Assembly (NCBI GenBank): GCA_030425145.1
Contig: JAUHVK010000005.1
Location: 62,001 to 126,000 of the forward strand
DNA length: 64,000 nucleotides
Source: Alphaproteobacteria bacterium
GTDB lineage: Bacteria; Pseudomonadota; Alphaproteobacteria; Rhodobacterales; Rhodobacteraceae
Reading direction: 5' to 3'
A program made the position numbers and the translations under genes. Positions 1-64,000 of the stretch are shown piece after piece. Position 1 is the first letter of the stretch. Every line of letters begins with the position of its first letter. Below the pieces are notes generated by a model, which was given only the letters and a program-made list of their open reading frames with translations, searched no databases and was not told the DNA's origin.

Positions 1-317
1 ATGAAGAACAGCGAAGCGCCGTTCATATGCAGGTAGCGCAGCATCGCGCCGCCGTTCACGTTACGCATGATGTGCTCGATCGAGCCGAAGGCCAGATCGA
101 CATGCGGTGTGTAGTGCATCACCAGAACGATCCCGGTGATGATCTGCAGCGCCAGACAGAAAGTCAGAACGATGCCCCAGATCCACATCCAGTTCAGGTT
201 CTTGGGTGTGGGGATCATCAGGGTGTCATAAAGCAGTCCGACGATCGGGAGCCGCGAGTGCAGCCACTTTTCCCCGCCGGTAGACGGCTCGTAATGGTCG
301 TGAGGAATTCCAGACAT
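1..317 (-). CDS. petB: Cytochrome b of the bc1 complex, N-terminal part
   Basis: This is the first 105 codons of cytochrome b, which carries electrons and protons at the quinol-oxidising and quinone-reducing sites of the membrane bc1 complex. The protein runs off the left edge of the window. The visible part begins [15 protein letters not shown], then has the typical N-terminal amphipathic segment and the first membrane helix ([20 protein letters not shown]). It ends near RYLHMNGAS, which holds one of the conserved haem-ligand histidines. A GGAG-type ribosome site lies just before the ATG. The gene starts 12 bases after the petA stop, so it is the second gene of a petA-petB(-petC) operon, as in Rhodobacter. 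The identification is secure; only the C-terminal three quarters is missing. Confidence 0.96.
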
Positions 318-329
318 TCGCGCGTCTCC

Positions 330-908
330 TTATCCCAGCAGGATGGTTGTTTCGTCGACGAACTCGGCAGGGGGCACCGGGAGGTTTTCCGGCGCCGGCC
401 CTTTGCGGATCCGGCCAGACGTGTCGTAGTGCGACCCGTGGCAGGGGCAGAACCAGCCGCCAACGCCGCCATCAAGCGCATAATCGCCAGCATTGCCCAG
501 CGGCACACAGCCGAGGTGCGTACACACGCCCATCTGAACCAGCCATTCTCCGGCTTCGTCCATGGCGCGGTTTTCATCGGTCGCTTCGGCCGAACCATCG
601 CGGTTCGCGTTGCGGGCAACCGGGTCGACAAGATCGGAAATGTCGACGCTGCGCGCTTCTTCAATCTCTGCTCCGGTGCGGCGGCGGATAAAGACCGGCT
701 TGCCGAGCCATTTGACAGTGATCTGAGAGCCTTCCGCTACGCCCGACACGTCCACGCGAATCGAGGACAGGGCCAAAACATCGGCCGAAGGGTTCATCTG
801 ATTGACCAGAGGCCAAACTGCGGCACCGGTCGCAACTGCGCCTGCGCCGGCCGTTGCGTAGTACAGGAAGTCCCTCCGGGTGCCTTCGTGGTGTTCTGCG
901 TTGGACAC
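330..908 (-). CDS. petA: Rieske iron-sulfur protein of cytochrome bc1
   Basis: This is the 2Fe-2S subunit that takes an electron from quinol and passes it to cytochrome c1. With the GTG start at 908, preceded by GGAG eight bases upstream, the protein has 192 residues. The cluster boxes are CTHLGC (129-134) and CPCHGSH (154-160), so the ligands are Cys129, His131, Cys154 and His157, with a Cys134-Cys156 disulfide. Cys129 and His131 match the Rhodobacter sphaeroides numbering, which supports this start over the longer reading from 947. An N-terminal twin-arginine motif (TRRDF) and one helix form the membrane anchor. The second box sits about five residues later than in R. sphaeroides, so the loop between boxes is slightly longer. 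Confidence 0.97.
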
Positions 909-1129
909 GAGGTTATCTCCATTTAACGGCCGTTCGTCTGGCCACAATACGGGTTAGGCCGCCCGAAGGGGCGGCGTTCCGAGCCGCTGTTTAGCGGGCT
1001 ACCCCCTAGCCGTCCACCTCCAGAACACCTAGGTTAGGGATAAGCGCCGAAGTGTCGCGGTAAATGGCACTGACCTTGCAGTTACGGCGTGGTAGTGACG
1101 CGAAAAAAAGACGAATTGGACGGCTCACC
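909..1129. other. Divergent intergenic region, petA / lpxQ-like gene
   Basis: This 221-base gap separates the divergent petA and LpxQ-like genes and must hold both promoters, but I cannot point to a convincing -35/-10 pair for either. It contains one clear hairpin at 958-975 (GCCGCCC, GAAG loop, GGGCGGC) with no T-run. That hairpin would lie in the petA leader RNA about 50 bases before the start codon. No small open reading frame here looks real. Confidence 0.6.
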
Positions 1130-1798
1130 ATGCAGAAAATGATTCTGTCAGGTATCATTGCAATCAGCACCTCCGCTGTCGCCGCTCCGGCGCTGGCAGA
1201 TATGGAGCTGTCAATCTACACCGGTTGGCAGACATCGCCGCACAGCCGCCTCTATGGTGACTATCCGGGCACCGGTGCTGACATCGACGCGCTGATCGGC
1301 TGGGAAGGCCGCTCCTTTGAGATGCCGCCGTATTACGGTTTGCGTGGCACATGGTGGAAAAACGAAAAGATTGGCTTCGGGCTCGAGTTTACACATGCCA
1401 AGGTCTACGCCCCCGACGATGAGAAAGCCGCGATCGGCTTCTCAGATCTTGAATTCACCGATGGCCTCAACATCCTGACTGTCAACGCCTACCAGCGCTG
1501 GCCCGGTCTTTGGGCGCAGGGTGCAGTCACACCTTATGTCGGTGGTGGCGTCGGCATCGCCGTGCCGCATGTTGATGTGGACACGACCACTGGCATCGAC
1601 ACCTACGAGCTTCAGGTCACCGGCCCGGCTGCGCGCCTGACTGCCGGAGTGAGCTATGACATCAACGATCGCTTTGCGGTTTTTGGTGAATACCAGTTCA
1701 CCTATTCCAGCAATACCGTTGATCTGCCTGAGGGCGGGTCGCTGGAAACCGACATCAAGACAAACGCGCTCAATATCGGTCTGACGCTTAAGTTCTAA
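1130..1798 (+). CDS. Outer-membrane beta-barrel protein, LpxQ-like lipid A oxidase family
   Basis: A 222-residue secreted protein with a signal peptide (MQKMILSGIIAISTSAVAAPALA) followed by a repetitive beta-barrel pattern that ends in ...GLTLKF with a terminal Phe, typical of outer-membrane barrels. The segments WEGRSFEMPPYYGLR and WWKNEKIGFGLEFTHAK resemble the family annotated in Rhodobacterales and rhizobia as lipid A oxidase (LpxQ), which oxidises the proximal glucosamine of lipid A to 2-aminogluconate. I chose the ATG at 1130 because it begins the signal peptide; an in-frame ATG at 1064 would add 22 unlikely residues. The gene overlaps the end of the convergent kinase gene by 11 bases. 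The barrel and export signal are visible; the enzymatic activity is only inferred from family resemblance. Confidence 0.72.
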   Translation: MQKMILSGIIAISTSAVAAPALADMELSIYTGWQTSPHSRLYGDYPGTGADIDALIGWEGRSFEMPPYYGLRGTWWKNEKIGFGLEFTHAKVYAPDDEKAAIGFSDLEFTDGLNILTVNAYQRWPGLWAQGAVTPYVGGGVGIAVPHVDVDTTTGIDTYELQVTGPAARLTAGVSYDINDRFAVFGEYQFTYSSNTVDLPEGGSLETDIKTNALNIGLTLKF

Positions 1799-2291
1799 AC
1801 GATTCTACTAGGCGTATTTCGTCAAAACCTTCCTCGGCCGAGGGCGGCTGGTAGTGTCTTGCAAACTGACGAAACTGCGCTTCAGTGGCCGCAAACGCAT
1901 GTGCGCCGTCACTGTTGCGCGCCTTGAGCCGCGCAAGACACACCTCATCGGGGACATCCAGCACATGTATGATGCTCCCAGCCTTTCCAGCGGTGGCCAC
2001 GTCGCGCATCCAGCGACGGAACTCTACTGTATTGGCGGGGTAGTCGAGTACCACTGACACACCGCTGCGCAGAATGGCCGCCACATGCGGACCCATGACC
2101 GTTTTGAGCTTGGCGGCAAGCCGCATGTAATCCTGCCCGGTCGACATCTGTTCCTTGAACAGCGCCGCCAGCCAATCATCCTCGGCGATGACCAGAGTGT
2201 TCGCCGCCTTCCCAAGCTCCGCAGCGAGCGTGGACTTACCGGCGGCGATCTTGCCGCAAATCACATGCAGACTGGGCGGTTGGGTGAGCAA
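1788..2291 (-). CDS. P-loop (AAA/zeta-toxin-like) small-molecule kinase
   Basis: A 167-residue P-loop protein with Walker A motif GKIAAGKST near residue 13 and an acidic AEDDW segment where substrate or magnesium would be held. It looks like the stand-alone ATP-binding kinases related to gluconate kinase, chloramphenicol phosphotransferase and zeta toxin. The later LDVPDEVCLARLKARN segment is a typical lid/adenine-binding region. The likely start is a TTG at 2291 with GGAAGGGGA upstream. It follows pssA by 18 bases on the same strand and may be its operon partner, though no lipid substrate can be read from the sequence. No antitoxin gene sits next to it, so I do not call it a toxin. The real substrate is unknown. 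Confidence 0.75.
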   Translation of the reverse strand: MLTQPPSLHVICGKIAAGKSTLAAELGKAANTLVIAEDDWLAALFKEQMSTGQDYMRLAAKLKTVMGPHVAAILRSGVSVVLDYPANTVEFRRWMRDVATAGKAGSIIHVLDVPDEVCLARLKARNSDGAHAFAATEAQFRQFARHYQPPSAEEGFDEIRLVESFRT

Positions 2292-2309
2292 GTCACGTCC
2301 CCTTCCGAC

Positions 2310-3083
2310 TTACGCTTTGTCGTCGCCTTCTTCGCCATCTTTCGCCTGTGCCAACGCCCGGCGGGACGCGGGAAGCATCCAGACAACGGCGCTGATATAG
2401 ATCAGGCTGAGCACGACCAGTGCGACCCAGGTGTAGATCGCAATCGCCGCACCGATGGCGGCAAAACCGACAAGGAACATCTTGACCCGGCGCTGGCTGA
2501 TCCGTGTGGTCTTGAACGACCAGACCGGAAACCGCCCGATCATCAGGAACCCGATCACGGCCATGTAGACGGATAATACTGAGTCGGGGATGATCTGCGG
2601 TGTTTCGAAGGCGAATGACGCGTACATCGGCAACATCACCAGAATCGCTCCGGCAGGCGACGGGATCCCGATGAAATAGGCGTTCTCGGCGGACCCGTTC
2701 TCGGCTTTGCGTGCCACGTTGAAACGCGCCAGCCGCGTCACCGCGCAAACCGCATAGATCAGAACGGCCAGCCAGCCCAATTGCCACGTATCCTCAAGTG
2801 CCCAGACATACAGGAGCATCCCCGGCGCGACCCCGAAATTCAGAAAATCCGCCAGCGAGTCGAGTTCAGCGCCCATCTTGCTGTCGCTGCCAAGCGCACG
2901 GGCCAGACGCCCGTCCAGCCCATCGAGGATGGCCGCCAGCAGGATCAACTGAACCGCCAGTTCGTAATTGCCCTGCAGCCCGAACCGGATCGCTGTCAGT
3001 CCGGCGCAGATGGCCGTCACTGTCAGCATGTTCGGCAAGAGCTGAACAAGCGTCAGCTTCTGGCCACTCGGCTCGGTGCTCAT
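2310..3083 (-). CDS. pssA: CDP-diacylglycerol--serine O-phosphatidyltransferase
   Basis: This makes phosphatidylserine from CDP-diacylglycerol and L-serine in the inner membrane, the first dedicated step to phosphatidylethanolamine. The 257-residue protein has the CDP-alcohol phosphotransferase signature DG-RL-AR-(8)-G-(3)-D-(3)-D, visible as DGRLARALG followed by GAELDSLAD near residues 56-79. Several hydrophobic helices follow. Its start overlaps the psd stop by four bases (ATGA), so the decarboxylase and synthase are translationally coupled, as is common in alphaproteobacteria. The length and membrane pattern match the PssA type related to the Bacillus enzyme rather than the phospholipase-D-like E. 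coli enzyme. Confidence 0.95.
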
Positions 3084-3742
3084 TTTTTAAGATCCGCGAT
3101 TACGGTCTCGCCCGCGATCATCGTCTGGCCGATTTTCACCGACGGCTCGACACCCTCGGGCAGATAGATGTCCAAACGCGACCCAAAGCGGATCAGCCCG
3201 AACCGCTCGCCCCGGTCCAGCACAGCGCCTTCCTGGGTAAAGCTCACGATACGCCGTGCCACCAGACCGGCGATCTGCGTCACCGTGAGGATGCGATCAT
3301 CCTCCATCCGGATTACCAGCGAATTGCGCTCGTTGTCTTCGCTCGCCTTGTCCAGAGATGCGTTCAGGAACTTGCCGGGCTTATAGGCGATCTTTTCCAC
3401 CTTGCCCGCCACAGGCGCGCGGTTCACGTGGCAGTTGAACACGGACATGAACACGCTGACCCGTGTCAGCGCCTCGTCTGGCAGACCCAGCTCACGCGGC
3501 GGCACCGCCGGTTCAATCAGCGACACAACCCCATCTGCTGGGCTGATGACCAATCCCGGAGTGTCCGGCGTGACCCGCTCGGGATCGCGGAAGAAGTAAT
3601 AGCACCAGACGGTCAGTCCAACGCCGATCCAGCCCAGCACGTCTTCGATGGCGAACAGCACAAGAGTGGCCACCGCAAAGATCGCGACGAACTTGCGCCC
3701 TTCCGGGTGCATCGGCTTGATGAATGTATCTGTCATCCGCAT
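3080..3742 (-). CDS. psd: Phosphatidylserine decarboxylase proenzyme
   Basis: This converts phosphatidylserine to phosphatidylethanolamine using a pyruvoyl group made by self-cleavage. The 220-residue protein is the short (archaeal/alphaproteobacterial) form. It has one or two N-terminal membrane helices, then [16 protein letters not shown] and the [13 protein letters not shown] segment. The self-cleavage site is the Gly-Ser of [11 protein letters not shown] near residue 187. The first ATG at 3742 has AGGA ten bases upstream; a second in-frame ATG at 3736 is possible. It is first in a psd-pssA pair, so both enzymes of the pathway are made together. Confidence 0.95.
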
Positions 3743-3770
3743 CGGGGCAGCATCCTTTCAAAACATGGCG

Positions 3771-3796
3771 CGTCGGTAAACCTCGGATCACCGACG
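3771..3796. repeat. Hairpin between GST and psd
   Basis: A seven-base inverted repeat, CGTCGGT and ACCGACG, with a 12-base loop, lies in the 88-base gap between the GST stop and the psd start. No run of T follows on either strand, so it is not a standard intrinsic terminator. It could be an intercistronic processing or stabilising structure. Confidence 0.45.
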
Positions 3797-3830
3797 TGCA
3801 AGCTCTGCCGTAACGACCTGGCTTCGCGGA

Positions 3831-4436
3831 TCACGCCTCGGGTATGGTCGACACCATACTTTCCCGCTTGGAAAAAGTATCGAACCACGCCGCCAGCGCA
3901 TCCCGCCCGGTGCGCCAGGACCGCTCATTATGGCGCAGGTCGAGATAACCAAGCGCACAGGCCACAGCGATGTGTCCCATATCCATGCGCCCATTGAGAT
4001 GGCTCATCCAACGGGTGTTGAGCGCATCCAGAGCGCGGGACACCTTGCTCCACTGGCCTTCGACCCATTCCATCATGACCTTTTCCTCAGGACGGAACCG
4101 GATCTCGTACACCATCAGTACCGCCGCATCGAGAATACCATCCGCCGTCGCCTCAAGCGTCAGCGTATCCCAGATGCGATGCTCGGGGTAGAGCCCCGCA
4201 TTCGCCCGCGCGTCAAGAAACCGGCAGATCACCCGGCTGTCATAAATCGCGGGCCCATCCGACCGGATCATAGCCGGGATCTTGCCCACGGGGTTCGCTG
4301 CGATCAGTTGCGAGTCCGGTTTCAGCGGCGTGCTTGCCACTATCACATGCTCAATATCGTCATACTGACCGGTTTCGTGCAGCGTCACCAAGACCTTGCG
4401 CACGAACGGTGATGGGCCTGAACGAAGAAGTTGCAT
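3831..4436 (-). CDS. Glutathione S-transferase family protein
   Basis: A 201-residue soluble protein with an N-terminal thioredoxin-fold domain (starts MQLLRSGPSPFVRKVLV; the NPVGKIPAM and IYDSRVICRFLD segments form the glutathione site) and an all-helical C-terminal domain. The usual catalytic Ser or Cys would be in the SPFVRK turn, where Ser8 is the likely residue. Members of this class in alphaproteobacteria conjugate or reduce electrophiles with glutathione, but the substrate cannot be told from the sequence. It is upstream of psd on the same strand, with a hairpin in between. A second, different GST lies at 47473-48159. Confidence 0.88.
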   Translation of the reverse strand: MQLLRSGPSPFVRKVLVTLHETGQYDDIEHVIVASTPLKPDSQLIAANPVGKIPAMIRSDGPAIYDSRVICRFLDARANAGLYPEHRIWDTLTLEATADGILDAAVLMVYEIRFRPEEKVMMEWVEGQWSKVSRALDALNTRWMSHLNGRMDMGHIAVACALGYLDLRHNERSWRTGRDALAAWFDTFSKRESMVSTIPEA

Positions 4437-4502
4437 CTGGCTGCTCCCAATATCTGTGATGCTTCACGTAATCCTGTTGCGCGGAAAATGCCAAGCGGCG
4501 CG

Positions 4503-5123
4503 TCATAATACCGGCGGCTCCGCCATCAACGCCGCCAGCGCCTCAAGCTCGGTACCCACCCCGCTGGCAACCTGCGCCGCGGCCCGTTCCCGCACCGCGT
4601 CATCTTTGTTCTGTCCCAGCTTCCAGGTCGCCGCGATATCCTCGACCACCATTCGGCAGGGCACGATCATCCGCATCATGCGCTCCAGAACCTCAGGCGT
4701 CATCTTCTCTGTCGTCCAGGGCGCTTTCCCCGCCAGTCGGGACTCGTAAAAGGCCGACTGCACATCCAGCACCTCGCGCATTTTACCATGCGGTAAAATT
4801 TCCAATGTCCCGGTCAATTGCACCGCCACGTAGTTCCACGTCGGCACCTGTCCCTCGATCCCGTACCAGTCGGGTGAAATGTACCCGTCCGGCCCCGTCA
4901 CCGCGATCCGCGCGGGTTGCGGTGTGCTCAATGCCCGCGCGATTGGATTCGAGCGCACCAGATGAATCAGCACCTCACGCCCGTCTTCCGACAAAAGCAC
5001 CGGCACATGCGCCACCATCGGCACCGGATCGCCGTTCATCATCAGAGTGCCAAAGCCACGATCCCGGACAAGAGCAATGTCCTTGGCGTGATCTGCGCTG
5101 TGAAATGTCGGGTTCGGATGCAT
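4503..5123 (-). CDS. PaiB-like FMN-binding protein
   Basis: A 206-residue protein of the PaiB/FMN-binding split-barrel family. Diagnostic segments are MHPNP at the start, the GDPVPMVAHVPVLL strand pair, GYISPDWYG and VPTWNYVAVQ. In Bacillus, PaiB acts with PaiA as a negative regulator of sporulation and degradative enzymes. Here no PaiA-like acetyltransferase is adjacent, so regulation is not implied, and a flavin- or haem-binding role in the cytoplasm is equally possible. It stands alone, between the xerC operon and the GST on the same strand, with 66- to 85-base gaps on each side. Confidence 0.85.
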   Translation of the reverse strand: MHPNPTFHSADHAKDIALVRDRGFGTLMMNGDPVPMVAHVPVLLSEDGREVLIHLVRSNPIARALSTPQPARIAVTGPDGYISPDWYGIEGQVPTWNYVAVQLTGTLEILPHGKMREVLDVQSAFYESRLAGKAPWTTEKMTPEVLERMMRMIVPCRMVVEDIAATWKLGQNKDDAVRERAAAQVASGVGTELEALAALMAEPPVL

Positions 5124-5208
5124 GAGGCGTCCTCGCTTTCGTCGTGAAACGCTGCAGAGCTTGCACAGGCAGGCGCGAAAATCCCGTCCTAAATTGTAAC
5201 GGTGACAA

Positions 5209-6135
5209 TCATCCCGCCTTGGGGTGCGTCGCCTCGTAGACCTTCATCAGATGCACCGTATCGACCGACGTATAGGCCTGCGTTGTGGAAAGCGAGGCAT
5301 GGCCAAGCAATTCCTGGATCGCCCGCAGATCGCCACCCGCCGAAAGCAAGTGCGTCGCAAAACTGTGCCGCATTGCGTGTGGGGTGGCGGTTGCTGGCAG
5401 GCCAAGCTGCATCCGCGCCTGTTCCGTCACCTTCTGCACCAATCTCGGGTTCAAAGCACCACCCCGTGCACCCCGAAACACTGGCGCGTCCGGCTCCATC
5501 TCAAACGGGCACAACTTCACATATGTTGCAACGGCCTGCTGCGCGATCGGCAGAACCGGCACCACCCGTTCCTTGCCACCTTTGCCGACGATCCGCATCG
5601 CTTCGCCCAAAGGCAGGTCGCGCCCGGTCAATCCAAGCGCTTCGGAGATCCGCAAGCCGCAACCATAAAGCAGCGTCACCACCGCCATGTCGCGCGCGCC
5701 AACCCAGTCTTTCTGTGCTTGCTGACCGACCGTGTCGATCATCTCGCGCGCCGCGTCCTCGCTCAAAGGGCGGGGCAGTTTCTTCTGGAACTTCGGCGCA
5801 CGGGTCGACAGCACGGCTGTGGGCTCAAACCCCTCTCGCTCGGCCAGCCAGCGGTAGAAGGATTTGACCGCTGAGAGCTTGCGCGCCAGCGACCGTGCGC
5901 TGGCCCCACCACTGCGCGTATGTGCCATCCAGGCCCGCATGTCGGGAACGGTGATCCGAGCCAGGGGGGCAAGCCCCTGTGCCTCGCCCTTGTATTCGGT
6001 CAGGAACGCGATGAAATCCACCACGTCGCCCCGATAGGCGGTCAGCGTGTTTTCGGCCGTCCCGTTCAGCGCACGGCTCGATGCGAGCCACCCCTCCAGC
6101 GCGTCCCGCGCCGCCGGAGAGAGCATCAGGCTCAT
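5209..6135 (-). CDS. xerC: Tyrosine recombinase XerC
   Basis: A 308-residue site-specific recombinase that, with XerD, resolves chromosome dimers at dif during cell division. The N-terminal SAM-like DNA-binding domain (about 1-110) is followed by the catalytic domain. Active-site residues are visible: Arg in YGCGLRISEALGL, Lys in VGKGGKERVVPV, His-x-x-Arg in HAMRHSFATHLL, His in ELLGHASLSTTQ and Tyr in AYTSVD. Its start overlaps the stop of the DUF484 gene by four bases (ATGA). The DUF484-xerC pairing is common in Gram-negative genomes and supports the XerC call over an integrase. Nothing suggests it belongs to a mobile element. Confidence 0.95.
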   Translation of the reverse strand: MSLMLSPAARDALEGWLASSRALNGTAENTLTAYRGDVVDFIAFLTEYKGEAQGLAPLARITVPDMRAWMAHTRSGGASARSLARKLSAVKSFYRWLAEREGFEPTAVLSTRAPKFQKKLPRPLSEDAAREMIDTVGQQAQKDWVGARDMAVVTLLYGCGLRISEALGLTGRDLPLGEAMRIVGKGGKERVVPVLPIAQQAVATYVKLCPFEMEPDAPVFRGARGGALNPRLVQKVTEQARMQLGLPATATPHAMRHSFATHLLSAGGDLRAIQELLGHASLSTTQAYTSVDTVHLMKVYEATHPKAG

Positions 6136-6836
6136 GACAACCAGCGCCGCATCTGGCGCTCGAACACACCGGTAAAAAAGGTCAGAAGGTCGGTGCCCTG
6201 CTGCGGCGTGAACTGGTGCGGGTCTTCGGCTCCCATGACCAGCAGGCCGGGCAGCCGTCCTGGGCCGAAATCCAGCTTGAGACAGGCCTCAGAGCGGATC
6301 CAATCCGCCTTGTCGCCGTAGATCTCGCGCGTGCCGGTGTCGATCTGGCGCAGCGTGACCTGACGTGTTGGCGCGTTGCGGCCCATGGTCAGATAGCCGT
6401 CGATGAAACCGGGGGCGGCGACCGACAGGACCGAGCCCAACCGCTTGATCGCCGGGTCCTCGTCGTTCTGAACCGACTCCAGCACCAGCTTGATCACGTC
6501 GACCCGCAGGATCTCGGCCACATCGCCGCCCAGATCACGCAGGAAAGATTCGAACTCCACCGGATCGAGCATCCGCAGGATCGCGCGGTGCACCTGATTT
6601 GTGCCGGCAAGATTCTCATAGGCGGCTGCAATCACCGACCGGTGCGTGTCTTCAAGTCGGTCCAGTCGTGCTTCGAGCCGGTCCATCGCAATGCCGCGCA
6701 GGTCCACGATATTGCCTCCCATGGCGCGTTCATTCGCGGCGATCAGGGCCCGCATCAGGTCCTGATCCTCGAGAATCACGTCAGGGCGCGACATGATGGT
6801 TTCGCGCAAATCGTCATCAATACGGGGGCTGCTCAT
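6132..6836 (-). CDS. DUF484 family protein
   Basis: A 234-residue cytoplasmic protein of the DUF484 family, with an N-terminal helical region (SRPDVILEDQDLMRALIAANE; RLEARLDRLEDTH is a short coiled coil near 55-70) and a C-terminal GAF-like part (RQVTLRQIDTG, LLVMGAEDPHQF, GTDLLTFFTGVFERQMRRWL). The biochemical role is unknown. It is often found beside xerC, and here the two genes overlap by ATGA, so a link to chromosome processing is plausible but not shown. The upstream terminator at 6880-6919 suggests that this gene begins its own transcript. Confidence 0.88.
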   Translation of the reverse strand: MSSPRIDDDLRETIMSRPDVILEDQDLMRALIAANERAMGGNIVDLRGIAMDRLEARLDRLEDTHRSVIAAAYENLAGTNQVHRAILRMLDPVEFESFLRDLGGDVAEILRVDVIKLVLESVQNDEDPAIKRLGSVLSVAAPGFIDGYLTMGRNAPTRQVTLRQIDTGTREIYGDKADWIRSEACLKLDFGPGRLPGLLVMGAEDPHQFTPQQGTDLLTFFTGVFERQMRRWLS

Positions 6837-6879
6837 GCCGTCCTCGGTTTATTGTATTTTGTGAGACCCTATCAGCCAC

Positions 6880-6919
6880 ACAAAAAAGATGCCCGCATTT
6901 TTTCAATCAAATGCGGGCA
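6880..6919 (-). terminator. Intrinsic terminator after the transaldolase-like gene
   Basis: An 11-base perfect stem (TGCCCGCATTT and AAATGCGGGCA, 6890-6900 and 6909-6919) with an eight-base loop is followed, on the minus strand, by TCTTTTTTG. This is a strong Rho-independent terminator for the gene at 6999-7652. A double-palindrome element lies between the stop codon and this terminator. Confidence 0.9.
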
Positions 6920-6948
6920 ACTTGGAAAAACTGTGGCAGAAGCGCAGG

Positions 6949-6990
6949 AACGCCCTTCGAAGGGCGTTGCAAGCCGCGTCGACGCGGCTT
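6949..6990. repeat. Double palindrome element A (TCGA-centred)
   Basis: Two perfect 20-base palindromes stand two bases apart: 6949-6968 (AACGCCCTTCGAAGGGCGTT) and 6971-6990 (AAGCCGCGTCGACGCGGCTT). Both are centred on TCGA. They lie nine bases past the stop of the transaldolase-like gene and before its terminator. Sites at 9941, 23897, 32926 and 59277 have the same layout with different arms. Confidence 0.85.
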
Positions 6991-6998
6991 TGCCCGGC

Positions 6999-7652
6999 TC
7001 AGAGGATCTTGATATTGGCCGCTGCCGCGTCCTTGACGAACTGGTCCAGACCCTTGTCGGTCAGAACATGGTTCGCCATCGCCTTGATCACGGCGGGCGG
7101 CGCGGTTGCCACATCGGCACCGATCTTGGCGCATTCGCTCATGTGGTTTGCGCTGCGGATCGACGCGGCAAGGATGTTCGTCTCGAACCCGTAATTGTCA
7201 TAGATCTCGCGGATATCGGCGATCAGATCGAGCCCGTCCATGTTCAGATCGTCCAGACGTCCGATGAAGGGCGAAATGAAAGTGGCGCCAGCCTTGGCCG
7301 CCAGAAGCGCCTGATTGGCCGAGAAGCACAATGTGACGTTCACCATCTTGCCTTCGTCGGTCAGCACCTTGCACGCTTTCAGACCGTCCCAGGTCAGCGG
7401 CACCTTGACCGCGATGTTCTCTGCGATCTCGGCCAGCTTGCGGCCTTCGGCGATCATGTCTTCGGCTTTGAGGGCCACAACTTCGGCAGAGACCGGACCC
7501 GAGACCAGGTCACAGATCTCTTTAGTCACCTCAAGGATGTCCCGACCGGATTTCTTGATCAGGGAGGGGTTGGTGGTCACGCCATCGACCATGCCCAGAT
7601 CGTTGAGTTCCGCGATGGCGTCAATTTCGGCTGTGTCGACAAAGAATTTCAT
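6999..7652 (-). CDS. fsa: Fructose-6-phosphate aldolase / small transaldolase
   Basis: A 217-residue cytoplasmic enzyme of the short transaldolase family (FSA/TalC type). It begins [13 protein letters not shown], contains [13 protein letters not shown] and the Schiff-base lysine in [10 protein letters not shown], and later [11 protein letters not shown]. Such proteins either split fructose 6-phosphate or act as transaldolase in the pentose phosphate pathway; sequence alone does not separate the two. I use the ATG at 7652, which gives the family-standard N-terminus; the open frame could extend to 7709. It is divergent from priA with a 79-base gap between starts, and its transcript ends at the terminator at 6880-6919. 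Confidence 0.93.
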
Positions 7653-7731
7653 GGCTGTCGCTCCTGTGATGGGTTGGCCTTTCCTATCGTGGGCTTTACC
7701 CCATGGCAATGCAGACTGAAACCCGGAACTG

Positions 7732-9930
7732 ATGGCGCTAACACCCAGCTATTTCGACGAAGGCACTCTGATCGGCGTGCTGACGACCCAGCCTTTGGAC
7801 CGGGTGCTGGACTACCGTGCGCCCGAAGGCGGTTGTCATCTGGGCGCATTTGTCGAGGTGCCGCTTGGCCCTCGTAAGGTACTGGGCGTTGTCTGGGGTC
7901 CGGGGCGCGGCGATTATGACCTGTCGAAAATCCGGTCGGTCATCCGCGTGCTCGACGCCGCGCCCATGCGCGAAGAGTTGATGTCCTTTCTCTCCCGAGC
8001 CGGGGATTACACGCTCACACCGATGCCAGCGATGTTGCGGCTGGCCACACGCGCGCCGGGGCTGGGTGATCCGCCGTCGATGCGCAAAATTTACCGACTG
8101 GGCGAAGGCCTGCCGGACCGCATGACCGATGCCCGCACCCGCGTGCTCGACGTGCTGCGCGAGTTGGGTGGCCTGGCTCTTACGCTCAAGGAGCTGGCCG
8201 AGGCGGCGGGGGTGACTACCTCTGTCGTCAAAGGTCTGGTGAAACAGGGGGCCGTGCGCGAAGAAGACAGTCCGCGCGACACGCCGTTCCCCACGCTCGA
8301 CCCGGACTATGCTGGCAAAGCGCTGACCGAAGATCAGACGTCGGCTGCCGCAATTCTGCGCGCCGCTGTCGCCACACGCAGTTACGGCACGACCCTGCTC
8401 AAAGGCGTTACCGGATCGGGCAAGACCGAGGTCTATCTCGAAGCGGTCGCGGAATGTCTGGCGCAGGGCCGTCAGGCGCTGGTCCTCTTACCAGAGATTG
8501 CGCTGACTGCCGAATTCCTCACCCGAGTCGATGCACGCTTCGGGGCCAAACCCGCCGAATGGCATTCCGGCGTCACGATGACCGAGCGCCGCCGCGTCTG
8601 GAAAATGACCGCGCAGGGCGGCGCGCAACTGGTTGTCGGCGCACGGTCCGCATTGTTCCTCCCATTCCGTGATCTGGGCCTGATCGTTGTCGATGAGGAG
8701 CACGACACCTCCTACAAGCAAGAGGACGGGGTACTCTACAACGCACGCGACATGGCCGTGCTGCGCGCGTCGATCTGCGGCGCTCAGGTGATCCTTGCCT
8801 CGGCTACCCCCAGTCTGGAATCGTGGGCCAATGCCGACGCTGGCAAATATCAGAAGGTCGAACTGACCTCCCGCTTCGGTGCCGCTGTCATGCCCGAGAT
8901 GCGCGCCATTGACATGCGGAACGAACAACTCCCCGGCTCAAGCTGGATCTCGCCAACTCTGCAACGCGCCGTGCAGCAGCGTCTCGACAACAACGAACAG
9001 GCGCTCCTCTTCATCAACCGACGTGGCTATGCCCCTGTCACCATCTGCCGCGCTTGCGGGCATCAGATTGGATGCGATCACTGCGATGCGCGGATGGTCG
9101 AACACCGCTTCCTCAAACGCCTTGTCTGCCACCAATGCGGCGAGACGAAACCGATGCCCAGCACTTGCCCTTCATGTGAAGCCGAAGACAAACTGGCCGC
9201 CGTCGGCCCCGGTGTCGAACGTTTGGCAGAAGAGGCGCAGACGCTTTTTCCCGATGCCCGGCTTGCGGTGCTGTCGTCCGACATGTTCGGCTCCGCCCGC
9301 GCGCTGAAGGCAGAGATCGAGACCATCGCCAGTGGTGGAGCTGACCTCATCATCGGCACACAGCTTGTCGCCAAAGGCCACAACTTCCCGCTGCTCACAC
9401 TGGTCGGGGTGATCGACGCCGATCTAGGGCTTCAAGGCTCTGACCTCCGCGCAGCCGAACGGACCTTCCAACTGATGCGACAGGTGTCGGGCCGGGCAGG
9501 GCGCGCCGAAAAGCCCGGTCAGGCCTTGATGCAGACCTACCAACCCGAACACCCGGTGATCCGGGCGATCCTGTCTGGCGACGAACAGGATTTCTGGACC
9601 GCCGAGGCAGGCGAACGCCGTACCGCAGGCGTCCCGCCCTATGGCAGGCTCGCTGGGATCATTCTGTCCTCAACGGATGTGCAAGAGGTGTTCGACCTCG
9701 GCAACGCACTGGCCCGAAACGATGGGCCGCTGCGCCGTGTCGGCGCGCAGGTCTTTGGCCCGGCCCCGGCCCCCATCGCGCGTGTGCGTGGCCGCCACAG
9801 GGTACGACTTCTGGTCAAGGCTCCGAGGGGCACCGCGCTGCAACCCGCGCTGGCGGAATGGGTCAAACCCTTCCGCCTCAAGGGAGAGCTGCGCATGGCG
9901 ATCGACATCGACCCGCAGAGTTTCTACTGA
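7732..9930 (+). CDS. priA: Primosomal protein N' (replication restart helicase)
   Basis: A 732-residue superfamily 2 helicase that recognises stalled forks and reloads the replicative helicase. The N-terminal 3'-DNA-end-binding domain is followed by Walker A ([15 protein letters not shown]) and the DEEH box ([14 protein letters not shown]). A paired zinc-binding insert follows ([16 protein letters not shown], then [17 protein letters not shown], eight cysteines). Motifs near [12 protein letters not shown] and [13 protein letters not shown] complete the helicase core. Length and domain order are normal for PriA. It is transcribed alone, divergent from the transaldolase-like gene and convergent with the pxpC operon; a double palindrome lies between the convergent stops. 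Confidence 0.97.
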
Positions 9931-9940
9931 GGTCAACGCC

Positions 9941-9982
9941 GGTTTTCAGTCGACTGAAAACCCGGACGCGTCGACGCGTCCG
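9941..9982. repeat. Double palindrome element B (TCGA-centred)
   Basis: A perfect 22-base palindrome (9941-9962, arms GGTTTTCAG/CTGAAAACC around TCGA) directly abuts a perfect 20-base palindrome (9963-9982, CGGACGCGTCGACGCGTCCG). It fills the convergent gap between priA (stop at 9930) and pxpC (stop at 9989). No T-run follows on either strand, so it is not a classical terminator. Confidence 0.88.
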
Positions 9983-9988
9983 CGCCGC

Positions 9989-10990
9989 TCAATCCAGAAC
10001 GCAGGCATGGATGAGGTTCTCCCGCATCAACCTTTGGTCCAATGTCCCGCGTGGCACGGCGATCTGATCCAGATATTCCGCCTTGCACATCGCATAGTGG
10101 CGCGCCGCCCCAACGGCCTCAGCCGCCGAGACTGCCGCAAAACGAAACCCGTCCCCAGACCGCAATTGCACCAAACGTTCGATGTCCGGCGCAATCACCG
10201 TCGCGATCTTCGGATACCCTCCGGTTGTCTGATGATCGGCCAAGAGCACTGTCGGTACACCGTCCCCCGACACCTGTACCGATCCCCGCACAACCGGTTC
10301 CGACGGGATCGACAACGCGCCTGCAAGCTCCAGTTCAGACCCACGCAACCGCATCCCCATCCGGTCATAGGCATCGGTTACGGCAAACTTTTCGGTCAGG
10401 AACCGCGCCAGCGCGTCGCCCGAAAAGTGCTGGTCCTGCGGCCCGGTCACGACCCGCAGAGGTCCGTCCGCCAAAAACTCCGGCGGCGCGATCTCACCCG
10501 TGCGCTCCTCGCGCACAGACGCGCTGGTGATCCTCAACGTCTGCCCGGTCCGCAAAACCCCTCCGCCAAAGCCCGACGCCGCATGGGTCGCTGTGCTGCC
10601 CAGCCAGCTTTCCGCGCTCAGCGTTCCGGCAAAGGCGACATAAGCCCAACTGCCGGTTTTGCCGCCCCGGATGATCACGCGGTCGCCTTTCTCAACGGTC
10701 AGCACGCACCAAGCGCCAAGCTTCTGCCCGCGATGCTCGACCACAAACGCTCCGCCGGTTACGGCCAGCGTCACTGCGCCAGAGGTACATTGCAGCGCTA
10801 GACCTCCAAGCGAAACCTCGATCCCCGTTGTCCCCGGCGGATTGCCCAACGCCGCGTGCGCCGCATCAAAGGCAAGCCGGTCCATCGGGCCGGAGGCTGA
10901 CACACCGTATCGCATATGTCCCGGCCGGCCCGCGTCCTGCACCGTCACCAAAGGCCCAGCGAAACTGACCGTGAAAGTCGCATCAGACAT
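9989..10990 (-). CDS. pxpC: 5-oxoprolinase subunit C / biotin-dependent carboxyltransferase family
   Basis: A 333-residue protein of the KipA/PxpC (allophanate hydrolase subunit 2) family: GPLVTVQDAGRPGHMRYGVSASGPMDRLAF near the start, then a repeated beta-rich domain. With PxpA and PxpB it forms the ATP-dependent bacterial 5-oxoprolinase; in older annotations it is a KipI antagonist or urea amidolyase-like subunit. The ATG at 10990 matches the family start and overlaps the pxpB stop by eight bases; a longer frame to 11062 would add an unlikely Arg/His-rich leader. It is the last gene of the LysR-linked operon. No pxpA lies in this operon, so the complete enzyme would need a partner encoded elsewhere. 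Confidence 0.88.
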   Translation of the reverse strand: MSDATFTVSFAGPLVTVQDAGRPGHMRYGVSASGPMDRLAFDAAHAALGNPPGTTGIEVSLGGLALQCTSGAVTLAVTGGAFVVEHRGQKLGAWCVLTVEKGDRVIIRGGKTGSWAYVAFAGTLSAESWLGSTATHAASGFGGGVLRTGQTLRITSASVREERTGEIAPPEFLADGPLRVVTGPQDQHFSGDALARFLTEKFAVTDAYDRMGMRLRGSELELAGALSIPSEPVVRGSVQVSGDGVPTVLLADHQTTGGYPKIATVIAPDIERLVQLRSGDGFRFAAVSAAEAVGAARHYAMCKAEYLDQIAVPRGTLDQRLMRENLIHACVLD

Positions 10991-11672
10991 GGGCCACCTC
11001 CCTCTGCGCACGTGTAAATGTCGCAAGATCAATCCTCTGGAACACAACCCGGTCGCCCACATCGAAGAGGAACGGGCGCGCGGGATCCCGGGTCAGGATC
11101 GGCGTAGGCGACCGCCCAATGATCGACCACCCCGTCGGCATCGTAAGTGTGGTCACAAGGCATTGCGGCCCCGCGATGATCACGCTGCCCGCAGGCACGT
11201 CGCGCACCGGCGTCGGTTTGCGCGGGATTTGGATGTCCTCGGGAATGCCCGACAGATACGCGTACCCGGGCGAGAACCCGTACATCAACACATCATACTG
11301 TCCGGCAAGATGCGCGGCGATCACCGCATCCGGGGACATGCCCGTGGCCTCGGCAACCGCGTCGAGATCGGGCGCAAAATCCGCGTCATAGCAAACCTGC
11401 ACCTGCCGCACCTGACCTGCATTCTTCTCCGTTGTCACATGACGCAGAAGGTCGTGCAGATGGGTTTCGACGGCGACATGGTCGGTGAGGGTCACATCGA
11501 ACCGCACCAGCAGGTTCACCAGCGCTGGGACGGTTTCGATCATGCCGACGGGTGGAGAGGCTGCGATCGCCTTGTCCAGCGCGATGACACGCGCATGGGC
11601 GTCCGCGTTATGGGTGTCGGAAAAGCAGACCAAGAGGGAATGATCGGCAACAGGTTTGAACCAAGGTTCCAC
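10983..11672 (-). CDS. pxpB: 5-oxoprolinase subunit B (KipI/allophanate hydrolase subunit 1)
   Basis: A 229-residue protein of the KipI/PxpB family. Characteristic segments are FSDTHNADAHARVIALDKAI near the start, the long VCYDADFAPDLDAVAEATGMS stretch, VLMYGFSPGYAYLSGIP and PTPVRDVPAGSVIIAGPQ. In the 5-oxoprolinase complex PxpB and PxpC handle the ATP-dependent activation of 5-oxo-L-proline that PxpA hydrolyses to glutamate. It follows dctM by 42 bases and overlaps pxpC by eight bases, so transport and catabolic subunits are likely co-transcribed. Homologues can also act as a sporulation kinase inhibitor in Bacillus, a role not expected here. Confidence 0.9.
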   Translation of the reverse strand: MEPWFKPVADHSLLVCFSDTHNADAHARVIALDKAIAASPPVGMIETVPALVNLLVRFDVTLTDHVAVETHLHDLLRHVTTEKNAGQVRQVQVCYDADFAPDLDAVAEATGMSPDAVIAAHLAGQYDVLMYGFSPGYAYLSGIPEDIQIPRKPTPVRDVPAGSVIIAGPQCLVTTLTMPTGWSIIGRSPTPILTRDPARPFLFDVGDRVVFQRIDLATFTRAQREVAHV

Positions 11673-11714
11673 GGCATGGACCTCATTCTGAAAGAAACGA
11701 AAGAGCAGGTGGTT

Positions 11715-12998
11715 TTATTGCAGCGCGTTTGGCAGGAAGAGTGCGATGCTCGGGAACGCGATGAGAAAGAGCGCCATGGCCAGCATTGTTAGGCAGTAGG
11801 GCAACGCTCCCAACATCACCTCGTTCAAGGTTCCCGATTTCCGCGCTCCCTGCACGACATAGAGGTTCAAGCCGACCGGCGGCGTGATCAGTGCCATCTC
11901 GATCAGCACAATCATCAGGATGCCGAACCAGATCACGTCATAGCCCTGCGCAATGACCAGCGGCACGATTATCGGGATCGTCACCACCATCAGCGACAGC
12001 GTTTCAATGAAGAACCCGAGCACGATATAAAGCACCACCACCACAAGGATTGTCTTGAGCGGTGTCAGACCCAGCCCGGTCATGAACTCGGTCAATTCCC
12101 GCCCCAGCCCCGCCGAGGCCAGCGTGAAGTTGAGGAACGACGCGCCGATGACGATAAGCATGATCATCGAGGTGATTTTGACCGTCCCCATCAGGCTTTC
12201 GGTCAACATCCCCCAGGACACGCCGCCAAAGACCAGCGCGATGACCAGCGCCCCGGCCACGCCCACGGCAGCGGCCTCGGTCGGTGTGGCCCAGCCGCGA
12301 TAGATCGAGCCGACGATCAGGCCGAAGAGGATCAGGATCGGGATCAGGTCAATCAGCGCCCGCAGCATCTTGGCCAAGGGGAAGGTGCGGCGCACTCCGC
12401 CCAGATCCGGTCGGACAAGGCAGATCACCGCTGTGATGGCCATGAACGCCACCGCCAGCGCGATGCCGGGGATCAGCCCGGCGAGGAACAGCTGCGGGAT
12501 CGAGGATTGCGTCAGGAACCCGTAAACGATCAGGTTGATCGACGGCGGGATCATGATGCCCAGAGTGCCGCCCGCCGCAATCGCGCCAGAAAAGAGCTTG
12601 GGGTCATAGCCCAGTTTTTCGGCCTGCGGCATCGCCACTGTTGCCACCGTTGCAGCGGTGGCAACAGACGACCCTGAGGTGGCCGAAAACATCGTCGCCG
12701 TCGCAATATTGGCGTGCACCAATCCACCCGGCAGCCATGACACCCAACGATCCAGCGCCGCATATGTCCGCGTCGCAACTCCGCTGCGGACAAGGATCTC
12801 ACCCAGCAGTACGAAGAACGGAATGGCGATCAGCGTGGCCGAGTTCGAAGCCGACCACACCATGTTGCCCAGACCCCGCGTCAGCGGGAAGCTGGAGAAG
12901 AACGTATCAATCCCGAAGCCCAGCAGGAACAGCACGATCCCCACGGGAATGGACAGCGACAACAGGCCCAGAAGCCCGACGGAGACATAGAAGATCAT
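11715..12998 (-). CDS. dctM: TRAP transporter large permease (DctM)
   Basis: A 427-residue inner-membrane protein with about 12 hydrophobic helices, the ion-coupled transport subunit of a TRAP system. Segments such as AIPFFVLLGEILVRSG, GTLGIMIPPSINLIVYG and ALITPPVGLNLYVVQGA are typical of DctM. The ATG at 12998 overlaps the dctQ stop in an ATGA junction; the frame is open further upstream but that part is antisense-like and non-hydrophobic. A perfect 11-base inverted repeat (12639-12649 and 12656-12666) falls inside the coding region, within codons for an ATVATVA run, and is probably a by-product of repeated codons. Confidence 0.94.
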   Translation of the reverse strand: MIFYVSVGLLGLLSLSIPVGIVLFLLGFGIDTFFSSFPLTRGLGNMVWSASNSATLIAIPFFVLLGEILVRSGVATRTYAALDRWVSWLPGGLVHANIATATMFSATSGSSVATAATVATVAMPQAEKLGYDPKLFSGAIAAGGTLGIMIPPSINLIVYGFLTQSSIPQLFLAGLIPGIALAVAFMAITAVICLVRPDLGGVRRTFPLAKMLRALIDLIPILILFGLIVGSIYRGWATPTEAAAVGVAGALVIALVFGGVSWGMLTESLMGTVKITSMIMLIVIGASFLNFTLASAGLGRELTEFMTGLGLTPLKTILVVVVLYIVLGFFIETLSLMVVTIPIIVPLVIAQGYDVIWFGILMIVLIEMALITPPVGLNLYVVQGARKSGTLNEVMLGALPYCLTMLAMALFLIAFPSIALFLPNALQ

Positions 12999-13543
12999 TG
13001 CAGGCTGTCCTGTTCCGCAAAGGCCCCGACAAAGCTCTCGGTTTCGGTATGGCGCCGTTTGAGCAGCAGGCTCAGCGCCGCCAGTGTGACCAGCGTCGAC
13101 ATCACCGCAAACCAGACCCACCCGGCGAACCACGGCGCCTGAACCCAGGCCAGCGGTGTCTCAAGCGGCGTATTGGCGCGTGATCCGTTCACCAGCGACC
13201 GCTCCAGCACCGGCCAGGACATGATCGCGACGGTGATGATCACCGCGCTCATCACCACCATCGAAAACACATCGAACAATGCTCGCATGAACGACCCCGC
13301 GCGACTGCGCAATAGGTCGATACGCACATGCCCCAGTTCCAAGAGCGTAAAGGACATGCCCCAGGAGGTCGCGAGCGCCATGGCGTAGCCCGCGATCTCT
13401 TCGGTGCCGCCAAGCGACGTGCCGATCTGGCGCATGATGATGTCGAGCAGGACAAACCCCGCGCAGATCAGCAGGCCAAGACCCACCACAAGGGCAACGC
13501 CTCGGTTGATCCGGCGCAATCTATCGATCATCTCAAGTTCCAT
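12995..13543 (-). CDS. dctQ: TRAP transporter small permease (DctQ)
   Basis: A 182-residue membrane protein with four predicted helices, including LLICAGFVLLDIIMRQIG, the conserved GGTEEIAGYAMALATSWG segment and LELGHVRIDLL. These match the small DctQ subunit that scaffolds DctM. I start at the ATG at 13543, which has AGGAGG ten bases upstream; an in-frame start nine codons earlier lacks a good ribosome site. The gene lies between dctP and dctM, so all three TRAP components are present in one operon. Confidence 0.93.
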   Translation of the reverse strand: MELEMIDRLRRINRGVALVVGLGLLICAGFVLLDIIMRQIGTSLGGTEEIAGYAMALATSWGMSFTLLELGHVRIDLLRSRAGSFMRALFDVFSMVVMSAVIITVAIMSWPVLERSLVNGSRANTPLETPLAWVQAPWFAGWVWFAVMSTLVTLAALSLLLKRRHTETESFVGAFAEQDSLQ

Positions 13544-13577
13544 ATCCGGCACGCCTCCTGACGGCTTCAAGGCAAGA

Positions 13578-14609
13578 TCAGTTGATCGTCACACCGACAA
13601 CTTTGCCGACGCTGTCGTTCCAGCGCTTGGACCAATCACCGCCCGCGCGCTCGGCCCATTCCGGCAGCACTTCGCTGGTCAGGATGTCCCGCGCCCGTGC
13701 GAAATCGGCATCGCTCACCTCGACCAGCGTCATCGACCGTTTGTCACCCGATGCGCAGTCGCCGTTGCCGGTCAGGCAGGCAATGTCGTTGACAAGAGCA
13801 CCCTGTGCGCTCGCCCAGGCCGGATCTTCGAAACCGGATTTGATCTCACTCTCGATCAGCGCCTTCTGGTCGTCTGACAGGCTGTTCCACTTGTCAAGGT
13901 TGATCGCGGTCACAACCGAATCCCAACCACCAAGCGGGATCGGCAGCAGGTGCGTGGACACTTCCCACCAGCCCGCGCTGTAGCCTGATCCGGCACCAGT
14001 CACGGCACAATCGACCACGCCGTTCTGCAACGCGCCTGGCACTTCGGCAAAGGACACGTTCACACCCTCGGCCCCAAGCGCCTCAAGCAGCTTGGCGGTC
14101 ATGCGTCCCGATGCGCGGACCTTGAGACCTTGCAGGTCGTCGAGATTGGAAATCTCGTGGTTGCAGAACACGACCTGCGGCGGGTAGGGCGCGATCGCCA
14201 GCACATGACTGTTGAAACGGTCATGGTAAATGTCGGTCACCATCGGCCGCGCCGCGTCAACCATCGCGCGCGCTTCGTCAGCGGTCAGCGCGATCAGCGG
14301 CACATCCAGCCCTTCCAGTTCCGGAGCGTCGGCCACGGCATAATCCGCCACTGTCATCGCCACGTCATAAACCCCTTGACCCAGCAGCGGGTAAATGTCG
14401 CCCAGACCAAGGCTCATCTGGTTGTGCGTGGTCAATTCGACCGTGATATCGCCCCCCGACGCCGCAGGCAGCGTTTCGCTCCAGAAAGGGGCTTCGTACT
14501 GCTTATGCAGCGGCAAGCTGGACCAGCTCCCGACGACCGACAGGTTTTCGGCGAAGGCCGGAGCGGCGCAGACGGTGCTGGCCATCAGAAAGGCAAGCGT
14601 CTTTTTCAT
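13578..14609 (-). CDS. dctP: TRAP transporter solute-binding protein (DctP)
   Basis: A 343-residue periplasmic binding protein with signal peptide MKKTLAFLMASTVCAAPAFA. It carries the family's LKVRASGRMTAKLLEALGAE segment, whose Arg normally makes a salt bridge to a carboxylate on the ligand, and the PGALQNGVVDCAVTG strand-helix. The expected cargo is therefore a small organic acid. The neighbours (DUF1445 hydro-lyase/D-glutamate cyclase and PxpB/PxpC) make 5-oxoproline, glutamate or a related acid attractive guesses, but the ligand cannot be read directly. A Cys pair (ACLTGNGDC) near the C-terminus could form a disulfide. Confidence 0.93.
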   Translation of the reverse strand: MKKTLAFLMASTVCAAPAFAENLSVVGSWSSLPLHKQYEAPFWSETLPAASGGDITVELTTHNQMSLGLGDIYPLLGQGVYDVAMTVADYAVADAPELEGLDVPLIALTADEARAMVDAARPMVTDIYHDRFNSHVLAIAPYPPQVVFCNHEISNLDDLQGLKVRASGRMTAKLLEALGAEGVNVSFAEVPGALQNGVVDCAVTGAGSGYSAGWWEVSTHLLPIPLGGWDSVVTAINLDKWNSLSDDQKALIESEIKSGFEDPAWASAQGALVNDIACLTGNGDCASGDKRSMTLVEVSDADFARARDILTSEVLPEWAERAGGDWSKRWNDSVGKVVGVTIN

Positions 14610-14636
14610 TGTTGGTTTCTCCTTGTTGGTACGGTG

Positions 14637-15461
14637 TTATGTCTGTTCCAGGATCGGTGTCTCGGCGTCTTCGGCCACGTCCGCGATCAGCATGTGACCC
14701 GGCGAATGTGTGATGCAGAGCGGCAGGCCCGCATCCAGAAGCACGTTCTGCGGAGTCACGCCGCAGGCCCAATAGAGCGGCATTTCGCCCGCATTGATCT
14801 CGACCGCGTCTCCCCAATCGGGCTCCGACAGATCGGTGATGCCGATCTCAGCCGGATCGCCGCTGGCAATCGGCGCACCATGCGCCTGCGGATAACGCGC
14901 GCAGATGGTACGGGTCTGCCAGACTTGCTTCTCTGGTATAGGGCGCATCGTGACGACCATCTTGCCGCTGAACGGGCCGGCAGGGACTAACTCGATGTTC
15001 GACCGGAACATCGGTACATTGCGTCCGCTCTCGATGTGGCGCACCGGAATGCCATTGCGCATCAGCGCGTTCTCAAAAGTAAACGAACAACCAAGCGCCA
15101 CGGTCACAAGATCATCGGCCCAGACATCGGAAATATCCGTGACTTCCTCGCTCAACGCGCCATCGCGGAACACCCGGTACTTGGGTACATCCGTACGGAT
15201 GTCGATGTCCTGTCCGAGCGTGCGCATCTGCGGATCGCCCGTGTCGCCGACGCCGACAACCGGGCAGGGCTTGGGGTTGCGTTGGCAGAAGCGCAGGAAA
15301 TCCAGCGCGTAGCGTTCCGGCAGAATGGCAAGATTACATTGAAGGTATCCGGCGGCCAAACCGGCTGTATGCCCGTCATAGGTACCCTGCCGGATGGCGG
15401 CGCGCACCTCGGCAGGTGATGAGCCAATCAGACTGGAATGCGATACGCGCTCTTGAGCCAT
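14637..15461 (-). CDS. DUF1445 family putative hydro-lyase / D-glutamate cyclase
   Basis: A 274-residue protein of the DUF1445 family. Visible markers are CPVVGVGDTGDP, the GCSFTFENALMRNGIPVRH stretch, ARYPQAHGAPIASGDP and the C-terminal CITHSPGHMLIADV. Bacterial members are annotated only as putative hydro-lyases; the human mitochondrial protein carrying this domain is reported to cyclise D-glutamate to 5-oxo-D-proline. I prefer the ATG at 15461 (AGGA eight bases upstream) to the TTG just before it. It is the first gene of the operon, directly behind a dyad operator and a LysR gene, and lies 27 bases before dctP. The neighbouring PxpB/PxpC genes fit an oxoproline or glutamate role. Confidence 0.85.
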   Translation of the reverse strand: MAQERVSHSSLIGSSPAEVRAAIRQGTYDGHTAGLAAGYLQCNLAILPERYALDFLRFCQRNPKPCPVVGVGDTGDPQMRTLGQDIDIRTDVPKYRVFRDGALSEEVTDISDVWADDLVTVALGCSFTFENALMRNGIPVRHIESGRNVPMFRSNIELVPAGPFSGKMVVTMRPIPEKQVWQTRTICARYPQAHGAPIASGDPAEIGITDLSEPDWGDAVEINAGEMPLYWACGVTPQNVLLDAGLPLCITHSPGHMLIADVAEDAETPILEQT

Positions 15462-15518
15462 CAACGGATCCTTCTTGTGGATGCCAAAGCATCACATGGC
15501 GCTCCGCTTTCGCGCAAA

Positions 15519-15544
15519 TTATCATTTTGTATCAATAATGATAA
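15519..15544. promoter_or_regulatory. Dyad operator before the TRAP/pxp operon
   Basis: An AT-rich dyad, TTATCATT and AATGATAA with a ten-base spacer, lies 58-83 bases before the hydro-lyase start, in the 91-base gap after the LysR gene. The spacing suits a LysR-type site, and its half-sites resemble those of the dyad before lysR itself (16445-16480). I infer that the LysR protein binds both. Confidence 0.65.
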
Positions 15545-15555
15545 AAATTTCTGAT

Positions 15556-16434
15556 CTATTTGGGGTGGGTCGCATCCCATCGTAGCGCGACCTCGCGGGC
15601 AAATTCCGCACTGCTTTCAACAAGAAAGCTGCGCGGCTCAGACAAGTAAGAGGCGGTAAAGGCCAAAGGTTGCGGATGAAAGCCCGGATCAAATTCAACG
15701 ATCTGCCCGGATTGCAGAAAATCATCCGCCAGCGCGCGCGGGTAGGGGCCGACGGCGATTCCCGCGGCAATCATCTTGAGGCTCGCCGATAGCGAGGCCG
15801 AGGTATAGATGCGCAGCTTCGGCCCCACCCGGCGAGACAGTTCCGACATCAATTCGCGGTAGGGGCGGGTGCGGCTGGCATAGGAAATGACTGGGATCTT
15901 GCTCAGGTCAGTCTGCGGGTTCGAGGTGGCGCGATACCAATGCAGATCGAAGGTCGGCAGTGGCACATTCTCAACCGAGAATTCCGAGATCGGCCCCATC
16001 AGAAGTGCCAGATCAAGGCTCCGCTCCAGTAGCGCGGACCGCAGATTGAGAGAGATGTCCACTGTCAGATCGACGTTTACGCGCGGGTAATGCTCGCTGA
16101 AGGTCTTGAGGAACTCTGGCAACCATGCCTGTGCAATGGTCTCGGACGCGCCGACGCGAAACAGACCTTCGGCTTCCGATGGGTTCGCCACCCGCTGTTT
16201 GATCTCTTCTTCGACAAACAGCATCTGCTCTGCATAGGACAACAATAGCGTGCCGTGTTTGGTCAGGATCAGATCTCCGGGGCCACGCTCGAACAGTGGC
16301 ACCTTGAGTTCCTGTTCCAGATTGGAAATCCGCGTCGACACAGCAGGCTGGGAAAGATGCAGTTTGTCGGCCGCTTTGCGAAAGCCGCCCAACCGCGCAA
16401 CCCAGAGGAAGGTTCTGATCTGATCGAAGGTCAT
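15556..16434 (-). CDS. LysR-family transcriptional regulator
   Basis: A 292-residue LysR-type regulator. The N-terminal winged helix-turn-helix (MTFDQIRTFLWVARLGGFRKAADKLHLSQPAVSTRISNLE, split over residues 1-40) is followed by a periplasmic-binding-fold effector domain. It lies directly upstream of, and reads the same way as, the hydro-lyase-dctPQM-pxpBC operon, separated by 91 bases that carry a dyad operator. Another dyad covers its own leader, so it probably autoregulates and controls the operon in response to an imported acid. The effector is unknown; 5-oxoproline, D-glutamate or a related acid is the natural guess from context. Confidence 0.93.
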   Translation of the reverse strand: MTFDQIRTFLWVARLGGFRKAADKLHLSQPAVSTRISNLEQELKVPLFERGPGDLILTKHGTLLLSYAEQMLFVEEEIKQRVANPSEAEGLFRVGASETIAQAWLPEFLKTFSEHYPRVNVDLTVDISLNLRSALLERSLDLALLMGPISEFSVENVPLPTFDLHWYRATSNPQTDLSKIPVISYASRTRPYRELMSELSRRVGPKLRIYTSASLSASLKMIAAGIAVGPYPRALADDFLQSGQIVEFDPGFHPQPLAFTASYLSEPRSFLVESSAEFAREVALRWDATHPK

Positions 16435-16444
16435 GGGCTTTCAT

Positions 16445-16480
16445 AGAATTTATCGCTTCTTGCGCAAAATGATAAATTCT
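16445..16480. promoter_or_regulatory. Dyad operator before the LysR gene
   Basis: Perfect ten-base arms AGAATTTATC and GATAAATTCT flank a 16-base spacer, ending about ten bases before the LysR start codon. The inner sequence (GCGCAAAATGATAAATT on the plus strand) shares the AATGATAAA half-site and a GCGCAAA word with the dyad at 15519-15544. Autoregulation by the LysR protein is the simplest reading. Confidence 0.65.
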
Positions 16481-16538
16481 GTAGGCGCGAAATCACGATG
16501 TCATTCGACGCACCGAGCGTCTTTGAAAAGGTCCAAAG

Positions 16539-16553
16539 TTAACAGTGGGTTAA
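16539..16553. promoter_or_regulatory. Possible CtrA-binding site
   Basis: TTAACAGTGGGTTAA matches the full CtrA consensus TTAA-N7-TTAA exactly. It lies 146-160 bases before the S49 peptidase start and is the only such pair I found in the gaps of this window. CtrA is the cell-cycle and motility regulator of alphaproteobacteria. A short motif like this can occur by chance. Confidence 0.45.
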
Positions 16554-16573
16554 TAGGTCCGATCCGGTCCAAA

Positions 16574-16591
16574 TGTTTCGCGCGCGAAACA
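16574..16591. repeat. 18-base palindrome upstream of S49 peptidase
   Basis: TGTTTCGCGCGCGAAACA is a perfect 18-base palindrome. Its outer half-sites TGTTTC and GAAACA equal those of the ParB site parS, but the spacing is six bases instead of four. It sits 21 bases after the CtrA-like site and about 108 bases before the S49 start. It could be a regulator site or a degenerate parS-like sequence. Confidence 0.5.
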
Positions 16592-16698
16592 ATAGGTCAC
16601 AAACGCTTCCGTTTCGCGTTGCGGCTCCAGATCCACAGGCCGTCCATATTTGTGCCCATGCCTTGTATGCCTCCCAACCTCAATCTACATGCCCTTGC

Positions 16699-17496
16699 AT
16701 GAAGCGCTTTATCCCATTTGTGAAATCCGACCCGATCGTCGCGGTTGTCCGGATGCAAGGCACGATCGCTGCGGGGACTCGTGGGACCCTGAGTGACGTC
16801 AGTCTTCGACCTCTTGTTGAAAAAGCCTTTCGCAAGGGCAAACCCGACGCGGTGGCACTGGAAATCAACTCGCCCGGCGGCTCACCGGTGCAAAGCTCCC
16901 TGATCGGCGCGCGCATCCGGCGTCTTGCTGAGGAAACCGAAGTGCCGGTCTACGCCTTTGTCGAGGACGTCGCTGCTTCGGGTGGCTACTGGATCGCAAG
17001 CGCAGCAGATGAAATCTACGCCGACCATGCCTCGATCCTTGGCTCCATCGGAGTCATCTCTGCCGGGTTCGGCGCACATGTGTTCTTGCAACGGCAAGGC
17101 ATCGAACGGCGCGTCTACACGGCTGGCAAGTCCAAATCCATGCTCGACCCCTTCCGCCCCGAAAACGAAGAAGATGTCGCGCGTCTGAACAAAATTCTAG
17201 GCCAGCTGCACGAAACCTTCATCAATCAGGTCAAAACCAGCCGCGGTGAAAAACTCGCCGACAATCCCGATCTGTTCACCGGCGAGATTTGGGTCGGACA
17301 AGGTGCTGTCGACGTTGGTCTGGCGGACCACATCGGTCACCTCGTCCCCGCGATGAAAGCGCGCTTCGGCGACAAGGTGAAATTCCGCCGCTACGAACAG
17401 CGTCGCCCCTTCCTGACCCGTTTCGGTGCGAAACTTACCGAAGACGCGCTAAGCGCCATAGAAGAACGCGCCGAGTTCGCGCGCTACGGGCTCTGA
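16699..17496 (+). CDS. S49 family (SppA/SohB-like) membrane-associated serine peptidase
   Basis: A 265-residue peptidase of the short SppA type, which trims signal peptides or membrane proteins. The crotonase-like core contains INSPGGSP (near 57-63), the catalytic serine in VAASGGYWIAS (Ser94) and the general-base lysine in AGKSKSMLDPF (Lys144 or Lys146). It lacks the strong N-terminal membrane anchor of SppA, so it may be peripheral or cytoplasmic. I start at the ATG at 16699 (MKRFIPFVKS); the frame is open to 16573 but that part has no protein character. The next gene starts two bases after its stop, so the two are co-transcribed. Confidence 0.9.
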   Translation: MKRFIPFVKSDPIVAVVRMQGTIAAGTRGTLSDVSLRPLVEKAFRKGKPDAVALEINSPGGSPVQSSLIGARIRRLAEETEVPVYAFVEDVAASGGYWIASAADEIYADHASILGSIGVISAGFGAHVFLQRQGIERRVYTAGKSKSMLDPFRPENEEDVARLNKILGQLHETFINQVKTSRGEKLADNPDLFTGEIWVGQGAVDVGLADHIGHLVPAMKARFGDKVKFRRYEQRRPFLTRFGAKLTEDALSAIEERAEFARYGL

Positions 17497-17497
17497 C

Positions 17498-17665
17498 GTG
17501 ATTTCGAAGATCGTTATCCTCTTCCTCGTCTTCATGGCCGTGCTGGCTATGTTCGGCAAGCTTCGCATCCCCGGTGCCAAGCGGCTGTCCAACGTCAAGT
17601 GCCGGAAATGCGGACGCTACCGCATCGGCAAGGGGCCGTGCCCCTGTAGCGAAAAGGCCGGCTGA
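17498..17665 (+). CDS. 55-residue membrane protein with zinc-ribbon tail
   Basis: A short gene starting at GTG 17498 and ending at TGA 17663-17665. The product has an N-terminal membrane helix (ISKIVILFLVFMAVLAMFG), then a basic KLRIPGAKRL linker, then CRKCGRYRIGKGPCPC, a Cys4 zinc-ribbon-like pattern. It begins two bases after the S49 peptidase stop and ends one base before the antiporter ATG, a tight operon position that supports real translation. I recall similar short proteins in other Rhodobacterales, but their function is unknown. A zinc-ribbon tail facing the cytoplasm could bind RNA or a partner protein; this is only a guess. Confidence 0.82.
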   Translation: MISKIVILFLVFMAVLAMFGKLRIPGAKRLSNVKCRKCGRYRIGKGPCPCSEKAG

Positions 17666-17666
17666 C

Positions 17667-18620
17667 ATGATGATGGTTTGGGGAGGTGTGGTCATCGGTC
17701 TGGTGATCCTGCTGCTGGCAGGGGATGCGCTGGTCAAGGGCGCCGTTAACCTGTCGCTGCGGATCGGTATCCCGGCCCTGATCGTGAGCCTTACAGTCGT
17801 TGCTTTCGGCACATCGGCACCTGAACTGCTCATCTCGATCAAGGCAGCAATGGAAAACGTGCCGGGCATCGCGCTGGGCAACGTCGTCGGCTCGAACACT
17901 GCCAACGTGCTTCTGGTTCTGGGTATCCCGGCCCTGTTGGCCGTCATGCACACCAGCGAATGCGACACGCGGAAAAGCTATCTGATCATGCTTGGCGCGT
18001 CGGTGATGTTCATCGCTCTGGCGTTCCGGGGGGTGTTCGACTGGATCGCTGGGATTGTCCTGCTGATTGTGCTCGCCGCCATCCTTTTCGACTCCATGCG
18101 CGATGCGATGGCCCACCGGCGCGCCGGGCAGGAGGCTGACGACGACGAGGAGCCTGAAGGGGCGGACCCGAACATGTCGTGGTGGAAGATCCTTCTTTAC
18201 CTCGCGCTGGGTCTCGTTGGCCTGCCGCTGGGCGCGGACCTGCTGGTTGATAGCTCGGTCGAGATCGCCACGCTGTTCGGGGTCAGTGACACGGTGATCG
18301 GCCTGACCCTGGTCGCGCTGGGCACGTCGTTGCCGGAACTGGCAACAACCGTCATGGCCGCACTGCGGCGTCAGGCGGATGTGGCTCTGGGCAACGTCAT
18401 CGGCTCCAACATGTTCAACCTGCTGGCCATCATCGGCGTCGCCTCTTTGATCGCGCCGATCCCGGTCGATCCGGAATTCCTGCGCTTTGACCTTTGGGTG
18501 ATGCTGGGGGCGTCGCTGCTGATTTTCCCGCTGGTGTTCATGGCCAAAGATCTGACCCGAATCTGGGGTGTGGCCTTGTCAGCGCTATATGTGAGCTACA
18601 TTGCGCTTGTCATCATGTGA
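17667..18620 (+). CDS. Calcium/sodium antiporter (CaCA family, YrbG-like)
   Basis: A 317-residue inner-membrane antiporter with two inverted halves. Each has the alpha-repeat signature: GTSAPELLISI with GNVVGSN in the first half, and GTSLPELATTV with GNVIGSNMFN in the second. These acidic helices bind calcium and sodium. An acidic loop (EADDDEEPEGADPN) joins the halves on the cytoplasmic side. Translation starts at the first of three consecutive codons ATG-ATG-ATG at 17667; the others are equally possible. It follows the zinc-ribbon gene by one base and precedes the SDR gene by 18 bases. Confidence 0.93.
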   Translation: MMMVWGGVVIGLVILLLAGDALVKGAVNLSLRIGIPALIVSLTVVAFGTSAPELLISIKAAMENVPGIALGNVVGSNTANVLLVLGIPALLAVMHTSECDTRKSYLIMLGASVMFIALAFRGVFDWIAGIVLLIVLAAILFDSMRDAMAHRRAGQEADDDEEPEGADPNMSWWKILLYLALGLVGLPLGADLLVDSSVEIATLFGVSDTVIGLTLVALGTSLPELATTVMAALRRQADVALGNVIGSNMFNLLAIIGVASLIAPIPVDPEFLRFDLWVMLGASLLIFPLVFMAKDLTRIWGVALSALYVSYIALVIM

Positions 18621-18638
18621 GCGCGAGGTGGACCTCTC

Positions 18639-19418
18639 ATGACCAGAGCATTGATCACCGGTGCAGGGAAACGGCTGGGACGGGCAATGGCGCTCTACCT
18701 TGCCGACCGTGGCTATGACATCGCCGTACACTACGCCACCTCGGCCGACGAAGCCGAAGAGGTGGCCGAACTGATCCGCGCCAAGGGGCGGCAGGCATGT
18801 ACTGTTCAAGCCGACCTCTTGAACGAGGACGAGACCCAAGCCCTGACCGACGCAGCGATCAAGGGGATCGGCGGGCCACTGACCGTGCTGGTCAACAACG
18901 CCTCGATCTTTGAGTACGACAATATCAAAAGCGCCAACCGCGAAAGCTGGGACCGTCATCTGGAAAGCAATCTGCGCGCCCCGTTCGTGCTGACCCAACG
19001 TTTCGCAGCGCAACTGCCAGAGCCGGAGCGTGATGGCCGGGACGAACTGATTGCCAGCGGTCTTGTGGTGAACATGCTCGATCAGCGGATGCGCAAGCTC
19101 ACGCCCGAGTTCATGACCTACACCATCGCCAAGATGGGTCTCTGGGCCTTCACACAGACCGCAGCACAGGCGTTGGCTCCCACTTGCAGGGTCAACGCCA
19201 TCGGACCGGGACCGACCCTTAGAGGGGGCCGTCAGAGCGAGGCGCATTTCGCCAAACAGCGTGCCTCAACGATCCTTGAGCGGGGCTCCAATACGTCCGA
19301 CATCACGGCAGCGCTCGGGTATTTTCTGGACGCTCCAGCGGTCACCGGGCAATTGCTGTGTGTAGATGGTGGACAGCACCTTGGATGGCGGACTCCGGAC
19401 GTGATTGGGGTCGAATGA
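18639..19418 (+). CDS. SDR-family oxidoreductase, pteridine reductase/FolM-like
   Basis: A 259-residue short-chain dehydrogenase. The dinucleotide site reads TGAGKRLGRAMA, an RLG form close to that of pteridine reductases and FolM rather than the usual TGxxxGIG. The structural motif VNNAS is intact, and the catalytic pair is in YTIAKMGLW (Tyr-x3-Lys). The active-site serine position is not obvious, since the strand reads VVNMLDQRM, as in PTR1-like enzymes with an Asp. The likely role is NADPH-dependent reduction of dihydrofolate or dihydromonapterin, though other carbonyl substrates are possible. It ends the S49-antiporter gene run; an AT-rich gap follows. Confidence 0.82.
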   Translation: MTRALITGAGKRLGRAMALYLADRGYDIAVHYATSADEAEEVAELIRAKGRQACTVQADLLNEDETQALTDAAIKGIGGPLTVLVNNASIFEYDNIKSANRESWDRHLESNLRAPFVLTQRFAAQLPEPERDGRDELIASGLVVNMLDQRMRKLTPEFMTYTIAKMGLWAFTQTAAQALAPTCRVNAIGPGPTLRGGRQSEAHFAKQRASTILERGSNTSDITAALGYFLDAPAVTGQLLCVDGGQHLGWRTPDVIGVE

Positions 19419-19730
19419 TGTGCGGCAAAAGTTAGTTTTACACCGAAAAAGTTGCCGTTACGAAACTGTTACTAAAGAGTTAATGTTTTCAGTGACTTGT
19501 CATGTTTTCGATAAAATACCCATTAATTTCAATAACTTAAATATTCGCCTAAAAATTAGGCAGCTCTGAGAAGTCGCCGAAAAACAAAGAAAAATCCCGG
19601 ACGTCCAATTCTTTTCCTCAGAGTTATCCACAGAAACCGTGGATGCCTTAAAGGTTGCGCCTAAGGTTCCAATCGGGCAGCGAATTTGGGAGAATCGGGG
19701 TAGAGAACATGGGTGTCAGGATCATCTTTC
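19419..19730. other. AT-rich intergenic region with a DnaA box
   Basis: This 312-base gap before uvrC is clearly richer in A and T than its surroundings, mainly at 19430-19600. It holds a perfect DnaA box TTATCCACA at 19624-19632, which pairs with CGTGGAT downstream to make a six-base hairpin. Another small hairpin, GCCTAA-AAA-TTAGGC, spans 19547-19561. A possible -10 box TAAAAT lies at 19512-19517. I see no open reading frame or RNA gene. It most likely holds the uvrC promoter. Confidence 0.6.
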
Positions 19731-21596
19731 ATGACCAGTGAATCGGACGGTGCAGAGGTCACAGGCCATGCCTGTATCCAGGGCTATCTAAAGACGCTGG
19801 ACGCCAGCCCGGGCGTTTATCGGATGCTCGATTCACAGGCGCGGGTGCTCTATGTCGGCAAGGCGCGAAACCTTCGGGCACGGGTTTCCAACTATGCGCG
19901 GCCCGCGGGCCATTCGGGTCGTATAGCGCGGATGATCTCGGAAACCGCGTCGATGATGTTTCTGACAACGCGGACGGAAACCGAGGCTCTGCTGCTGGAA
20001 CAGAATCTCATCAAGCAGCTCAAGCCGCGTTACAACGTGCTGCTGCGGGACGATAAATCCTTCCCAAATATCCATGTCACCGATCACGCCTATCCGATGA
20101 TCCACAAGCATCGCGGCGCGAAAAAGGACAAGGGCGCGTATTATGGCCCCTTTGCCAGTGCGGGCGCGGTGAACCGGACGCTGAACCAGTTGCAGAAGGT
20201 GTTTCTGCTCCGCAACTGTACCGATGCGATGTTCGACAGTCGCACGCGGCCCTGCCTGCTTTATCAGATCAAACGCTGCTCTGCGCCCTGTGTCGGTAAG
20301 ATCTCAGAAGCCGATTATGCGGCAAGCGTGCGGGATGCTGAACGGTTCCTGTCGGGCAAATCGACGAACATTCAGGAAACGCTGGCCAAGCAGATGGCGC
20401 AGGCATCCGAAGAGATGGAGTTCGAACGCGCCGCCGCATTGCGTGACCGTATCCGCGCGTTGACGCAGGTGCAGACGGCGCAGGGGATCAATCCGCGTGG
20501 CGTAACCGAAGCAGATGTGATCGCGCTGCATCTGGAGAAAGGACAGGCCTGTGTACAGGTGTTCTTCATCCGGGCGAATCAGAACTGGGGTAACCGGGAT
20601 TTCTACCCGCGTGTCGGCGCCGATGTGGAAGAGGCTGAGGTGTTGGAGGCCTTCCTTGGGCAGTTCTATGACACGAAGGAACCGCCGCGCTTGATTCTGT
20701 TGTCGCATCCGATCGAGAACGAAGACCTGATGACAGAAGCTCTGTCGGACAAGCTGGGTCGCAAGGTTGAGATCGCGGTGCCACTGCGGGGAGAGAAGTC
20801 GGAACTGGTGGACGGAGCGCTGCGCAACGCGCGGGAGTCTTTAGCTCGCCGTATGGCGGAAACCGCAACACAGGCGAAACTGCTGCGCGGTCTGGCCGAG
20901 GCGTTCGACCTGGACGCGCCGCCCGAGCGGATCGAGGTCTACGACAACAGCCATATTCAAGGCACCAATGCCGTGGGCGCGATGATTGTCGCGGGGCCGG
21001 AAGGGTTTCTGAAAAGCCAGTACCGGAAGTTCAACATCAAAGGCGACGACCTGACTCCCGGCGACGATTTCGGCATGATGAAAGAGGTTCTGACGCGACG
21101 CTTCAAGCGGTTGCTCAAGGATGATCCGGATCGTGACAAGGGGCTGTGGCCTGACCTGCTGTTGATCGACGGCGGGGCCGGGCAGGTGTCAGCGGTGCGC
21201 CAGATCATGCAGGAGTACGGCGTCGAGGATGTGCCGATGGTCGGTGTCGCCAAAGGCGTGGACCGCGATGCTGGCAAGGAAGAGTTCCATCGTCCCGGTA
21301 AACGGCCCTTTGCGCTGCGCCACAATGATCCGGTGCTCTACTTCGTCCAGCGTCTGCGCGACGAGGCGCACCGCTTTGCCATCGGCACACACCGGGCGAA
21401 GCGGGCGAAGTCGCAGATGGCCAATCCGCTGGACGAGATCTCGGGTGTTGGCGCGTCGCGCAAGCGGGCACTGCTGGCGCATTTCGGGTCAGCCAAAGCG
21501 GTCAGCCGGGCAAACCTCGCTGACCTGAAGGCGGTGGAAGGCGTCAGCGAAGCGCTGGCAGAGCGGATCTACGGCTTTTTCCACGAGAGCGGATAG
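19731..21596 (+). CDS. uvrC: Excinuclease ABC subunit C
   Basis: A 621-residue nuclease that makes both incisions in nucleotide excision repair after UvrAB mark the damage. Order of parts: GIY-YIG domain ([19 protein letters not shown], near 30-50), a Cys-rich segment ([16 protein letters not shown]), the UVR UvrB-binding motif ([21 protein letters not shown]), the RNase H-like endonuclease ([21 protein letters not shown]) and C-terminal helix-hairpin-helix repeats ([17 protein letters not shown]). I choose the ATG at 19731 because AGGA lies nine bases before it; an in-frame GTG at 19713 would add six residues. The pgsA gene that often follows uvrC in this group is not here. Confidence 0.97.
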
Positions 21597-21609
21597 GGGA
21601 GCCAATTGT

Positions 21610-21680
21610 GTGCGCTGTGCGCACGCTTTTAACCTCGGCGCTGACGCGCCTGAGGGATGCCTCCGGCGGAGGTATTTTTC
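21610..21680 (+). terminator. Triple-hairpin terminator region after uvrC
   Basis: Three hairpins follow the uvrC stop: GTGCGC-TGT-GCGCAC (21610-21624) leading into GCTTTT; GGCGC-TGAC-GCGCC (21637-21650), extended by CCTC/GAGG; and CCTCC-GGC-GGAGG (21660-21672) leading into TATTTTTC. The last has the shape of an intrinsic terminator. It also looks like the CCTCCGGCGG...TATTT sequence that I recall as common in Rhodobacteraceae gaps. Confidence 0.72.
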
Positions 21681-21693
21681 TAAACAGAGAAGA

Positions 21694-22125
21694 TCAGACT
21701 GCGAGGTGGCTCAGGGTCTGGCGGACCGTTTCAGGAAGCGGTGTCGGGCGGCCATTGGCCCCGACATGCACCTGGGTGAAGAACCCCTCGGCCCCGGCGG
21801 TGTCGCTGTCAGCACCGAAGAGCGCGATCTCGTAGCGAAACGACGAGCTGCCGATATGGGCGATGCGGATCCCGGCGGTCAGGATATCGGGAAACCCCAG
21901 TTCCGCATGATAGCGGCAGCCGCTTTCGACCACGAGGAACTTGGTGGCGTTGGGGCCTCGGATCTCGATACCCTGCTCCATCTGCCAAAGGCTGACGGCG
22001 GTGTCGAACAGCGCGTAATAGGTGGCGTTGTTGAGATGCCCGTATTCGTCGTTGTCCTGCCAGCGGGTCGGCAGGGTGCGGAAGGCGCGGTAGTCGGCGC
22101 GGGTTCCGGGAGGCGTACGTGCCAT
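21694..22125 (-). CDS. Acyl-CoA thioesterase (hotdog fold, YbgC/FadM-like)
   Basis: A 143-residue single hotdog-fold protein. The motif LPTRWQDNDEYGHLNNATYYALFDTA near residues 17-42 matches 4-hydroxybenzoyl-CoA-type thioesterases, whose conserved Asp is in the WxDxDxxGHxNN segment. The substrate is probably a medium- or long-chain acyl-CoA in the cytoplasm. Its start shares one base with the TIGR02186 stop (TGATG), so it is translationally coupled as the third gene of the TSUP exporter operon. Why a thioesterase belongs there is unclear. It converges on uvrC, with a terminator region in the gap. Confidence 0.88.
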   Translation of the reverse strand: MARTPPGTRADYRAFRTLPTRWQDNDEYGHLNNATYYALFDTAVSLWQMEQGIEIRGPNATKFLVVESGCRYHAELGFPDILTAGIRIAHIGSSSFRYEIALFGADSDTAGAEGFFTQVHVGANGRPTPLPETVRQTLSHLAV

Positions 22126-22883
22126 CAGCCGGAGCGCATCAGGCGGAAGGCGGCGGAAGCACCCCAGCCGGCCGCGATGGCAATGGTGAGCGACAGCAGG
22201 CCGTAAAGCAGCGGCTGCTGGCGGGACAGGTTGTAGAGCCAGCGTTCAAGCCCGACCTTGCGTACTTCGATGCTGGTTTCGTATTTCGACACCACCTTGC
22301 CGCCACGGGTCAGGAACACGCGGGTTGCGTATTCGCCTTCGGTGAGGTTGGCAGGCATTTGGATCGCGGTGTTGAAGAGCGTGCTTTCGCGCAGGTCGAC
22401 CGCGCTTTCGGCCAGAACGTAGAGGCCGTTGTCCATGCGGATGCGAACAAGGGCGTCAATGAAGTTTTGCGGATTGGCCACTTGTGACCAAGCGCCGACG
22501 GACCGTATGCGACGTGGGATCGACACGTTGTGACGCAGGTCATCAGCTTCGTTCAGAACTTCTCCCCAAGGGGCCGAGGTGGCGATTGCGTAAAAGCTGG
22601 GTGCTGCGGAGACATCCATTGCTTCGGTGTTCACCCAGATGCCCAGAACACGGTCCTTACGACGCACGGTGATGGGGGCTTGTGGACCCGAGATGGTCAC
22701 AACCACCTGAAGAGGGTCTTCCTGGGGGATCGGAGCTTCGCGTTTGATCGCGCCGTAGAGGATGATTTCGGACCCGTCGAAATTGGTCGAGATCGAGACC
22801 TGATCCTGGCTCAGGCCGAGGACCACCTCTTCGGCCCGCAGCGGCGCTGCGAGAAGAGTGAGGATCAGGAGCAGCCAGCGCAT
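22125..22883 (-). CDS. TIGR02186 family membrane protein
   Basis: A 252-residue protein with a signal peptide (MRWLLLILTLLAAPLRA), a beta-rich periplasmic part (EVVLGLSQDQVSISTNFDGSEIILYGAI near the start, later VTISGPQAPITVRRKDRVLGIWVN) and a C-terminal membrane helix (LLYGLLSLTIAIAAGWGASAAF). It fits the TIGR02186 family of uncharacterised alphaproteobacterial proteins, which I recall as usually being encoded beside a TauE/SafE-type exporter, as here. Start and stop both overlap their neighbours by one base (TGATG), so the three proteins are made in step. A role as a periplasmic partner of the exporter is inference. Confidence 0.85.
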   Translation of the reverse strand: MRWLLLILTLLAAPLRAEEVVLGLSQDQVSISTNFDGSEIILYGAIKREAPIPQEDPLQVVVTISGPQAPITVRRKDRVLGIWVNTEAMDVSAAPSFYAIATSAPWGEVLNEADDLRHNVSIPRRIRSVGAWSQVANPQNFIDALVRIRMDNGLYVLAESAVDLRESTLFNTAIQMPANLTEGEYATRVFLTRGGKVVSKYETSIEVRKVGLERWLYNLSRQQPLLYGLLSLTIAIAAGWGASAAFRLMRSG

Positions 22884-23797
22884 CAGTGGCCTCCTGCCGC
22901 GCCGATGGAGAAGAGTTCGCCAGGTTGAATGAGCAGGTCGAGCGCCAACTTGCCGCAGACCACCAGCACCATCAGCGCAAGAAGGATCCGCAGCTGCTCG
23001 GCCTTGAGCTTGGCCCCGATCACGGTGCCGACCTGTGCGCCGACAACGCCGCCGATCAGCAGCAGGACCGCAAGCACGATGTCCACAGTGTAGTTGGTGG
23101 TCGCGTGCAGCATTGTGGTGAAGCCGGTGACGAAGATGATCTGGAACAGCGACGTTCCGACAACGACCTTCGTGGGCATACCCAGAAGGTAGATCATCGC
23201 GGGGACCATGATGAAGCCGCCACCGACCCCCATGATCGCGGCAAGAATACCGACAAGAATACCAACGATGATCGGGGGGATGACGGAGATATAAAGGCCC
23301 GAGGTGCGGAAGCGCATCTTGAAGGGCAGGCCGTGCACCCAATTGTGCTTTTTCCGCTTGGGAGCCGAGCCGGACCGCGTCTTGCGTATCGCGTTCAGGC
23401 TTTCGACGAACATCAAAGACCCGATCACGCCGAGGAAGACGACGTAGCAAAGCTTGACCAGCAGATCGACCTGTCCAAGGCTTTTGAGGTAGTTGAAGAC
23501 AGCAACACCCAGCGCCGCGCCGATCAGACCGCCTATAAGCAGGACGGTTCCCATCTTGAGATCGACGGTCTTTCGCCTGAGATGGGCGAGCACGCCGGAA
23601 AAGGACGAGGCGACAATCTGGTTGGCTTCGGTGGCAACGGCGACCGCCGGAGGGATGCCGATGAAGAACAGAAGCGGCGTCATCAGGAAGCCGCCACCCA
23701 CACCGAACATGCCCGAAAGCACACCTACCATGCCGCCGAGGCCAAGCAGCAGGAACGCATTGACCGATACTTCGGCGATGGGCAGGTAGATTTGCAT
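22883..23797 (-). CDS. TSUP (TauE/SafE) family sulfite/sulfonate exporter
   Basis: A 304-residue inner-membrane protein with about eight helices and two repeats of the family motif: GMFGVGGGFLMTPLL near the N-terminus and AIMGVGGGFIMVPAMIYLLG in the second half. Such proteins export sulfite, sulfoacetate or other small organosulfur anions. A basic cytoplasmic loop (RKTRSGSAPKRKKHNW) separates the halves. I use the ATG at 23797 (MQIYLPIAEVSVN); six more codons are open upstream but neither start has a strong ribosome site. It leads a three-gene coupled operon with TIGR02186 and a thioesterase. Confidence 0.9.
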   Translation of the reverse strand: MQIYLPIAEVSVNAFLLLGLGGMVGVLSGMFGVGGGFLMTPLLFFIGIPPAVAVATEANQIVASSFSGVLAHLRRKTVDLKMGTVLLIGGLIGAALGVAVFNYLKSLGQVDLLVKLCYVVFLGVIGSLMFVESLNAIRKTRSGSAPKRKKHNWVHGLPFKMRFRTSGLYISVIPPIIVGILVGILAAIMGVGGGFIMVPAMIYLLGMPTKVVVGTSLFQIIFVTGFTTMLHATTNYTVDIVLAVLLLIGGVVGAQVGTVIGAKLKAEQLRILLALMVLVVCGKLALDLLIQPGELFSIGAAGGH

Positions 23798-23896
23798 GTT
23801 TGTGCATAGACCCAACCCTCGTCCTCTTTCAAGCGGTGCAAAGCCGCAGGTCGAAAAAGGACTTAAGAATGGGCGGCAACTGGACTCAGTTTGGGG

Positions 23897-23939
23897 GGAT
23901 GACGCGCTGACGCGTCATCCGTTTCCGTGGACGGAAACG
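23897..23939. repeat. Double palindrome element C
   Basis: A hairpin with ten-base arms GGATGACGCG/CGCGTCATCC around CTGA (23897-23920) is joined directly to one with arms CGTTTCCG/CGGAAACG around TGGA (23920-23939). It lies 18 bases past the stop of the last nucleoside-transporter permease gene. The arms are related to sites B and D (GACGCG; TTTCCG) but the order of the GC-rich and A/T-rich hairpins is swapped relative to B. Confidence 0.85.
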
Positions 23940-23956
23940 CCCGCTTACGCCAAGTG

Positions 23957-24922
23957 TCAGCGTTCCTTGACGTAGGGCTCGCCGCCAGCCCGCGGCGGGA
24001 TGGCCTTGCCGACAAATCCGGCGAGAATCACCACCGTCAGGATGTAGGGCAGGGCGTCCATGAACTGGACCGGAACCACAAAGGCACCAAGGTCGATGTT
24101 CTGATAGCGTAGTGCCACAGCCTGAAGCAGTCCGAAGAGCAGACAGGCAGACAGCGCGTACCAGGGCCGCCATTTGGCGAAGATCAAAGCGGCCAGCGCA
24201 ATGAACCCGCGCCCGGCGGTCATGTCCTTGACGAACCCGGCTTGCAGGGCGGTGGCCAGGTAGGCCCCTGCGATGCCGCAAAGCACGCCGCAGATGCCAA
24301 CCGCAACGTATCGCAGGCCGACAACCGACACACCGGCGGTGTCCACCGCTTCGGGCGCTTCACCCACGGCGCGCAGACGCAGGCCGAACCGTGTCCGGTA
24401 GAGCAGCCACCATGTCAGCGGCACCATCGCGAAGGCGACATAGACCAGAATCGAATGGCCCGAGATCAGCTCGGCATAGATCGGGCCGATCAGGGGGATG
24501 TCCGCGGCAGCCTCCGCGCCGGGCAGGGTGATCGGCTCGAACCGGCCTTTGCCGATCAATGAAGGTGTACGACCGCCCTGGCTGAACCAGTCCTGTGCGA
24601 TCAGCACGGTGAGGCCGGCGGCAAGGAAGTTGATGGCAACCCCGGAGATCAGCTGGTTGCCCCGGAAGGTGATGGAGGCCAAGCCATGCAGCACCGAGAG
24701 CGCCAGCGATGCCAGAATGCCTGCGCCAAGTCCCATCCACACGTCGCCGGTGATGGCGGCGATGGCTGCCGAGAAGAAGGCGGCGGCGAGCATCTTGCCC
24801 TCCAGCCCAATGTCAAAGATGCCGGCGCGCTCTGAATAGAGGCCCGCAAGGCAGGCGAGCAGAAGCGGCGTGGCCAGACGGACGGTACTGTCGAGCACCT
24901 GGAGAAGTGTTGCGAAATCCAT
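23957..24922 (-). CDS. Nucleoside ABC transporter permease 2 (BMP system, NupQ-like)
   Basis: A 321-residue inner-membrane permease of the branched-chain/ribose superfamily with about nine helices. It begins MDFATLLQVLDSTVRLATPLLLACLAGLYSERAGIFDIGLEG in stretches typical of BMP-linked permeases, and contains AVGEAPEAVDTAGVSV, the coupling loop that contacts the ATPase. It abuts the first permease with a one-base overlap (stop/start at 24922). With the partner permease, ATPase and BMP protein it forms a complete purine-nucleoside-type importer. It is the last gene of the operon; a double palindrome follows the stop. Confidence 0.92.
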   Translation of the reverse strand: MDFATLLQVLDSTVRLATPLLLACLAGLYSERAGIFDIGLEGKMLAAAFFSAAIAAITGDVWMGLGAGILASLALSVLHGLASITFRGNQLISGVAINFLAAGLTVLIAQDWFSQGGRTPSLIGKGRFEPITLPGAEAAADIPLIGPIYAELISGHSILVYVAFAMVPLTWWLLYRTRFGLRLRAVGEAPEAVDTAGVSVVGLRYVAVGICGVLCGIAGAYLATALQAGFVKDMTAGRGFIALAALIFAKWRPWYALSACLLFGLLQAVALRYQNIDLGAFVVPVQFMDALPYILTVVILAGFVGKAIPPRAGGEPYVKER

Positions 24923-26013
24923 CAGGCTTTCCTCCGGGATGCGAGGAAGAGTTTTTCAAGCGGCATCCGTACCATGTTGTCGAGCGCGCCTGTGAAGAGG
25001 ATCACCAGCGCCTGGATCACGACAATCAGTTCGCGCGGGATGTTGGTCCAGAGGGCCAATTCCGCGCCGCCTTGGTAAAGGAAGCCAAAGAGCAGTGCTG
25101 CAAGCAGAACGCCAAGCGGGTGTGAGCGGCCCATCAGGGCGACGGCGATACCGATAAAGCCTGCACCTTCGGTCGCGTTCATGACAAGGCGTTCAGCTTC
25201 GCCCATCGTGGTGTTGAGCGCCATCATCCCGGCTAGGCCGCCCGAGATGAGCATGGCGACGATGGTGATCTTGACCGGACTGATCCCTGCGTATTTCGCA
25301 GCCGATTCCGAATGCCCGAAAGCGCGGATCTCATAGCCCAGCTTGGTGCGCCAGATCAGCAGCCAGACGACAAAGCACATGGCGATGGCAAGGAAGAAGG
25401 TCACGTTTGCCGGTGCGCCACGGAACATCGCGGTTTCGGCGGTCGAGAACATGTCCTGGAAAGTGGGCAGTTGCGTGGCTTCGGGAAAGCGTGCGGTGGC
25501 CGGGTCCATTGCGCCTTGGGGGCGCAGCAGGTTGACGAGGACATAGTTCAGCAGGGCGGCTGCGATGAAGTTGAACATGATCGTGGTGATCACGATATGG
25601 CTGCCGCGCTTGGCTTGCAGATAGGCCGGGATCAGCGCCCAAAGCGCACCGAAGATGGCGGCAGAGACCGTCGCGCCAGCCAGAGCCACGTACCAGTTGG
25701 GCCACGGGATGTAGAGACAGGCAAGGGCCACGCCCAGCCCACCGATCATCGCCTGACCTTCACCGCCGATGTTGAACAGCCGTGCGTGGAAGGCCACGGC
25801 CACGGCGAGGCCGGTGAAGATGAAGTTGGTGGCGTAGTAGAGCGTGTATCCCCAACCTGACGACCGCATCAGCGCGCCATCGACCATCAGTTTGAACGCG
25901 GCGACCGGGTCTTCGCCGATGCCGATGATGACCAACGCCGACAGAATCGCGGCCAGCAAGAGTGAAATCAGAGGGACAAGGACCGCATCGGCCCAACCGG
26001 GCATCTTATCCAT
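24922..26013 (-). CDS. Nucleoside ABC transporter permease 1 (BMP system, NupP-like)
   Basis: A 363-residue inner-membrane permease with about ten helices. The coupling loop reads FGHSESAAKYAGISPVKI, matching the EAA-like loop of nucleoside transporters, and FNIGGEGQAMIGG is a family hallmark. Its start overlaps the ATPase stop by eight bases, so translation is coupled. It is paired with the second permease at 23957-24922 to make the heterodimeric channel. Specificity for nucleosides is inferred from the BMP family of the binding protein. Confidence 0.92.
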   Translation of the reverse strand: MDKMPGWADAVLVPLISLLLAAILSALVIIGIGEDPVAAFKLMVDGALMRSSGWGYTLYYATNFIFTGLAVAVAFHARLFNIGGEGQAMIGGLGVALACLYIPWPNWYVALAGATVSAAIFGALWALIPAYLQAKRGSHIVITTIMFNFIAAALLNYVLVNLLRPQGAMDPATARFPEATQLPTFQDMFSTAETAMFRGAPANVTFFLAIAMCFVVWLLIWRTKLGYEIRAFGHSESAAKYAGISPVKITIVAMLISGGLAGMMALNTTMGEAERLVMNATEGAGFIGIAVALMGRSHPLGVLLAALLFGFLYQGGAELALWTNIPRELIVVIQALVILFTGALDNMVRMPLEKLFLASRRKA

Positions 26014-27982
26014 TTTTGTCGCTCTCCTCGAGGTCTTTCTTGGGTTCCGGCGCCTTCGGACGGGCCGGTGTGGACTGGATGATCGTGGCGCTCAGGCTGC
26101 CGAAGCTGATCGATTCGGTGCTTGTCGGCGGTGTCTTGACGTCGATCGGGGCGGTGTCGACCGTGATCGGTTTGTCCTCATCGGTCTCAGTCTGAGGCTC
26201 AGGCGAGGACGTGTCATCGCTGTCCTGAGGTTCCGGTTCTGGGATGTCGACCACCTCCGGCGCGTCTGGTGCGGCCTCTGCCGTGGGCTCGGTGGTTTCT
26301 TCAGCGGTCGCGGGCGCAGCTTCGGCCTCGGTCGTATCCTCTGCGGGTTCGGTTGCGACCTCCTGCGCCTCTTCCTCGGTCTTGGCCGTGGGCGATGCGG
26401 GTGTGCTGACATGCGAGGTGTCGGTGATCCCGGCCATCAGCAGGCCAAGTTCTTTTTCATTGGTCTTGGCCGGCATGCGTTCGCCCATGATCTGTCCGTC
26501 GAACATCACCGCGATGCGGTCGGAGAGCGATAGGATTTCGTCCAGTTCGACCGACACCAACAGGATTGCCTTACCCTGATCGCGCAGGTGGATGATCTGC
26601 TGGTGGATGAATTCGATTGCGCCGATGTCAACGCCGCGTGTCGGCTGACCGACGAGCAGGATGTCCGGGTTACGTTCGATTTCCCGCGCCAGAACGATTT
26701 TCTGCTGGTTGCCGCCGGAAAAGTTGCGCGCGGCGAGCTTGGGGTTCGGTGGGCGCACATCGAAGCGCTCCATCTTGGCGGCGGCTTCAGTCTTGATCGC
26801 GGCATTGTTCATCAGCGGGCCGCTTTGGATCTTAGGATCGCGGTGATAGCCGAATACTGTGTTTTCCCATGCGGTGAAGGGCATGATGAGCCCTTCGCGG
26901 TGGCGGTCTTCGGGCACATGGGCGATGCCGCGCGCACGGCGCGACTGGCCGTCTGAATGCTTGCCGCTGACGTCGATCTGTTGGCCGTTCACCCGGATCG
27001 TGCCTGTGCCATTGGCGTAGCCACCCAACACCTCGAGCAGTTCGGATTGTCCGTTGCCCGCGACACCGGCGATGCCGAGGATTTCGCCTGCCTTGACCTC
27101 AAGTGAGATGCCCTTGAGCCGCTCGACACCCTTTTCATCGGTCAGGCGCAGGTTCTCAACTTCGAGCACCGGCTTGCCGGGGGTTGCGGGCTTTTTTTCG
27201 ACATGTAGCAGGACTTTGCGGCCGACCATCATCTCGGCCAGCCGTTCCGGGTTGGTTTCCGACGTCTTGACCGTCGCCGTCATCTCGCCACGTCGCATCA
27301 CCGACACTGTATCGGTGGATTTCATGATCTCGCGCAGCTTGTGGGTGATCAGGATGATCGTCTTGCCCTCGGACCGCAGGTTGTCGAGGATTCGGAACAG
27401 GTGATCGGCTTCGGCGGGGGTCAGAACCCCGGTCGGTTCGTCAAGAATCAGGATCTCGGCCTGACGATACAACGCCTTCAGGATCTCGACCCGCTGCTGG
27501 TGGCCGACGCTCAACTCTTCGACGATCGCATCGGGATCGACGTTCAGTTCGTATTCCTCGGCCAGCTTCTTGAGCACACCGCGCGCCTTGTTCAGCGAGG
27601 GGCGGAGCAGGGGGCCATCTTCGGCACCGAGGATCACGTTTTCGAGGACGGTGAAATTCTGCACCAGCTTGAAATGCTGGAAGACCATGCCGATGCCCGC
27701 CTTGATTGCGGCTTGGCTGTCGGGGATTTGGGTTTCTTTGCCGTTGATGAAAATCTGGCCGGAATCGGCTTTGTAAAAGCCGTAGAGTATCGACATCAGT
27801 GTCGATTTGCCCGCGCCGTTCTCACCAATAATGCCGTGGATCGTGCCGGGTTTGACGCTGATCGAGATGTTCTTGTTGGCCTGAACAGGGCCAAACGCCT
27901 TGGATATGCCCTTGAGCTGGATCGCAGGAGGGACCTGCTCGGGAAGCGAGTCAATTTCGGGGGCGTCAACTGCGGTATTCAT
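26006..27982 (-). CDS. Nucleoside ABC transporter ATPase with long acidic tail
   Basis: A 658-residue protein with two fused ATP-binding domains, as in sugar/nucleoside importers. The first domain is canonical: GENGAGKST (52-60), LSVGHQQRVEILKAL (157-171) and LILDEPTGVLTP. The second has the family's degenerate P-loop GVAGNGQSE, then FSGGNQQKIVLARE and LLVGQPTRGVDIGA. The usual length is about 510; here residues from about 523 to 658 (26009-26416) form an extra tail very rich in Ala, Glu, Pro, Thr and Asp, with no domain I recognise. The tail is in frame with no stop, so it is part of the protein. It would be disordered in the cytoplasm. Confidence 0.93.
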   Translation of the reverse strand: MNTAVDAPEIDSLPEQVPPAIQLKGISKAFGPVQANKNISISVKPGTIHGIIGENGAGKSTLMSILYGFYKADSGQIFINGKETQIPDSQAAIKAGIGMVFQHFKLVQNFTVLENVILGAEDGPLLRPSLNKARGVLKKLAEEYELNVDPDAIVEELSVGHQQRVEILKALYRQAEILILDEPTGVLTPAEADHLFRILDNLRSEGKTIILITHKLREIMKSTDTVSVMRRGEMTATVKTSETNPERLAEMMVGRKVLLHVEKKPATPGKPVLEVENLRLTDEKGVERLKGISLEVKAGEILGIAGVAGNGQSELLEVLGGYANGTGTIRVNGQQIDVSGKHSDGQSRRARGIAHVPEDRHREGLIMPFTAWENTVFGYHRDPKIQSGPLMNNAAIKTEAAAKMERFDVRPPNPKLAARNFSGGNQQKIVLAREIERNPDILLVGQPTRGVDIGAIEFIHQQIIHLRDQGKAILLVSVELDEILSLSDRIAVMFDGQIMGERMPAKTNEKELGLLMAGITDTSHVSTPASPTAKTEEEAQEVATEPAEDTTEAEAAPATAEETTEPTAEAAPDAPEVVDIPEPEPQDSDDTSSPEPQTETDEDKPITVDTAPIDVKTPPTSTESISFGSLSATIIQSTPARPKAPEPKKDLEESDKNG

Positions 27983-28027
27983 GAACTATCCCTGCATCAG
28001 TCTTCGGGTCTATCGCCCGATACACGG

Positions 28028-28053
28028 CGGAGCGGCCGTGGCCGGCCGCTCCG
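28028..28053. repeat. Intercistronic hairpin after the BMP gene
   Basis: Perfect ten-base arms CGGAGCGGCC and GGCCGCTCCG surround a six-base loop in the 96-base gap between the binding-protein gene and the ATPase gene. No T-run follows. Stable hairpins at this place in ABC operons usually protect the upstream binding-protein message so that more of it is made than of the membrane parts. Confidence 0.75.
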
Positions 28054-28078
28054 TGAGTCTAAGCGTATTCTGATTGGA

Positions 28079-29074
28079 TCAGAAGCTCAGCGCAGGGCAG
28101 CTGTCGTCCGACATATAGTCGTGAACGGCAAGCTCACCGCTGGCAATCTTGGCGGACGCCTCGTCGACGGCGGCCTTCATTTCGGCGCTGACCAGCGACT
28201 CGTTGTGTTCGTCCAGAGCGTAGCCGATACCACCATTGGCGATGCCCATGACGTTGATGCCGGTTTCCAGATCAGTGCCCGCTTTCATCGCGTCATAAAC
28301 CGCGTTGTCGACGCGCTTCATCATCGAAGTCAGCACCTGACCCGGGTGGAGGTAGTTCTGGTTGCTGTCCACGCCAATCGACAGGATGTTTTCGTCAGCA
28401 GCCGTCTGAAGAACGCCTACGCCGGTGCCGCCAGCAGCAGCGTAAACCACGTCAGCGCCTTGGCTGATCTGCGCCTTGGTCAACTCGGAGCCTTTCACCG
28501 GGTCGTTCCATGCTGCCGGAGTTGTGCCGGTCATGTTGGACACAACGGTCGCATCCGGGTTCACGGCTTTGACGCCCTGAGCATAGCCACAGGCGAATTT
28601 GCGGATCAGCGGAATGTCCATGCCGCCGATAAAGCCGACCGTGCCGGATTCAGACGCCATCGCGGCCATCATGCCGACGAGGTAGGAACCTTCATGCTCG
28701 TTGAACACAACGGAGCGTACGTTCGGCGAGTCAACTACCATGTCGATGATCGCGAACTTGGTGTCCGGATAATCGGGGGCCACTTCGGACAGCACGTTGC
28801 CGAATGCAAAGCCGGTCATCACGATCGGGTTGTTGCCGTTTTCGGCAAAGCGACGGAGCGCCTGTTCGCGCTGGGCTTCGGACTGAAGCTCGATCTCGCG
28901 GAACGACTCGCCGGTTTCTTCGGCCCAACGTACAGCGCCGTTGAACGCGGCCTCGTTGAAGGACTTGTCAAACTTGCCGCCCAGATCGAAGATCAGGGCC
29001 GGTTCGGCGACAGCCGCGCCTGCGGTCATCGCCAACGCAGCGGCGGCGCCGTAAAGTTTGGTCATAAGGGTCAT
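28079..29074 (-). CDS. BMP-family nucleoside-binding protein
   Basis: A 331-residue periplasmic binding protein of the basic membrane protein (BMP/PnrA) family, with signal peptide MTLMTKLYGAAAALAMTAGAAVA. Markers are LIFDLGGKFDKSFNEAAFNGA, the NEHEGSYLVGMMAAMAS segment and YAAAGGTGVGVLQTA. BMP proteins bind purine nucleosides and feed the ABC permeases encoded downstream. It lacks a lipobox cysteine, so it is soluble in the periplasm. GGGAG lies before the ATG at 29074. It is the first gene of the operon; the upstream gap (29075-29169) has a short GATCATGTGATC inverted repeat that might be regulatory. Confidence 0.94.
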   Translation of the reverse strand: MTLMTKLYGAAAALAMTAGAAVAEPALIFDLGGKFDKSFNEAAFNGAVRWAEETGESFREIELQSEAQREQALRRFAENGNNPIVMTGFAFGNVLSEVAPDYPDTKFAIIDMVVDSPNVRSVVFNEHEGSYLVGMMAAMASESGTVGFIGGMDIPLIRKFACGYAQGVKAVNPDATVVSNMTGTTPAAWNDPVKGSELTKAQISQGADVVYAAAGGTGVGVLQTAADENILSIGVDSNQNYLHPGQVLTSMMKRVDNAVYDAMKAGTDLETGINVMGIANGGIGYALDEHNESLVSAEMKAAVDEASAKIASGELAVHDYMSDDSCPALSF

Positions 29075-29169
29075 TTGCAGCTCCCAGGTGTTGGACGTCG
29101 ACGGCTTGATTGCGTCGATTGGTTAGATCATGTGATCATCGTCAATTAAGGCTGGACGCGAAAGATAGT

Positions 29170-29637
29170 TCAACCGCTTTTTGCGTCAGAGCCTTGTGAC
29201 GTTGGCTCAGGAGTATGTTGACCTTGCGCAATGACCAGAGAAAGCAGCGCGGCATCGTCTTTCGTACCGTCACGCAGAGTGTAGTAGCCGCGTCGCAGGC
29301 CGACCGGCGCGAATCTCCTCGCGCGGTAGAATGCCTGGGCGCTTTGATTGCGGCTTGCTACTTCGAGCACTAGGCGCGCAACACCCCGGTCTTCCGCCAT
29401 GGTGATCAACTGATTCAGAAGCGAGGTTGCCACGCCTTGGCGCTGGGCGACGGGATCTGTGGCAAGGGCGAGGATTTCACCTTCATCCGCTACGATCTGT
29501 GCGATCAGGAATCCGTGGTCGTCGGGCAAGACGTGGCAATGCGGGGACGCCAGTGTTGAAGAGATGTCCTGCGCGGTCCAAGGGCGCATCTCGACATAGG
29601 CGCGGTCCATGAGCGCGGCCATGCTCTCGGGTGTCAC
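29170..29637 (-). CDS. rimI: Ribosomal-protein-alanine N-acetyltransferase RimI-like
   Basis: A 155-residue GNAT acetyltransferase. The acetyl-CoA site is LALATDPVAQRQGVATSLLNQLI (the QRQGVA loop), followed by LEVASRNQSAQAFYRARRFAPVG and RRGYYTLRDG, typical of RimI. It would acetylate the N-terminal alanine of ribosomal protein S18. Its start overlaps the tsaB stop by four bases. The tsaB-rimI pairing is widespread and supports the name. The C-terminal 20 residues (GQHTPEPTSQGSDAKSG) look disordered. Confidence 0.9.
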   Translation of the reverse strand: MTPESMAALMDRAYVEMRPWTAQDISSTLASPHCHVLPDDHGFLIAQIVADEGEILALATDPVAQRQGVATSLLNQLITMAEDRGVARLVLEVASRNQSAQAFYRARRFAPVGLRRGYYTLRDGTKDDAALLSLVIAQGQHTPEPTSQGSDAKSG

Positions 29638-30209
29638 GGCAGGATCACCGGAGCCGTATCCCGCGCCGGTGCTGCGTCGGCGGGTTTGATATAGAGCGGC
29701 TTGGGCCGGTCAGCCTTGGCGGCTTCGGCCGATGCCGCCACCTCGGCCAACGCAGCGATCAACGCGTGAGGATCGTCCGAGAATACTGCGTCTGGAACAT
29801 CGCTGGCTGCAAGGAGGGAGGGTTCTGACCCGGGTGTTTGAGCGTAGATCATGTCCCGCGGGGCCGGAACGGCGGTCGTCGCGCCGGGATGCAGGTGCTG
29901 CAGCGCATCAAGCGTTGAGACCCCGATGGCTGGAATGCCCAACCCCAATGCAAGCCCGCGCGCGGCGGCGACAGAGATGCGGATGCCGGTGAAATTTCCC
30001 GGCCCGATGCCTACACCGATGCGCGTCAGGTCGGACCAGTCCTTACCCTTTCTGGCCAGGAAGTCTTCGAGCATTGGCATCAGGTGTTCGGCCTGACCGC
30101 GCGCCATCTCATCGACATGGGTCGCCACAACGCGGCCGTCGCAAAACAAAGCGGCTGCGCAATGCGCAGCCGATGTGTCGAAGGCCAGAAGTGTCGTGTC
30201 AGACGGCAA
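29634..30209 (-). CDS. tsaB: tRNA threonylcarbamoyladenosine biosynthesis protein TsaB
   Basis: A 191-residue ASKHA-fold protein that scaffolds TsaD and TsaE for t6A37 modification of tRNA. It begins LLAFDTSAAHCAAALFCDGRVV and contains GIGPGNFTGIRISVAAARGLALGLGIP, the family hallmark. The best start is a TTG at 30209 that overlaps the end of the NifU-like gene by 11 bases; no ATG fits the conserved N-terminus. It is slightly short compared with E. coli TsaB, as usual in this group. It sits between the NifU-like gene and rimI in one transcript. Confidence 0.92.
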   Translation of the reverse strand: MPSDTTLLAFDTSAAHCAAALFCDGRVVATHVDEMARGQAEHLMPMLEDFLARKGKDWSDLTRIGVGIGPGNFTGIRISVAAARGLALGLGIPAIGVSTLDALQHLHPGATTAVPAPRDMIYAQTPGSEPSLLAASDVPDAVFSDDPHALIAALAEVAASAEAAKADRPKPLYIKPADAAPARDTAPVILP

Positions 30210-30762
30210 CCGGGCGCACCTCGGTCACTTCCGGAATGTAGTGGCGCAGCAGATTCTCGATTCCCATCTTGAGCGTCAGGGTCGAAGACGGGCAGCCAGC
30301 GCAGGCGCCTTGCATGTGCAGGTAGACCACACCCCGGTCAAAGCCGTGGAAGGTGATGTCGCCGCCATCCTGTGCCACTGCGGGACGGACACGGGTGTCG
30401 AGCAGTTCCTTGATCTGGCCAACGATCTCGCCATCCTCGCCCGTGTGCTCGGCATGGCCAGACGGCGCTTGTGCGTCGCCAGACATGACCGGATCGCCGG
30501 ACTGGAAGTGTTCCATGATCGCGCCCAGAAGAGCGGGTTTCAGGTGATCCCAATCGGTGCCGTCATCTTTGGTGACGGTCACGAAATCATGCCCGAAAAA
30601 CACGCCCTTAACGCCATTCACGCCGAAAAGACGGGTTGCCAGAGGTGACGCCGACGCGCCTTCGGCGGTCGGAAAATCGGCCGTTCCCATGTCGAGCACG
30701 GTCTGTCCGGGCAGGAACTTGAGCGTGGCCGGGTTGGGTGTGGATTCAGTCTGAATGAACAT
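30199..30762 (-). CDS. NifU-family Fe-S cluster scaffold (Nfu type)
   Basis: A 187-residue protein with an N-terminal Nfu_N domain (MFIQTESTPNPATLKFLPG) and a C-terminal NifU-like domain carrying the cluster cysteines CAGCPSS. It carries and delivers 4Fe-4S clusters to target enzymes. The start at ATG 30762 has AGGAGGTG seven bases upstream; upstream in-frame codons are discounted. It leads a run with tsaB and rimI by overlapping genes. Its promoter region carries an Irr-like iron-control box just upstream of a TTGACG -35 box, which would tie expression to iron or haem status. Confidence 0.93.
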   Translation of the reverse strand: MFIQTESTPNPATLKFLPGQTVLDMGTADFPTAEGASASPLATRLFGVNGVKGVFFGHDFVTVTKDDGTDWDHLKPALLGAIMEHFQSGDPVMSGDAQAPSGHAEHTGEDGEIVGQIKELLDTRVRPAVAQDGGDITFHGFDRGVVYLHMQGACAGCPSSTLTLKMGIENLLRHYIPEVTEVRPVAV

Positions 30763-30788
30763 GGCATCACCTCCTGATGAGTGCACCT

Positions 30789-30835
30789 TATATGCGGTGC
30801 CGAACTTGCAGCGTCAAGGATTAGAACGATTCTAA
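30789..30835 (-). promoter_or_regulatory. Promoter with Irr (ICE)-like box before the Nfu gene
   Basis: Reading toward the Nfu gene: TTTAGAATCGTTCTAA (its core TTAGAA-N3-TTCTAA is at 30821-30835), then TTGACG at 30817-30812, a 17-base spacer, and CATATA at 30794-30789. The dyad matches the iron control element TTTAGAA-N3-TTCTAAA bound by Irr in alphaproteobacteria at all but the last base. Placement just above the -35 box could allow activation or repression. Confidence 0.68.
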
Positions 30836-30861
30836 AGAAGGCTGCGGCGGTTCCAAGTGTT

Positions 30862-31410
30862 TCACCGAATTGGACGGAGAGTGACCGCAAACGTACCAGA
30901 CACTGGCATTGGGGCGGACAGGTCGATGGTCTGACCGAAATCGGTGCTTTGACCCAACAGACCGGTGAAGCTTCCGCTGACGCGCAAGAGGTCGTCGTCA
31001 AAGGCCCGATCCTGTAAGGTGACGATCAGCCCGCTACTGTCGGTCCGACCGTACCAGCGCTCAAATCCCGCATCGACAGTCCTGCGCAGCAATGACATTT
31101 CTGCCATCTGCGCGCCGTTTCGCAGCAGGTCGAAGGCCAGCCGGAGAGATTGGAACTGCTGCCAGGTTTCCACGTCGTTGGGGCGCGTCAGGATGCTGAC
31201 CTTGGCAAAGCCGTGCGAGCCTGTCCAATCGCTGTGACCGGCGCTTAAGGGGAGTTCCAAACGCTCGTCCGCCAGAATGAGCGTGATGCTGCCCTCTTCG
31301 GAGGCGGATGCCGCTGACGCAATCAGAAGGAAGGCCCCAAGACATAACGTTTGTAGTGCGTGCAGCCAGCGGAACCCCAAATAAGCAGTCACGATACCCT
31401 CCAACGTCAT
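30862..31410 (-). CDS. Secreted hypothetical protein
   Basis: A 182-residue protein that I do not recognise. It has an N-terminal hydrophobic export segment (LQTLCLGAFLLIASAASAS, ending near residue 37) and a mature part of alternating short strands (SITLILADERLELPLS, GLIVTLQDRAF, VSGSFTGLLGQ, GTFAVTLRPIR), so it is probably a small periplasmic beta-sandwich. It has no cysteine after the signal and no metal motif. It lies alone between the Nfu promoter and the USP gene, on the same strand. The signal peptide and even codon usage suggest that it is a real gene. Confidence 0.7.
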   Translation of the reverse strand: MTLEGIVTAYLGFRWLHALQTLCLGAFLLIASAASASEEGSITLILADERLELPLSAGHSDWTGSHGFAKVSILTRPNDVETWQQFQSLRLAFDLLRNGAQMAEMSLLRRTVDAGFERWYGRTDSSGLIVTLQDRAFDDDLLRVSGSFTGLLGQSTDFGQTIDLSAPMPVSGTFAVTLRPIR

Positions 31411-31434
31411 GGCGCGGACACGGTTTGGGTCGTG

Positions 31435-31464
31435 TCACCTGACGCAAAGGGACGTGTCAGGTGA
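31435..31464. repeat. Hairpin across the USP stop codon
   Basis: Nine-base arms TCACCTGAC and GTCAGGTGA with a 12-base loop straddle the stop codon of the USP gene (31457-31459). There is no T-run. It may be a 3'-end stability structure. Confidence 0.45.
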
Positions 31465-31912
31465 TCGCTTCAAGCCGCTCCTTGGACAGTTCTCCCGGCA
31501 CGATGGTGATCGGGATCGGCAGGCTGCCTGCGTTTTTGGTCAGTTGCGTGACCAGCGGGCCGGGGCCTTTCTTGCCGGTATTCGCACCCAACACCAAAAC
31601 GCCGATATCTGGATCGGCCTGCACCTGCGCGATGATCTCGGCTACCGCTTCGCCTTCGCGGATCACCAGCTCGGGGTCGACACCCTGCTTGTCGCGCATC
31701 CATTTGGCGAAGACCTCGAAATGCGCGTGGATACGCTCACGCGCCTCTTCGCGCATGACCTCGCCCACGCCAATCCAGTGATTGAACTCGTCCGCGGGGA
31801 TGATCGACAGAATCTCGACCCCGCCGCCGGTATTCGCCGCACGCATCGCCGCAAAGCGCATGGCGTTCAGGCATTCGCGGCTGTCATCCAGCACAACAAG
31901 GAATTTACGCAT
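31457..31912 (-). CDS. Universal stress protein (UspA family)
   Basis: A 151-residue single USP domain. It begins MRKFLVVLDDSRECLNAMRFAAMRA and ends with a nucleotide-loop region VLVLGANTGKKGPGPLVTQL. The usual ATP-binding pattern G-2x-G-9x-G(S/T) is altered here (GANTGKKGPGPLVT), so ATP binding is uncertain. It is cytoplasmic and is expected to help under stress or starvation. GGGAG precedes the ATG at 31912. It stands between ilvE and the secreted hypothetical gene with short gaps and probably has its own transcript. Confidence 0.88.
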   Translation of the reverse strand: MRKFLVVLDDSRECLNAMRFAAMRAANTGGGVEILSIIPADEFNHWIGVGEVMREEARERIHAHFEVFAKWMRDKQGVDPELVIREGEAVAEIIAQVQADPDIGVLVLGANTGKKGPGPLVTQLTKNAGSLPIPITIVPGELSKERLEAIT

Positions 31913-31984
31913 AGATGTTCTCCCGCGGGGGATCATGGCTCAGGATCCGCACCCGCGCAAGTGAGCTTGGTTGTGATCCGACGT

Positions 31985-32854
31985 TTACGCAGGCTGCGTG
32001 GAATGCGCCCAGTCCCAGTACATTTCGCGCACGCGGCGGGTGACAGGACCGACCTGATACGAAATATCCTCGAATCCGACGACCGGCGTCACCTTGTTCA
32101 TGTTACCCGACAGGAACACCTCGTCCGCCGCTTCGAAATCGGCAAAAGTCAGCACCGTTTCGTGCACCTTGGTGCCGTCGGCGCGCAGGTTGACCATGTG
32201 CCGTGAACGGGTGATCCCGGCAAGGAACGTGCCGTTGGCGATGGGGGTGAACACTTCACCGTCCTTGACCATAAAGACGTTGGCAGTGGCGCTTTCGGCA
32301 ACATTGCCCATCGCGTCGGTGACCAGAGCGTTCTGGAATCCGCGCGCGCGCACCTCGGCCAGCATCCGCGCGTTGTTGGGGTAGAGGCAGCCCGCCTTGG
32401 CATTGACCACAGAGCTTTCGAGAATCGGACGCCGGAACCGCGTTTTGCCAAGCGAGACACTGGCGGTCTCGGGCGCCATGGGGATTTCTTCGAGACAGAT
32501 GGCAAAGCCGGTCTTGCCTGCCTGCGGCACGATGGCGGTCATGTCGCCGTCGATGGCCCAGTACATCGGGCGGATGTAGACGGCTGTGTCTTTTGAATAG
32601 GCACGCAGCCCGTCCCAGACAATCTGCACCATTTCTTCGGCACTGACTGTGGGCGTGACCATCAGCGCTTCGGCCGAGCGGTTGACCCGTTCGCAATGGG
32701 CCAAGAGGTCGGGGGCCACACCATTTACATAGCGTGCGCCGTCAAAGACGCCGCTGCCCAGCCACGCGCCGTGGTCGGCGGCATTCATCACCGCGACATC
32801 GCCATTGTGCCAGGTGCCGTTGAAATAGGTGTGGATGTTGGTTCCGGTTGCCAT
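31985..32854 (-). CDS. ilvE: Branched-chain amino-acid aminotransferase
   Basis: A 289-residue class IV PLP enzyme that transfers amino groups between glutamate and the keto acids of Leu, Ile and Val. Markers are the start region YFNGTWHNGDVAVMNAADHG, YIRPMYWAIDG, the PLP lysine in VVNAKAGCLYPNNA and the phosphate-binding end FLAGITRSRHMV. I start at ATG 32854 (MATGTNIHTY) with GGAGGG before it; the frame is open to 33073 but the extra part is not protein-like. D-amino-acid aminotransferase activity in the same fold cannot be excluded, but the motif set fits IlvE. A double palindrome lies upstream. Confidence 0.93.
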   Translation of the reverse strand: MATGTNIHTYFNGTWHNGDVAVMNAADHGAWLGSGVFDGARYVNGVAPDLLAHCERVNRSAEALMVTPTVSAEEMVQIVWDGLRAYSKDTAVYIRPMYWAIDGDMTAIVPQAGKTGFAICLEEIPMAPETASVSLGKTRFRRPILESSVVNAKAGCLYPNNARMLAEVRARGFQNALVTDAMGNVAESATANVFMVKDGEVFTPIANGTFLAGITRSRHMVNLRADGTKVHETVLTFADFEAADEVFLSGNMNKVTPVVGFEDISYQVGPVTRRVREMYWDWAHSTQPA

Positions 32855-32925
32855 CTGGCCCTCCCTCGTTGCCGCGCAGGTTAGGTCTGCGAATGGGGAA
32901 GGTCCAGAGAGGGAAAGGCGGAAAG

Positions 32926-32968
32926 ATGCTTCGAAGTGCATTGGGCAAGCCTTTTCGAAAAGGCTTGC
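32926..32968. repeat. Double palindrome element E (TCGA-centred)
   Basis: A perfect 24-base palindrome (32945-32968, arms GCAAGCCTTT/AAAGGCTTGC around TCGA) is preceded three bases earlier by a weaker TCGA-centred dyad (32926-32941, ATGCTTCGAAGTGCAT). It lies 24 bases past the VOC gene stop and before ilvE. Its GCAAGCC arm also appears in the right-hand palindrome of site A. There is no T-run. Confidence 0.75.
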
Positions 32969-32991
32969 ATCAGCGCATGGTTCCAACCGCG

Positions 32992-33474
32992 TCAGGCAGC
33001 TTCGAGGAGAAGTGCCTCCAAGTCGAACGGTGCGTTCACCATCTCCAACTCGCCCTGGGCATTTCGGGGCCATTCGGCCTCAGGACGGTCCCGATAGATT
33101 TCGATGCCGTTTCCGTCGGGGTCGCTGAAATAGATGGCTTCGCTGACGCCATGATCTGCCGCGCCTTCAATCTCGACGCCGGCGTCAAGCGCCGTACGGA
33201 AAGCTTGCGCCAACGCTGCCCGGTTAGGATAGAGGAATGCCACATGGAACAGTCCGGGGCTGCGTCTTGGTGCGCGGGGACCGTTTTCGCTGAACCATGT
33301 GTTCAGGCCGATATGGTGGTGATAGCCGCCTGCCGACAGGAACGCCGCCTGATCGCCGTAATGCTGCATCACATCCAGCCCCATCACATCGCGGTAAAAC
33401 GCGATGGAGCGTTGAAGATCGGTGACTTTGAGATGGACATGCCCGATGGACATGTTGGGGTGTGCTTTGGTCAT
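32992..33474 (-). CDS. VOC-family (glyoxalase/ring-cleavage dioxygenase-like) protein
   Basis: A 160-residue protein with two vicinal-oxygen-chelate modules. The likely metal ligands are His in IGHVHLKVTD, His in GLFHVAFLYP and Glu in NGIEIYRDRP. This set resembles catechol 2,3-dioxygenase-type extradiol enzymes and their small relatives more than glyoxalase I. The reaction is not known. I start at ATG 33474 (MTKAHPNMSIGH); the open frame to 33642 is not supported. It lies between trpS and ilvE, all on the minus strand, with no overlap. Confidence 0.87.
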   Translation of the reverse strand: MTKAHPNMSIGHVHLKVTDLQRSIAFYRDVMGLDVMQHYGDQAAFLSAGGYHHHIGLNTWFSENGPRAPRRSPGLFHVAFLYPNRAALAQAFRTALDAGVEIEGAADHGVSEAIYFSDPDGNGIEIYRDRPEAEWPRNAQGELEMVNAPFDLEALLLEAA

Positions 33475-33568
33475 GTTCTGTCCTTTCGACCGTTTCGACC
33501 AAGCTATATCTGCGCGCCCTTGCAGAAAAGATCGAAGGACGCGCATGGTTTGTGCGTGGATGCGCGGA

Positions 33569-34603
33569 TCAGGACACCATGCCGACGATGTCGTAGGTCT
33601 GCTTGAGGATCGGTGCCGCAATCGTCCGGGCGCGTTCCGCACCTTTGTTCAGGATCGCGTCGATCTCGTCGGGCTGCTGCATCAGCCGCGCCATCTCGGT
33701 CGAGATCGGGGCCAGCTTGGCAACCGCAAGTTCCGACAGCATCGGCTTGAATTCCGAGAACGGCTTGCCGCCCACATCCCGCAGCACGGCCTCGATCGAT
33801 TGATCGGCCAGAGCGGCGTAAATGTTGACGAGGTTGCGCGCTTCGGGCCGATTCTCAAGACCATCCACCTCGGACGGCAAAGCGTCCGGGTCGGTCTTGG
33901 CCTTGCGGATTTTCTGAGCGATCGCATCGGCGTCGTCGGTCAGGTTGATGCGGCTTGCATCCGACGGGTCGGATTTCGACATCTTCTTGGACCCGTCCCG
34001 CAGGCTCATCACCCGCGTCGCCGCGCCTTCGATCACCGGTTCGGTGATCGGGAAGAACTCCACGCCGTAATCATGGTTAAACTTGATCGCGATATCGCGA
34101 GTCAGCTCCAGATGCTGTTTCTGGTCCTCGCCCACTGGCACATGCGTTGCGTGATAGAGCAGGATATCCGCGGCCATCAGGGCAGGATAGGCCAAGAGTC
34201 CGAGCGAAGCGTTCTGCTGGTTCTTGCCCGCCTTGTCCTTCCACTGGGTCATGCGCTGCATCCAGCCCATCCGGGCGACGCAGTTGAAAATCCAGGCCAG
34301 CTGCGTGTGCTCGGCGACCTGGCTTTGGTTGAAGAGTATGGATTTCTCGGGATCGAGGCCCGACGCGATATAGCCGGCCGTCAATTCGCGTGTCTGGCGG
34401 CGCAGCACGTCCGGCTCGAACAAAGTCGCGGTGATCGCGTGCAGATCGACGATGCAGTAGATCGTCTCGTAGTCTTCATCCTGCTTTTCGACAAAGCGTT
34501 TGATCGCACCGAGATAATTGCCCAGTGTCAGCCCCCCGGAGGGCTGGATCCCCGAAAAGACGCGGGGTGTGAACTCGGGAGAGGTTTGGACCCCCTCGGA
34601 CAT
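33569..34603 (-). CDS. trpS: Tryptophan--tRNA ligase
   Basis: A 344-residue class I synthetase that charges tRNA-Trp. The ATP-binding HIGH equivalent is [14 protein letters not shown] near residue 22, and the KMSKS loop is [10 protein letters not shown] near 203-212. The [16 protein letters not shown] segment is the typical tryptophan-pocket region. Length and order are normal. It begins divergently from the rhomboid-like gene with a 77-base gap. There is no visible tryptophan leader or T-box. Confidence 0.97.
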
Positions 34604-34680
34604 GGCAAAACTCCATCTGGCAAAACTGGTTCCGGTGGCTTACCCATGACCCCAAGTGCCGTCAAGCAAGGGCCCGAGCA

Positions 34681-35370
34681 GTGACCCATCCGCATAATGA
34701 ACCCCCGCTGAATCCGTTGCCGCCTGTGGTGATCGCGCTGTTGCTCGTCATCGTCGGGCTGGAGGTCGCGTTCAACCTGGGCGCACGCGGTCTAGTGGGT
34801 GGGCCAAACGCAGTTGGCTGGCGTCTGGGTACGTTGGAACGGTTCGCCTTTTCCGCCGAGATTTTCGCCTGGATGCGGGAGGCTGGACGCTGGCCGGCCG
34901 AGCATGTCATGCGGTTTGTGTCTTATCCTTTCGTGCATGCAAGCTTTACCCATGCGCTCTTTGCCGGGGTTATGCTGCTGGCTTTGGGAAAGATGGTTGG
35001 CGAAGCGATGGGCAGCTTTGCCGTGCTGCTGATCTTCTTTGTCTCGGCTGCCGGCGGTGCGTTGATCTATGCGCTTGTCATTGGGAGTTCGACGCCTCTG
35101 ATCGGTGCCTTTCCGGCGGTCTACGGGCTGATCGGCGGGTTCACTTATCTGCTCTGGCTCAGGCTGGGTCAGCTTGGGGAAAAGCAGATCCGCGCCTTTA
35201 CCCTGATCGGTTTCCTCTTGGGTATCCAGTTGATCTTCGGGCTTTTGTTCGGGGCGAATTCGGAATGGGTGGCAGACCTTGGCGGTTTTGCCATTGGCTT
35301 TACGCTGTCGACTCTTTTGGTGCCGGGTGGCTGGGGCAAGCTGGTCGATCGCCTGCGCCAGCGCAATTAA
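34681..35370 (+). CDS. Rhomboid-like membrane protein lacking catalytic residues
   Basis: A 229-residue membrane protein with about six helices and the rhomboid layout. The usual active site is missing. Helix 2 reads HASFTHALFAGVMLL, where an Asn normally follows the second His. Helix 4 reads GAFPAVYGLIGG where active enzymes have GxSG, so Ser is Phe. Helix 6 reads WVADLGGFAIGF where AH is expected, so His is Asp. It is therefore probably a pseudoprotease that binds membrane clients. The start is a GTG at 34681 with AAGGG upstream. Its stop overlaps that of murJ by three or four bases. Confidence 0.82.
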   Translation: MTHPHNEPPLNPLPPVVIALLLVIVGLEVAFNLGARGLVGGPNAVGWRLGTLERFAFSAEIFAWMREAGRWPAEHVMRFVSYPFVHASFTHALFAGVMLLALGKMVGEAMGSFAVLLIFFVSAAGGALIYALVIGSSTPLIGAFPAVYGLIGGFTYLLWLRLGQLGEKQIRAFTLIGFLLGIQLIFGLLFGANSEWVADLGGFAIGFTLSTLLVPGGWGKLVDRLRQRN

Positions 35371-36911
35371 CGGCGGCGTCTGAACGCGTCGCGGAACTCG
35401 CGCAGGGCAAACGCACCGATGAGCTGACCGACCACTGCGTAGCTGACCAAGCCGAGGGCGATCAGAACAAGCAGCGCGGCAAACCGCACACCCGCCATCG
35501 CAAGAAACGGCCCCAGAAGCAGCGTGGCTCCCCAGAGCACGCCCCCCATCGCAGCAGATGCCAGGCACACCCGCCAGATGCGTCGACGGAACCGGTCATC
35601 AAACCGCGCCACGTCGCCCAATCTGCGCCCGCCTAGGGCCAGCATCCCGACCATGACCCAACCCGCCAATGTGGTGGCGATTGCAGGTGCGATCCAACCG
35701 ATGAGCGGGGCAAGCCCGATGGCAACCGCCGCGTTAACAACCATCGCCCAGACGGCATAGCGGAACGGCGACTTGGTGTCTTCGCGGGCAAAGAACAAAG
35801 GCTGCAAAACCTTCTGCAGAACAAAGGCTGGCAGACCCAGACCATAGATCGCAACCGCCACTGCGATGGCGGCGGAATCGTCTGCTCCCGTGGCACCGCG
35901 TTCAAACAGGACCGAGACCAGAGGCAAGGGGATGACCACAAGGGCAACCGCTGCCGGGATGGTCAACGCCAGTGACAGCTCGCCCGCCCGCGAGAACGCA
36001 TGTTTTGCGCCTTTATCGTCCTGCACGGACAGGCGTCGTGACAGGTCGGGCAGCAGCACGATACCCACCGCGATCCCGACCACGCCGAGCGGCAGTTGAT
36101 AGAGGCGGTCCGCCGCGTAGAGCCAGCCCACGGCCTTGTCGAAATGCGAGGCAACCTGTTGGCCGACAAGCAGATTGATCTGCATGACGCCCCCGGCAAG
36201 GGCCGCAGGAATGGCGACGATCACCAGCCGCTTCATCTCAGGTGTCCAGCTGGGCCGCGAGGGGCGCAGGCGTATCCCGGCGCGGTCGGTGGCGACCCAG
36301 ACCAACGCAAGCTGGGCGACACCCGCGACGGGCACGGTCCAGACCAACCAGCGGATCACTTCTCCGCCGGTGTAGGCCGCCCAGGCCATTGAAATACAGA
36401 CGAAAATGTTGAGGAACACAGGCGCTGCCGCAGCGGCGGCAAAGCGGCCTGTAGCGTTCAGCACACCCGAAAAGAGTGCCGTCAACGACATCAGCAGGAT
36501 GTAGGGAAACACGATGCGGCCATAGTCGACCGTCAGGCCGAACCGCACGTCGCCAGCAAAGCCGCCGGCGGTGAGCCAGACGAGACCCGGCATGAAGATC
36601 ATGGCCACAGCACTTAGGATCAGGAGCACGAAGGCCAGGCCCGAAAGTGCCTGAGTTGCGAACTCGACGGGGGAGTCGTCTGTCTGTAACCGCTTGGAAA
36701 ACATGGGAACAAACGACGCGTTGAAGGCGCCTTCGGCAAAGAAGCGGCGGAACATGTTGGGCAGGCGGAACGCGGCGACGAAGGCGTCCATGACCGGGCC
36801 GGGGCCGATGAAGGCGAGGATCATCACCTCGCGCAGAATGCCGAGAAACCGGCTCATCAAGGTCCAGAAGCCCACGGTGAGAACACCGGAAATGAGGCGG
36901 ATCGGTTTCAT
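35367..36911 (-). CDS. murJ: Lipid II flippase MurJ (MviN)
   Basis: A 514-residue inner-membrane protein with about 14 helices that moves lipid II to the periplasmic face for peptidoglycan synthesis. It begins MKPIRLISGVLTVGFWTLMSRFLGILREVMI with the MOP-family RxxG pattern, and contains FRLPNMFRRFFAEGAFNASFVP, the MurJ hallmark. Charged central-cavity residues are in keeping with the family. AAGGAG lies before the ATG at 36911. In related genomes glnD and murJ are close neighbours; here two extra genes (37212-39499) separate them. Confidence 0.96.
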   Translation of the reverse strand: MKPIRLISGVLTVGFWTLMSRFLGILREVMILAFIGPGPVMDAFVAAFRLPNMFRRFFAEGAFNASFVPMFSKRLQTDDSPVEFATQALSGLAFVLLILSAVAMIFMPGLVWLTAGGFAGDVRFGLTVDYGRIVFPYILLMSLTALFSGVLNATGRFAAAAAAPVFLNIFVCISMAWAAYTGGEVIRWLVWTVPVAGVAQLALVWVATDRAGIRLRPSRPSWTPEMKRLVIVAIPAALAGGVMQINLLVGQQVASHFDKAVGWLYAADRLYQLPLGVVGIAVGIVLLPDLSRRLSVQDDKGAKHAFSRAGELSLALTIPAAVALVVIPLPLVSVLFERGATGADDSAAIAVAVAIYGLGLPAFVLQKVLQPLFFAREDTKSPFRYAVWAMVVNAAVAIGLAPLIGWIAPAIATTLAGWVMVGMLALGGRRLGDVARFDDRFRRRIWRVCLASAAMGGVLWGATLLLGPFLAMAGVRFAALLVLIALGLVSYAVVGQLIGAFALREFRDAFRRRR

Positions 36912-37211
36912 GCGGACTCCTTGCGCGTGAAGAGCGGGTTAGAGCAGAATTGGTCCGGCGAAAAGTGTCTCTTGTACGGTTCAAGTGGGTGAACCGTACG
37001 GTTCATAGCCGGAATGGGCCTGTTTTCAGCGGTTTCGCTCCGGATTTGGCATCGGTCGACGACAACCGTACAGATACTCTGTCCGAACCGTACGGATCGA
37101 CCGTACAGGTTGTGGATTTCGGTTGATGAGACGCCCAGCGCGCTCTGGGCTTACCTTTTGTCAACACTTCCCCGGCACGCTGGTCCGAACCGTCAAGACT
37201 GGGATTCGGGT
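36912..37211. other. Divergent gap between murJ and the Phd-like gene
   Basis: A 300-base region between divergent genes. Apart from the CCGTAC repeat cluster (see next entry) I see no open reading frame, RNA gene or terminator. It must carry the murJ promoter and the promoter of the Phd-like gene. GC content is slightly lower than in the flanking genes. Confidence 0.55.
36974..37107. promoter_or_regulatory. Cluster of five CCGTAC palindromic motifs
   Basis: Five copies of CCGTAC(G/A), counting both strands, lie at 36973-36979, 36994-37001, 37066-37072, 37088-37095 and 37101-37107. The first two make a nested dyad: GTACGGTTCA (36974-36983) pairs with TGAACCGTAC (36990-36999), and the second is itself a perfect 16-base palindrome, TGAACCGTACGGTTCA (36990-37005). 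The cluster looks like a set of operators for a dimeric regulator, perhaps the Phd-like protein encoded 105 bases downstream. Confidence 0.65.
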
Positions 37212-37511
37212 ATGTATGTTTTCAACCTCGCGCCGATCGAGGACATCAACACCGAATGGCTGCGCAGCCATTTGCGGCAGGTGTTGGACGATGTGAACCA
37301 CGGCGCGCGCTATGCAGTGCTGCGCCGCGGGCGGCCGGTTGCTGGGCTCGTCCCGATCACCGAAGCGCGGGCCTTGTTCGAGGCGACGCGCGCCGACAGG
37401 CGATACCGCGACATCCAGCAGGATCTGAAACGGCGCGACGAAGACCGCCTGCGCGACACGGTGGCCGAGATGGGGCGAGCCGAACAGCGGCTTTATCCGG
37501 AGGGGGCATGA
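37212..37511 (+). CDS. Orphan Phd/YefM-like antitoxin-type protein
   Basis: A 99-residue protein. The first 60 residues fit the Phd antitoxin fold: MYVFNLAPIEDINTEWLRSHL, then VLDDVNHGARYAVLRRGRPVAGLVPITEA, with the RRGRPVAGLVP hairpin that is the family's best marker. The rest is a charged helix (RRYRDIQQDLKRRDEDRLRD) that would be disordered without a partner. I start at ATG 37212; the open frame upstream covers the repeat cluster and is not coding. No RelE-, Doc- or PIN-like toxin follows: the next 98 bases hold only a short frame that runs antisense into the RTX gene. Autoregulation through the CCGTAC cluster is plausible. Confidence 0.68.
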   Translation: MYVFNLAPIEDINTEWLRSHLRQVLDDVNHGARYAVLRRGRPVAGLVPITEARALFEATRADRRYRDIQQDLKRRDEDRLRDTVAEMGRAEQRLYPEGA

Positions 37512-37609
37512 CCGCAGCCCGACACCTGATCCCGCACCTCATGTGCGCAGCGCTGGGCGTTGTGCTGACCCGTATGGCAGGTCAGCTATGGGCGTGGTGC
37601 GGGCTGACC

Positions 37610-39499
37610 TCAGGCGACCTCGGCGAAAGGCGTGTCGATGACGCCGACGACGGGCATCAGAAGTTCAGTGCTGCCGTTTTCCGCTGCCGCAAGCGCTGCG
37701 TCGGAAAGTATGCGGGCATCAGCAAGGCTCTGCGCGCTGCCGTCAAAGGCATCCATTACGTCATTCGCAGCGGTGAGGTTGCTCTGCCCCTGAATGACCG
37801 CAAAGTAGAGCCCGAGATCTGTCTTGGCCTCGATATAGGCGACATCGGCGGGCGATCCGCTGTCGGCGCGTGCGCCCGCCAGAAGATCGAGAATGAAGCT
37901 GCTGGCGGTCACGGTGCCCGCGCCCAGCTGGCCGGTCCAGAAATCGAAGCCAGCCTGATCCGGGTTGCGGCCAAGGACGTTGTTGTAGACGGCTGTCACG
38001 AAGTCTGCATCGCTGACCCCGGAATAGAGCGCCACCGTTTCCGGCTGGGTGAAGAAGAGGTCCGCAATCTCTTCGAAGGAAAAGCCGTTTATCTCAAACG
38101 CCGTTGCCCAGAACGACAGGCCCAGCGCATCCGCGGCCCGATTGAAATAGGCGATGTAAAGTTCTGTCAGCGTGGTCAGGTCAGCGGCAGAGATCACCCC
38201 GATCCCGTCATGTTTGTCGAGTTCGAACTGAACGCCGCCCGAGGTCTCGATGGTTTCGACGCGGAACAGCGTCGTACTGTCGGCAGGCGTGGTGCGGTCA
38301 GATACGGTTGTGACCGTACCGTTGAACGTCATCGTGATGTCGCTCTGCGCAACCGTGTCGAAGTGGACGAGATCGTCGCCCTCACCGCCGTCGATGCTGT
38401 CATCGCCGGACATGTCCGAGAGAAAGAGATCATCGCCTTCGAACAGGCGGACGAGCTGATCCCCGTTGCCATCGGCGACCACATCGTTGAGGCCCGTGGC
38501 AAAGAGGATCGTCAGGTCGGGGGTGGTGGCAAAATCAACGGTTTCCACGTTACCGAAACCGTCATTCGAAACCACCCCAGTGCTGAAATCGAATTCGAGG
38601 CCGGAGGTAACGTCGCTGAACAGGAAATCCATAATGGGAAGCCCTGCGCCGGGATCGACATTGTAGACATCCGCACCGCGCCCGCCGATGAGGGCGGCCA
38701 CCTGTCCTTCGGTCAGGCGGATGCTGTAGGTGTCGGCACCACCTGTGCCCTCAAGTCCGAAATACTGGCCGAGCGCCGCGGTGACGTTCTGCAGTGTGTC
38801 GGTAAAGCCGACATTTTGCACGGTGCCGGTGTTCGTCACACCGTCGATGTCGAAGGTGACCGGTGTGTCGAACTGATCGTAGTCGAGGAAAAAGCCAGGG
38901 CCGTTGCTGCCTTCGGATACATCGAAGATGATGGTGTCGTCACCGGGGCTGCCAACGATCCTGTCTCCGTCGGCACTGCTGGTTCCGCTGTTGATCACAT
39001 CGTTGCCAGACCCACCCTCGATGTCATCGTCAAACGGTGATCCGGTCAGGATGATCGGGCGGGTGATAAACGGCAGAAACCCGGCCCAGGCGAATTCCTG
39101 ATTGAAGACGCCAAGCGCCGCGCTGGCATCGACATTGATCTGCGCGGAGCTGTTGAACAGCGCGGCTATGGCGGTGAAATCGGATTGCGTGGCAATGTCG
39201 TCCAACGCGTCTTGAAACGCTTGTGCCGACCAGTTGATGCCGGTGATCCGTGCCTGTTCGATATCGAGACCGTTGAACTCCATCGAGGTGATGACACCGG
39301 ATTGAAAATTACCCTGTGCATCGGCGGTGAACCCAAGCCCGCGAAGCACCACATGCACATTGGCCGGAGTGTAGAGGGTATGGGTCAATACTGCCGATGT
39401 CGGCGATACCGAGGTGAGCGCGACGGACAATGCGCCGTTGTTGTCAAAAAACGATTGTTCGAGAAAAAGCGAATTATTGCCGGTATAGTCAAACTGCAT
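37610..39499 (-). CDS. RTX-repeat, DUF4214-containing secreted protein
   Basis: A 629-residue acidic protein with no N-terminal signal peptide and almost no cysteine, as expected for type I secretion. Calcium-binding RTX-like nonapeptides lie near 152-192 (GGSGNDVIN, GSPGDDTIIF) and 354-380 (EGDDLFL, GDDSIDGGEGDDLVHF). Two DUF4214 repeats follow at about 445-490 and 498-545 (ELYIAYFNRAADALGLSFW; VYNNVLGRNPDQAGFDFW). The N-terminal 150 residues are unassigned. Related roseobacter proteins are exported adhesins or surface-layer proteins. No secretion genes lie nearby. It is 41 bases from glnD with AGGA before its ATG, so it may run into glnD. Confidence 0.83.
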   Translation of the reverse strand: MQFDYTGNNSLFLEQSFFDNNGALSVALTSVSPTSAVLTHTLYTPANVHVVLRGLGFTADAQGNFQSGVITSMEFNGLDIEQARITGINWSAQAFQDALDDIATQSDFTAIAALFNSSAQINVDASAALGVFNQEFAWAGFLPFITRPIILTGSPFDDDIEGGSGNDVINSGTSSADGDRIVGSPGDDTIIFDVSEGSNGPGFFLDYDQFDTPVTFDIDGVTNTGTVQNVGFTDTLQNVTAALGQYFGLEGTGGADTYSIRLTEGQVAALIGGRGADVYNVDPGAGLPIMDFLFSDVTSGLEFDFSTGVVSNDGFGNVETVDFATTPDLTILFATGLNDVVADGNGDQLVRLFEGDDLFLSDMSGDDSIDGGEGDDLVHFDTVAQSDITMTFNGTVTTVSDRTTPADSTTLFRVETIETSGGVQFELDKHDGIGVISAADLTTLTELYIAYFNRAADALGLSFWATAFEINGFSFEEIADLFFTQPETVALYSGVSDADFVTAVYNNVLGRNPDQAGFDFWTGQLGAGTVTASSFILDLLAGARADSGSPADVAYIEAKTDLGLYFAVIQGQSNLTAANDVMDAFDGSAQSLADARILSDAALAAAENGSTELLMPVVGVIDTPFAEVA

Positions 39500-39540
39500 T
39501 TACTGGTCCTGAAAGTTTCGGTCGTGAAAAGGGTTTTTGC

Positions 39541-42354
39541 TTACTGCTCTTTGGCACGGGCGGCACCTTCGGAAATCGCGGTGCGCAGTTTGGCTTCTAG
39601 AGATTTCTGTTTGTTCTCGGAATGGAATTTCAGTCCGAACATGTCTTTGACATAGAAGGTGTCCACGACCTGTTCGCCATAGGTCGCGATCACCGCCGAG
39701 GCGATGTAGACGTTGGCATTGGCGAGAGTGCGGGTCAGGTCGAAGAGCAGGCCAGGACGGTCGCGGGTATCGACCTCGATGATGGTGTAGATCTCGGATC
39801 CGTCATTGTCGAAAGTGATCGAGGTAGGCACCTTGAAGGCGCGTTCACGCTTTTTGATCTTGTCGCGCGGTTTGATTGCATCGCGCGGGACGATATCGCC
39901 GCGCAGGGTTTTTGCGATCATTTCGCGCAGGCGAGGGATGCGCACGTCTTCGTAGGGCGAGCCGTCGGCATCCTGAATCCAGAAAGCGGCGGTGGCAAAA
40001 CCGTCCTTCGAGGTAAAGGTGCGCGCGTCAACCACGTTGGCTCCGACCAGCGCCAGCGCCCCGGCGAGGCGCGAAAAGATGCCGGGGTGATCGGATAGGG
40101 CAAAGCAGGCGCGGGTTGCGTCGCGGTCTTCGTCGGGGTGGATATCGATGCGGATCTCGTTGTCGCCGATATCGCGCAGAAGCTCGGCAAAGATCTTGTG
40201 CGCGGTGACGTGCAGGCCCTGCCAGTAAGGCGGGTAATGGCGCCCGGTTTCGATGCGCAGATCTTTGGCATCCCAACCTTCGAGCGCTTCGCGCAGGGCT
40301 TTCTTGGCCTCGGCGCCGCGGTTTTCGCGATTGAGTGCCTCCATTCCGTCTTCGAGCGCGCGGCGGGTCTGGCGGTAGAGCGCGCGGATGAGCACTGCTT
40401 TCCAGTTGTTCCAGGTGCCCGGTCCAACGCCGCGGATGTCACAGACGGTGAGCACGCAGAGCAAGTCGAGCCTTTCGCGGGTCTGAACCGCTTTGGCGAA
40501 ATCGCGCACGGTGCGCGGGTCGGCGATGTCGCGTTTCTGCGCCATGTCGGACATCAGCAGGTGATAGCGCACCAGCCATTCGACAGTGGCGCATTCCTGT
40601 TTGTTCAGGCCTAGGCGCGGCGCCACTTTGCGGGCGATCTTGGCGCCGAGGACCGAATGATCCTCGTCCTGACCCTTACCGATATCGTGCAGCAGGAGGG
40701 CGATGTAGAGCACCTTGCGGTTGACGCCCTCTTTGAGGATCGAGCTGGCGACGGGCAGGTCTTCCTCGAGATGGCCGTTTTCAATCTCGCTCAGGTGCCA
40801 GATGCATTGGATCGTGTGTTCGTCCACCGTGTAGTGGTGGTACATGTTGAACTGCATCATCGCCACGATCGGTTCGAACTCGGGGATGAAGGCGGAGAGC
40901 ACACCCAGTTCGTTCATGCGGCGCAGCGCGCGTTCGGGATTGCCGTGCTTCAACAGCAGGTCGAGAAAAATGCGCTGCGCCTCCTTGTCGTTGCGCATGT
41001 CGCGGTCGATGAGATGCAGGTTGGCGCTGATCAGGCGCATCGCGTCGGCGTGGATCAGAAGGCCGGTGCGGAGGGCTTCTTCGAAGACCCGCAACAGGTT
41101 CATCTTGTCGGCCAGGAACGCGGCGTCGTCCGTAATGGCGAGACGATTGTTCACCACCTCATAGCCGTCTTTCATTTTGGGCGCGCGCTTGAGAAGGCGC
41201 ATGAGCAGCGGTGGCTCTTTCTGCTGCGAGGCTTCGAGCGACGTAAGGAAGATGCGGGTCAGGTCGCCGACGGCTGTGGCGTGGCGGAAGAACTCCTGCA
41301 TGAAGATCTCAACCCCGCGGCGGCCGCCTTTGTCGGCGTAGCCCATGCGCTCGGCCACCTCGACCTGCATGTCAAAGGTGAGCTGTTCGGTGGCGCGACC
41401 CGAGGCGAGGTGCAAATGGCAGCGCACGGCCCAGAGAAAATTTTCGGCTTTGACAAAGGTTGAGAACTCTTCGGGGCGAAAGACGCCGGCGCGGACGAGT
41501 TTGCCCAGATCGTCCGTATGATGAATGTATTTCGCAATCCAGAACAGCGATTGCAGATCGCGCAGACCGCCTTTGCCCTCTTTCACATTGGGCTCGACCA
41601 TATAGCGCTGACCCTGCTTCACGTGTCGGGCGTCGCGCTCGGCAAGCTTGGCTTCGATGAATTCACCCTCGGTGCCCTTGAAAAGCGTGTTCCAGAGCTT
41701 TGTGTCGAGGTCTTCGGCCAACGGTTCGAAACCTACAAGATACCTGTGTTCGAGCATGGCCGTTCGAATGGTGAAATCGTCGGCACCAAGGCGCAGGCAG
41801 TCTTTCACCGTGCGCGAGGAATGGCCGACTTTCAGCTTCAGATCCCAGAGGATGTAGAGCATGGATTCGATCACGCTCTCGGCCCATGCGGTGATCTTGT
41901 ACGGCGTCAGAAACAGCAGATCGACATCCGAGAACGGAGCCATCTCCCCCCGCCCGTAGCCGCCTACGGCGAGAACGCATATGCGTTCGCCTTCGGTCGG
42001 GTTCGGGTTGCGGTGGATGCGTTCGGTGACCGCCTCGAAAGTGAGGGAGATCATCTGGTCGGTGAGCCAGGTATAGCCGGTGGTGACAGGCAGCGCGTTG
42101 CGGGGCTGGGCGTCCAGACGCGCTGCAATGGCCGCGCGCCCGGCTTTCTGTGCGTCCTTGAGCACCGAAACCACCGCGCCGCGAACCTCGCGGTCGTCAA
42201 AGCTGTCGCCAATTGCCGCCCACATCGCATCGCGCAGGGCTGGCACATCGAGGATGTCGGAGAATTCGTCAGAGGCCGTTGTGGCCTCCGACGGATTGGT
42301 CAAGCTCAGGGATTTAGAAGCCTGCGCTGCCGAAGCCGGATGGGGCTGGGTCAA
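39541..42354 (-). CDS. glnD: PII uridylyltransferase/uridylyl-removing enzyme
   Basis: A 937-residue sensor of glutamine that adds or removes UMP on PII proteins. It contains the nucleotidyltransferase motif AVGGYGRGEMAPFSDVDLLFL (near 148-168), the HD hydrolase domain (HHYTVDEHTIQ, LLHDIGKGQDEDHS) and two C-terminal ACT domains (CFALSDHPGIFSRLAGALAL; IIEVDTRDRPGLLFDLTRTLA). The start is unclear: the TTG at 42354 overlaps the upstream lipoprotein gene by 41 bases, while a second TTG at 42303 lies eight bases after that gene's stop. No ATG precedes the conserved domain closely. The upstream neighbour is a LpoA-like gene. Confidence 0.96.
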   Translation of the reverse strand: MTQPHPASAAQASKSLSLTNPSEATTASDEFSDILDVPALRDAMWAAIGDSFDDREVRGAVVSVLKDAQKAGRAAIAARLDAQPRNALPVTTGYTWLTDQMISLTFEAVTERIHRNPNPTEGERICVLAVGGYGRGEMAPFSDVDLLFLTPYKITAWAESVIESMLYILWDLKLKVGHSSRTVKDCLRLGADDFTIRTAMLEHRYLVGFEPLAEDLDTKLWNTLFKGTEGEFIEAKLAERDARHVKQGQRYMVEPNVKEGKGGLRDLQSLFWIAKYIHHTDDLGKLVRAGVFRPEEFSTFVKAENFLWAVRCHLHLASGRATEQLTFDMQVEVAERMGYADKGGRRGVEIFMQEFFRHATAVGDLTRIFLTSLEASQQKEPPLLMRLLKRAPKMKDGYEVVNNRLAITDDAAFLADKMNLLRVFEEALRTGLLIHADAMRLISANLHLIDRDMRNDKEAQRIFLDLLLKHGNPERALRRMNELGVLSAFIPEFEPIVAMMQFNMYHHYTVDEHTIQCIWHLSEIENGHLEEDLPVASSILKEGVNRKVLYIALLLHDIGKGQDEDHSVLGAKIARKVAPRLGLNKQECATVEWLVRYHLLMSDMAQKRDIADPRTVRDFAKAVQTRERLDLLCVLTVCDIRGVGPGTWNNWKAVLIRALYRQTRRALEDGMEALNRENRGAEAKKALREALEGWDAKDLRIETGRHYPPYWQGLHVTAHKIFAELLRDIGDNEIRIDIHPDEDRDATRACFALSDHPGIFSRLAGALALVGANVVDARTFTSKDGFATAAFWIQDADGSPYEDVRIPRLREMIAKTLRGDIVPRDAIKPRDKIKKRERAFKVPTSITFDNDGSEIYTIIEVDTRDRPGLLFDLTRTLANANVYIASAVIATYGEQVVDTFYVKDMFGLKFHSENKQKSLEAKLRTAISEGAARAKEQ

Positions 42355-43495
42355 GGATAGTCACCTGGTTATTGCGCACGGTCGCCACGGCGAGCCCGCG
42401 CTCATTGGTTCCGTCCGGGCGCAACCGGAAGACGCCATTGGCGCCTTGGAAGCCCGAGCTTTGAGTCAGGGCCCGCGCAGTGAGCGCATCGGAGCGGCCC
42501 TGACGGACAAGCGCACCGATTGCGGCGATGCCGTCAAATGCAAGGCCGGAAAGCGGGTGCGGATCAGCGCCATACTGTGCGCGGTAGCGGCTGTCGAAGG
42601 CGTTTTTCGCCGCCGTGTCGGGCAGAGTGAACAAGCCGCCCTGTGCGCCGGGCATCGACAGCAGTTGGGCAGGAACGTCCCATCGTGCGAGGCCGAGATA
42701 CTGGGTTGTCGACGGGTTGACCCCCGCTTCGGGAAGGAGTTGCAGAAGCAACGGCAAGGCGCCTGCGGCGTTCGAGGTCAGGAAAACCGAATCCGCGCCC
42801 GTCGAGCCGATTGTGGAGCGGATGCGCGGTACGGCGGCGGCGACGCCTTCCTGCGAGAAGGGGAAGGATTCAACTGCTGCGACGCGCACGCCATTCTGCA
42901 CGGCGGCGGATTGGATCGCGGCTTTGCCGAATTCGCCTTCGACGTTCTGCGGGTGAACGATGACCACCGAGCTGCGTCCCTGACGGGTTGCGTAGCCCAA
43001 GAGGCGATCAGCGGTGTTGCGGAATGTCGGGCCAAGAACGAACACGTTGCCGCCTGCGATGGACGGGTTGTTCGAAAAGCTGAGAACGTTGACGCCATTG
43101 TCGGCCACGGCAACGCCTGCAGCATTCGCGGCTTCGCCAAAGAGCGGTCCGAGGATGATCTGCGCGCCTTCGGCCACGGCCGTTTCGGCCTGAAGCCCGG
43201 CACGCTGGGCATCACCGGCGGTGTCGTAGACACGCAGGTCAATCTGTACGCCGTCCAATGAAGCCACGGCGAGGCGGGCGGCGTTCTCAAGGCTGGCTGC
43301 GACGGCTCCGGCGCCTGGGTCGCTGCGCGGAATCAGTAATGCCACGGGGACAGGGACATTGGTGTTGACGCTTGGTCCAGAGCCCACCCCGGGCGCGGAC
43401 ATCATCGCTGGGTCACAGGCGGCCAGACCGACAAATGCCGAAATCGCCGCGATCTTGCGCAACAACTTGCGGGGGGTAGACAAAACAGCCAACAT
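42314..43495 (-). CDS. Penicillin-binding protein activator (LpoA/YraM-like lipoprotein)
   Basis: A 393-residue lipoprotein. A lipobox (FVGLAAC) follows a basic hydrophobic leader, and the rest is a periplasmic-binding fold: VPVALLIPRSDPGAGAVAASLENAARLA, LGPLFGEAANAAGVAVADNGVNVLSFSNN and SVFLTSNAAGALPLLLQLL. It matches the C-terminal LpoA type that stimulates penicillin-binding protein 1A at the outer membrane. The ATG at 43495 has AGGGAG eight bases upstream; a GTG at 43504 is less likely. It is divergent from rsmI, an arrangement known in many Gram-negatives (lpoA/rsmI). Confidence 0.9.
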   Translation of the reverse strand: MLAVLSTPRKLLRKIAAISAFVGLAACDPAMMSAPGVGSGPSVNTNVPVPVALLIPRSDPGAGAVAASLENAARLAVASLDGVQIDLRVYDTAGDAQRAGLQAETAVAEGAQIILGPLFGEAANAAGVAVADNGVNVLSFSNNPSIAGGNVFVLGPTFRNTADRLLGYATRQGRSSVVIVHPQNVEGEFGKAAIQSAAVQNGVRVAAVESFPFSQEGVAAAVPRIRSTIGSTGADSVFLTSNAAGALPLLLQLLPEAGVNPSTTQYLGLARWDVPAQLLSMPGAQGGLFTLPDTAAKNAFDSRYRAQYGADPHPLSGLAFDGIAAIGALVRQGRSDALTARALTQSSGFQGANGVFRLRPDGTNERGLAVATVRNNQVTILDPAPSGFGSAGF

Positions 43496-43584
43496 AAAAC
43501 GCACTCCCTTAACGCGCGGAACCGGTTTCGGCGCGCGGTATTAAACAGGGGTGATAATAGACAACGACAAAGGCGGGTCTAGAC

Positions 43585-44442
43585 ATGAATTGGCAGACAC
43601 GCGAGATCGCGCCGGGGCTGTACCTTGTGGCAACCCCGCTTGGGAACGCGCGCGATATCACGCTGCGCGCGCTGGACCTGTTGGCGGGGGCGGATGTTCT
43701 GGCGGCCGAGGACACACGGTCGCTGAGGCGGTTGATGGAGATCCATGGCGTGGCCTTGGGGGATCGGCCCCTGGTGGCCTATCACGACCACAATGGTGAC
43801 CGAGTGCGGCCTAGGCTGATGGCGGCGTTGGAGGCCGGGCAATCGGTGGTTTATGCGTCGGAGGCGGGTACGCCGCTGATTTCCGATCCGGGGTTTGACC
43901 TGATGCGCGAAGCCTTGCAGGCAGGGCTGCCTTGCACCACGGCGCCTGGGCCGACGGCGGTGGTGGCGGCGCTGACCCTGTCGGGCTTGCCATCGGATCG
44001 GTTTCTGTTCGCAGGCTTCCTGCCCAACAGTTCGGGCAAGCGGAAATCAGCCTTGGGGGAGTTCGTCGCTGTGCCGGCAACGTTGATTTTCTACGAATCC
44101 CCGAAGCGGCTGGGTGCGATGCTGCGCGACGCGGCAGAGGTGCTGGGGCCGGAGCGCGAGGCGGTGGTGTGCCGGGAATTAACCAAGAAATTCGAAGAGC
44201 GTTGTGCGGGGACGCTGGCGGAATTATCCCAGAAATACACGGATGAGACCCCGAAAGGCGAAATCGTCGTGCTGATCGACCGTGGGGCCGGGGTAGTCGC
44301 GGACCAGGCGACTTTGGACGACGCGCTGGTGGAGGCGCTGACCCGACTGTCGGTCAAGGACGCGGCCAGCGAAGTCGCAAAGACATTCGGCGTGCCTCGG
44401 CGCGAGGCTTATCAAAGGGCGATGGCGTTACGGAAACGTTAG
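43585..44442 (+). CDS. rsmI: 16S rRNA (cytidine-1402-2'-O)-methyltransferase
   Basis: A 285-residue SAM-dependent methyltransferase of the tetrapyrrole-methylase fold that modifies C1402 of 16S rRNA. It begins GLYLVATPLGNARDITLRALD and contains ADVLAAEDTRSLRRLM, ASEAGTPLISDPGFDLMREA, the family marker, and IFYESPKRLGAMLRD. The C-terminal helical domain is normal in length. It is divergent from the LpoA-like gene, with an 89-base gap holding both promoters, and is followed 38 bases later by yraN on the same strand. Confidence 0.97.
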   Translation: MNWQTREIAPGLYLVATPLGNARDITLRALDLLAGADVLAAEDTRSLRRLMEIHGVALGDRPLVAYHDHNGDRVRPRLMAALEAGQSVVYASEAGTPLISDPGFDLMREALQAGLPCTTAPGPTAVVAALTLSGLPSDRFLFAGFLPNSSGKRKSALGEFVAVPATLIFYESPKRLGAMLRDAAEVLGPEREAVVCRELTKKFEERCAGTLAELSQKYTDETPKGEIVVLIDRGAGVVADQATLDDALVEALTRLSVKDAASEVAKTFGVPRREAYQRAMALRKR

Positions 44443-44480
44443 ATGTCCGGGTGGTAGTCTGAAGGGGAAAGGGGATTTTG

Positions 44481-44888
44481 ATGCCATTCGATTTTCAGAC
44501 TGACCGCTATGCGGGGACGGGCGATACGGGTTCTGTGCATCGGACCAATTACCACGCCGGTGTCAGCGCGGAACAGGCGGTGGCGCGGCATTATCAGGAT
44601 CGCGGGGCGGTGCTGCGGGAAACGCGTTGGCGCGGGCGGTCTGGTGAGATTGATCTGATCCTGTCTGAAGGCGACAGGGTGGTTTTCGTCGAAGTGAAGA
44701 AAAGCCGCACGCATGCTCAGGCGGTGCAACGCGTGACCGCCCGGCAGCTTGGACGGATCATGCGCAGTGCCGAGGATTATCTGGACCGGTGTCCGGCCGG
44801 GGCATTGACGGATGCGCGGCTGGATGTGGCGCTTGTCGATGCCGAAGGCCGGATCGATATCCTGCCCAATGCCAGCATGGGGTTCTGA
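44481..44888 (+). CDS. yraN: YraN family (UPF0102) nuclease-like protein
   Basis: A 135-residue protein of the YraN family, which has an endonuclease-like fold related to Holliday-junction resolvases. Key segments are GVSAEQAVARHYQDRGAVLRETRWRGRSGEIDLILSEGDRVVFVEVKKS: Glu in GEIDLI and the ExK of FVEVKK form the expected metal site. Natural substrates are unknown. ATG 44481 has AAAGGGG before it; a TTG one codon upstream is less likely. Its position after lpoA/rsmI is highly conserved in bacteria. Confidence 0.93.
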   Translation: MPFDFQTDRYAGTGDTGSVHRTNYHAGVSAEQAVARHYQDRGAVLRETRWRGRSGEIDLILSEGDRVVFVEVKKSRTHAQAVQRVTARQLGRIMRSAEDYLDRCPAGALTDARLDVALVDAEGRIDILPNASMGF

Positions 44889-44954
44889 CGCGCCGACCTT
44901 GCGCGCCCTTCAGGCTTGCGCCATTAAACGGGCAGAGTTTGCAGGGGGCAGCAC

Positions 44955-45887
44955 ATGAAAATCGCGTTCCAGATGGATCCGATCCAATCGGTCAACATCA
45001 ATGCCGACAGCTCGTTCCGGCTGGCGGAAGAGGCGCAGGCGCGGGGGCATGAGCTGTTCTTCTACAGCCCCGACATGCTGGCCTATGACGAGGGGCGCAT
45101 TCTGGCGACCGGACATTGGTTCACCGTGCAGCGGGTGCAGGGGGATCATGCGCAGCTTGGTCCGGTGGAGCAGATCGATCTTGCGGACGTGGATGTGGTC
45201 TGGCTGCGGCAGGACCCGCCGTTCGACATGCATTACATCACCTCGACGCATCTGCTGGACCGCCTGAAGGGAAAGACGCTGGTGGTCAATGATCCGTTCT
45301 GGGTGCGCAATTACCCGGAAAAGCTTCTGGTGCTGGATTTCCCGGACCTGACACCGCCGACGATGATTGCGCGGGATCTGGCGTCGATCAAAGCGTTCAA
45401 GGCGCGGCATGGGGATGTGATTCTGAAGCCGCTCTACGGCAATGGCGGGGCCGGGGTGTTCCGGCTGGATGCCAATGACCGCAACCTGACCTCGCTGCAC
45501 GAGCTTTTCACCGGGTTTTCGCGCGAGCCGCTGATCGTACAGAAATTCCTGCCGGATGTGTCGGCGGGCGACAAGCGGGTGATCCTGGTCGACGGCGAAG
45601 CGGTGGGTGCCATCAACCGGGTGCCGGCAGAGGGCGAGACGCGGTCGAACATGCATGTGGGCGGGCGGCCCGAGAAGATCGGGCTGACAGAGCGGGATCT
45701 GGAGATCTGCGCGCGGATCGGGCCGTTGCTCAAGGAAAAGGGTCAGGTGTTTGTCGGGATCGACGTGATCGGGACGCATCTGACCGAGATCAACGTGACC
45801 TCGCCCACCGGCATTCAGGAGCTGGAGCGGTTCGACGGGATCAATGTGGCCGAGAAAATCTGGCAGGCGATCGAAGCGAAGCTGTAA
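44955..45887 (+). CDS. gshB: Glutathione synthetase
   Basis: A 310-residue ATP-grasp enzyme joining gamma-glutamylcysteine and glycine. It begins [27 protein letters not shown], the prokaryotic GshB start, and contains [32 protein letters not shown], the ATP loop, and [18 protein letters not shown] near the end. The sequence is complete and the spacing normal. It comes 66 bases after yraN on the same strand. Two GST genes in the window would use its product. Confidence 0.97.
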
Positions 45888-45893
45888 GGCGCG

Positions 45894-47405
45894 TCAGGCC
45901 GTGCTTTGGGGCAGGCGGTAGCTGAGCGCTTCGGCCACGTGATCGCGGGTGAGGCTGTCGGCAGCGTCAAGATCGGCGATGCTGCGCGCGACGCGCAGGA
46001 CACGGTGATAGCCGCGCGCTGAAAGGCCGAAGCGGTCAGCGGCGCTGGTCAGAAGAGTGCGGCTTTCTGGATCAAGCTCTGTCACCTCTTCCAACAGGTC
46101 TCCCTGCAAATCGGCGTTCTGGCGCAGATCGGGGCGATTACTGAAGCGGTTGGCCTGACGGGTGCGTGCTGCCGCGATGCGGGATGCAAGCTCTTCGCTG
46201 GTGGCGCCGGAGCTGGGCAGGTCGAGATCGCGGAAGGCGACGGGAGGCACGTCTACACGCAGGTCAAAGCGGTCCATCAATGGGCCTGAGATGCGGCCCA
46301 TATAGTCTTCGCCGCAGTTGGGCGCGCGGGAGCAGGCGCGGGATGGGTCGCTGAGATACCCGCATTTGCAGGGGTTCGCGGCGGCCACCAGCAGAAACCG
46401 GCAGGGATACTTGATGTGCGCATTGGCGCGGGCGACCATTACCTCGCCTGTCTCGATCGGCTGGCGCAGGGTTTCCAGAACGGCGCGGGGGAATTCGGGA
46501 AATTCGTCCATGAACAGCACACCGTTATGGGCGAGGCTGATCTCGCCCGGTTTGGCGGTGCGCCCGCCGCCAACGATGGCGGCCATAGAGGCGGTGTGGT
46601 GCGGTTCGCGAAAAGGTCTGTCGCGGGAAATGCCGCCCGCTTCGATCAGGCCGGAGAGGGAATGCACCATCGACGTTTCCAGCGCCTCAGCCGGGGTCAG
46701 CGGGGGCAGGATGCCGGGTAGCCGAGCGGCCAGCATGGATTTGCCGGACCCCGGCGTGCCGACCATCAAAACGTGATGCCGCCCGGCAGCCGCGATTTCG
46801 AGCGCCCGCTTGGCACGTTCCTGCCCTTTGACATCCCGCATGTCGCGGTTGTCGCGGGCGTGGCTGACCTCGCCGGGATTGCAGGGGGTGAGCGGTGTGC
46901 GCCCCGTGACGTGCTGGATCACGTCCATCAGACCCTTCGCCCCAATCACCTGACAGCCCCCGACCCATGCGGCCTCGGCCCCGGAGGCGGCGGGACAGAT
47001 CAGGGCGCGGTTTTCTTCGGCTGCGGCCATCGCGGCGGGAAGTGCGCCGATCACCGGGATCAGCGCGCCGTCGAGTGACAATTCGCCCAGAGCCACCGCA
47101 TCGGCCACCGCGTCTTTGGGTAGGATGTCCAGCTCGGCCAGCAGAGCCAAGGCGATGGGCAGATCGAAATGCGACCCTTCCTTGGGTAAATCAGCGGGGG
47201 ACAGGTTCACCGTGATCCGCTTGGACGGCAGCGCGATGTGCAGGGTCGAGAGCGCGCCGCGCACGCGGTCGCGGGATTCCGAAACCGCCTTGTCCGGAAG
47301 GCCCACCAGCGAAAACGCAGGCAGGCCGGGCGTCACGGCGCATTGCACCTCGACCATGCGGGCATCAACGCCTTCGAAGGCGACGGTGTAGGCATGCGCA
47401 ACCAT
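45894..47405 (-). CDS. comM: YifB/ComM family Mg-chelatase-like ATPase
   Basis: A 503-residue protein with an N-terminal Lon-S5-like domain (VQCAVTPGLPAFSLVGLPDKAVSESRDRV) and a AAA+ domain with Walker A VGTPGSGKSMLAARLPGILPP, GEISLAHNGVLFMDEFPEFP as Walker B, and a zinc-like CKCGYLSDPSRACSRAPNC segment. ComM is a branch-migration helicase that helps integrate transformed DNA in Vibrio; in other bacteria it has a general recombination role. It is convergent with gshB; the stops are six bases apart. Confidence 0.93.
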   Translation of the reverse strand: MVAHAYTVAFEGVDARMVEVQCAVTPGLPAFSLVGLPDKAVSESRDRVRGALSTLHIALPSKRITVNLSPADLPKEGSHFDLPIALALLAELDILPKDAVADAVALGELSLDGALIPVIGALPAAMAAAEENRALICPAASGAEAAWVGGCQVIGAKGLMDVIQHVTGRTPLTPCNPGEVSHARDNRDMRDVKGQERAKRALEIAAAGRHHVLMVGTPGSGKSMLAARLPGILPPLTPAEALETSMVHSLSGLIEAGGISRDRPFREPHHTASMAAIVGGGRTAKPGEISLAHNGVLFMDEFPEFPRAVLETLRQPIETGEVMVARANAHIKYPCRFLLVAAANPCKCGYLSDPSRACSRAPNCGEDYMGRISGPLMDRFDLRVDVPPVAFRDLDLPSSGATSEELASRIAAARTRQANRFSNRPDLRQNADLQGDLLEEVTELDPESRTLLTSAADRFGLSARGYHRVLRVARSIADLDAADSLTRDHVAEALSYRLPQSTA

Positions 47406-47472
47406 GTGATCCGGTCCTCGTGTACTTTCGAGGGTGCGGCCATCATGGTTGCGAAATGGTTAACGCAGCTGC

Positions 47473-48159
47473 TCAGGCCGGGCCGGGCCAAGGCTTCGTG
47501 TCAAAGGATTTGGCGTACCAAGGCAGCGTTTCACCGGTTTTCTGCGCAATCGCGCGCCATTCGCGGAATTTTTCGTCTGCGAGATGCAGATCCACATAAG
47601 CCTGCGATGCCTCCGAGAGCGCCACATCATAGCCCGCGAAGCGGGCAGCGACGGGTGCGAAGGCGATATCGGCGATGGAATAGTCGCCGAGCAGCCACGG
47701 GCCGCGATCGGCATGTCGCTCGCGGGCATAGGCCCAGAGGGTCTCGATGCGGGCAATGTCGGTCTTTGTTGCATCGGACAAGGGGACATTCACATAGGCT
47801 GTGCGCAAGTTCATCGGGCATTCGTTGCGCAAGGCGCCGAAACCCGAATGCATTTCGGCCGCGAGTGACCGCCCCAGGGCGCGGGCAGCGGGATCGGTCG
47901 GCCAGAGGCCGCCCTCGGGGTGGCGGTCATTCAGTTCCTCGGCCATGGCGAGGGAATCCCAGACCACTGCGCCTTCGGGGGTGCGCATCGCGGGAACGGT
48001 GCGGGCGGGTGCTACGTCGGGCAATTGTTCTGCCACGGTTCCTTTGGTGAAATCGACCAAGCGAATTGCCGGATCAAGGCCGAGATGCCGGAACAACAGC
48101 CACCCGCGCAGCGACCAACTGGAATAGGCGTAATCGCCGATGAAAAGCTCGTAAGTCAT
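47473..48159 (-). CDS. Glutathione S-transferase family protein
   Basis: A 228-residue GST. The N-terminal thioredoxin-like domain begins YELFIGDYAYSSWSLRGWLLF, with the SSWSLR turn giving the likely catalytic Ser, followed by ARTVPAMRTPEGAVVWDSLAMAEEL, the glutathione cis-Pro site. The helical C-terminal domain contains WLLGDYSIADIAFAPVAARF, the N-capping box typical of this class. It resembles the maleylacetoacetate isomerase/zeta-like or YfcF-like GSTs, but the substrate cannot be assigned. It lies between comM and rpoH. Confidence 0.9.
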   Translation of the reverse strand: MTYELFIGDYAYSSWSLRGWLLFRHLGLDPAIRLVDFTKGTVAEQLPDVAPARTVPAMRTPEGAVVWDSLAMAEELNDRHPEGGLWPTDPAARALGRSLAAEMHSGFGALRNECPMNLRTAYVNVPLSDATKTDIARIETLWAYARERHADRGPWLLGDYSIADIAFAPVAARFAGYDVALSEASQAYVDLHLADEKFREWRAIAQKTGETLPWYAKSFDTKPWPGPA

Positions 48160-48367
48160 GCAGGAGTCACTCCGATTGCACGTTTCTCACGCATGTCTAG
48201 CGTAGCGCGCCGCGCATTCCCAATTTCGAATTGTGCGTGAGGCCATCACCGGAACGAATAAGAGACATCGGCGTTGGCCTGATGTTGAAACTTTTTTTCA
48301 TGAATCTTTGATCCACGGGCAGGGGGGCCTCGTAGACAGAATAAGACTTAAGACAAGGGGGGCACCA
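48160..48367. other. GST/rpoH intergenic region
   Basis: A 208-base gap between divergent genes, AT-richer near 48280-48310. It contains a possible EcfG-type promoter (separate entry), a TGATCC word at 48309 and TAAGA at 48342. Those two words are 27 bases apart, which is too far for the RpoE promoter known before rpoH-type genes in Rhodobacter. I see no RNA gene. Confidence 0.5.
48251..48275 (+). promoter_or_regulatory. Possible EcfG-type stress promoter before rpoH
   Basis: GGAAC (48251-48255), a 16-base spacer and CGTT (48272-48275) match the general-stress sigma-factor consensus GGAAC-N16/17-CGTT of alphaproteobacteria. It would start a transcript roughly 80 bases before the rpoH ATG. 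Many Rhodobacterales lack EcfG, so this could be chance. Confidence 0.35.
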
Positions 48368-49246
48368 ATGGCACTGGACTCGTTTAACGACCAAACCCTG
48401 TCGCGCCGGGCGATGAAGGCTGAATTGCTGGATGCGGAGACGGAACTAAAGCTGGCCTATGCATGGCGCGATCAGCGCGATGAAGTGGCGCTGCACCGTC
48501 TGATTACCGCGTATATGCGGCTGGCGATTTCGATGGCCTCCAAGTTCAGACGCTATGGCGCGCCGATGAATGATCTCATTCAAGAGGCCGGGCTTGGGTT
48601 GATGAAGGCCGCCGACAAGTTCGATCCAGATCGCGGTGTGCGTTTCTCGACCTACGCGGTGTGGTGGATCAAAGCGTCGATCCAGGACTACGTGATGCGC
48701 AATTGGTCCATCGTGCGGACCGGCTCCACCTCTTCGCAGAAATCGCTGTTCTTCAACATGCGCCGGGTTCAGGCGCGGCTGGAGCGCGAAGCGGCGGCTG
48801 AAGGCAAGGTGCTTGAAGGGCATGAGATGCGCCGGATGATCTCCGAGGAAATCGGTGTGCCACTGCATGATGTGGAGATGATGGAAGGCCGATTGTCCGG
48901 GTCCGATTATTCGCTGAACGCGACGCAATCGACTGAGGACGAGGGCCGCGAATGGATCGACGCGCTGGAAGATGAAAGCGCGCAGGCGGAAGAGCGGGTC
49001 GAAGAGAACCTAGACCTGGCTCAGTTGCGCCAGTGGCTGATGATGGCGATGAACCAGTTGAACGAGCGTGAACGGTTCATCGTGCGAGAGCGCAAGTTGC
49101 GGGAGGACGCGCGGACGCTGGAGAGTCTGGGCAATGAGCTTGGCCTGTCCAAAGAGCGTGTGCGCCAGCTCGAGGCGGCGGCGTTTGCAAAGATCCGGAA
49201 GTCGCTTGAAGCTCAAAGCCCCGAGGTGCATCACTTCCTTTCATGA
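48368..49246 (+). CDS. rpoH: RNA polymerase sigma factor RpoH-type (sigma-32)
   Basis: A 292-residue sigma-70-family factor for heat or oxidative-stress genes. Region 2 reads RLITAYMRLAISMASKFRRYG, DLIQEAGLGLMKAADKFDPDRGVRFSTYAVWWIKASIQDY; the RpoH box is QKSLFFNMRRVQARLE; region 4 ends LGLSKERVRQLEAAAFAKIRKSL. It may be the RpoH-II type that responds to singlet oxygen in Rhodobacter, but one copy cannot tell. ATG 48368 is chosen from the conserved N-terminus; the frame is open to 48233. Its stop overlaps the chaN start (ATGA), and a terminator follows within 70 bases. Confidence 0.95.
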   Translation: MALDSFNDQTLSRRAMKAELLDAETELKLAYAWRDQRDEVALHRLITAYMRLAISMASKFRRYGAPMNDLIQEAGLGLMKAADKFDPDRGVRFSTYAVWWIKASIQDYVMRNWSIVRTGSTSSQKSLFFNMRRVQARLEREAAAEGKVLEGHEMRRMISEEIGVPLHDVEMMEGRLSGSDYSLNATQSTEDEGREWIDALEDESAQAEERVEENLDLAQLRQWLMMAMNQLNERERFIVRERKLREDARTLESLGNELGLSKERVRQLEAAAFAKIRKSLEAQSPEVHHFLS

Positions 49247-50025
49247 AGAATGCTCTGATTTCCCTGATGTTCGCCCCCACGGCCTTGGTCGCTGGGGGCG
49301 TTTTTTTTGATGGTGCGGACGTGGTGTTCCTAGGGGAGTTGCATGACAACCCGGCACATCATCTGCGGCAGGCGGAGTATGTGGCCGAGTTGGCGCCGAC
49401 CGCGTTGGTGTTCGAGATGCTGACTCAGGCGCAAGCGGATTTGGTGACGCCTGAATTGGTGGCGGATGAGGCCGCGTTGGAGGCCGCGCTGGGCTGGGGC
49501 GAGAGCGGTTGGCCCGATTTCTCGATGTACTATCCGATCTTTGCGGCAGCACCGGAGGCTGCGTATTTCGGTGCGGCGGTGCCCCGCGATGTGGCGCGGC
49601 AGGCGATGGAGACCGGAATGGCGGCGGCGTTTCGCGGTGATGCGGAGGTCTATGGGCTGACGGAGGTCCTGCCGGAGGACCAGCAGGCAGAGCGCGAGGC
49701 ATTGCAACTGGCGGCGCATTGTGACGCGATGCCGGAAGACATGCTTCCGGTGATGGTGGACATTCAACGGCTGCGGGATGCGGAACTGGCTTACTCGGCG
49801 GTGCAGGCGTTCGAAGCGCATGGCGGGCCGGTGGTGGTGATTACCGGCAACGGACATGCGCGCAAGGATTGGGGCGCGCCGGTGTCTCTCATGGCGGCAG
49901 CGCCTGCGTTGCGGATTGCCGCTTTGGGACAGGGTGAGGACGACGTGCCGCCCGAGGGGCTGTTCGACGTGGTGGAAACCGCGCCGCAGGTGGATCGCGG
50001 GGATCCTTGCGCCGCGTTCCGCTGA
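49243..50025 (+). CDS. ChaN family haem-binding/Tiki-like protein
   Basis: A 260-residue protein with an export-like leader (MKNALISLMFAPTALVAGG) and the ChaN core DGADVVFLGELHDNPAHHLRQAEYVAEL, then VFEMLTQAQADL and a C-terminal VVVITGNGHARKDWGAP. Histidines and the GELHD motif are shared with ChaN and Tiki-like metalloproteases; ChaN binds haem and is linked to iron uptake. There is no lipobox. The start overlaps the rpoH stop by four bases. A perfect intrinsic terminator (49272-49308) falls in codons 10-22, so little of the gene would be transcribed from the rpoH promoter. Confidence 0.85.
   Translation: MKNALISLMFAPTALVAGGVFFDGADVVFLGELHDNPAHHLRQAEYVAELAPTALVFEMLTQAQADLVTPELVADEAALEAALGWGESGWPDFSMYYPIFAAAPEAAYFGAAVPRDVARQAMETGMAAAFRGDAEVYGLTEVLPEDQQAEREALQLAAHCDAMPEDMLPVMVDIQRLRDAELAYSAVQAFEAHGGPVVVITGNGHARKDWGAPVSLMAAAPALRIAALGQGEDDVPPEGLFDVVETAPQVDRGDPCAAFR
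49272..49308 (+). terminator. Intrinsic terminator inside the chaN start
   Basis: CGCCCCCA (49272-49279) pairs perfectly with TGGGGGCG (49293-49300), with a 13-base loop, and eight Ts follow at once (49301-49308). This is a textbook terminator for rpoH, yet it lies 30 bases inside the downstream reading frame, in codons for APTALVAGGVFF. Confidence 0.82.
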
Positions 50026-50083
50026 TTGAGTTTTGCCCGACGGCCCCGTAACAAGGTGCGGGACCCTGACAGGACTGTGCCTT

Positions 50084-51277
50084 ATGTTGAGCGGCAAACG
50101 TATCCTTCTGATCATCGGCGGCGGGATCGCGGCGTATAAATGCCTCGACCTGATCCGCCGATTGCGCGAACGCGGTGCGGCGGTGACGCCGGTCATGACG
50201 CGGGCGGCGACGGAGTTTGTCACGCCTTTGTCGGTTTCTGCGCTGGCGGGGGAGAAGGTCTATACCGATCTCTTCGACCTGACGGATGAGGCCGAGATGG
50301 GGCATATCCAGCTGTCCCGCGTGGCCGATCTGGTGCTGGTGGCCCCGGCGACGGCGGATCTGATGGCGAGGATGGCGCAGGGGATGGCCAGCGATCTGGC
50401 GACGACGCTGCTTTTGGCGACCGACACGCCGGTGATGATCGCACCCGCGATGAATGTGCGGATGTGGGAGCATCCGGCGACGCAGCGAAATCTGTCAGTC
50501 TTGAAGGGCGACGGCGTTTCGGTGGTTGGGCCGAATGACGGCGACATGGCGTGCGGCGAGTATGGGCCGGGGCGCATGGCGGAGCCTTTGGAGATCGTCG
50601 ATGCCGTGGTGGGCGCGCTGGCGGATGGGCCGTTGCGGGGCAAGCGAATTGTTGTGACATCCGGGCCGACGCATGAACCGATTGATCCGGTCCGGTATAT
50701 CGCGAACCGATCCTCGGGGGCGCAAGGCACGGCGATTGCGGCGGCGCTGCGGGCCTTGGGGGCGGAGGTGGTGTTCGTCACAGGCCCTGCGGATGTTGCG
50801 CCGCCGGATGGTGTCGAGGTTGTGCCTGTGGAAACCGCGCGGGAGATGCGGGCTGCGGTGCTGGCGGCCTTGCCCGCCGATGCGGCGGTGTTTGCCGCGG
50901 CGGTCGCGGATTGGCGCGTGGTTGGCGCGTCGGACAGCAAGATCAAGAAAGTTGCAGGGGCGCTGCCGACACTGACGTTCGAGGAAAACCCGGACATTCT
51001 GGCCGAGGTGTCGCAGATGGCGGAGGACCGTCCCGGACTGGTGGTGGGCTTTGCCGCCGAGACCAATGATGTGATCGAAAACGCCACTGCAAAGCGCGCG
51101 CGCAAGGGCTGTGACTGGATCGTGGCGAATGACGTGTCACCTGCAACGGGGATCATGGGCGGTAGTGAAAACGCGGTGACGCTGATCTCAGACACCGGGG
51201 CCGAGGCCTGGCCACGCATGGGTAAGGATGCGGTGGCGCGACAATTGGCAGCGCGGATTGCCGACGCGCTGGTCTGA
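50084..51277 (+). CDS. coaBC: Bifunctional CoaBC (phosphopantothenoylcysteine synthetase/decarboxylase)
   Basis: A 397-residue enzyme for two steps of coenzyme A synthesis. The N-terminal flavoprotein decarboxylase domain starts [27 protein letters not shown] and holds [14 protein letters not shown] with the catalytic region [20 protein letters not shown]. The C-terminal synthetase domain holds [32 protein letters not shown] and AAVADWRV. I start at ATG 50084 with AGGA upstream. It is 58 bases after chaN and about 50 before dut, all one way. Confidence 0.97.
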
Positions 51278-51292
51278 CGGCGCGGTTGGGCC

Positions 51293-51320
51293 ATTTTGCA
51301 TATTTGGAAAAAGAAGAAGG
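51293..51320 (+). repeat. Rhodobacteraceae-type GGAAAAAGAAGAAG repeat
   Basis: The stretch CATATTTGGAAAAAGAAGAA and its flanks, in the coaBC-dut gap, look like the tail of a repeated sequence that I recall as frequent in Rhodobacteraceae (roughly GGNGTATTTGGAAA-AGAAGAAG). A second variant, GGAGGTATTTTTCTAAACAG, follows the uvrC terminator at 21668. Its purine-rich end also supplies the dut ribosome site. Confidence 0.45.
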
Positions 51321-51327
51321 GCAAGGC

Positions 51328-51786
51328 GTGGTCGCGATCAGGCTGACTTGGGATGACGGAGCGGACAGGTCCTTGGGGCTGCCGGTCTATGCCAGTGCCG
51401 GGGCGGCCGGGGCGGATTTGCGGGCGAATTTCCCTGATCGCGGGTCTGTTGTGCTGAAACCGGGCGCGCGGGCGCTGGTGCCAACGGGTTTGCGCATGGC
51501 GATCCCGGAGGGGTTTGAGGTGCAGATCAGGCCGCGTTCAGGGTTGGCACTGAAGCACGGGATCACGTTGCCGAATACGCCGGGGACTATCGACAGTGAT
51601 TATCGCGGGCCTTTGGGGGTGATCGTGATGAATGCCGGGCAGGATGCGTTCGAGATTTCGCATGGCGACCGAATTGCGCAAATGATCGTGGCCCCTGTTT
51701 TGCTCGCGGAATTCGAATTGGTGGAGACCCTCGACGACACGGCGCGCGGTGCAGGTGGCTTTGGATCGACCGGAGTGTCGGAATGA
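51328..51786 (+). CDS. dut: dUTP diphosphatase
   Basis: A 152-residue trimeric dUTPase that keeps uracil out of DNA and supplies dUMP. All five motifs are seen: [45 protein letters not shown] and [11 protein letters not shown] choose the GTG at 51328 ([13 protein letters not shown]) after AGAAGGGCAAGGC; the frame upstream (to 51286) covers the repeat. Its stop overlaps the next start by four bases. Confidence 0.95.
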
Positions 51787-52856
51787 TTGTTGTCTTTACT
51801 ATGGCTGCCGCCCTTTGGGGGCTGGGTGCGTTGATGAAGATGCCGCGTAAGGCGCGGCTCTATATGATCGGGCTGCTTTATGTCGGGGTGCTGTTCATCC
51901 AAATCGCGTTGCCGGAGGGCCATCCGCTGCGCATGGCGACGGGCGAGAGTGCGGCGCTGTGGATCCTGCTGGGCGTCTTTGCGGCGGTTGCGGTGCTTTA
52001 TGGCAAGGTCGTCAAGAGTTTGAAGGACCGCGCAGTGGCCAAGGAAAAGGGTGACGCGGCGCCGGTGCAGCGCTCGACCAGTTTCTCGGCATCGGAACTG
52101 GAGCGCTATGCGCGCCATATTGTGCTGCGTGAGATCGGTGGCCCGGGCCAGAAGGCGCTGCGGGATGCCAAGGTTCTGGTGATCGGTGCCGGTGGGTTGG
52201 GCGCGCCCGCGCTGCAATACTTGGCGGCGGCGGGTGTCGGCACTATCGGGGTGATCGACGACGACGTGGTTGAGAATGCCAATCTGCAACGGCAGGTCAT
52301 TCACCGGGATGCGGATATCGGCATGCCCAAGGTGTTTTCCGCTCAGGCCGCAATGGTGGCGCAGAACCCGCATGTCGAGGTGCGCCCCTATCACCGTCGT
52401 ATGACGGATGACGTGGCTGAAACGCTGGTGGCGGAATATGATTTGGTGCTGGACGGCACCGACAATTTCGACACGCGCTATCTGGCGAACCGCGCGGCGG
52501 TTGCCTTGGGCAAGCCATTGATTTCTGGAGCGTTGTCGCAATGGGAGGGGCAGATCTCGGTCTTTGACCCGGCCTCTGGCACGCCGTGCTACCAGTGTGT
52601 TTTTCCCGAAGCGCCCGCGCCGGGGCTGGCCCCGTCCTGTGCTGAGGCCGGGGTGATCGGGCCTTTGCCCGGCGTGATCGGGTCGATAATGGCGGTTGAG
52701 GCGATCAAGCTGATCACGGGGGCGGGGCAGGCTTTGAAGGGTGAGATGCTGATCTACGACGCACTTTGGGGCGAGACCCGGAAAATCGGGCTGAAACCGC
52801 GCGACGACTGCCTGATCTGCGGTACGGCGTCTGTGGAAACGGCTGCGGCGCGCTGA
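51783..52856 (+). CDS. Membrane-anchored MoeB/ThiF/HesA-like adenylyltransferase
   Basis: A 357-residue fusion. Residues 1-80 contain three membrane segments ([52 protein letters not shown]). After a charged linker, residues from about 105 form a full E1-like domain: [67 protein letters not shown] and the zinc pairs CYQC and CLIC. No rhodanese domain follows. Such enzymes adenylate the C-terminus of MoaD/ThiS-like sulfur carriers. The overlap with dut (ATGA) shows coupling. The membrane part is unusual against the well-studied MoeB and ThiF. Confidence 0.88.
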
Positions 52857-52936
52857 ACGCCGCTTTCCCTGTGCGTGGCCCATTGTTGTTGGCGTCGGGC
52901 GGCCCTAGGTTTTGGGAAACCGAATAGGAGCCTTCA

Positions 52937-54949
52937 ATGACCAACCCGTTGCTAGAGACCTGGGACACAGAGTTCGGCCTGCCGCCGTTTGAGCAGATCG
53001 AGGACGCACATTTCGCGCCCGCTATCGAGGCCGCGATGGCAGATGGTCTGGCAGAGGTCGAAGCGGTGGCGAACAATCCCGAGCCGCCGACATTCGTGAA
53101 CACCATCGAAGGTCTGATGCAGACAGGCGCGGCGTTGGATCGGGTGCTGGGCGTGTTCTACAATCTGGCCGGGGCCGACAGCACCGACATGCGTGAAGAG
53201 ATCATGCGGGAGTTTTCGCCCAAGCTCGCGGCGCATTCGGCTGCGATCTATGGCAATCAGGCGCTGTTTGCGCGGATTGAACAGGTGTGGCTGGCGCGGG
53301 ATGCGCTGGATCTCACGCCAGAGCAGGCGCGGGTGCTGATGCTGACGCATCGCGGCTTCGTTCGCGCGGGTGCGGCGCTGACTGGGGATGAGGCGGCACG
53401 CATGAAAGAGATCAAGGGGCGGCTGGCGACCTTGGGCACGCAGTTCGGGCAGAACCTTCTGGCGGATGAGCGGGATTGGCAGCGGGCCTTGTCCGAGGAC
53501 GAGTTGGAGGGATTGCCTGCGTTTGTGGTGAACGCGGTGCGTGCGGCAGGCAAGGAGCGGGGGGCGGATGGCCCGGTTCTGACACTGTCACGGTCGGTGA
53601 TCGTGCCGTTCCTTCAGTTCTGTCCGAACCGGTCGTTGCGGGAAGAGGCATGGCGCGCTTGGGTGGCGCGCGGCGAGAATGGCGGAAAGACGGACAATCG
53701 AGGGGTTGCAGCCGAGATTTTGCAGTTGCGGGCCGAGCGGGCGAAGTTGCTCGGGTATGACGATTTTGCGTCCTACAAGCTTGAGACCGAGATGGCGAAA
53801 ACGCCTGAGGCTGTTCGCGGTTTGTTAATGGATGTGTGGGAGCCTGCGAAGGCGCGGGCTTTGGCGGATGCTGCGCTGCTGGAAGACAGGATGGCAGCCG
53901 ATGGTGTGAACGGCCCTCTGCAAGCGTGGGATTGGCGGTACTATTCCGAGGCGCGGCGGCGCGAGGAATTTGCGCTGAACGAGGCGGAGCTGAAGCCCTA
54001 TTTCCAGTTGGAAAAGATGATTCAAGCGTCCTTTGCCTGTGCCAATCGGCTGTTCGGGCTGGAGTTCCGGCCTTTGGGCGTGGCGCTGTACCATAAGGAC
54101 GCGCGGGCGTGGGAGGTGACGCGGAACGGGCAGCATGTGGCGGTGTTCATCGGGGATTACTTTGCGCGGGCGTCGAAACGGTCGGGTGCCTGGTGTTCTG
54201 CGATGCGGTCTCAGCGCAAGTTCCCGGATGTGCAGGCGCCGATCGTTGTGAATATCTGCAACTTCGCCAAGGGCGATCCGGCGTTGTTGTCCTACGACGA
54301 TGCGCGGACGCTGTTCCACGAGTTTGGCCATGCGCTGCATCAGATGCTGTCGGATGTGACCTATGACATGATCTCTGGCACATCGGTGGCGCGGGACTTC
54401 GTGGAGCTGCCGAGCCAGTTGTATGAGCATTGGTTGGAAGTGCCGGAGGTGCTTCAGGAATTCGCGGTCCATGCAGAGACCGGCGAGGCGATGCCTCAGG
54501 AGATGCTGGACAAGGTGCTGGCGGCGGCGACCTATGACATGGGGTTCCAGACGGTGGAATACGTGGCCTCGGCGCTGGTCGATCTGGCCTTCCACGAGGG
54601 TGAGCCGCCCGCTGATCCGATGGCGGAGCAGGCCGAGGTGCTGGCTAAGTTGGGGATGCCTGAGGCCATCGTGATGCGTCATGCCACGCCGCATTTTGCG
54701 CATGTGTTCACCGGGGACGGGTATTCGTCGGGGTACTACAGCTACATGTGGTCCGAGGTGATGGATGCGGATGCGTTCGAAGCGTTCGAGGAAGCGGGCG
54801 GCGCGTTTGATCCGGCGATGGCTGGCAAGTTGGAAGAGTTCATCCTCTCGGCGGGCGGGTCCGAGGAAGCAGATGTGCTTTACACCAAGTTCCGGGGGCG
54901 CATGCCGGGGGTTGAGGCGCTGCTCAAGGGCCGCGGGTTGGCGGCCTAG
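52937..54949 (+). CDS. prlC: M3 family oligopeptidase (oligopeptidase A/PrlC-like)
   Basis: A 670-residue zinc metallopeptidase. The active site is LFHEFGHALHQMLSD (HExxH with the downstream Glu in the SELPSQLYEHW-like segment, here VELPSQLYEHWLE). The start MTNPLLETWDTEFGLPPFEQI matches PrlC/Dcp types; the sequence is complete. It degrades small cytoplasmic peptides and signal-peptide remnants. ATAGGAG lies before the ATG. It is preceded by an 80-base gap and converges on the hypothetical membrane-protein gene. Confidence 0.95.
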   Translation: MTNPLLETWDTEFGLPPFEQIEDAHFAPAIEAAMADGLAEVEAVANNPEPPTFVNTIEGLMQTGAALDRVLGVFYNLAGADSTDMREEIMREFSPKLAAHSAAIYGNQALFARIEQVWLARDALDLTPEQARVLMLTHRGFVRAGAALTGDEAARMKEIKGRLATLGTQFGQNLLADERDWQRALSEDELEGLPAFVVNAVRAAGKERGADGPVLTLSRSVIVPFLQFCPNRSLREEAWRAWVARGENGGKTDNRGVAAEILQLRAERAKLLGYDDFASYKLETEMAKTPEAVRGLLMDVWEPAKARALADAALLEDRMAADGVNGPLQAWDWRYYSEARRREEFALNEAELKPYFQLEKMIQASFACANRLFGLEFRPLGVALYHKDARAWEVTRNGQHVAVFIGDYFARASKRSGAWCSAMRSQRKFPDVQAPIVVNICNFAKGDPALLSYDDARTLFHEFGHALHQMLSDVTYDMISGTSVARDFVELPSQLYEHWLEVPEVLQEFAVHAETGEAMPQEMLDKVLAAATYDMGFQTVEYVASALVDLAFHEGEPPADPMAEQAEVLAKLGMPEAIVMRHATPHFAHVFTGDGYSSGYYSYMWSEVMDADAFEAFEEAGGAFDPAMAGKLEEFILSAGGSEEADVLYTKFRGRMPGVEALLKGRGLAA

Positions 54950-54971
54950 CTGCCGGTTCCCCGTCCTGGCC

Positions 54972-56003
54972 TCATGGCGTGACCGAGCGGGCTTTGGACA
55001 GGACAGCCGCTGCAAAATCCGCGGCATCGCCCTTAAAGATTGTGAGGCGCGGGTCATCCTGCGCGTCAAGGCCATGGGCACGAAAGGTGCGTCGTTCTGT
55101 ACCCATACTCAACGTGGCCCCCAAATCTCCTCTGCTATTGATGCCCAAGGGATGGCCGCTTCGAAATGAGAACTGCGCAAGAAAGTGGTTTTGGGTTACT
55201 CCGGTGCGATGGTCGGTCAGGGTCACGCGGGTTATCGACCGTTTGTCTGCAGACTGGCCAAGGTCACGCATGTGCTGTGACGTAAAGAGGTCCGGGTGCG
55301 ACGACGGGACGATTTCCATCGTCAGGTCCGATTGCCGCGTGGGTCCGAAATAGCCGCACAGTCCCTGCGTGGGATTGATCTTTTCGCCGTCTTGCGGGGC
55401 AGGGCACGGCCCCTCTGACGGCTTGCTTCGATAGATGAAAGTGCTGCTCTCGCCGACACGCAAGACCTCCTGCGCCAGGCCATGCCGCAGAAGCGCCTTG
55501 CATATTGAACGGCATCCTGTCTGGGCATCCCTTGCAAAGTTGTGTTCGATGAGGTCGATGGACCTGACCTCCGAAATTTCTATGATGGGGCCGGTGCTCT
55601 GCAAGAAATTGAGTGCGCCTTTCGGCAGCTCACCGGTTGCTATCCGTTCCGAGGGGGCCATCTTTCTGCTGGTATCATATCTGGCGTCCCACACGATCAG
55701 GGCGACAATTGCCCCGGTTGCGGCGACAGAGGCAAAGAACGCCATCTGCGCTGACAAGGGGATGAACCGGAGGCCGATGTAGATCAACCGCGCAAGGCAG
55801 GCGATCATCGCCAGATACGGGAAGATGAGCAGCAGCAGCCCGGTCCCAAAGGGAATGCTCAGGATAGCGACCGCGATCCCCCCGGTTGGGGTGAAAGGGA
55901 ACAGACCCAAAAGGCAGAGGACTGCTATAAGCCCATCAATGCCTGTCGGGAAAAGTCGTTTCGTAGGGCGGCTACGGCGGGACGTGACTGGAACGCTACT
56001 CAT
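54972..56003 (-). CDS. Hypothetical membrane protein
   Basis: A 343-residue protein that I do not recognise. It starts with a basic tail (SSVPVTSRRSRPTKRLFP) and three membrane segments (GLIAVLCLLGLFPFTPTGGIAVAILSIPFG; LLLLIFPYLAMIACLARLIYIGL; AFFASVAATGAIVALIVW) up to about residue 105. A soluble, probably periplasmic, part of about 235 residues follows, with several cysteines (CRSICKALLRHG; CPAPQDGEK; GLCGYFG) that may form disulfides. Codon use and length favour a real gene. It stands between convergent prlC and the ArsR-like gene; nothing nearby indicates its role. Confidence 0.65.
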   Translation of the reverse strand: MSSVPVTSRRSRPTKRLFPTGIDGLIAVLCLLGLFPFTPTGGIAVAILSIPFGTGLLLLIFPYLAMIACLARLIYIGLRFIPLSAQMAFFASVAATGAIVALIVWDARYDTSRKMAPSERIATGELPKGALNFLQSTGPIIEISEVRSIDLIEHNFARDAQTGCRSICKALLRHGLAQEVLRVGESSTFIYRSKPSEGPCPAPQDGEKINPTQGLCGYFGPTRQSDLTMEIVPSSHPDLFTSQHMRDLGQSADKRSITRVTLTDHRTGVTQNHFLAQFSFRSGHPLGINSRGDLGATLSMGTERRTFRAHGLDAQDDPRLTIFKGDAADFAAAVLSKARSVTP

Positions 56004-56074
56004 GCCGGAAATGTCGTTGATCCTCGCGGCAGTTTTGTGACCCGGATATGAAGCCTTTAAGGAGTTGGACGTTG

Positions 56075-56407
56075 CTATGTTGTGTCAGGCCCAAGCTCCG
56101 TTTCCAGGAACCGTTCGAAGGCATCGAGGTTGATGGCTTCGAACTGACCGAAGGCCTGCATCCAGACGCTGGCATCACGAAGCGCGTCGGGTTCCAGTTT
56201 GCACCATTTCACACGACCGCGTTTTTCCTGACTGATCAACCCGGCATTGGCGAGGATCAGCAGGTGTTTCGAGATCGCGGCAAGCGACATCTCGAACGGT
56301 TCGGCCACGTCGGTGACGGCCATGTCATCCTCGAGCAACATCGTCAGGATCTGACGGCGGGTCGGGTCTGCCAGAGCGGCAAAGACGGTGTCGAGTGCTG
56401 GGGCCAT
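56075..56407 (-). CDS. ArsR/SmtB-family winged-helix regulator
   Basis: A 110-residue regulator. The winged helix reads VFAALADPTRRQILTMLLEDDMAVTDVAEPFEMSLAAISKHLLILANAGLISQEKRGRVKWCKLEPDALRDA across residues 8-80, with the recognition helix near SLAAISKHLLIL. The ELCVC metal box of ArsR is absent, so it is of the SdpR or stress type and not clearly metal-sensing. In many genomes these regulators precede a SRPBCC-domain (AHSA1) gene; none is present here. It is 71 bases from the hypothetical membrane-protein gene and diverges from the atp operon. Confidence 0.9.
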   Translation of the reverse strand: MAPALDTVFAALADPTRRQILTMLLEDDMAVTDVAEPFEMSLAAISKHLLILANAGLISQEKRGRVKWCKLEPDALRDASVWMQAFGQFEAINLDAFERFLETELGPDTT

Positions 56408-56579
56408 GGCGCGCAGTAGACGGAGATGGCTGGAAAACTCAACCGGAAAGTTGAATATGCGGAACGGGCCGAAAACGGGAGTTTTGCCCCTGCGACCGTT
56501 TGGTTGGTATCCTGGCTGAAAATGAAAAAGATTTATTTATCAAAGTAATAGGTGCGTATCGCCTGCGCCAAGCAGCGCC

Positions 56580-56608
56580 TTGACTCAGAGCATGCTGCAC
56601 CGTAGCAC
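56580..56608 (+). promoter_or_regulatory. Probable promoter of the F0 operon
   Basis: TTGACT (56580-56585), a 17-base spacer and TAGCAC (56603-56608) resemble a housekeeping sigma-70 promoter. It would start RNA about 25 bases before the atpI ATG. The flanking gap (56408-56638) is otherwise featureless apart from an AT-rich stretch near 56520-56545. Confidence 0.55.
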
Positions 56609-56638
56609 ATGCCCAAAGTTCCAACCGGGATGGAGCGC

Positions 56639-56986
56639 ATGTCTGACGACGATCCAAAGCAAAGGCTGAAAGAGCTGGAGGCGCGGATTGCAGCGGCCAA
56701 AGGGGCCAAGGAAGACAAGCCACACCAGGAGGAACATTACAGCCAGGCGCAACAAGCGTGGCGCATGGTGATCGAGATGGTGTCCGGTCTTGGGATCGGA
56801 TTTGGCATCGGATACGGGCTTGATGCGGTCCTAGGGACCGATCCGTGGTTGATGGTGCTGTTTACATTGCTGGGCTTCGCGGCGGGGGTGAATGTGATGA
56901 TCCGCACCGCCAAGGAGTTCCAGGTCAAGCAACTGGCCGATCTGGCCGGAGAGAACGAGAGGGATCGACATGGCGACGGAAGCTAA
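56639..56986 (+). CDS. atpI: ATP synthase protein I
   Basis: A 115-residue protein with a charged N-terminus ([26 protein letters not shown]) and two membrane helices ([37 protein letters not shown]). It is thought to help assemble the c-ring or handle magnesium/calcium. I use ATG 56639; an in-frame ATG at 56630 is possible and the frame opens at 56609. It overlaps atpB by 17 bases. It heads the F0 operon, as in other Rhodobacterales. Confidence 0.9.
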
Positions 56987-57728
56987 CGGTCACAGCGAAG
57001 GCGGACTGGTTTTCCACCCGATGGATCAGTTCATCGTCAAGCCGCTGTTCGGCGACGGTGCAGTGGGCATGTTCACCTTTACCAACGTGGCGCTCTGGCT
57101 CCTGCTGGCTGTGGCCTGCGTGGTCGCGCTGATGGTGCTTGGCACGTCCAAGCGCGCGACAGTGCCGACACGGGTGCAGTCGATCGCCGAACTGGCCTAC
57201 GGTTTCGTTTACAAGATGGTCGAGGATGTGACCGGCAAGGATGCGGTGAAGTATTTCCCGTATATCTTCACGCTGTTCATCTTCATAGCCTTCTCGAACT
57301 TCCTCGCCCTGATCCCGACGTCTTTCTCGCCGACCTCGCATATCGCGATCACGGCCATCCTCGGTTTCGGCGTCTTCATCGCGGTAACAGCCCTGGGCTT
57401 CATCAAGAACGGCGCGAGCTTCCTTGGTCTCTTCTGGGTGTCGAGCGCGCCGCTGGCGCTGCGTCCGATCCTCGCGGTGATCGAATTGATTTCCTACTTC
57501 GTGCGCCCCGTCAGCCACTCCATCCGTCTTGCGGGTAACATCATGGCTGGCCACGCGGTTCTCAAGGTGTTCGCCGGTTTCGCCGCGATCACTGCAGTCG
57601 CGCCGCTGTCGATCCTCGGCATCACGGCAATCTATGCACTGGAAGTGCTCGTGGCCTTCATTCAGGCTTACGTGTTCACGATCCTGACATGCGTGTACCT
57701 CAAGGACGCGCTGCACCCGTCTCACTAA
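56970..57728 (+). CDS. atpB: ATP synthase F0 subunit a
   Basis: A 252-residue membrane protein forming the proton half-channels next to the c-ring. Helices are spaced as usual. [17 protein letters not shown] holds the essential arginine, and [21 protein letters not shown] is the last helix. The start [12 protein letters not shown] fits alphaproteobacterial AtpB. A stable GC-rich hairpin follows the stop. Confidence 0.97.
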
Positions 57729-57732
57729 TACC

Positions 57733-57752
57733 GGTGGGTGCTTGCACCCACC
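57733..57752 (+). repeat. CUUG-loop hairpin between atpB and atpE
   Basis: GGTGGGTG, CTTG loop, CACCCACC: a perfect eight-base stem four bases after the atpB stop and about 35 bases before the atpE ATG. There is no T-run. A structure at this place may protect the atpE message, since ten or more c subunits are needed per complex. Confidence 0.7.
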
Positions 57753-57787
57753 CCAAGTTTCAACTTCCAATCGTAAGGAGAATTCAC

Positions 57788-58012
57788 ATGGAAGGCGATC
57801 TCGCACACATCGGCGCAGGCCTGGCAGCAATCGGTTCCGGCGCAGCCGCAATCGGGGTGGGCAACGTGGCCGGCAACTACCTCGCAGGCGCACTGCGTAA
57901 CCCGTCCGCTGCTGCTTCGCAGACAGCAACCCTCTTCATCGGTATCGCGTTCGCAGAAGCGCTGGGGATCTTCGCGTTCCTCGTGTCGCTGCTGCTGATG
58001 TTCGCCGTCTAA
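57788..58012 (+). CDS. atpE: ATP synthase F0 subunit c
   Basis: A 74-residue hairpin of two membrane helices that forms the proton-driven ring. The first helix has [21 protein letters not shown]; the second, [23 protein letters not shown], carries the essential proton-binding Glu in AFAEALG. AAGGAG lies before ATG 57788. No Na+-binding signature is seen, so the ring should use protons. It is flanked on both sides by hairpins. Confidence 0.97.
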
Positions 58013-58036
58013 GCTTCGGACTTAAATCCTTACGCG

Positions 58037-58067
58037 CGGGCGGTGCCGTAATCACGCGGCCCGCCCG
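58037..58067 (+). repeat. Hairpin between atpE and atpF'
   Basis: CGGGCGG (58037-58043) pairs with CCGCCCG (58061-58067) around a 17-base loop in the 85-base gap after atpE. There is no T-run. It matches the atpB-atpE hairpin in kind and so brackets the atpE message. Confidence 0.6.
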
Positions 58068-58097
58068 ATGTAACGAAAAGTTCCGACGGAGGACGAC

Positions 58098-58643
58098 ATG
58101 GCAACCGAAACCACTGGTACAGCCAGCGCATGTGTGGGCCCGGATGGCAGCGCCATCGGCATGCCGCAGCTTTGCGCCGACTGGATGCCGAACCAGATCT
58201 TCTGGCTTCTGATCGCGCTGATCGCGATTTACTTTGTCCTGTCCCGCATCGCGCTGCCGCGCATTGCGTCGGTTCTGGCGGAACGACAAGGCACAATTAC
58301 AAACGACCTCGCGGCTGCTGAAGATCTCAAGCACAAAGCTGTCGAGGCCGAAGAGGCCTATAACAAGGCTCTCGCCGATGCCCGTGCCGAAGCGCACGCG
58401 ATCATCGCAAAGAATAAGGCCGAAATGCAGGCCGAACTGGATAAGGCCATCGCCAAGGCGGATGCCGAAATCGCTGCGAAGGCAGCGGAGTCTGAAAAGG
58501 CCATTTCCGAAATTCGCGCCTCTGCTGTGCAGAGCGTGGAAGCCGTCGCCAAGGACACCGCAGGCAGCATCGTTGCCGCTGTGGGTGGTCAGGCGGATGA
58601 CGCGGCAGTAGCCGCTGCCGTAGACGCGCAGATGAAGGGGTGA
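58098..58643 (+). CDS. atpF': ATP synthase F0 subunit b' (AtpF')
   Basis: A 181-residue peripheral-stalk subunit with one N-terminal membrane helix ([20 protein letters not shown]) and a long Ala/Glu/Lys-rich coiled coil ([40 protein letters not shown]). It is the b' form found in phototrophs and Rhodobacterales that make heterodimeric stalks. A pre-helix region with Cys (SACVGPD; QLCADW) is a family trait. CGGAGGAC precedes the ATG. It directly precedes atpF. Confidence 0.95.
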
Positions 58644-58648
58644 ATGAC

Positions 58649-59209
58649 ATGAAACGTATCATGACCATTGCCGCAACATCGCTGCTCGCCAGCCCCGCCT
58701 TTGCCGCAAGCGGCCCGTTCTTCTCTCTGAAGAACACCGACTTCGTGGTGACTGTTGGTTTCCTCGTCTTCCTCGGCGTTCTGCTGTACTTCAAAGTTCC
58801 GTCGATGCTGATGGGCATGCTGGACAAGCGCGCCGACGGCATCAAGAACGAGCTCGACGAAGCCAAGGCGCTGCGTGAAGAAGCACAGGCTTTGCTGGCC
58901 TCCTACGAGCGCCGTCAGCGCGAAGTGCAGGAGCAGGCGGACCGTATCATTGCACATGCCAAGGAAGAAGCCGTTCTGGCCGGTGAGCAGGCGAAAGCCG
59001 ATCTGGAGAAATCCATCGCCCGTCGTATGGCGGCTGCCGAGGACCAGATCGCGTCGGCTCAGGCAAGCGCAGTCAAGGAAGTGCGCGACCGTGCGATTGC
59101 CGTGGCCATCAAAGCAGCCCGCGATGTGGTTGCGAAGCAGATGACCGCGAAAGACGCCGCCAAGAGCATCGACTCTGCGATTGCTGAGGTTGGCCAGAAG
59201 CTTCACTGA
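58649..59209 (+). CDS. atpF: ATP synthase F0 subunit b
   Basis: A 186-residue peripheral-stalk subunit. It starts with a signal-like leader ([19 protein letters not shown]), then the membrane helix [18 protein letters not shown], then a coiled coil rich in Ala, Glu and Arg. The ATG at 58649 has AAGGGG before it; a GTG at 58640 would overlap atpF' by four bases and add MND. It ends the F0 operon: a strong terminator follows 24 bases after the stop. F1 genes must lie elsewhere, as expected in this order. Confidence 0.95.
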
Positions 59210-59233
59210 GCTTTCTGATCGCTGAACGAAAAG

Positions 59234-59258
59234 AGCCCCGGTTGTCCGGGGCTTTTTT
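59234..59258 (+). terminator. Intrinsic terminator of the F0 operon
   Basis: AGCCCCGG, TTGT loop, CCGGGGCT and six Ts (59253-59258) form a strong Rho-independent terminator 24 bases past the atpF stop. Confidence 0.93.
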
Positions 59259-59276
59259 GTTTTGCGGGGGGGGCGT

Positions 59277-59313
59277 ATGCGTTGACGCATCCGGATTTTC
59301 CGTCGACGGAAAA
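59277..59313. repeat. Double palindrome element D
   Basis: ATGCG-TTGA-CGCAT (59277-59290) is followed five bases later by the perfect 18-base palindrome TTTTCCGTCGACGGAAAA (59296-59313). It lies seven bases past the yggS stop, beside the atp terminator, in a convergent gap. The arms resemble those of site C (TTTCCG) and have the same kind of four-base centre. Confidence 0.83.
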
Positions 59314-59319
59314 CCTGCG

Positions 59320-59979
59320 TTAGCCTGCAATTGGTACGCGTTGACCAAACAGGGCAGAGCCGACACGGATATGCGTGGCGCCGAAGGCGATGGCCTGTTC
59401 GAAGTCGTCGCTCATACCCATGGATAGTTTGCCGAGACCGTTGCGGTCAGCCAGCTTGCGCAGCAGAGCGAAATGCAGGGATGGGGTTTCGTCCACAGGC
59501 GGGATGCACATAAGGCCCTGAATGGGCAGATCAAGCGCGCGGCACTCCGCGACAAAGGCATCGGTGTCGGCCGGTGCAATTCCGGCCTTCTGCGGTTCTT
59601 CGCCCGTGTTCACCTGAATGAAGAGAGGTGGGCAGTGGCCCATCTCCTGCGCCAGCCGGGCAAAGGTGTGGGCCAGCTTGGGGCGGTCGAGCGTATGGAT
59701 CGCGTCGAAAAGTTCAAACGCTTGGCGGGCCTTGTTGCTTTGCAGGGGGCCGATCAGGTGCAGGTCGATGCCGTCATAGTTTTCGCGAAAACCAGGCCAT
59801 TTGCCTGCCGCTTCCTGAACACGGTTTTCGCCAAAGCTGCGGTGACCTTCCTTGAGTACAGCCTCTACGCGTTCGTTGGGTTGGACTTTTGACACGGCGA
59901 TTAACGTGACATCCGACGTATCGCGGCCTGCCTCTTTGGCGGCTTTTGCGATGCGTGTCTTGATGTCGTTCAATCCCAT
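59320..59979 (-). CDS. yggS: YggS family PLP homeostasis protein
   Basis: A 219-residue alanine-racemase-like barrel that binds pyridoxal phosphate and keeps its level in balance. The PLP lysine is in LIAVSKVQPNERV near residue 31; FGENRVQEAAGK and LHLIGPLQSNKARQAF are family signatures; the end SMGMSDDFEQAIAFGATHIRVGSALFG holds the phosphate-binding loop. The sequence is complete. Its start overlaps the upstream sulfotransferase gene by ten bases, so both are on one transcript. Confidence 0.95.
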   Translation of the reverse strand: MGLNDIKTRIAKAAKEAGRDTSDVTLIAVSKVQPNERVEAVLKEGHRSFGENRVQEAAGKWPGFRENYDGIDLHLIGPLQSNKARQAFELFDAIHTLDRPKLAHTFARLAQEMGHCPPLFIQVNTGEEPQKAGIAPADTDAFVAECRALDLPIQGLMCIPPVDETPSLHFALLRKLADRNGLGKLSMGMSDDFEQAIAFGATHIRVGSALFGQRVPIAG

Positions 59980-61439
59980 GGTGTGTCTCCCCAGGCCTCA
60001 ATGAAGGGTTGCAGCTCGGACTCGTAACGGCGCCAGGCTGCGGCAGAACTTTTGTAAATCGGCTGCCGGACCTGATGTAGACTGAGCGTTTTCACGGTTC
60101 CACCCTTTTCGTGGAAATTGAGGCACGCGTCTTCCCAATCAAGTCCGGCTGCGGCGATCAGTTTTTTGGACTGGGCCTCGGGATCGTTCACGAGGTCTTC
60201 GTACCGGATTTCGACGAAACGGTCGGGTAGGGTGTCGCGCCAATGGCCGACGACTTGGCGGAAGGATTTGATTACCTCGGCAATCGACGCCAGATCATTG
60301 GCGTAGCGATGGGTGCCCGCGTTGAAATGGTTTTTATAGATCGACAGTGCGATGTCGCGCGGGTCGCGGTGGACGACGATAAAGCGCGCGTTGGGGAGGG
60401 AGGCGTGCAGGAGGCCGTAGATCAGGAAGGCCATGATCGACTTGTCGGTGAGATAGGGTGTGTCCGGTTTCGCAAAGGGCTGGATCGCGGTGGTTAGTCG
60501 GTTTGCGAAGTCTTTCAGCTTTTCGGCTGGTTCTTGGGGCAGGGCGCGCATCTCGCGGCTATTGCCAAAGAGTTCATAGGCCGTACGGAGGGCGACGGCC
60601 ATTTCACCACCCGCAGCAACTTGGCTGTGACTTGCGATGATCTGTTCGACAAGGGTTGTGCCAGATCGTGGAAGCCCGGTGACAAAGATCAGAGCCGGGG
60701 AGGTGCCTTGCGCCTCTGCAACGGGCTGCAGGCCCTCCTGCGCAGCCAGAACGCCGGTGTACTCGGCCCTGCGAGCGTTCGCATCGTCCGGCCAGAGATC
60801 GGCCTGTGCCTTGTTGGCGCGGTGGAGGTGGGCAAAGACCTTGTCGTAATTCTTGGTGTCTTCCATCGCTTTCGCAAGGGCAAAATTGATGTGCATGCGG
60901 CCTTGGGCTGACAGCCGTGGATGATTTGCCAATCGCCGCATGGCACCGATCATCGGATCTTTGGGCTGTATGCGGATCGTTGTTGCCAACATGCGGTACA
61001 GTTCGGCATCGTGCGGATGCTTCTTCTGCAGTTTGCGCAGCATTTTTTCGGATTCTTCAAACTGACCGGCGGTTTGCAGATAGAGGGCTTTTTCTGCCTG
61101 AGGTTTGATGACTTTCGGATCGAGCGCGATCATTCGATCCAGTAGGGACAAGACGATCTCATGGTGATCGGCTGCGGAGTGGGCGGCGATCGCTTCGGTG
61201 AGGATTACGGGCTCGGTGCCGCGAAGTTCAAGCGCACGGTCAATCGAGCTTAGTCGTTTTTCCTGATCGCCGAGACGCGCGGCCAAACGGGAACGTTGAA
61301 AGTGGATTTCGGGGAGGTTCGGGGCTTGTAGGGCAAGACCATCAAGCAAACCGGCCGCCTTGGCGACGTCCCCTTGGCGGGCCAGTGTTAGTGCCTCGTC
61401 GTAGGTCGATTTGATAGTCTGGAGCGTCTTGTTCTGCAT
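59970..61439 (-). CDS. TPR-containing sulfotransferase family protein
   Basis: A 489-residue cytoplasmic protein. The first 210 residues are helical tetratricopeptide-like repeats (GDVAKAAGLLDGLALQAPNLPEIHFQRSRL; LQTAGQFEESEKMLRKLQKKHPHDAELYRML). From about residue 230 there is a sulfotransferase fold: FVTGLPRSGTTLVEQIIASH is the 5'-phosphosulfate-binding loop for PAPS, and RFIVVHRDPRDIALSIYKNHF is the 3'-phosphate part. Members modify proteins, glycans or lipids; the acceptor is unknown, and the repeats would dock it. It overlaps yggS by ten bases. No sulfate-activation genes are near. Confidence 0.88.
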   Translation of the reverse strand: MQNKTLQTIKSTYDEALTLARQGDVAKAAGLLDGLALQAPNLPEIHFQRSRLAARLGDQEKRLSSIDRALELRGTEPVILTEAIAAHSAADHHEIVLSLLDRMIALDPKVIKPQAEKALYLQTAGQFEESEKMLRKLQKKHPHDAELYRMLATTIRIQPKDPMIGAMRRLANHPRLSAQGRMHINFALAKAMEDTKNYDKVFAHLHRANKAQADLWPDDANARRAEYTGVLAAQEGLQPVAEAQGTSPALIFVTGLPRSGTTLVEQIIASHSQVAAGGEMAVALRTAYELFGNSREMRALPQEPAEKLKDFANRLTTAIQPFAKPDTPYLTDKSIMAFLIYGLLHASLPNARFIVVHRDPRDIALSIYKNHFNAGTHRYANDLASIAEVIKSFRQVVGHWRDTLPDRFVEIRYEDLVNDPEAQSKKLIAAAGLDWEDACLNFHEKGGTVKTLSLHQVRQPIYKSSAAAWRRYESELQPFIEAWGDTPWD

Positions 61440-61481
61440 CGGTGCCTTTGCCTTTTAACGTTAGCTAAATGGACGCAGCAC

Positions 61482-61512
61482 AAAAGAAAAGAGCGGGCAA
61501 TGCCCGCTCTTT
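61482..61512 (-). terminator. Intrinsic terminator of the porin gene
   Basis: A perfect 11-base stem (AAAGAGCGGGC and GCCCGCTCTTT) with a three-base loop lies 27 bases past the porin stop on the minus strand, followed by TCTTTTG. It is strong and symmetric enough to work in both directions. Confidence 0.9.
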
Positions 61513-61538
61513 CCCTAACCAAATCTGGTTATGAGCTA

Positions 61539-62459
61539 TTAGAAGCTCATCGACAGACCGAGCGAATAGCTGTCGGACTCTACGCCGCCGCCGAAGTCGC
61601 TGGAACCGTAGCCGAGGTGAGCAGCGAGACCGCCACCCAGGTCGTAGGTTGCTGCCAGACCGAAGCCGTCACAGTCGCCGCAGCCCAGGGACCAATCCTG
61701 GTACTCACCGTAGTTAACACCAACGGACAGAGCGTTCATGGAGTAGCCAACGCCGATCGCCATGTGCGTACCTTCGTCGGACTGACCAACGATGTCTGCC
61801 TGGGTGTAGTTGATGGCTGCCGAGAAGCCGCCGCCGAACTTGGCGTCGAGGCTTACACCAACGAGGTCAGCAACGTCTTCCTGGGTCTGGTAACCGAGGC
61901 CGATGCCGATTGCTGCGCCACCGAGGTCGGTGGAGTAACGCAGGCCGAGACCCCAAACCGGGTCAGCAACGCCTGTGTCGTCGATTTCAGCGGACAGACC
62001 GGCTGTGAAGCCAGCTGCGGAATAGGATACGCGAGCGATTTGACCGTCGAAGGTGCCGTCGAGGCCGGAGTTGCCGTTGTAGCCAGCGTGCGATGTTTCA
62101 TCATCCGCGATGGAACCACCTGCCAGAGCGACTTCCTGCAGAGCTGCGTCGAACGCACCATCTGTGTCGCCCATGTCGAGGCGCAGGCCGCCATAGGACA
62201 GGAAGTATGTTTCGCCACCCTGGGTGGTGTTGCCGAATGCGCCGTTTTCGTCGAGGTCGACTTTGGCACCGAATGCCAGACCACCGTCGGATTCGCCGGT
62301 CATTGCGAATGTGACGTCGATGTCGGTGTGCCACTGGTCGGTTGCGTAAGCGTCGCCGCCGATAACACCGATTTCAGCGTAGCCGGTGATTGCTACATCA
62401 GCTGCTGCGATGCCAGCAGTTGCAACCAGCGCGGTGGAAGCAAGAAGAAGAGTTTTCAT
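61539..62459 (-). CDS. Gram-negative porin
   Basis: A 306-residue outer-membrane barrel. The signal peptide is MKTLLLASTALVATAGIAAA. The mature part alternates short strands (VAITGYAEIGVIGGD, DGGLAFGAKVDLDENG, AAGFTAGLSAEIDD, SYSLGLSMSF) and ends in Phe, as porins do. It resembles Rhodobacter-type general porins. ATG 62459 follows GAGGG; the frame is open to 62639 but the extra part is not protein-like. A Cys pair (LGCGDCDGFG) near the end is unusual for a porin strand and may be a loop disulfide. Confidence 0.92.
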   Translation of the reverse strand: MKTLLLASTALVATAGIAAADVAITGYAEIGVIGGDAYATDQWHTDIDVTFAMTGESDGGLAFGAKVDLDENGAFGNTTQGGETYFLSYGGLRLDMGDTDGAFDAALQEVALAGGSIADDETSHAGYNGNSGLDGTFDGQIARVSYSAAGFTAGLSAEIDDTGVADPVWGLGLRYSTDLGGAAIGIGLGYQTQEDVADLVGVSLDAKFGGGFSAAINYTQADIVGQSDEGTHMAIGVGYSMNALSVGVNYGEYQDWSLGCGDCDGFGLAATYDLGGGLAAHLGYGSSDFGGGVESDSYSLGLSMSF

Positions 62460-62734
62460 TTTTTCCCTCATGTGTTCGTAAGGCACGTACCAAACCGGAT
62501 GGTCCGGATTAGCTGGAAACTCTATGCTCTTTGGCAGGGCGTGTTTGCAAGCGACGCAGCCCAAGCGGGTCCAACTTCGCCATCGGTGATGCTCATTTGC
62601 CACAAGCGATTTGGTGAGACTTTCCCGCTGAAAGATCACGGCCTTAGAGTACCTGCCTCAAGTTCGGCTTGTCGTAATTGGGATCGGCTTGTATGCAAAG
62701 CATAAGGCAAACAGGCAAATGAGGGCAGTCTCAC
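62460..62734. promoter_or_regulatory. Divergent promoter region, porin / DUF3576
   Basis: A 275-base gap between divergent genes. Toward the DUF3576 gene there is a possible sigma-70 pair: TTGTCG (62669-62674), a 17-base spacer, TATGCA (62692-62697). The porin leader includes a small hairpin CCGGA-TGG-TCCGG. I see no OmpR-like repeat and no coding sequence. Confidence 0.45.
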
Positions 62735-63244
62735 ATGGACCTTGTACGTATTAGGACCGGATTTGGCGTCGCTCTCACAGCTGCGTTTTTGTCGGGCTGC
62801 GGTTTCTTCGGTGGCAATTCCGATCGCGAACCGGTCGAAACACGTCCTGCGAATGACATCATGGATGAGATTCTTGATGAACGCCGTCCGAAAGGCACGC
62901 AGTCTTCACTGTTTGACTTTTTGCGTATTCGCGACGATGCCGGGCAGGTCGGTGCTGTAAACAAGTATATCTGGAATGCAGCGCTCGAAACGTTGGATTT
63001 CTTGCCGGTTGAATCGGTTGATCCGTTTACTGGTGTCATCACAACAGGTTACGGCACGCCTCCTGGCGGTGGACGCGCTTACCGCGCAACAATCCTTGTA
63101 AATGATCCTGCATTGGACGCTCGGTCTCTGAACGTCGCACTGATGACGCGGTCAGGGCCTGCCAGTGCCGCCACCGTGCGTGCTGTGGAGGATGCGATCC
63201 TGACCCGCGCCCGCCAGTTGCGTCAGCAGGACAGCCGCTTCTGA
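62735..63244 (+). CDS. DUF3576 family lipoprotein
   Basis: A 169-residue lipoprotein. The leader TGFGVALTAAFLSGC ends in a lipobox cysteine at residue 22. The mature part has NDIMDEILDERRPKGTQSSLFDFLRIRDDAG, VNKYIWNAALETLDFLP and a C-terminal domain with PGGGRAYRATILVNDPALDARSLNVAL. It matches the uncharacterised DUF3576 family of alphaproteobacteria, thought to sit on the periplasmic side of the outer membrane. Its function is unknown. It converges on the glycosyltransferase gene. Confidence 0.9.
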   Translation: MDLVRIRTGFGVALTAAFLSGCGFFGGNSDREPVETRPANDIMDEILDERRPKGTQSSLFDFLRIRDDAGQVGAVNKYIWNAALETLDFLPVESVDPFTGVITTGYGTPPGGGRAYRATILVNDPALDARSLNVALMTRSGPASAATVRAVEDAILTRARQLRQQDSRF

Positions 63245-63271
63245 TCACGTGACATTGTTGGCATTTGGACA

Positions 63272-63296
63272 GTTTGCATCGCCATGCGGTGCAAAC
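63272..63296. terminator. Long hairpin between convergent DUF3576 and glycosyltransferase genes
   Basis: GTTTGCATCGC and GCGGTGCAAAC form an 11-base stem with one G-T pair and a CAT loop. No T-run follows on either side, so if it ends transcription it does so inefficiently or with help. Confidence 0.5.
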
Positions 63297-63318
63297 AGGA
63301 AGTTGGGCTGACGTTACT

Positions 63319-64000
63319 TCAATCCTGCGGTTTCCGAACCGGGTAGGCGGCTGCCAGATCATCCACCCATTTTAACTGGCGCGGCAGGCAAACACGTTTG
63401 AGATCATACCGTTCGCGCGCGAATCGCCGTGCGTTCGCCCCTAGAAAGTTACGGCGTTCCGGTGCGTCGAGCAGTGTGCAGGTGGCGTCGATCAGTTTCT
63501 TCTGGTCGAAGAAATCGACGAGGACACCGGTCTGACCATCGACAATCGCCTCGCGGACCGGGGCGGTATCCGATGCGACGATGGCGGATTTCACGCTCAT
63601 CGCTTCGATAAGAGACCATGACAGCACAAACGGGTAAGTCAGATAGACATGCACCGTGCTAACTTGGATCATCGACAAGAAGGTGTTGTAGGGTACGCGT
63701 CCCAGGAAATGTACCCGCGCCCAATCGGCGTCGGGAATTTGGCCGCGCACTTCGTCGATGAAAATCTGTTTCCAGGTCGTGCCTTCGGGCGGCTTTGCGC
63801 CATAGCTGGTTTCTTCTCCCCCCAGCAGCACAATCTCGGCGGTCGGGCGGCGGCGTAGCAGTTCCGGCAGGGCACGCATGAACCGGTGATAGCCGCGATA
63901 GGGTTCAAGGTTTCGGTTGATGAAGGTAATCACCTCATCGCGCTTGGTGACCTTCTTGCCATTCGGTAGCGCGAGGGACGCCTCGGGATTCGCGACTAGC
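63319..64000 (-). CDS. Glycosyltransferase (group 1/GT4-like), C-terminal part
   Basis: The C-terminal 226 residues of a glycosyltransferase whose N-terminus lies beyond the right edge; the frame is open to base 64000. Visible are TFINRNLEPYRGYHRFMRALPELLRRRPTAEIVLLGG, VHFLGRVPYNTFLSMIQ and the nucleotide-sugar region LSWSLIEAMSVKSAIVASDTAPVREAIVDGQTGVLVD with its E-x7-E-like pattern. It is typical of enzymes building surface polysaccharides or capsules. The donor and acceptor cannot be determined. An internal GTG at 63933 is not a likely start. Confidence 0.88.
   Translation of the reverse strand, partial: LVANPEASLALPNGKKVTKRDEVITFINRNLEPYRGYHRFMRALPELLRRRPTAEIVLLGGEETSYGAKPPEGTTWKQIFIDEVRGQIPDADWARVHFLGRVPYNTFLSMIQVSTVHVYLTYPFVLSWSLIEAMSVKSAIVASDTAPVREAIVDGQTGVLVDFFDQKKLIDATCTLLDAPERRNFLGANARRFARERYDLKRVCLPRQLKWVDDLAAAYPVRKPQD

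What the first reader, a model, noticed from the sequence alone, without database searches (positions are those of the whole stretch)
6949..59313. Family of double palindromes with a TCGA-type centre placed just after stop codons
Five sites share one design: A 6949-6990, B 9941-9982, C 23897-23939, E 32926-32968 and D 59277-59313. Each has two adjacent palindromes, 0-5 bases apart, whose centres are TCGA or a variant (CTGA, TGGA, TTGA). Arms run from 5 to 10 bases each side and differ between sites, but nine of ten pair perfectly (the left half of E is degenerate). All five lie 7-24 bases past the stop codon of a gene (transaldolase-like, pxpC, last nucleoside permease, VOC, yggS). None is followed by a T-run, and sites A and D have a separate true terminator beside them. 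Changes in arms with pairing kept point to selection on structure, or to a mobile REP-like family.
Basis: partly seen in the sequence, partly recalled or inferred. Interest (0 to 1): 0.78.

Follow-up and report, generated by a model that had tools for sequence, protein, structure and literature searches.

The report
Paired hairpins just past gene ends
Bacteria of the genus Marivita carry many copies of a short DNA element that can fold into two neighbouring hairpins and sits a few bases past the ends of genes; it looks like a new branch of the known REP-type repeats, probably acting on the tail of the messenger RNA.

Summary
The five sites belong to repeats dispersed through a Marivita (Rhodobacteraceae) genome. 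In 574 kb of it, a scan for paired palindromes with T-NN-A centres 20-26 bp apart finds 20 sites against 0-1 in six shuffles; all 19 intergenic ones lie within 25 bp of a facing stop codon. The main family (GTTTCCG-TCGA-CGGAAAC beside GGATGCG-TCGA-CGCATCC, centres 21-22 bp apart) is hit in 17 of 17 Marivita genomes but in 1 of 148 other Rhodobacteraceae. A sibling family of the same geometry is hit in 42 of 148 other genera and 0 of 141 further genomes of the class. In 28 of 34 unidirectional sites the GC-rich hairpin comes first after the stop. Orthologous copies are better conserved than fourfold sites at three loci, yet copies are also lost or gained. No Y1/RAYT transposase was found in this genome, and GTAG/CGTC tags are not general. 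Best reading: an untagged REP-like family acting as a hairpin pair at mRNA 3' ends. Function is inferred; template switching between arms may explain much of the pairing.

The parts
6949..6990 (.). Site A: AACGCCCT-TCGA-AGGGCGTT, 2 bases, AAGCCGCG-TCGA-CGCGGCTT; 8 bases past the stop of the transaldolase-like gene (minus strand)
   Evidence: orthologs in L010, L011, L015, L012 with altered arms, absent in L009 and L014
9941..9982 (.). Site B: GGTTTTCAG-TCGA-CTGAAAACC (H1) and CGGACGCG-TCGA-CGCGTCCG (H2) between convergent priA and pxpC
   Evidence: orthologous pairs with other arms in L012, L013, L014, decayed in L010, L011, L015
23897..23939 (.). Site C: GGATGACGCG-CTGA-CGCGTCATCC (H2) and CGTTTCCG-TGGA-CGGAAACG (H1); 17 bases past the stop of a BPD_transp_2 permease (minus strand); gene reads H1 first
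   Evidence: altered arms at the same place in G002
32926..32968 (.). Site E: decayed left hairpin and GCAAGCCTTT-TCGA-AAAGGCTTGC; 23 bases past the stop of a glyoxalase-family gene (minus strand)
   Evidence: left hairpin perfect in G002
59277..59313 (.). Site D: ATGCG-TTGA-CGCAT (H2) and TTTTCCG-TCGA-CGGAAAA (H1); 6 bases past the stop of the yggS-like gene (minus strand); gene reads H1 first
   Evidence: recognisable element in 11 of 17 Marivita genomes at this gene
6890..6919 (-). Intrinsic-terminator-like hairpin with T-run beyond site A
59234..59253 (.). Separate terminator-like hairpin AGCCCCGG...CCGGGGCT beside site D, T-rich on both sides
4495..4510 (.). Empty place behind a minus-strand gene: four relatives (L009, L012, L013, L016) have a pair here

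Best explanation
Each site is a copy of a dispersed REP-like repeat made of two abutting hairpins (stems of about 8-9 bp, T-NN-A loops, centres mostly 21-22 bp apart). Shown: copies occur in all Marivita genomes searched; the copies examined lie behind gene ends, nearly all within 25 bp of a facing stop, none between divergent genes; the GC-rich hairpin (H2) usually comes first in the gene's sense; arm changes between copies are mostly paired; orthologous copies are better conserved than fourfold sites of the gene before them; copies are also lost or gained. Inferred: the element works in the mRNA. Transcribed just behind the stop codon, the two hairpins form a stable 3' structure that stops 3'-to-5' exonucleases and so sets or protects the mRNA 3' end; within about 15 nt of the stop it may also slow translation, as REPs do in E. 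coli. Read H2 then H1, the short T-stretch in the arm of H1 follows H2 and may add weak termination. Perfect arms are refreshed partly by template switching. How copies spread without a RAYT transposase is unknown.
For: Dispersed copies; 19 of 19 intergenic pairs within 25 bp of a facing 3' end, 13.7% expected, p 4e-17, and 0 divergent where 31% of slots are divergent; 53 distinct sites: 28 unidirectional with H2 first, 6 with H1 first (p 2e-4), 19 convergent, 0 divergent, and 23 of the 28 start within 15 nt of the stop; covariation; conservation above fourfold sites: 0.80 against 0.44 in 45 of 45 pairs behind yggS, 0.795 against 0.589 in 21 of 21 at B, 0.80 against 0.64 in 9 of 10 at A. [quoted passage not shown] coli (passages of PMC12306157).
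Against: No RNA data. A and D have ordinary terminators as well. G-U and A-C cells on the sense strand are too few to show RNA-level selection (2 and 3). Orthologous copies behind yggS hold 10 G-U and 23 other mismatched cells, and 6 of 17 genomes have no full element there. Clean losses or gains occur. The conservation counts leave out copies decayed beyond recognition, and gene conversion between copies could also keep them alike. In Rhodobacter sphaeroides no more stable folds were found upstream of the 3' ends enriched in wild type over a PNPase mutant (passages of PMC7866481). Site D folds hardly better than shuffles.
Confidence: 0.5

Rival explanations
1. Selfish or neutral palindromic repeats without a function for the host: copies survive behind stop codons because little is harmed there, and then decay.
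For: Genus-restricted sequence, uneven hit numbers of 17-132 between genomes, filled and empty places, decayed copies, tandem arrays.
Against: Order relative to the gene (28 to 6) and conservation above fourfold sites at three loci. No transposase of the REP kind in this genome, and no target duplication could be made out at the one empty place examined.
Confidence: 0.3
2. Bidirectional intrinsic terminators made of two hairpins without a classical U-tract.
For: Place behind stops and between convergent genes; 15 of 17 element-bearing gene ends have no other T-run terminator beyond the element; read H2 then H1, 11 of 17 ends have 4 T in 6 behind a hairpin. Hairpin clusters without U-tracts have been proposed as terminators (passages of PMC8355165).
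Against: 0 of 17 reach 5 T in 6. Behind yggS and fsa a normal terminator follows. Ends without an element have such terminators at no lower rate (50 of 226 against 2 of 17, Fisher p 0.54), so the element does not clearly replace them.
Confidence: 0.2
3. The perfect pairing comes from mutation: template switching between the arms during replication keeps copying one arm onto the other, without selection on structure.
For: Between copies 57 cells are changed on both sides but 4 on one side only. In a G013 array one copy has AGGGG at the junction where its neighbour has ATTGG, which extends the stem onto the CCCCT flank. Loops occur in both orientations, TCAA and TTGA. Template switching is reported to homogenise short inverted-repeat arms and to invert spacers (passages of PMC8604942).
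Against: It does not explain the shared core sequences, the T-NN-A rule, the place behind stops or the order relative to the gene; orthologs behind yggS do keep unpaired cells. It can act together with the best explanation.
Confidence: 0.4
4. A DNA-level element: a cruciform or a dyad recognised by a DNA-binding protein, two turns apart on one face of the helix.
For: Near-perfect Watson-Crick symmetry, almost no one-sided changes, centres 21-22 bp apart in most copies.
Against: Arms differ freely between copies and above all in the sibling family, so no common binding sequence remains besides T-NN-A; order depends on gene direction; spacing follows from two abutting stems.
Confidence: 0.1

Closest known systems
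CGTC-tagged REPs, mostly of alphaproteobacteria (Di Nocera et al. 2013, PMC3733652; outline with abstract, passages and section 6 seen)
   Same: Stems of 8-9 bp, loops of 4-5 bases, often as dimers, mostly within 20 bp of ORF 3' ends in convergent and unidirectional gaps, no dedicated transposase.
   Different: No general CGTC tag; both units are palindromes with T-NN-A loops, in fixed unlike pairs with centres 21-23 bp apart.
GTAG REPs / BIMEs / REPINs with RAYT transposases
   Same: Dispersed short palindromes in pairs behind genes; many copies per genome.
   Different: No GTAG or GGAG tag as a rule and no Y1 transposase in this genome.
Hairpin-cluster terminators (Gupta and Pal 2021, PMC8355165; passages seen)
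   Same: Adjacent hairpins close behind the stop, no need of a U-tract.
   Different: Those are defined by folding and RNA-seq; here a sequence family with paired arm changes, followed by an ordinary terminator at A and D.

Membership tests
REP-like repeats (broad sense) | Short palindromic units in many copies, extragenic, mostly downstream of ORFs | tested here: met
   17 distinct R1 sites with E below 0.001 in 574 kb (roughly 145 per genome by extrapolation, two of the three contigs having been chosen for holding copies); 19 of 20 pairs intergenic, all 19 behind a gene end
GTAG REP / REPIN | GTAG or GGAG tag at the stem foot | tested here: not met
   GTAG 0 and GGAG 1 at four edges of 53 sites
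GTAG REP / REPIN | RAYT (Y1) transposase in the genome | tested here: not met
   PF01797: no match in G000; 4 of 17 genomes of the genus
CGTC REP | Unpaired CGTC (TGTC, CCTC) at one end | tested here: not met
   17 occurrences of any of five tags at the edges of 53 sites against 12.4 expected; 15 of them (11 CGTC, 4 CCTC) are at one edge and lie in the variable arm of H2
CGTC REP | Short CCA tail | tested here: inconclusive
   C-rich flank behind H2: C in 38 of 53 at two positions
CGTC REP | Stem of 8-9 bp and loop of 4-5 bases | tested here: met
   Pairs 1-8 are Watson-Crick in 48-53 of 53 sites around a 4-base loop (sites chosen by a structure model)
Intrinsic (Rho-independent) terminator | Hairpin followed at once by a T-run | tested here: not met
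   0 of 17 ends at 5 T in 6; 11 of 17 at 4 T in 6
MITE of an insertion sequence | Terminal inverted repeats of an IS and target duplication | tested here: inconclusive
   Clean filled and empty places, no clear duplication; no IS search was made
Known Rfam family | Match at gathering score | tested here: not met
   0 in the window; in 9 loci one hit at E 0.96, below its gathering score

The most novel reading that the evidence does not exclude
Rhodobacteraceae carry a class of paired 3'-end hairpins defined by geometry and not by sequence: two stems of about 9 bp with T-NN-A loops, centres 21-23 bp apart, right behind stop codons. Each lineage has its own arms; no RAYT is needed; arms are kept complementary by templated homogenisation, and copies are kept by selection as mRNA 3'-end caps that stand in for terminators with a T-run.
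Probability: 0.3. Interest if true: 0.68.

Novelty: new variant of a known kind. Interest (0 to 1): 0.5.

Why it matters
REP-type repeats have been known for decades, but how untagged families without a transposase arise, spread and stay perfectly paired is open. This genus offers many copies per genome, relatives with filled and empty places, orthologs with exchanged arms and a preferred order relative to the gene, so that selection, templated mutation and mobility can be told apart. T-run terminators are scarce behind genes in the sampled contigs (24 of 226 ends without an element at the stricter setting), so how such mRNAs get their 3' ends is a live question.

Tried and rejected
Chance: rejected by shuffles. 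RAYT-driven REPIN: no Y1 transposase in the genome. A restriction or methylation site TCGA or GTCGAC: rejected, since the central NN varies and T and A are kept. An outer helix closing both hairpins into one junction: 3 of 53 sites against 6.0 and 4.5 in shuffles, so no. A first count that element-bearing ends have T-run terminators far more often (10 of 11 against 44 of 185) was an artefact of counting the element's own T-stretch; recounted. G-U against A-C on the sense strand: too few cells to decide. A sequence-free scan for pairs in 719 kb of 71 loci from other genera found 7 against 2-4 in four shuffles, two of them T-NN-A on both sides; these two and one weak R1 hit (L143) led to the sibling family. 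MAFFT alignments of the yggS and sibling copies misplace the spacer gap; I counted by centre instead and used only the ten siblings of equal length.

Rows dropped: alignment A1 uses 20 of the 34 pairs (11 of unclear order and C74 171300, L009 2738, L010 2738 left out). One search uses 56 of 58 loci (L120 not located, L143 another genus), 53 of them distinct; they are the best-scoring hits, which favours pairing. One search uses 10 of 17 yggS loci (six without a full element, L195 not alignable). One search uses 7 sequences for B and 5 for A. The partner hairpins of the sibling family were found by maximising pairing with a small bonus for T..A; one search repeats the loop count without that bonus. 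R2 was built from copies in 8 of the genomes that it was then run on, so those 8 match by construction. Hits can include one element read on both strands, as one search shows, and only 150 candidates per genome were scored.
Full report
WHERE. The window lies in a 4.91 Mb genome, contig C101:62001-126000. Its fsa protein is closest to Marivita species and to MAGs named only as Rhodobacteraceae or Alphaproteobacteria; 16 other genomes held are of its genus. Contig C12 of genome G002 has the length of contig 2 of M. geojedonensis DPG-138, 389,263 bases, which supports the genus name.

OBSERVATION. The five sites are there. In the window, 7 palindromes with arms of 9 or more around a 2-base centre stand against 0.4 in shuffles. 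In two further contigs plus the window, 52 palindromes have arms of 8 or more around a 4-base loop; 23 of the 52 loops are TCGA (18), TCAA (3) or TTGA (2), and shuffles give about 16 such palindromes in all. A DNA search with site B finds similar places on five other contigs.

FAMILY. Copies line up as H1 (GTTTCCG-TCGA-CGGAAAC) and H2 (GGATGCG or GGACGCG-TCGA-CGCATCC), centres 21 or 22 bp apart. On 20 copies 94.1% of 340 cells pair; 57 cells are changed on both sides and 4 on one; covariation 0.432 against 0.116 in shuffles and at most 0.091 in slid structures. The pairs at the stem foot vary most: pair 8 of H1 is CG, TA, GC or AT in 18, 11, 10 and 9 of 53 sites (sites picked by a structure model). 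Sites A and E, with AAG or CAAG arms, are of a second, looser kind in the same genome.

DISTRIBUTION. Model R1 hits 17 of 17 Marivita genomes, 17-132 times each at E <= 0.01; 150 candidates per genome were scored and one element can count on both strands. In 574 kb of the own genome 17 distinct sites have E below 0.001. Among 149 Rhodobacteraceae genomes at E <= 1e-4, only the own one and one other (a single hit, 1.2e-5) match, with stricter filters. That hit (L143) and two pairs from other genera led to a sibling family: CAAATTTC-N-T-NN-A-N-GAAATTTG, exact in 13 of 148 other genera, beside a second hairpin with very variable arms. On ten siblings 23 cells are changed on both sides, all in the second hairpin, the first having been fixed by the pattern. 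Model R2 matches 42 of 148 other Rhodobacteraceae genomes (24 of them five times or more; 8 gave copies to the model) and the own one once, weakly; it matches 0 of 141 other genomes drawn from the class. Of 19 of the best sibling loci, 17 lie within 25 bp of a facing 3' end, none between divergent genes, and T..A flanks 36 of 38 loops.

POSITION AND ORDER. Genes were called with a simple hexamer method of my own. The 20 pairs in 574 kb are 10 convergent, 9 unidirectional, 0 divergent and 1 inside a called gene near a contig end; all 19 intergenic ones are within 25 bp of a facing 3' end, against 13.7% of random slots, and 31% of slots are divergent. Among 53 distinct sites, 28 are unidirectional with H2 nearest the stop, 6 with H1 nearest, 19 convergent, 0 divergent. 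The genes of window sites C and D read the minority order.

TERMINATORS. Of 17 element-bearing gene ends, 2 (those of A and D) have a T-run terminator beyond the element; of 226 other ends 50 have one, or 24 at the stricter setting. The elements neither accompany nor clearly replace such terminators.

EVOLUTION. Behind yggS, 11 of 17 genomes have a recognisable element in the same order, which suggests one ancestral copy; three have unrelated sequence straight after the stop, one a possible remnant, two no element. In the 11: 134 cells as the majority, 9 Watson-Crick double changes, 10 G-U, 23 other mismatches (L195 is poorly aligned in this count). Over the hairpins ten of them are 80% identical, while fourfold sites of yggS are 44% identical (45 of 45 pairs); at B 79.5% against 58.9% (21 of 21), at A 80% against 63.7% (9 of 10). 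Copies decayed beyond recognition are not in these counts, and gene conversion between copies could have the same effect. Against strict retention: site A is absent in L009 and L014 and grown to four hairpins, one imperfect, in L017; at about window 4500, L009, L012, L013 and L016 have a pair which this genome, L010, L011, L014 and L017 lack (L015 not placed). The tree puts this genome beside L012, with L009 next, so loss here is likely, though repeated gain is not excluded. Between our genome and G002, sites A, C, D and E are at the same places with altered arms. Arrays in G009 and G013 hold three copies at steps of 103-105 bp, with arm differences that keep pairing.

MECHANISM. Place behind the stop, order relative to the gene, pairing and conservation point to an element read in RNA; the simplest role is a 3'-end cap and, within 15 nt of the stop, an effect on translation as described for E. 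coli REPs (passages of PMC12306157). Against a general exonuclease block: a study in R. sphaeroides found no more stable folds upstream of the 3' ends concerned (passages of PMC7866481). Template switching between arms (passages of PMC8604942) may supply much of the double change. How copies spread is unknown.

KNOWN OR NEW. My searches of the paper library listed no paper that I could recognise as describing these elements, and Rfam has no match. The figures of PMC3733652 are not held; its text does not hold the words Rhodobacter, Roseobacter, Ruegeria, Paracoccus or Silicibacter, though names abbreviated to an initial would escape that test. I file the elements as an untagged REP-like family, a new variant of a known kind.

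Noticed in passing
57733-57752: Perfect palindrome GGTGGGTG-CTTG-CACCCACC five bases past the end of the called gene 56970-57728; a hairpin behind a stop but not of the T-NN-A kind.
   Followed up: no
28028-28053: Strong GC-rich hairpin 25 bp past the end of a minus-strand gene (28079-29074), other loop.
   Followed up: no
L260, L261 (G009 C100, G013 C78): Tandem arrays with three double hairpins at steps of 103-105 bp; L262 (G007) has two copies 60 bp apart. Such arrays could be used for strain typing.
   Followed up: partly
L017 5680-5770: Behind fsa a run of four hairpins of the AAG/AACG kind, one imperfect, where the window has two.
   Followed up: partly
L012, L061, L057, L081 behind fsa: In Loktanella-like genomes (L057, L061) and L081 a different single palindrome, GGTAAGGTGGATC-GATCCACCTTACC type, lies behind the same gene.
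   Followed up: no
G001, G005, G007, G016: Four Marivita genomes have Y1 transposase genes; whether REPs with tags flank them was not looked at.
   Followed up: no
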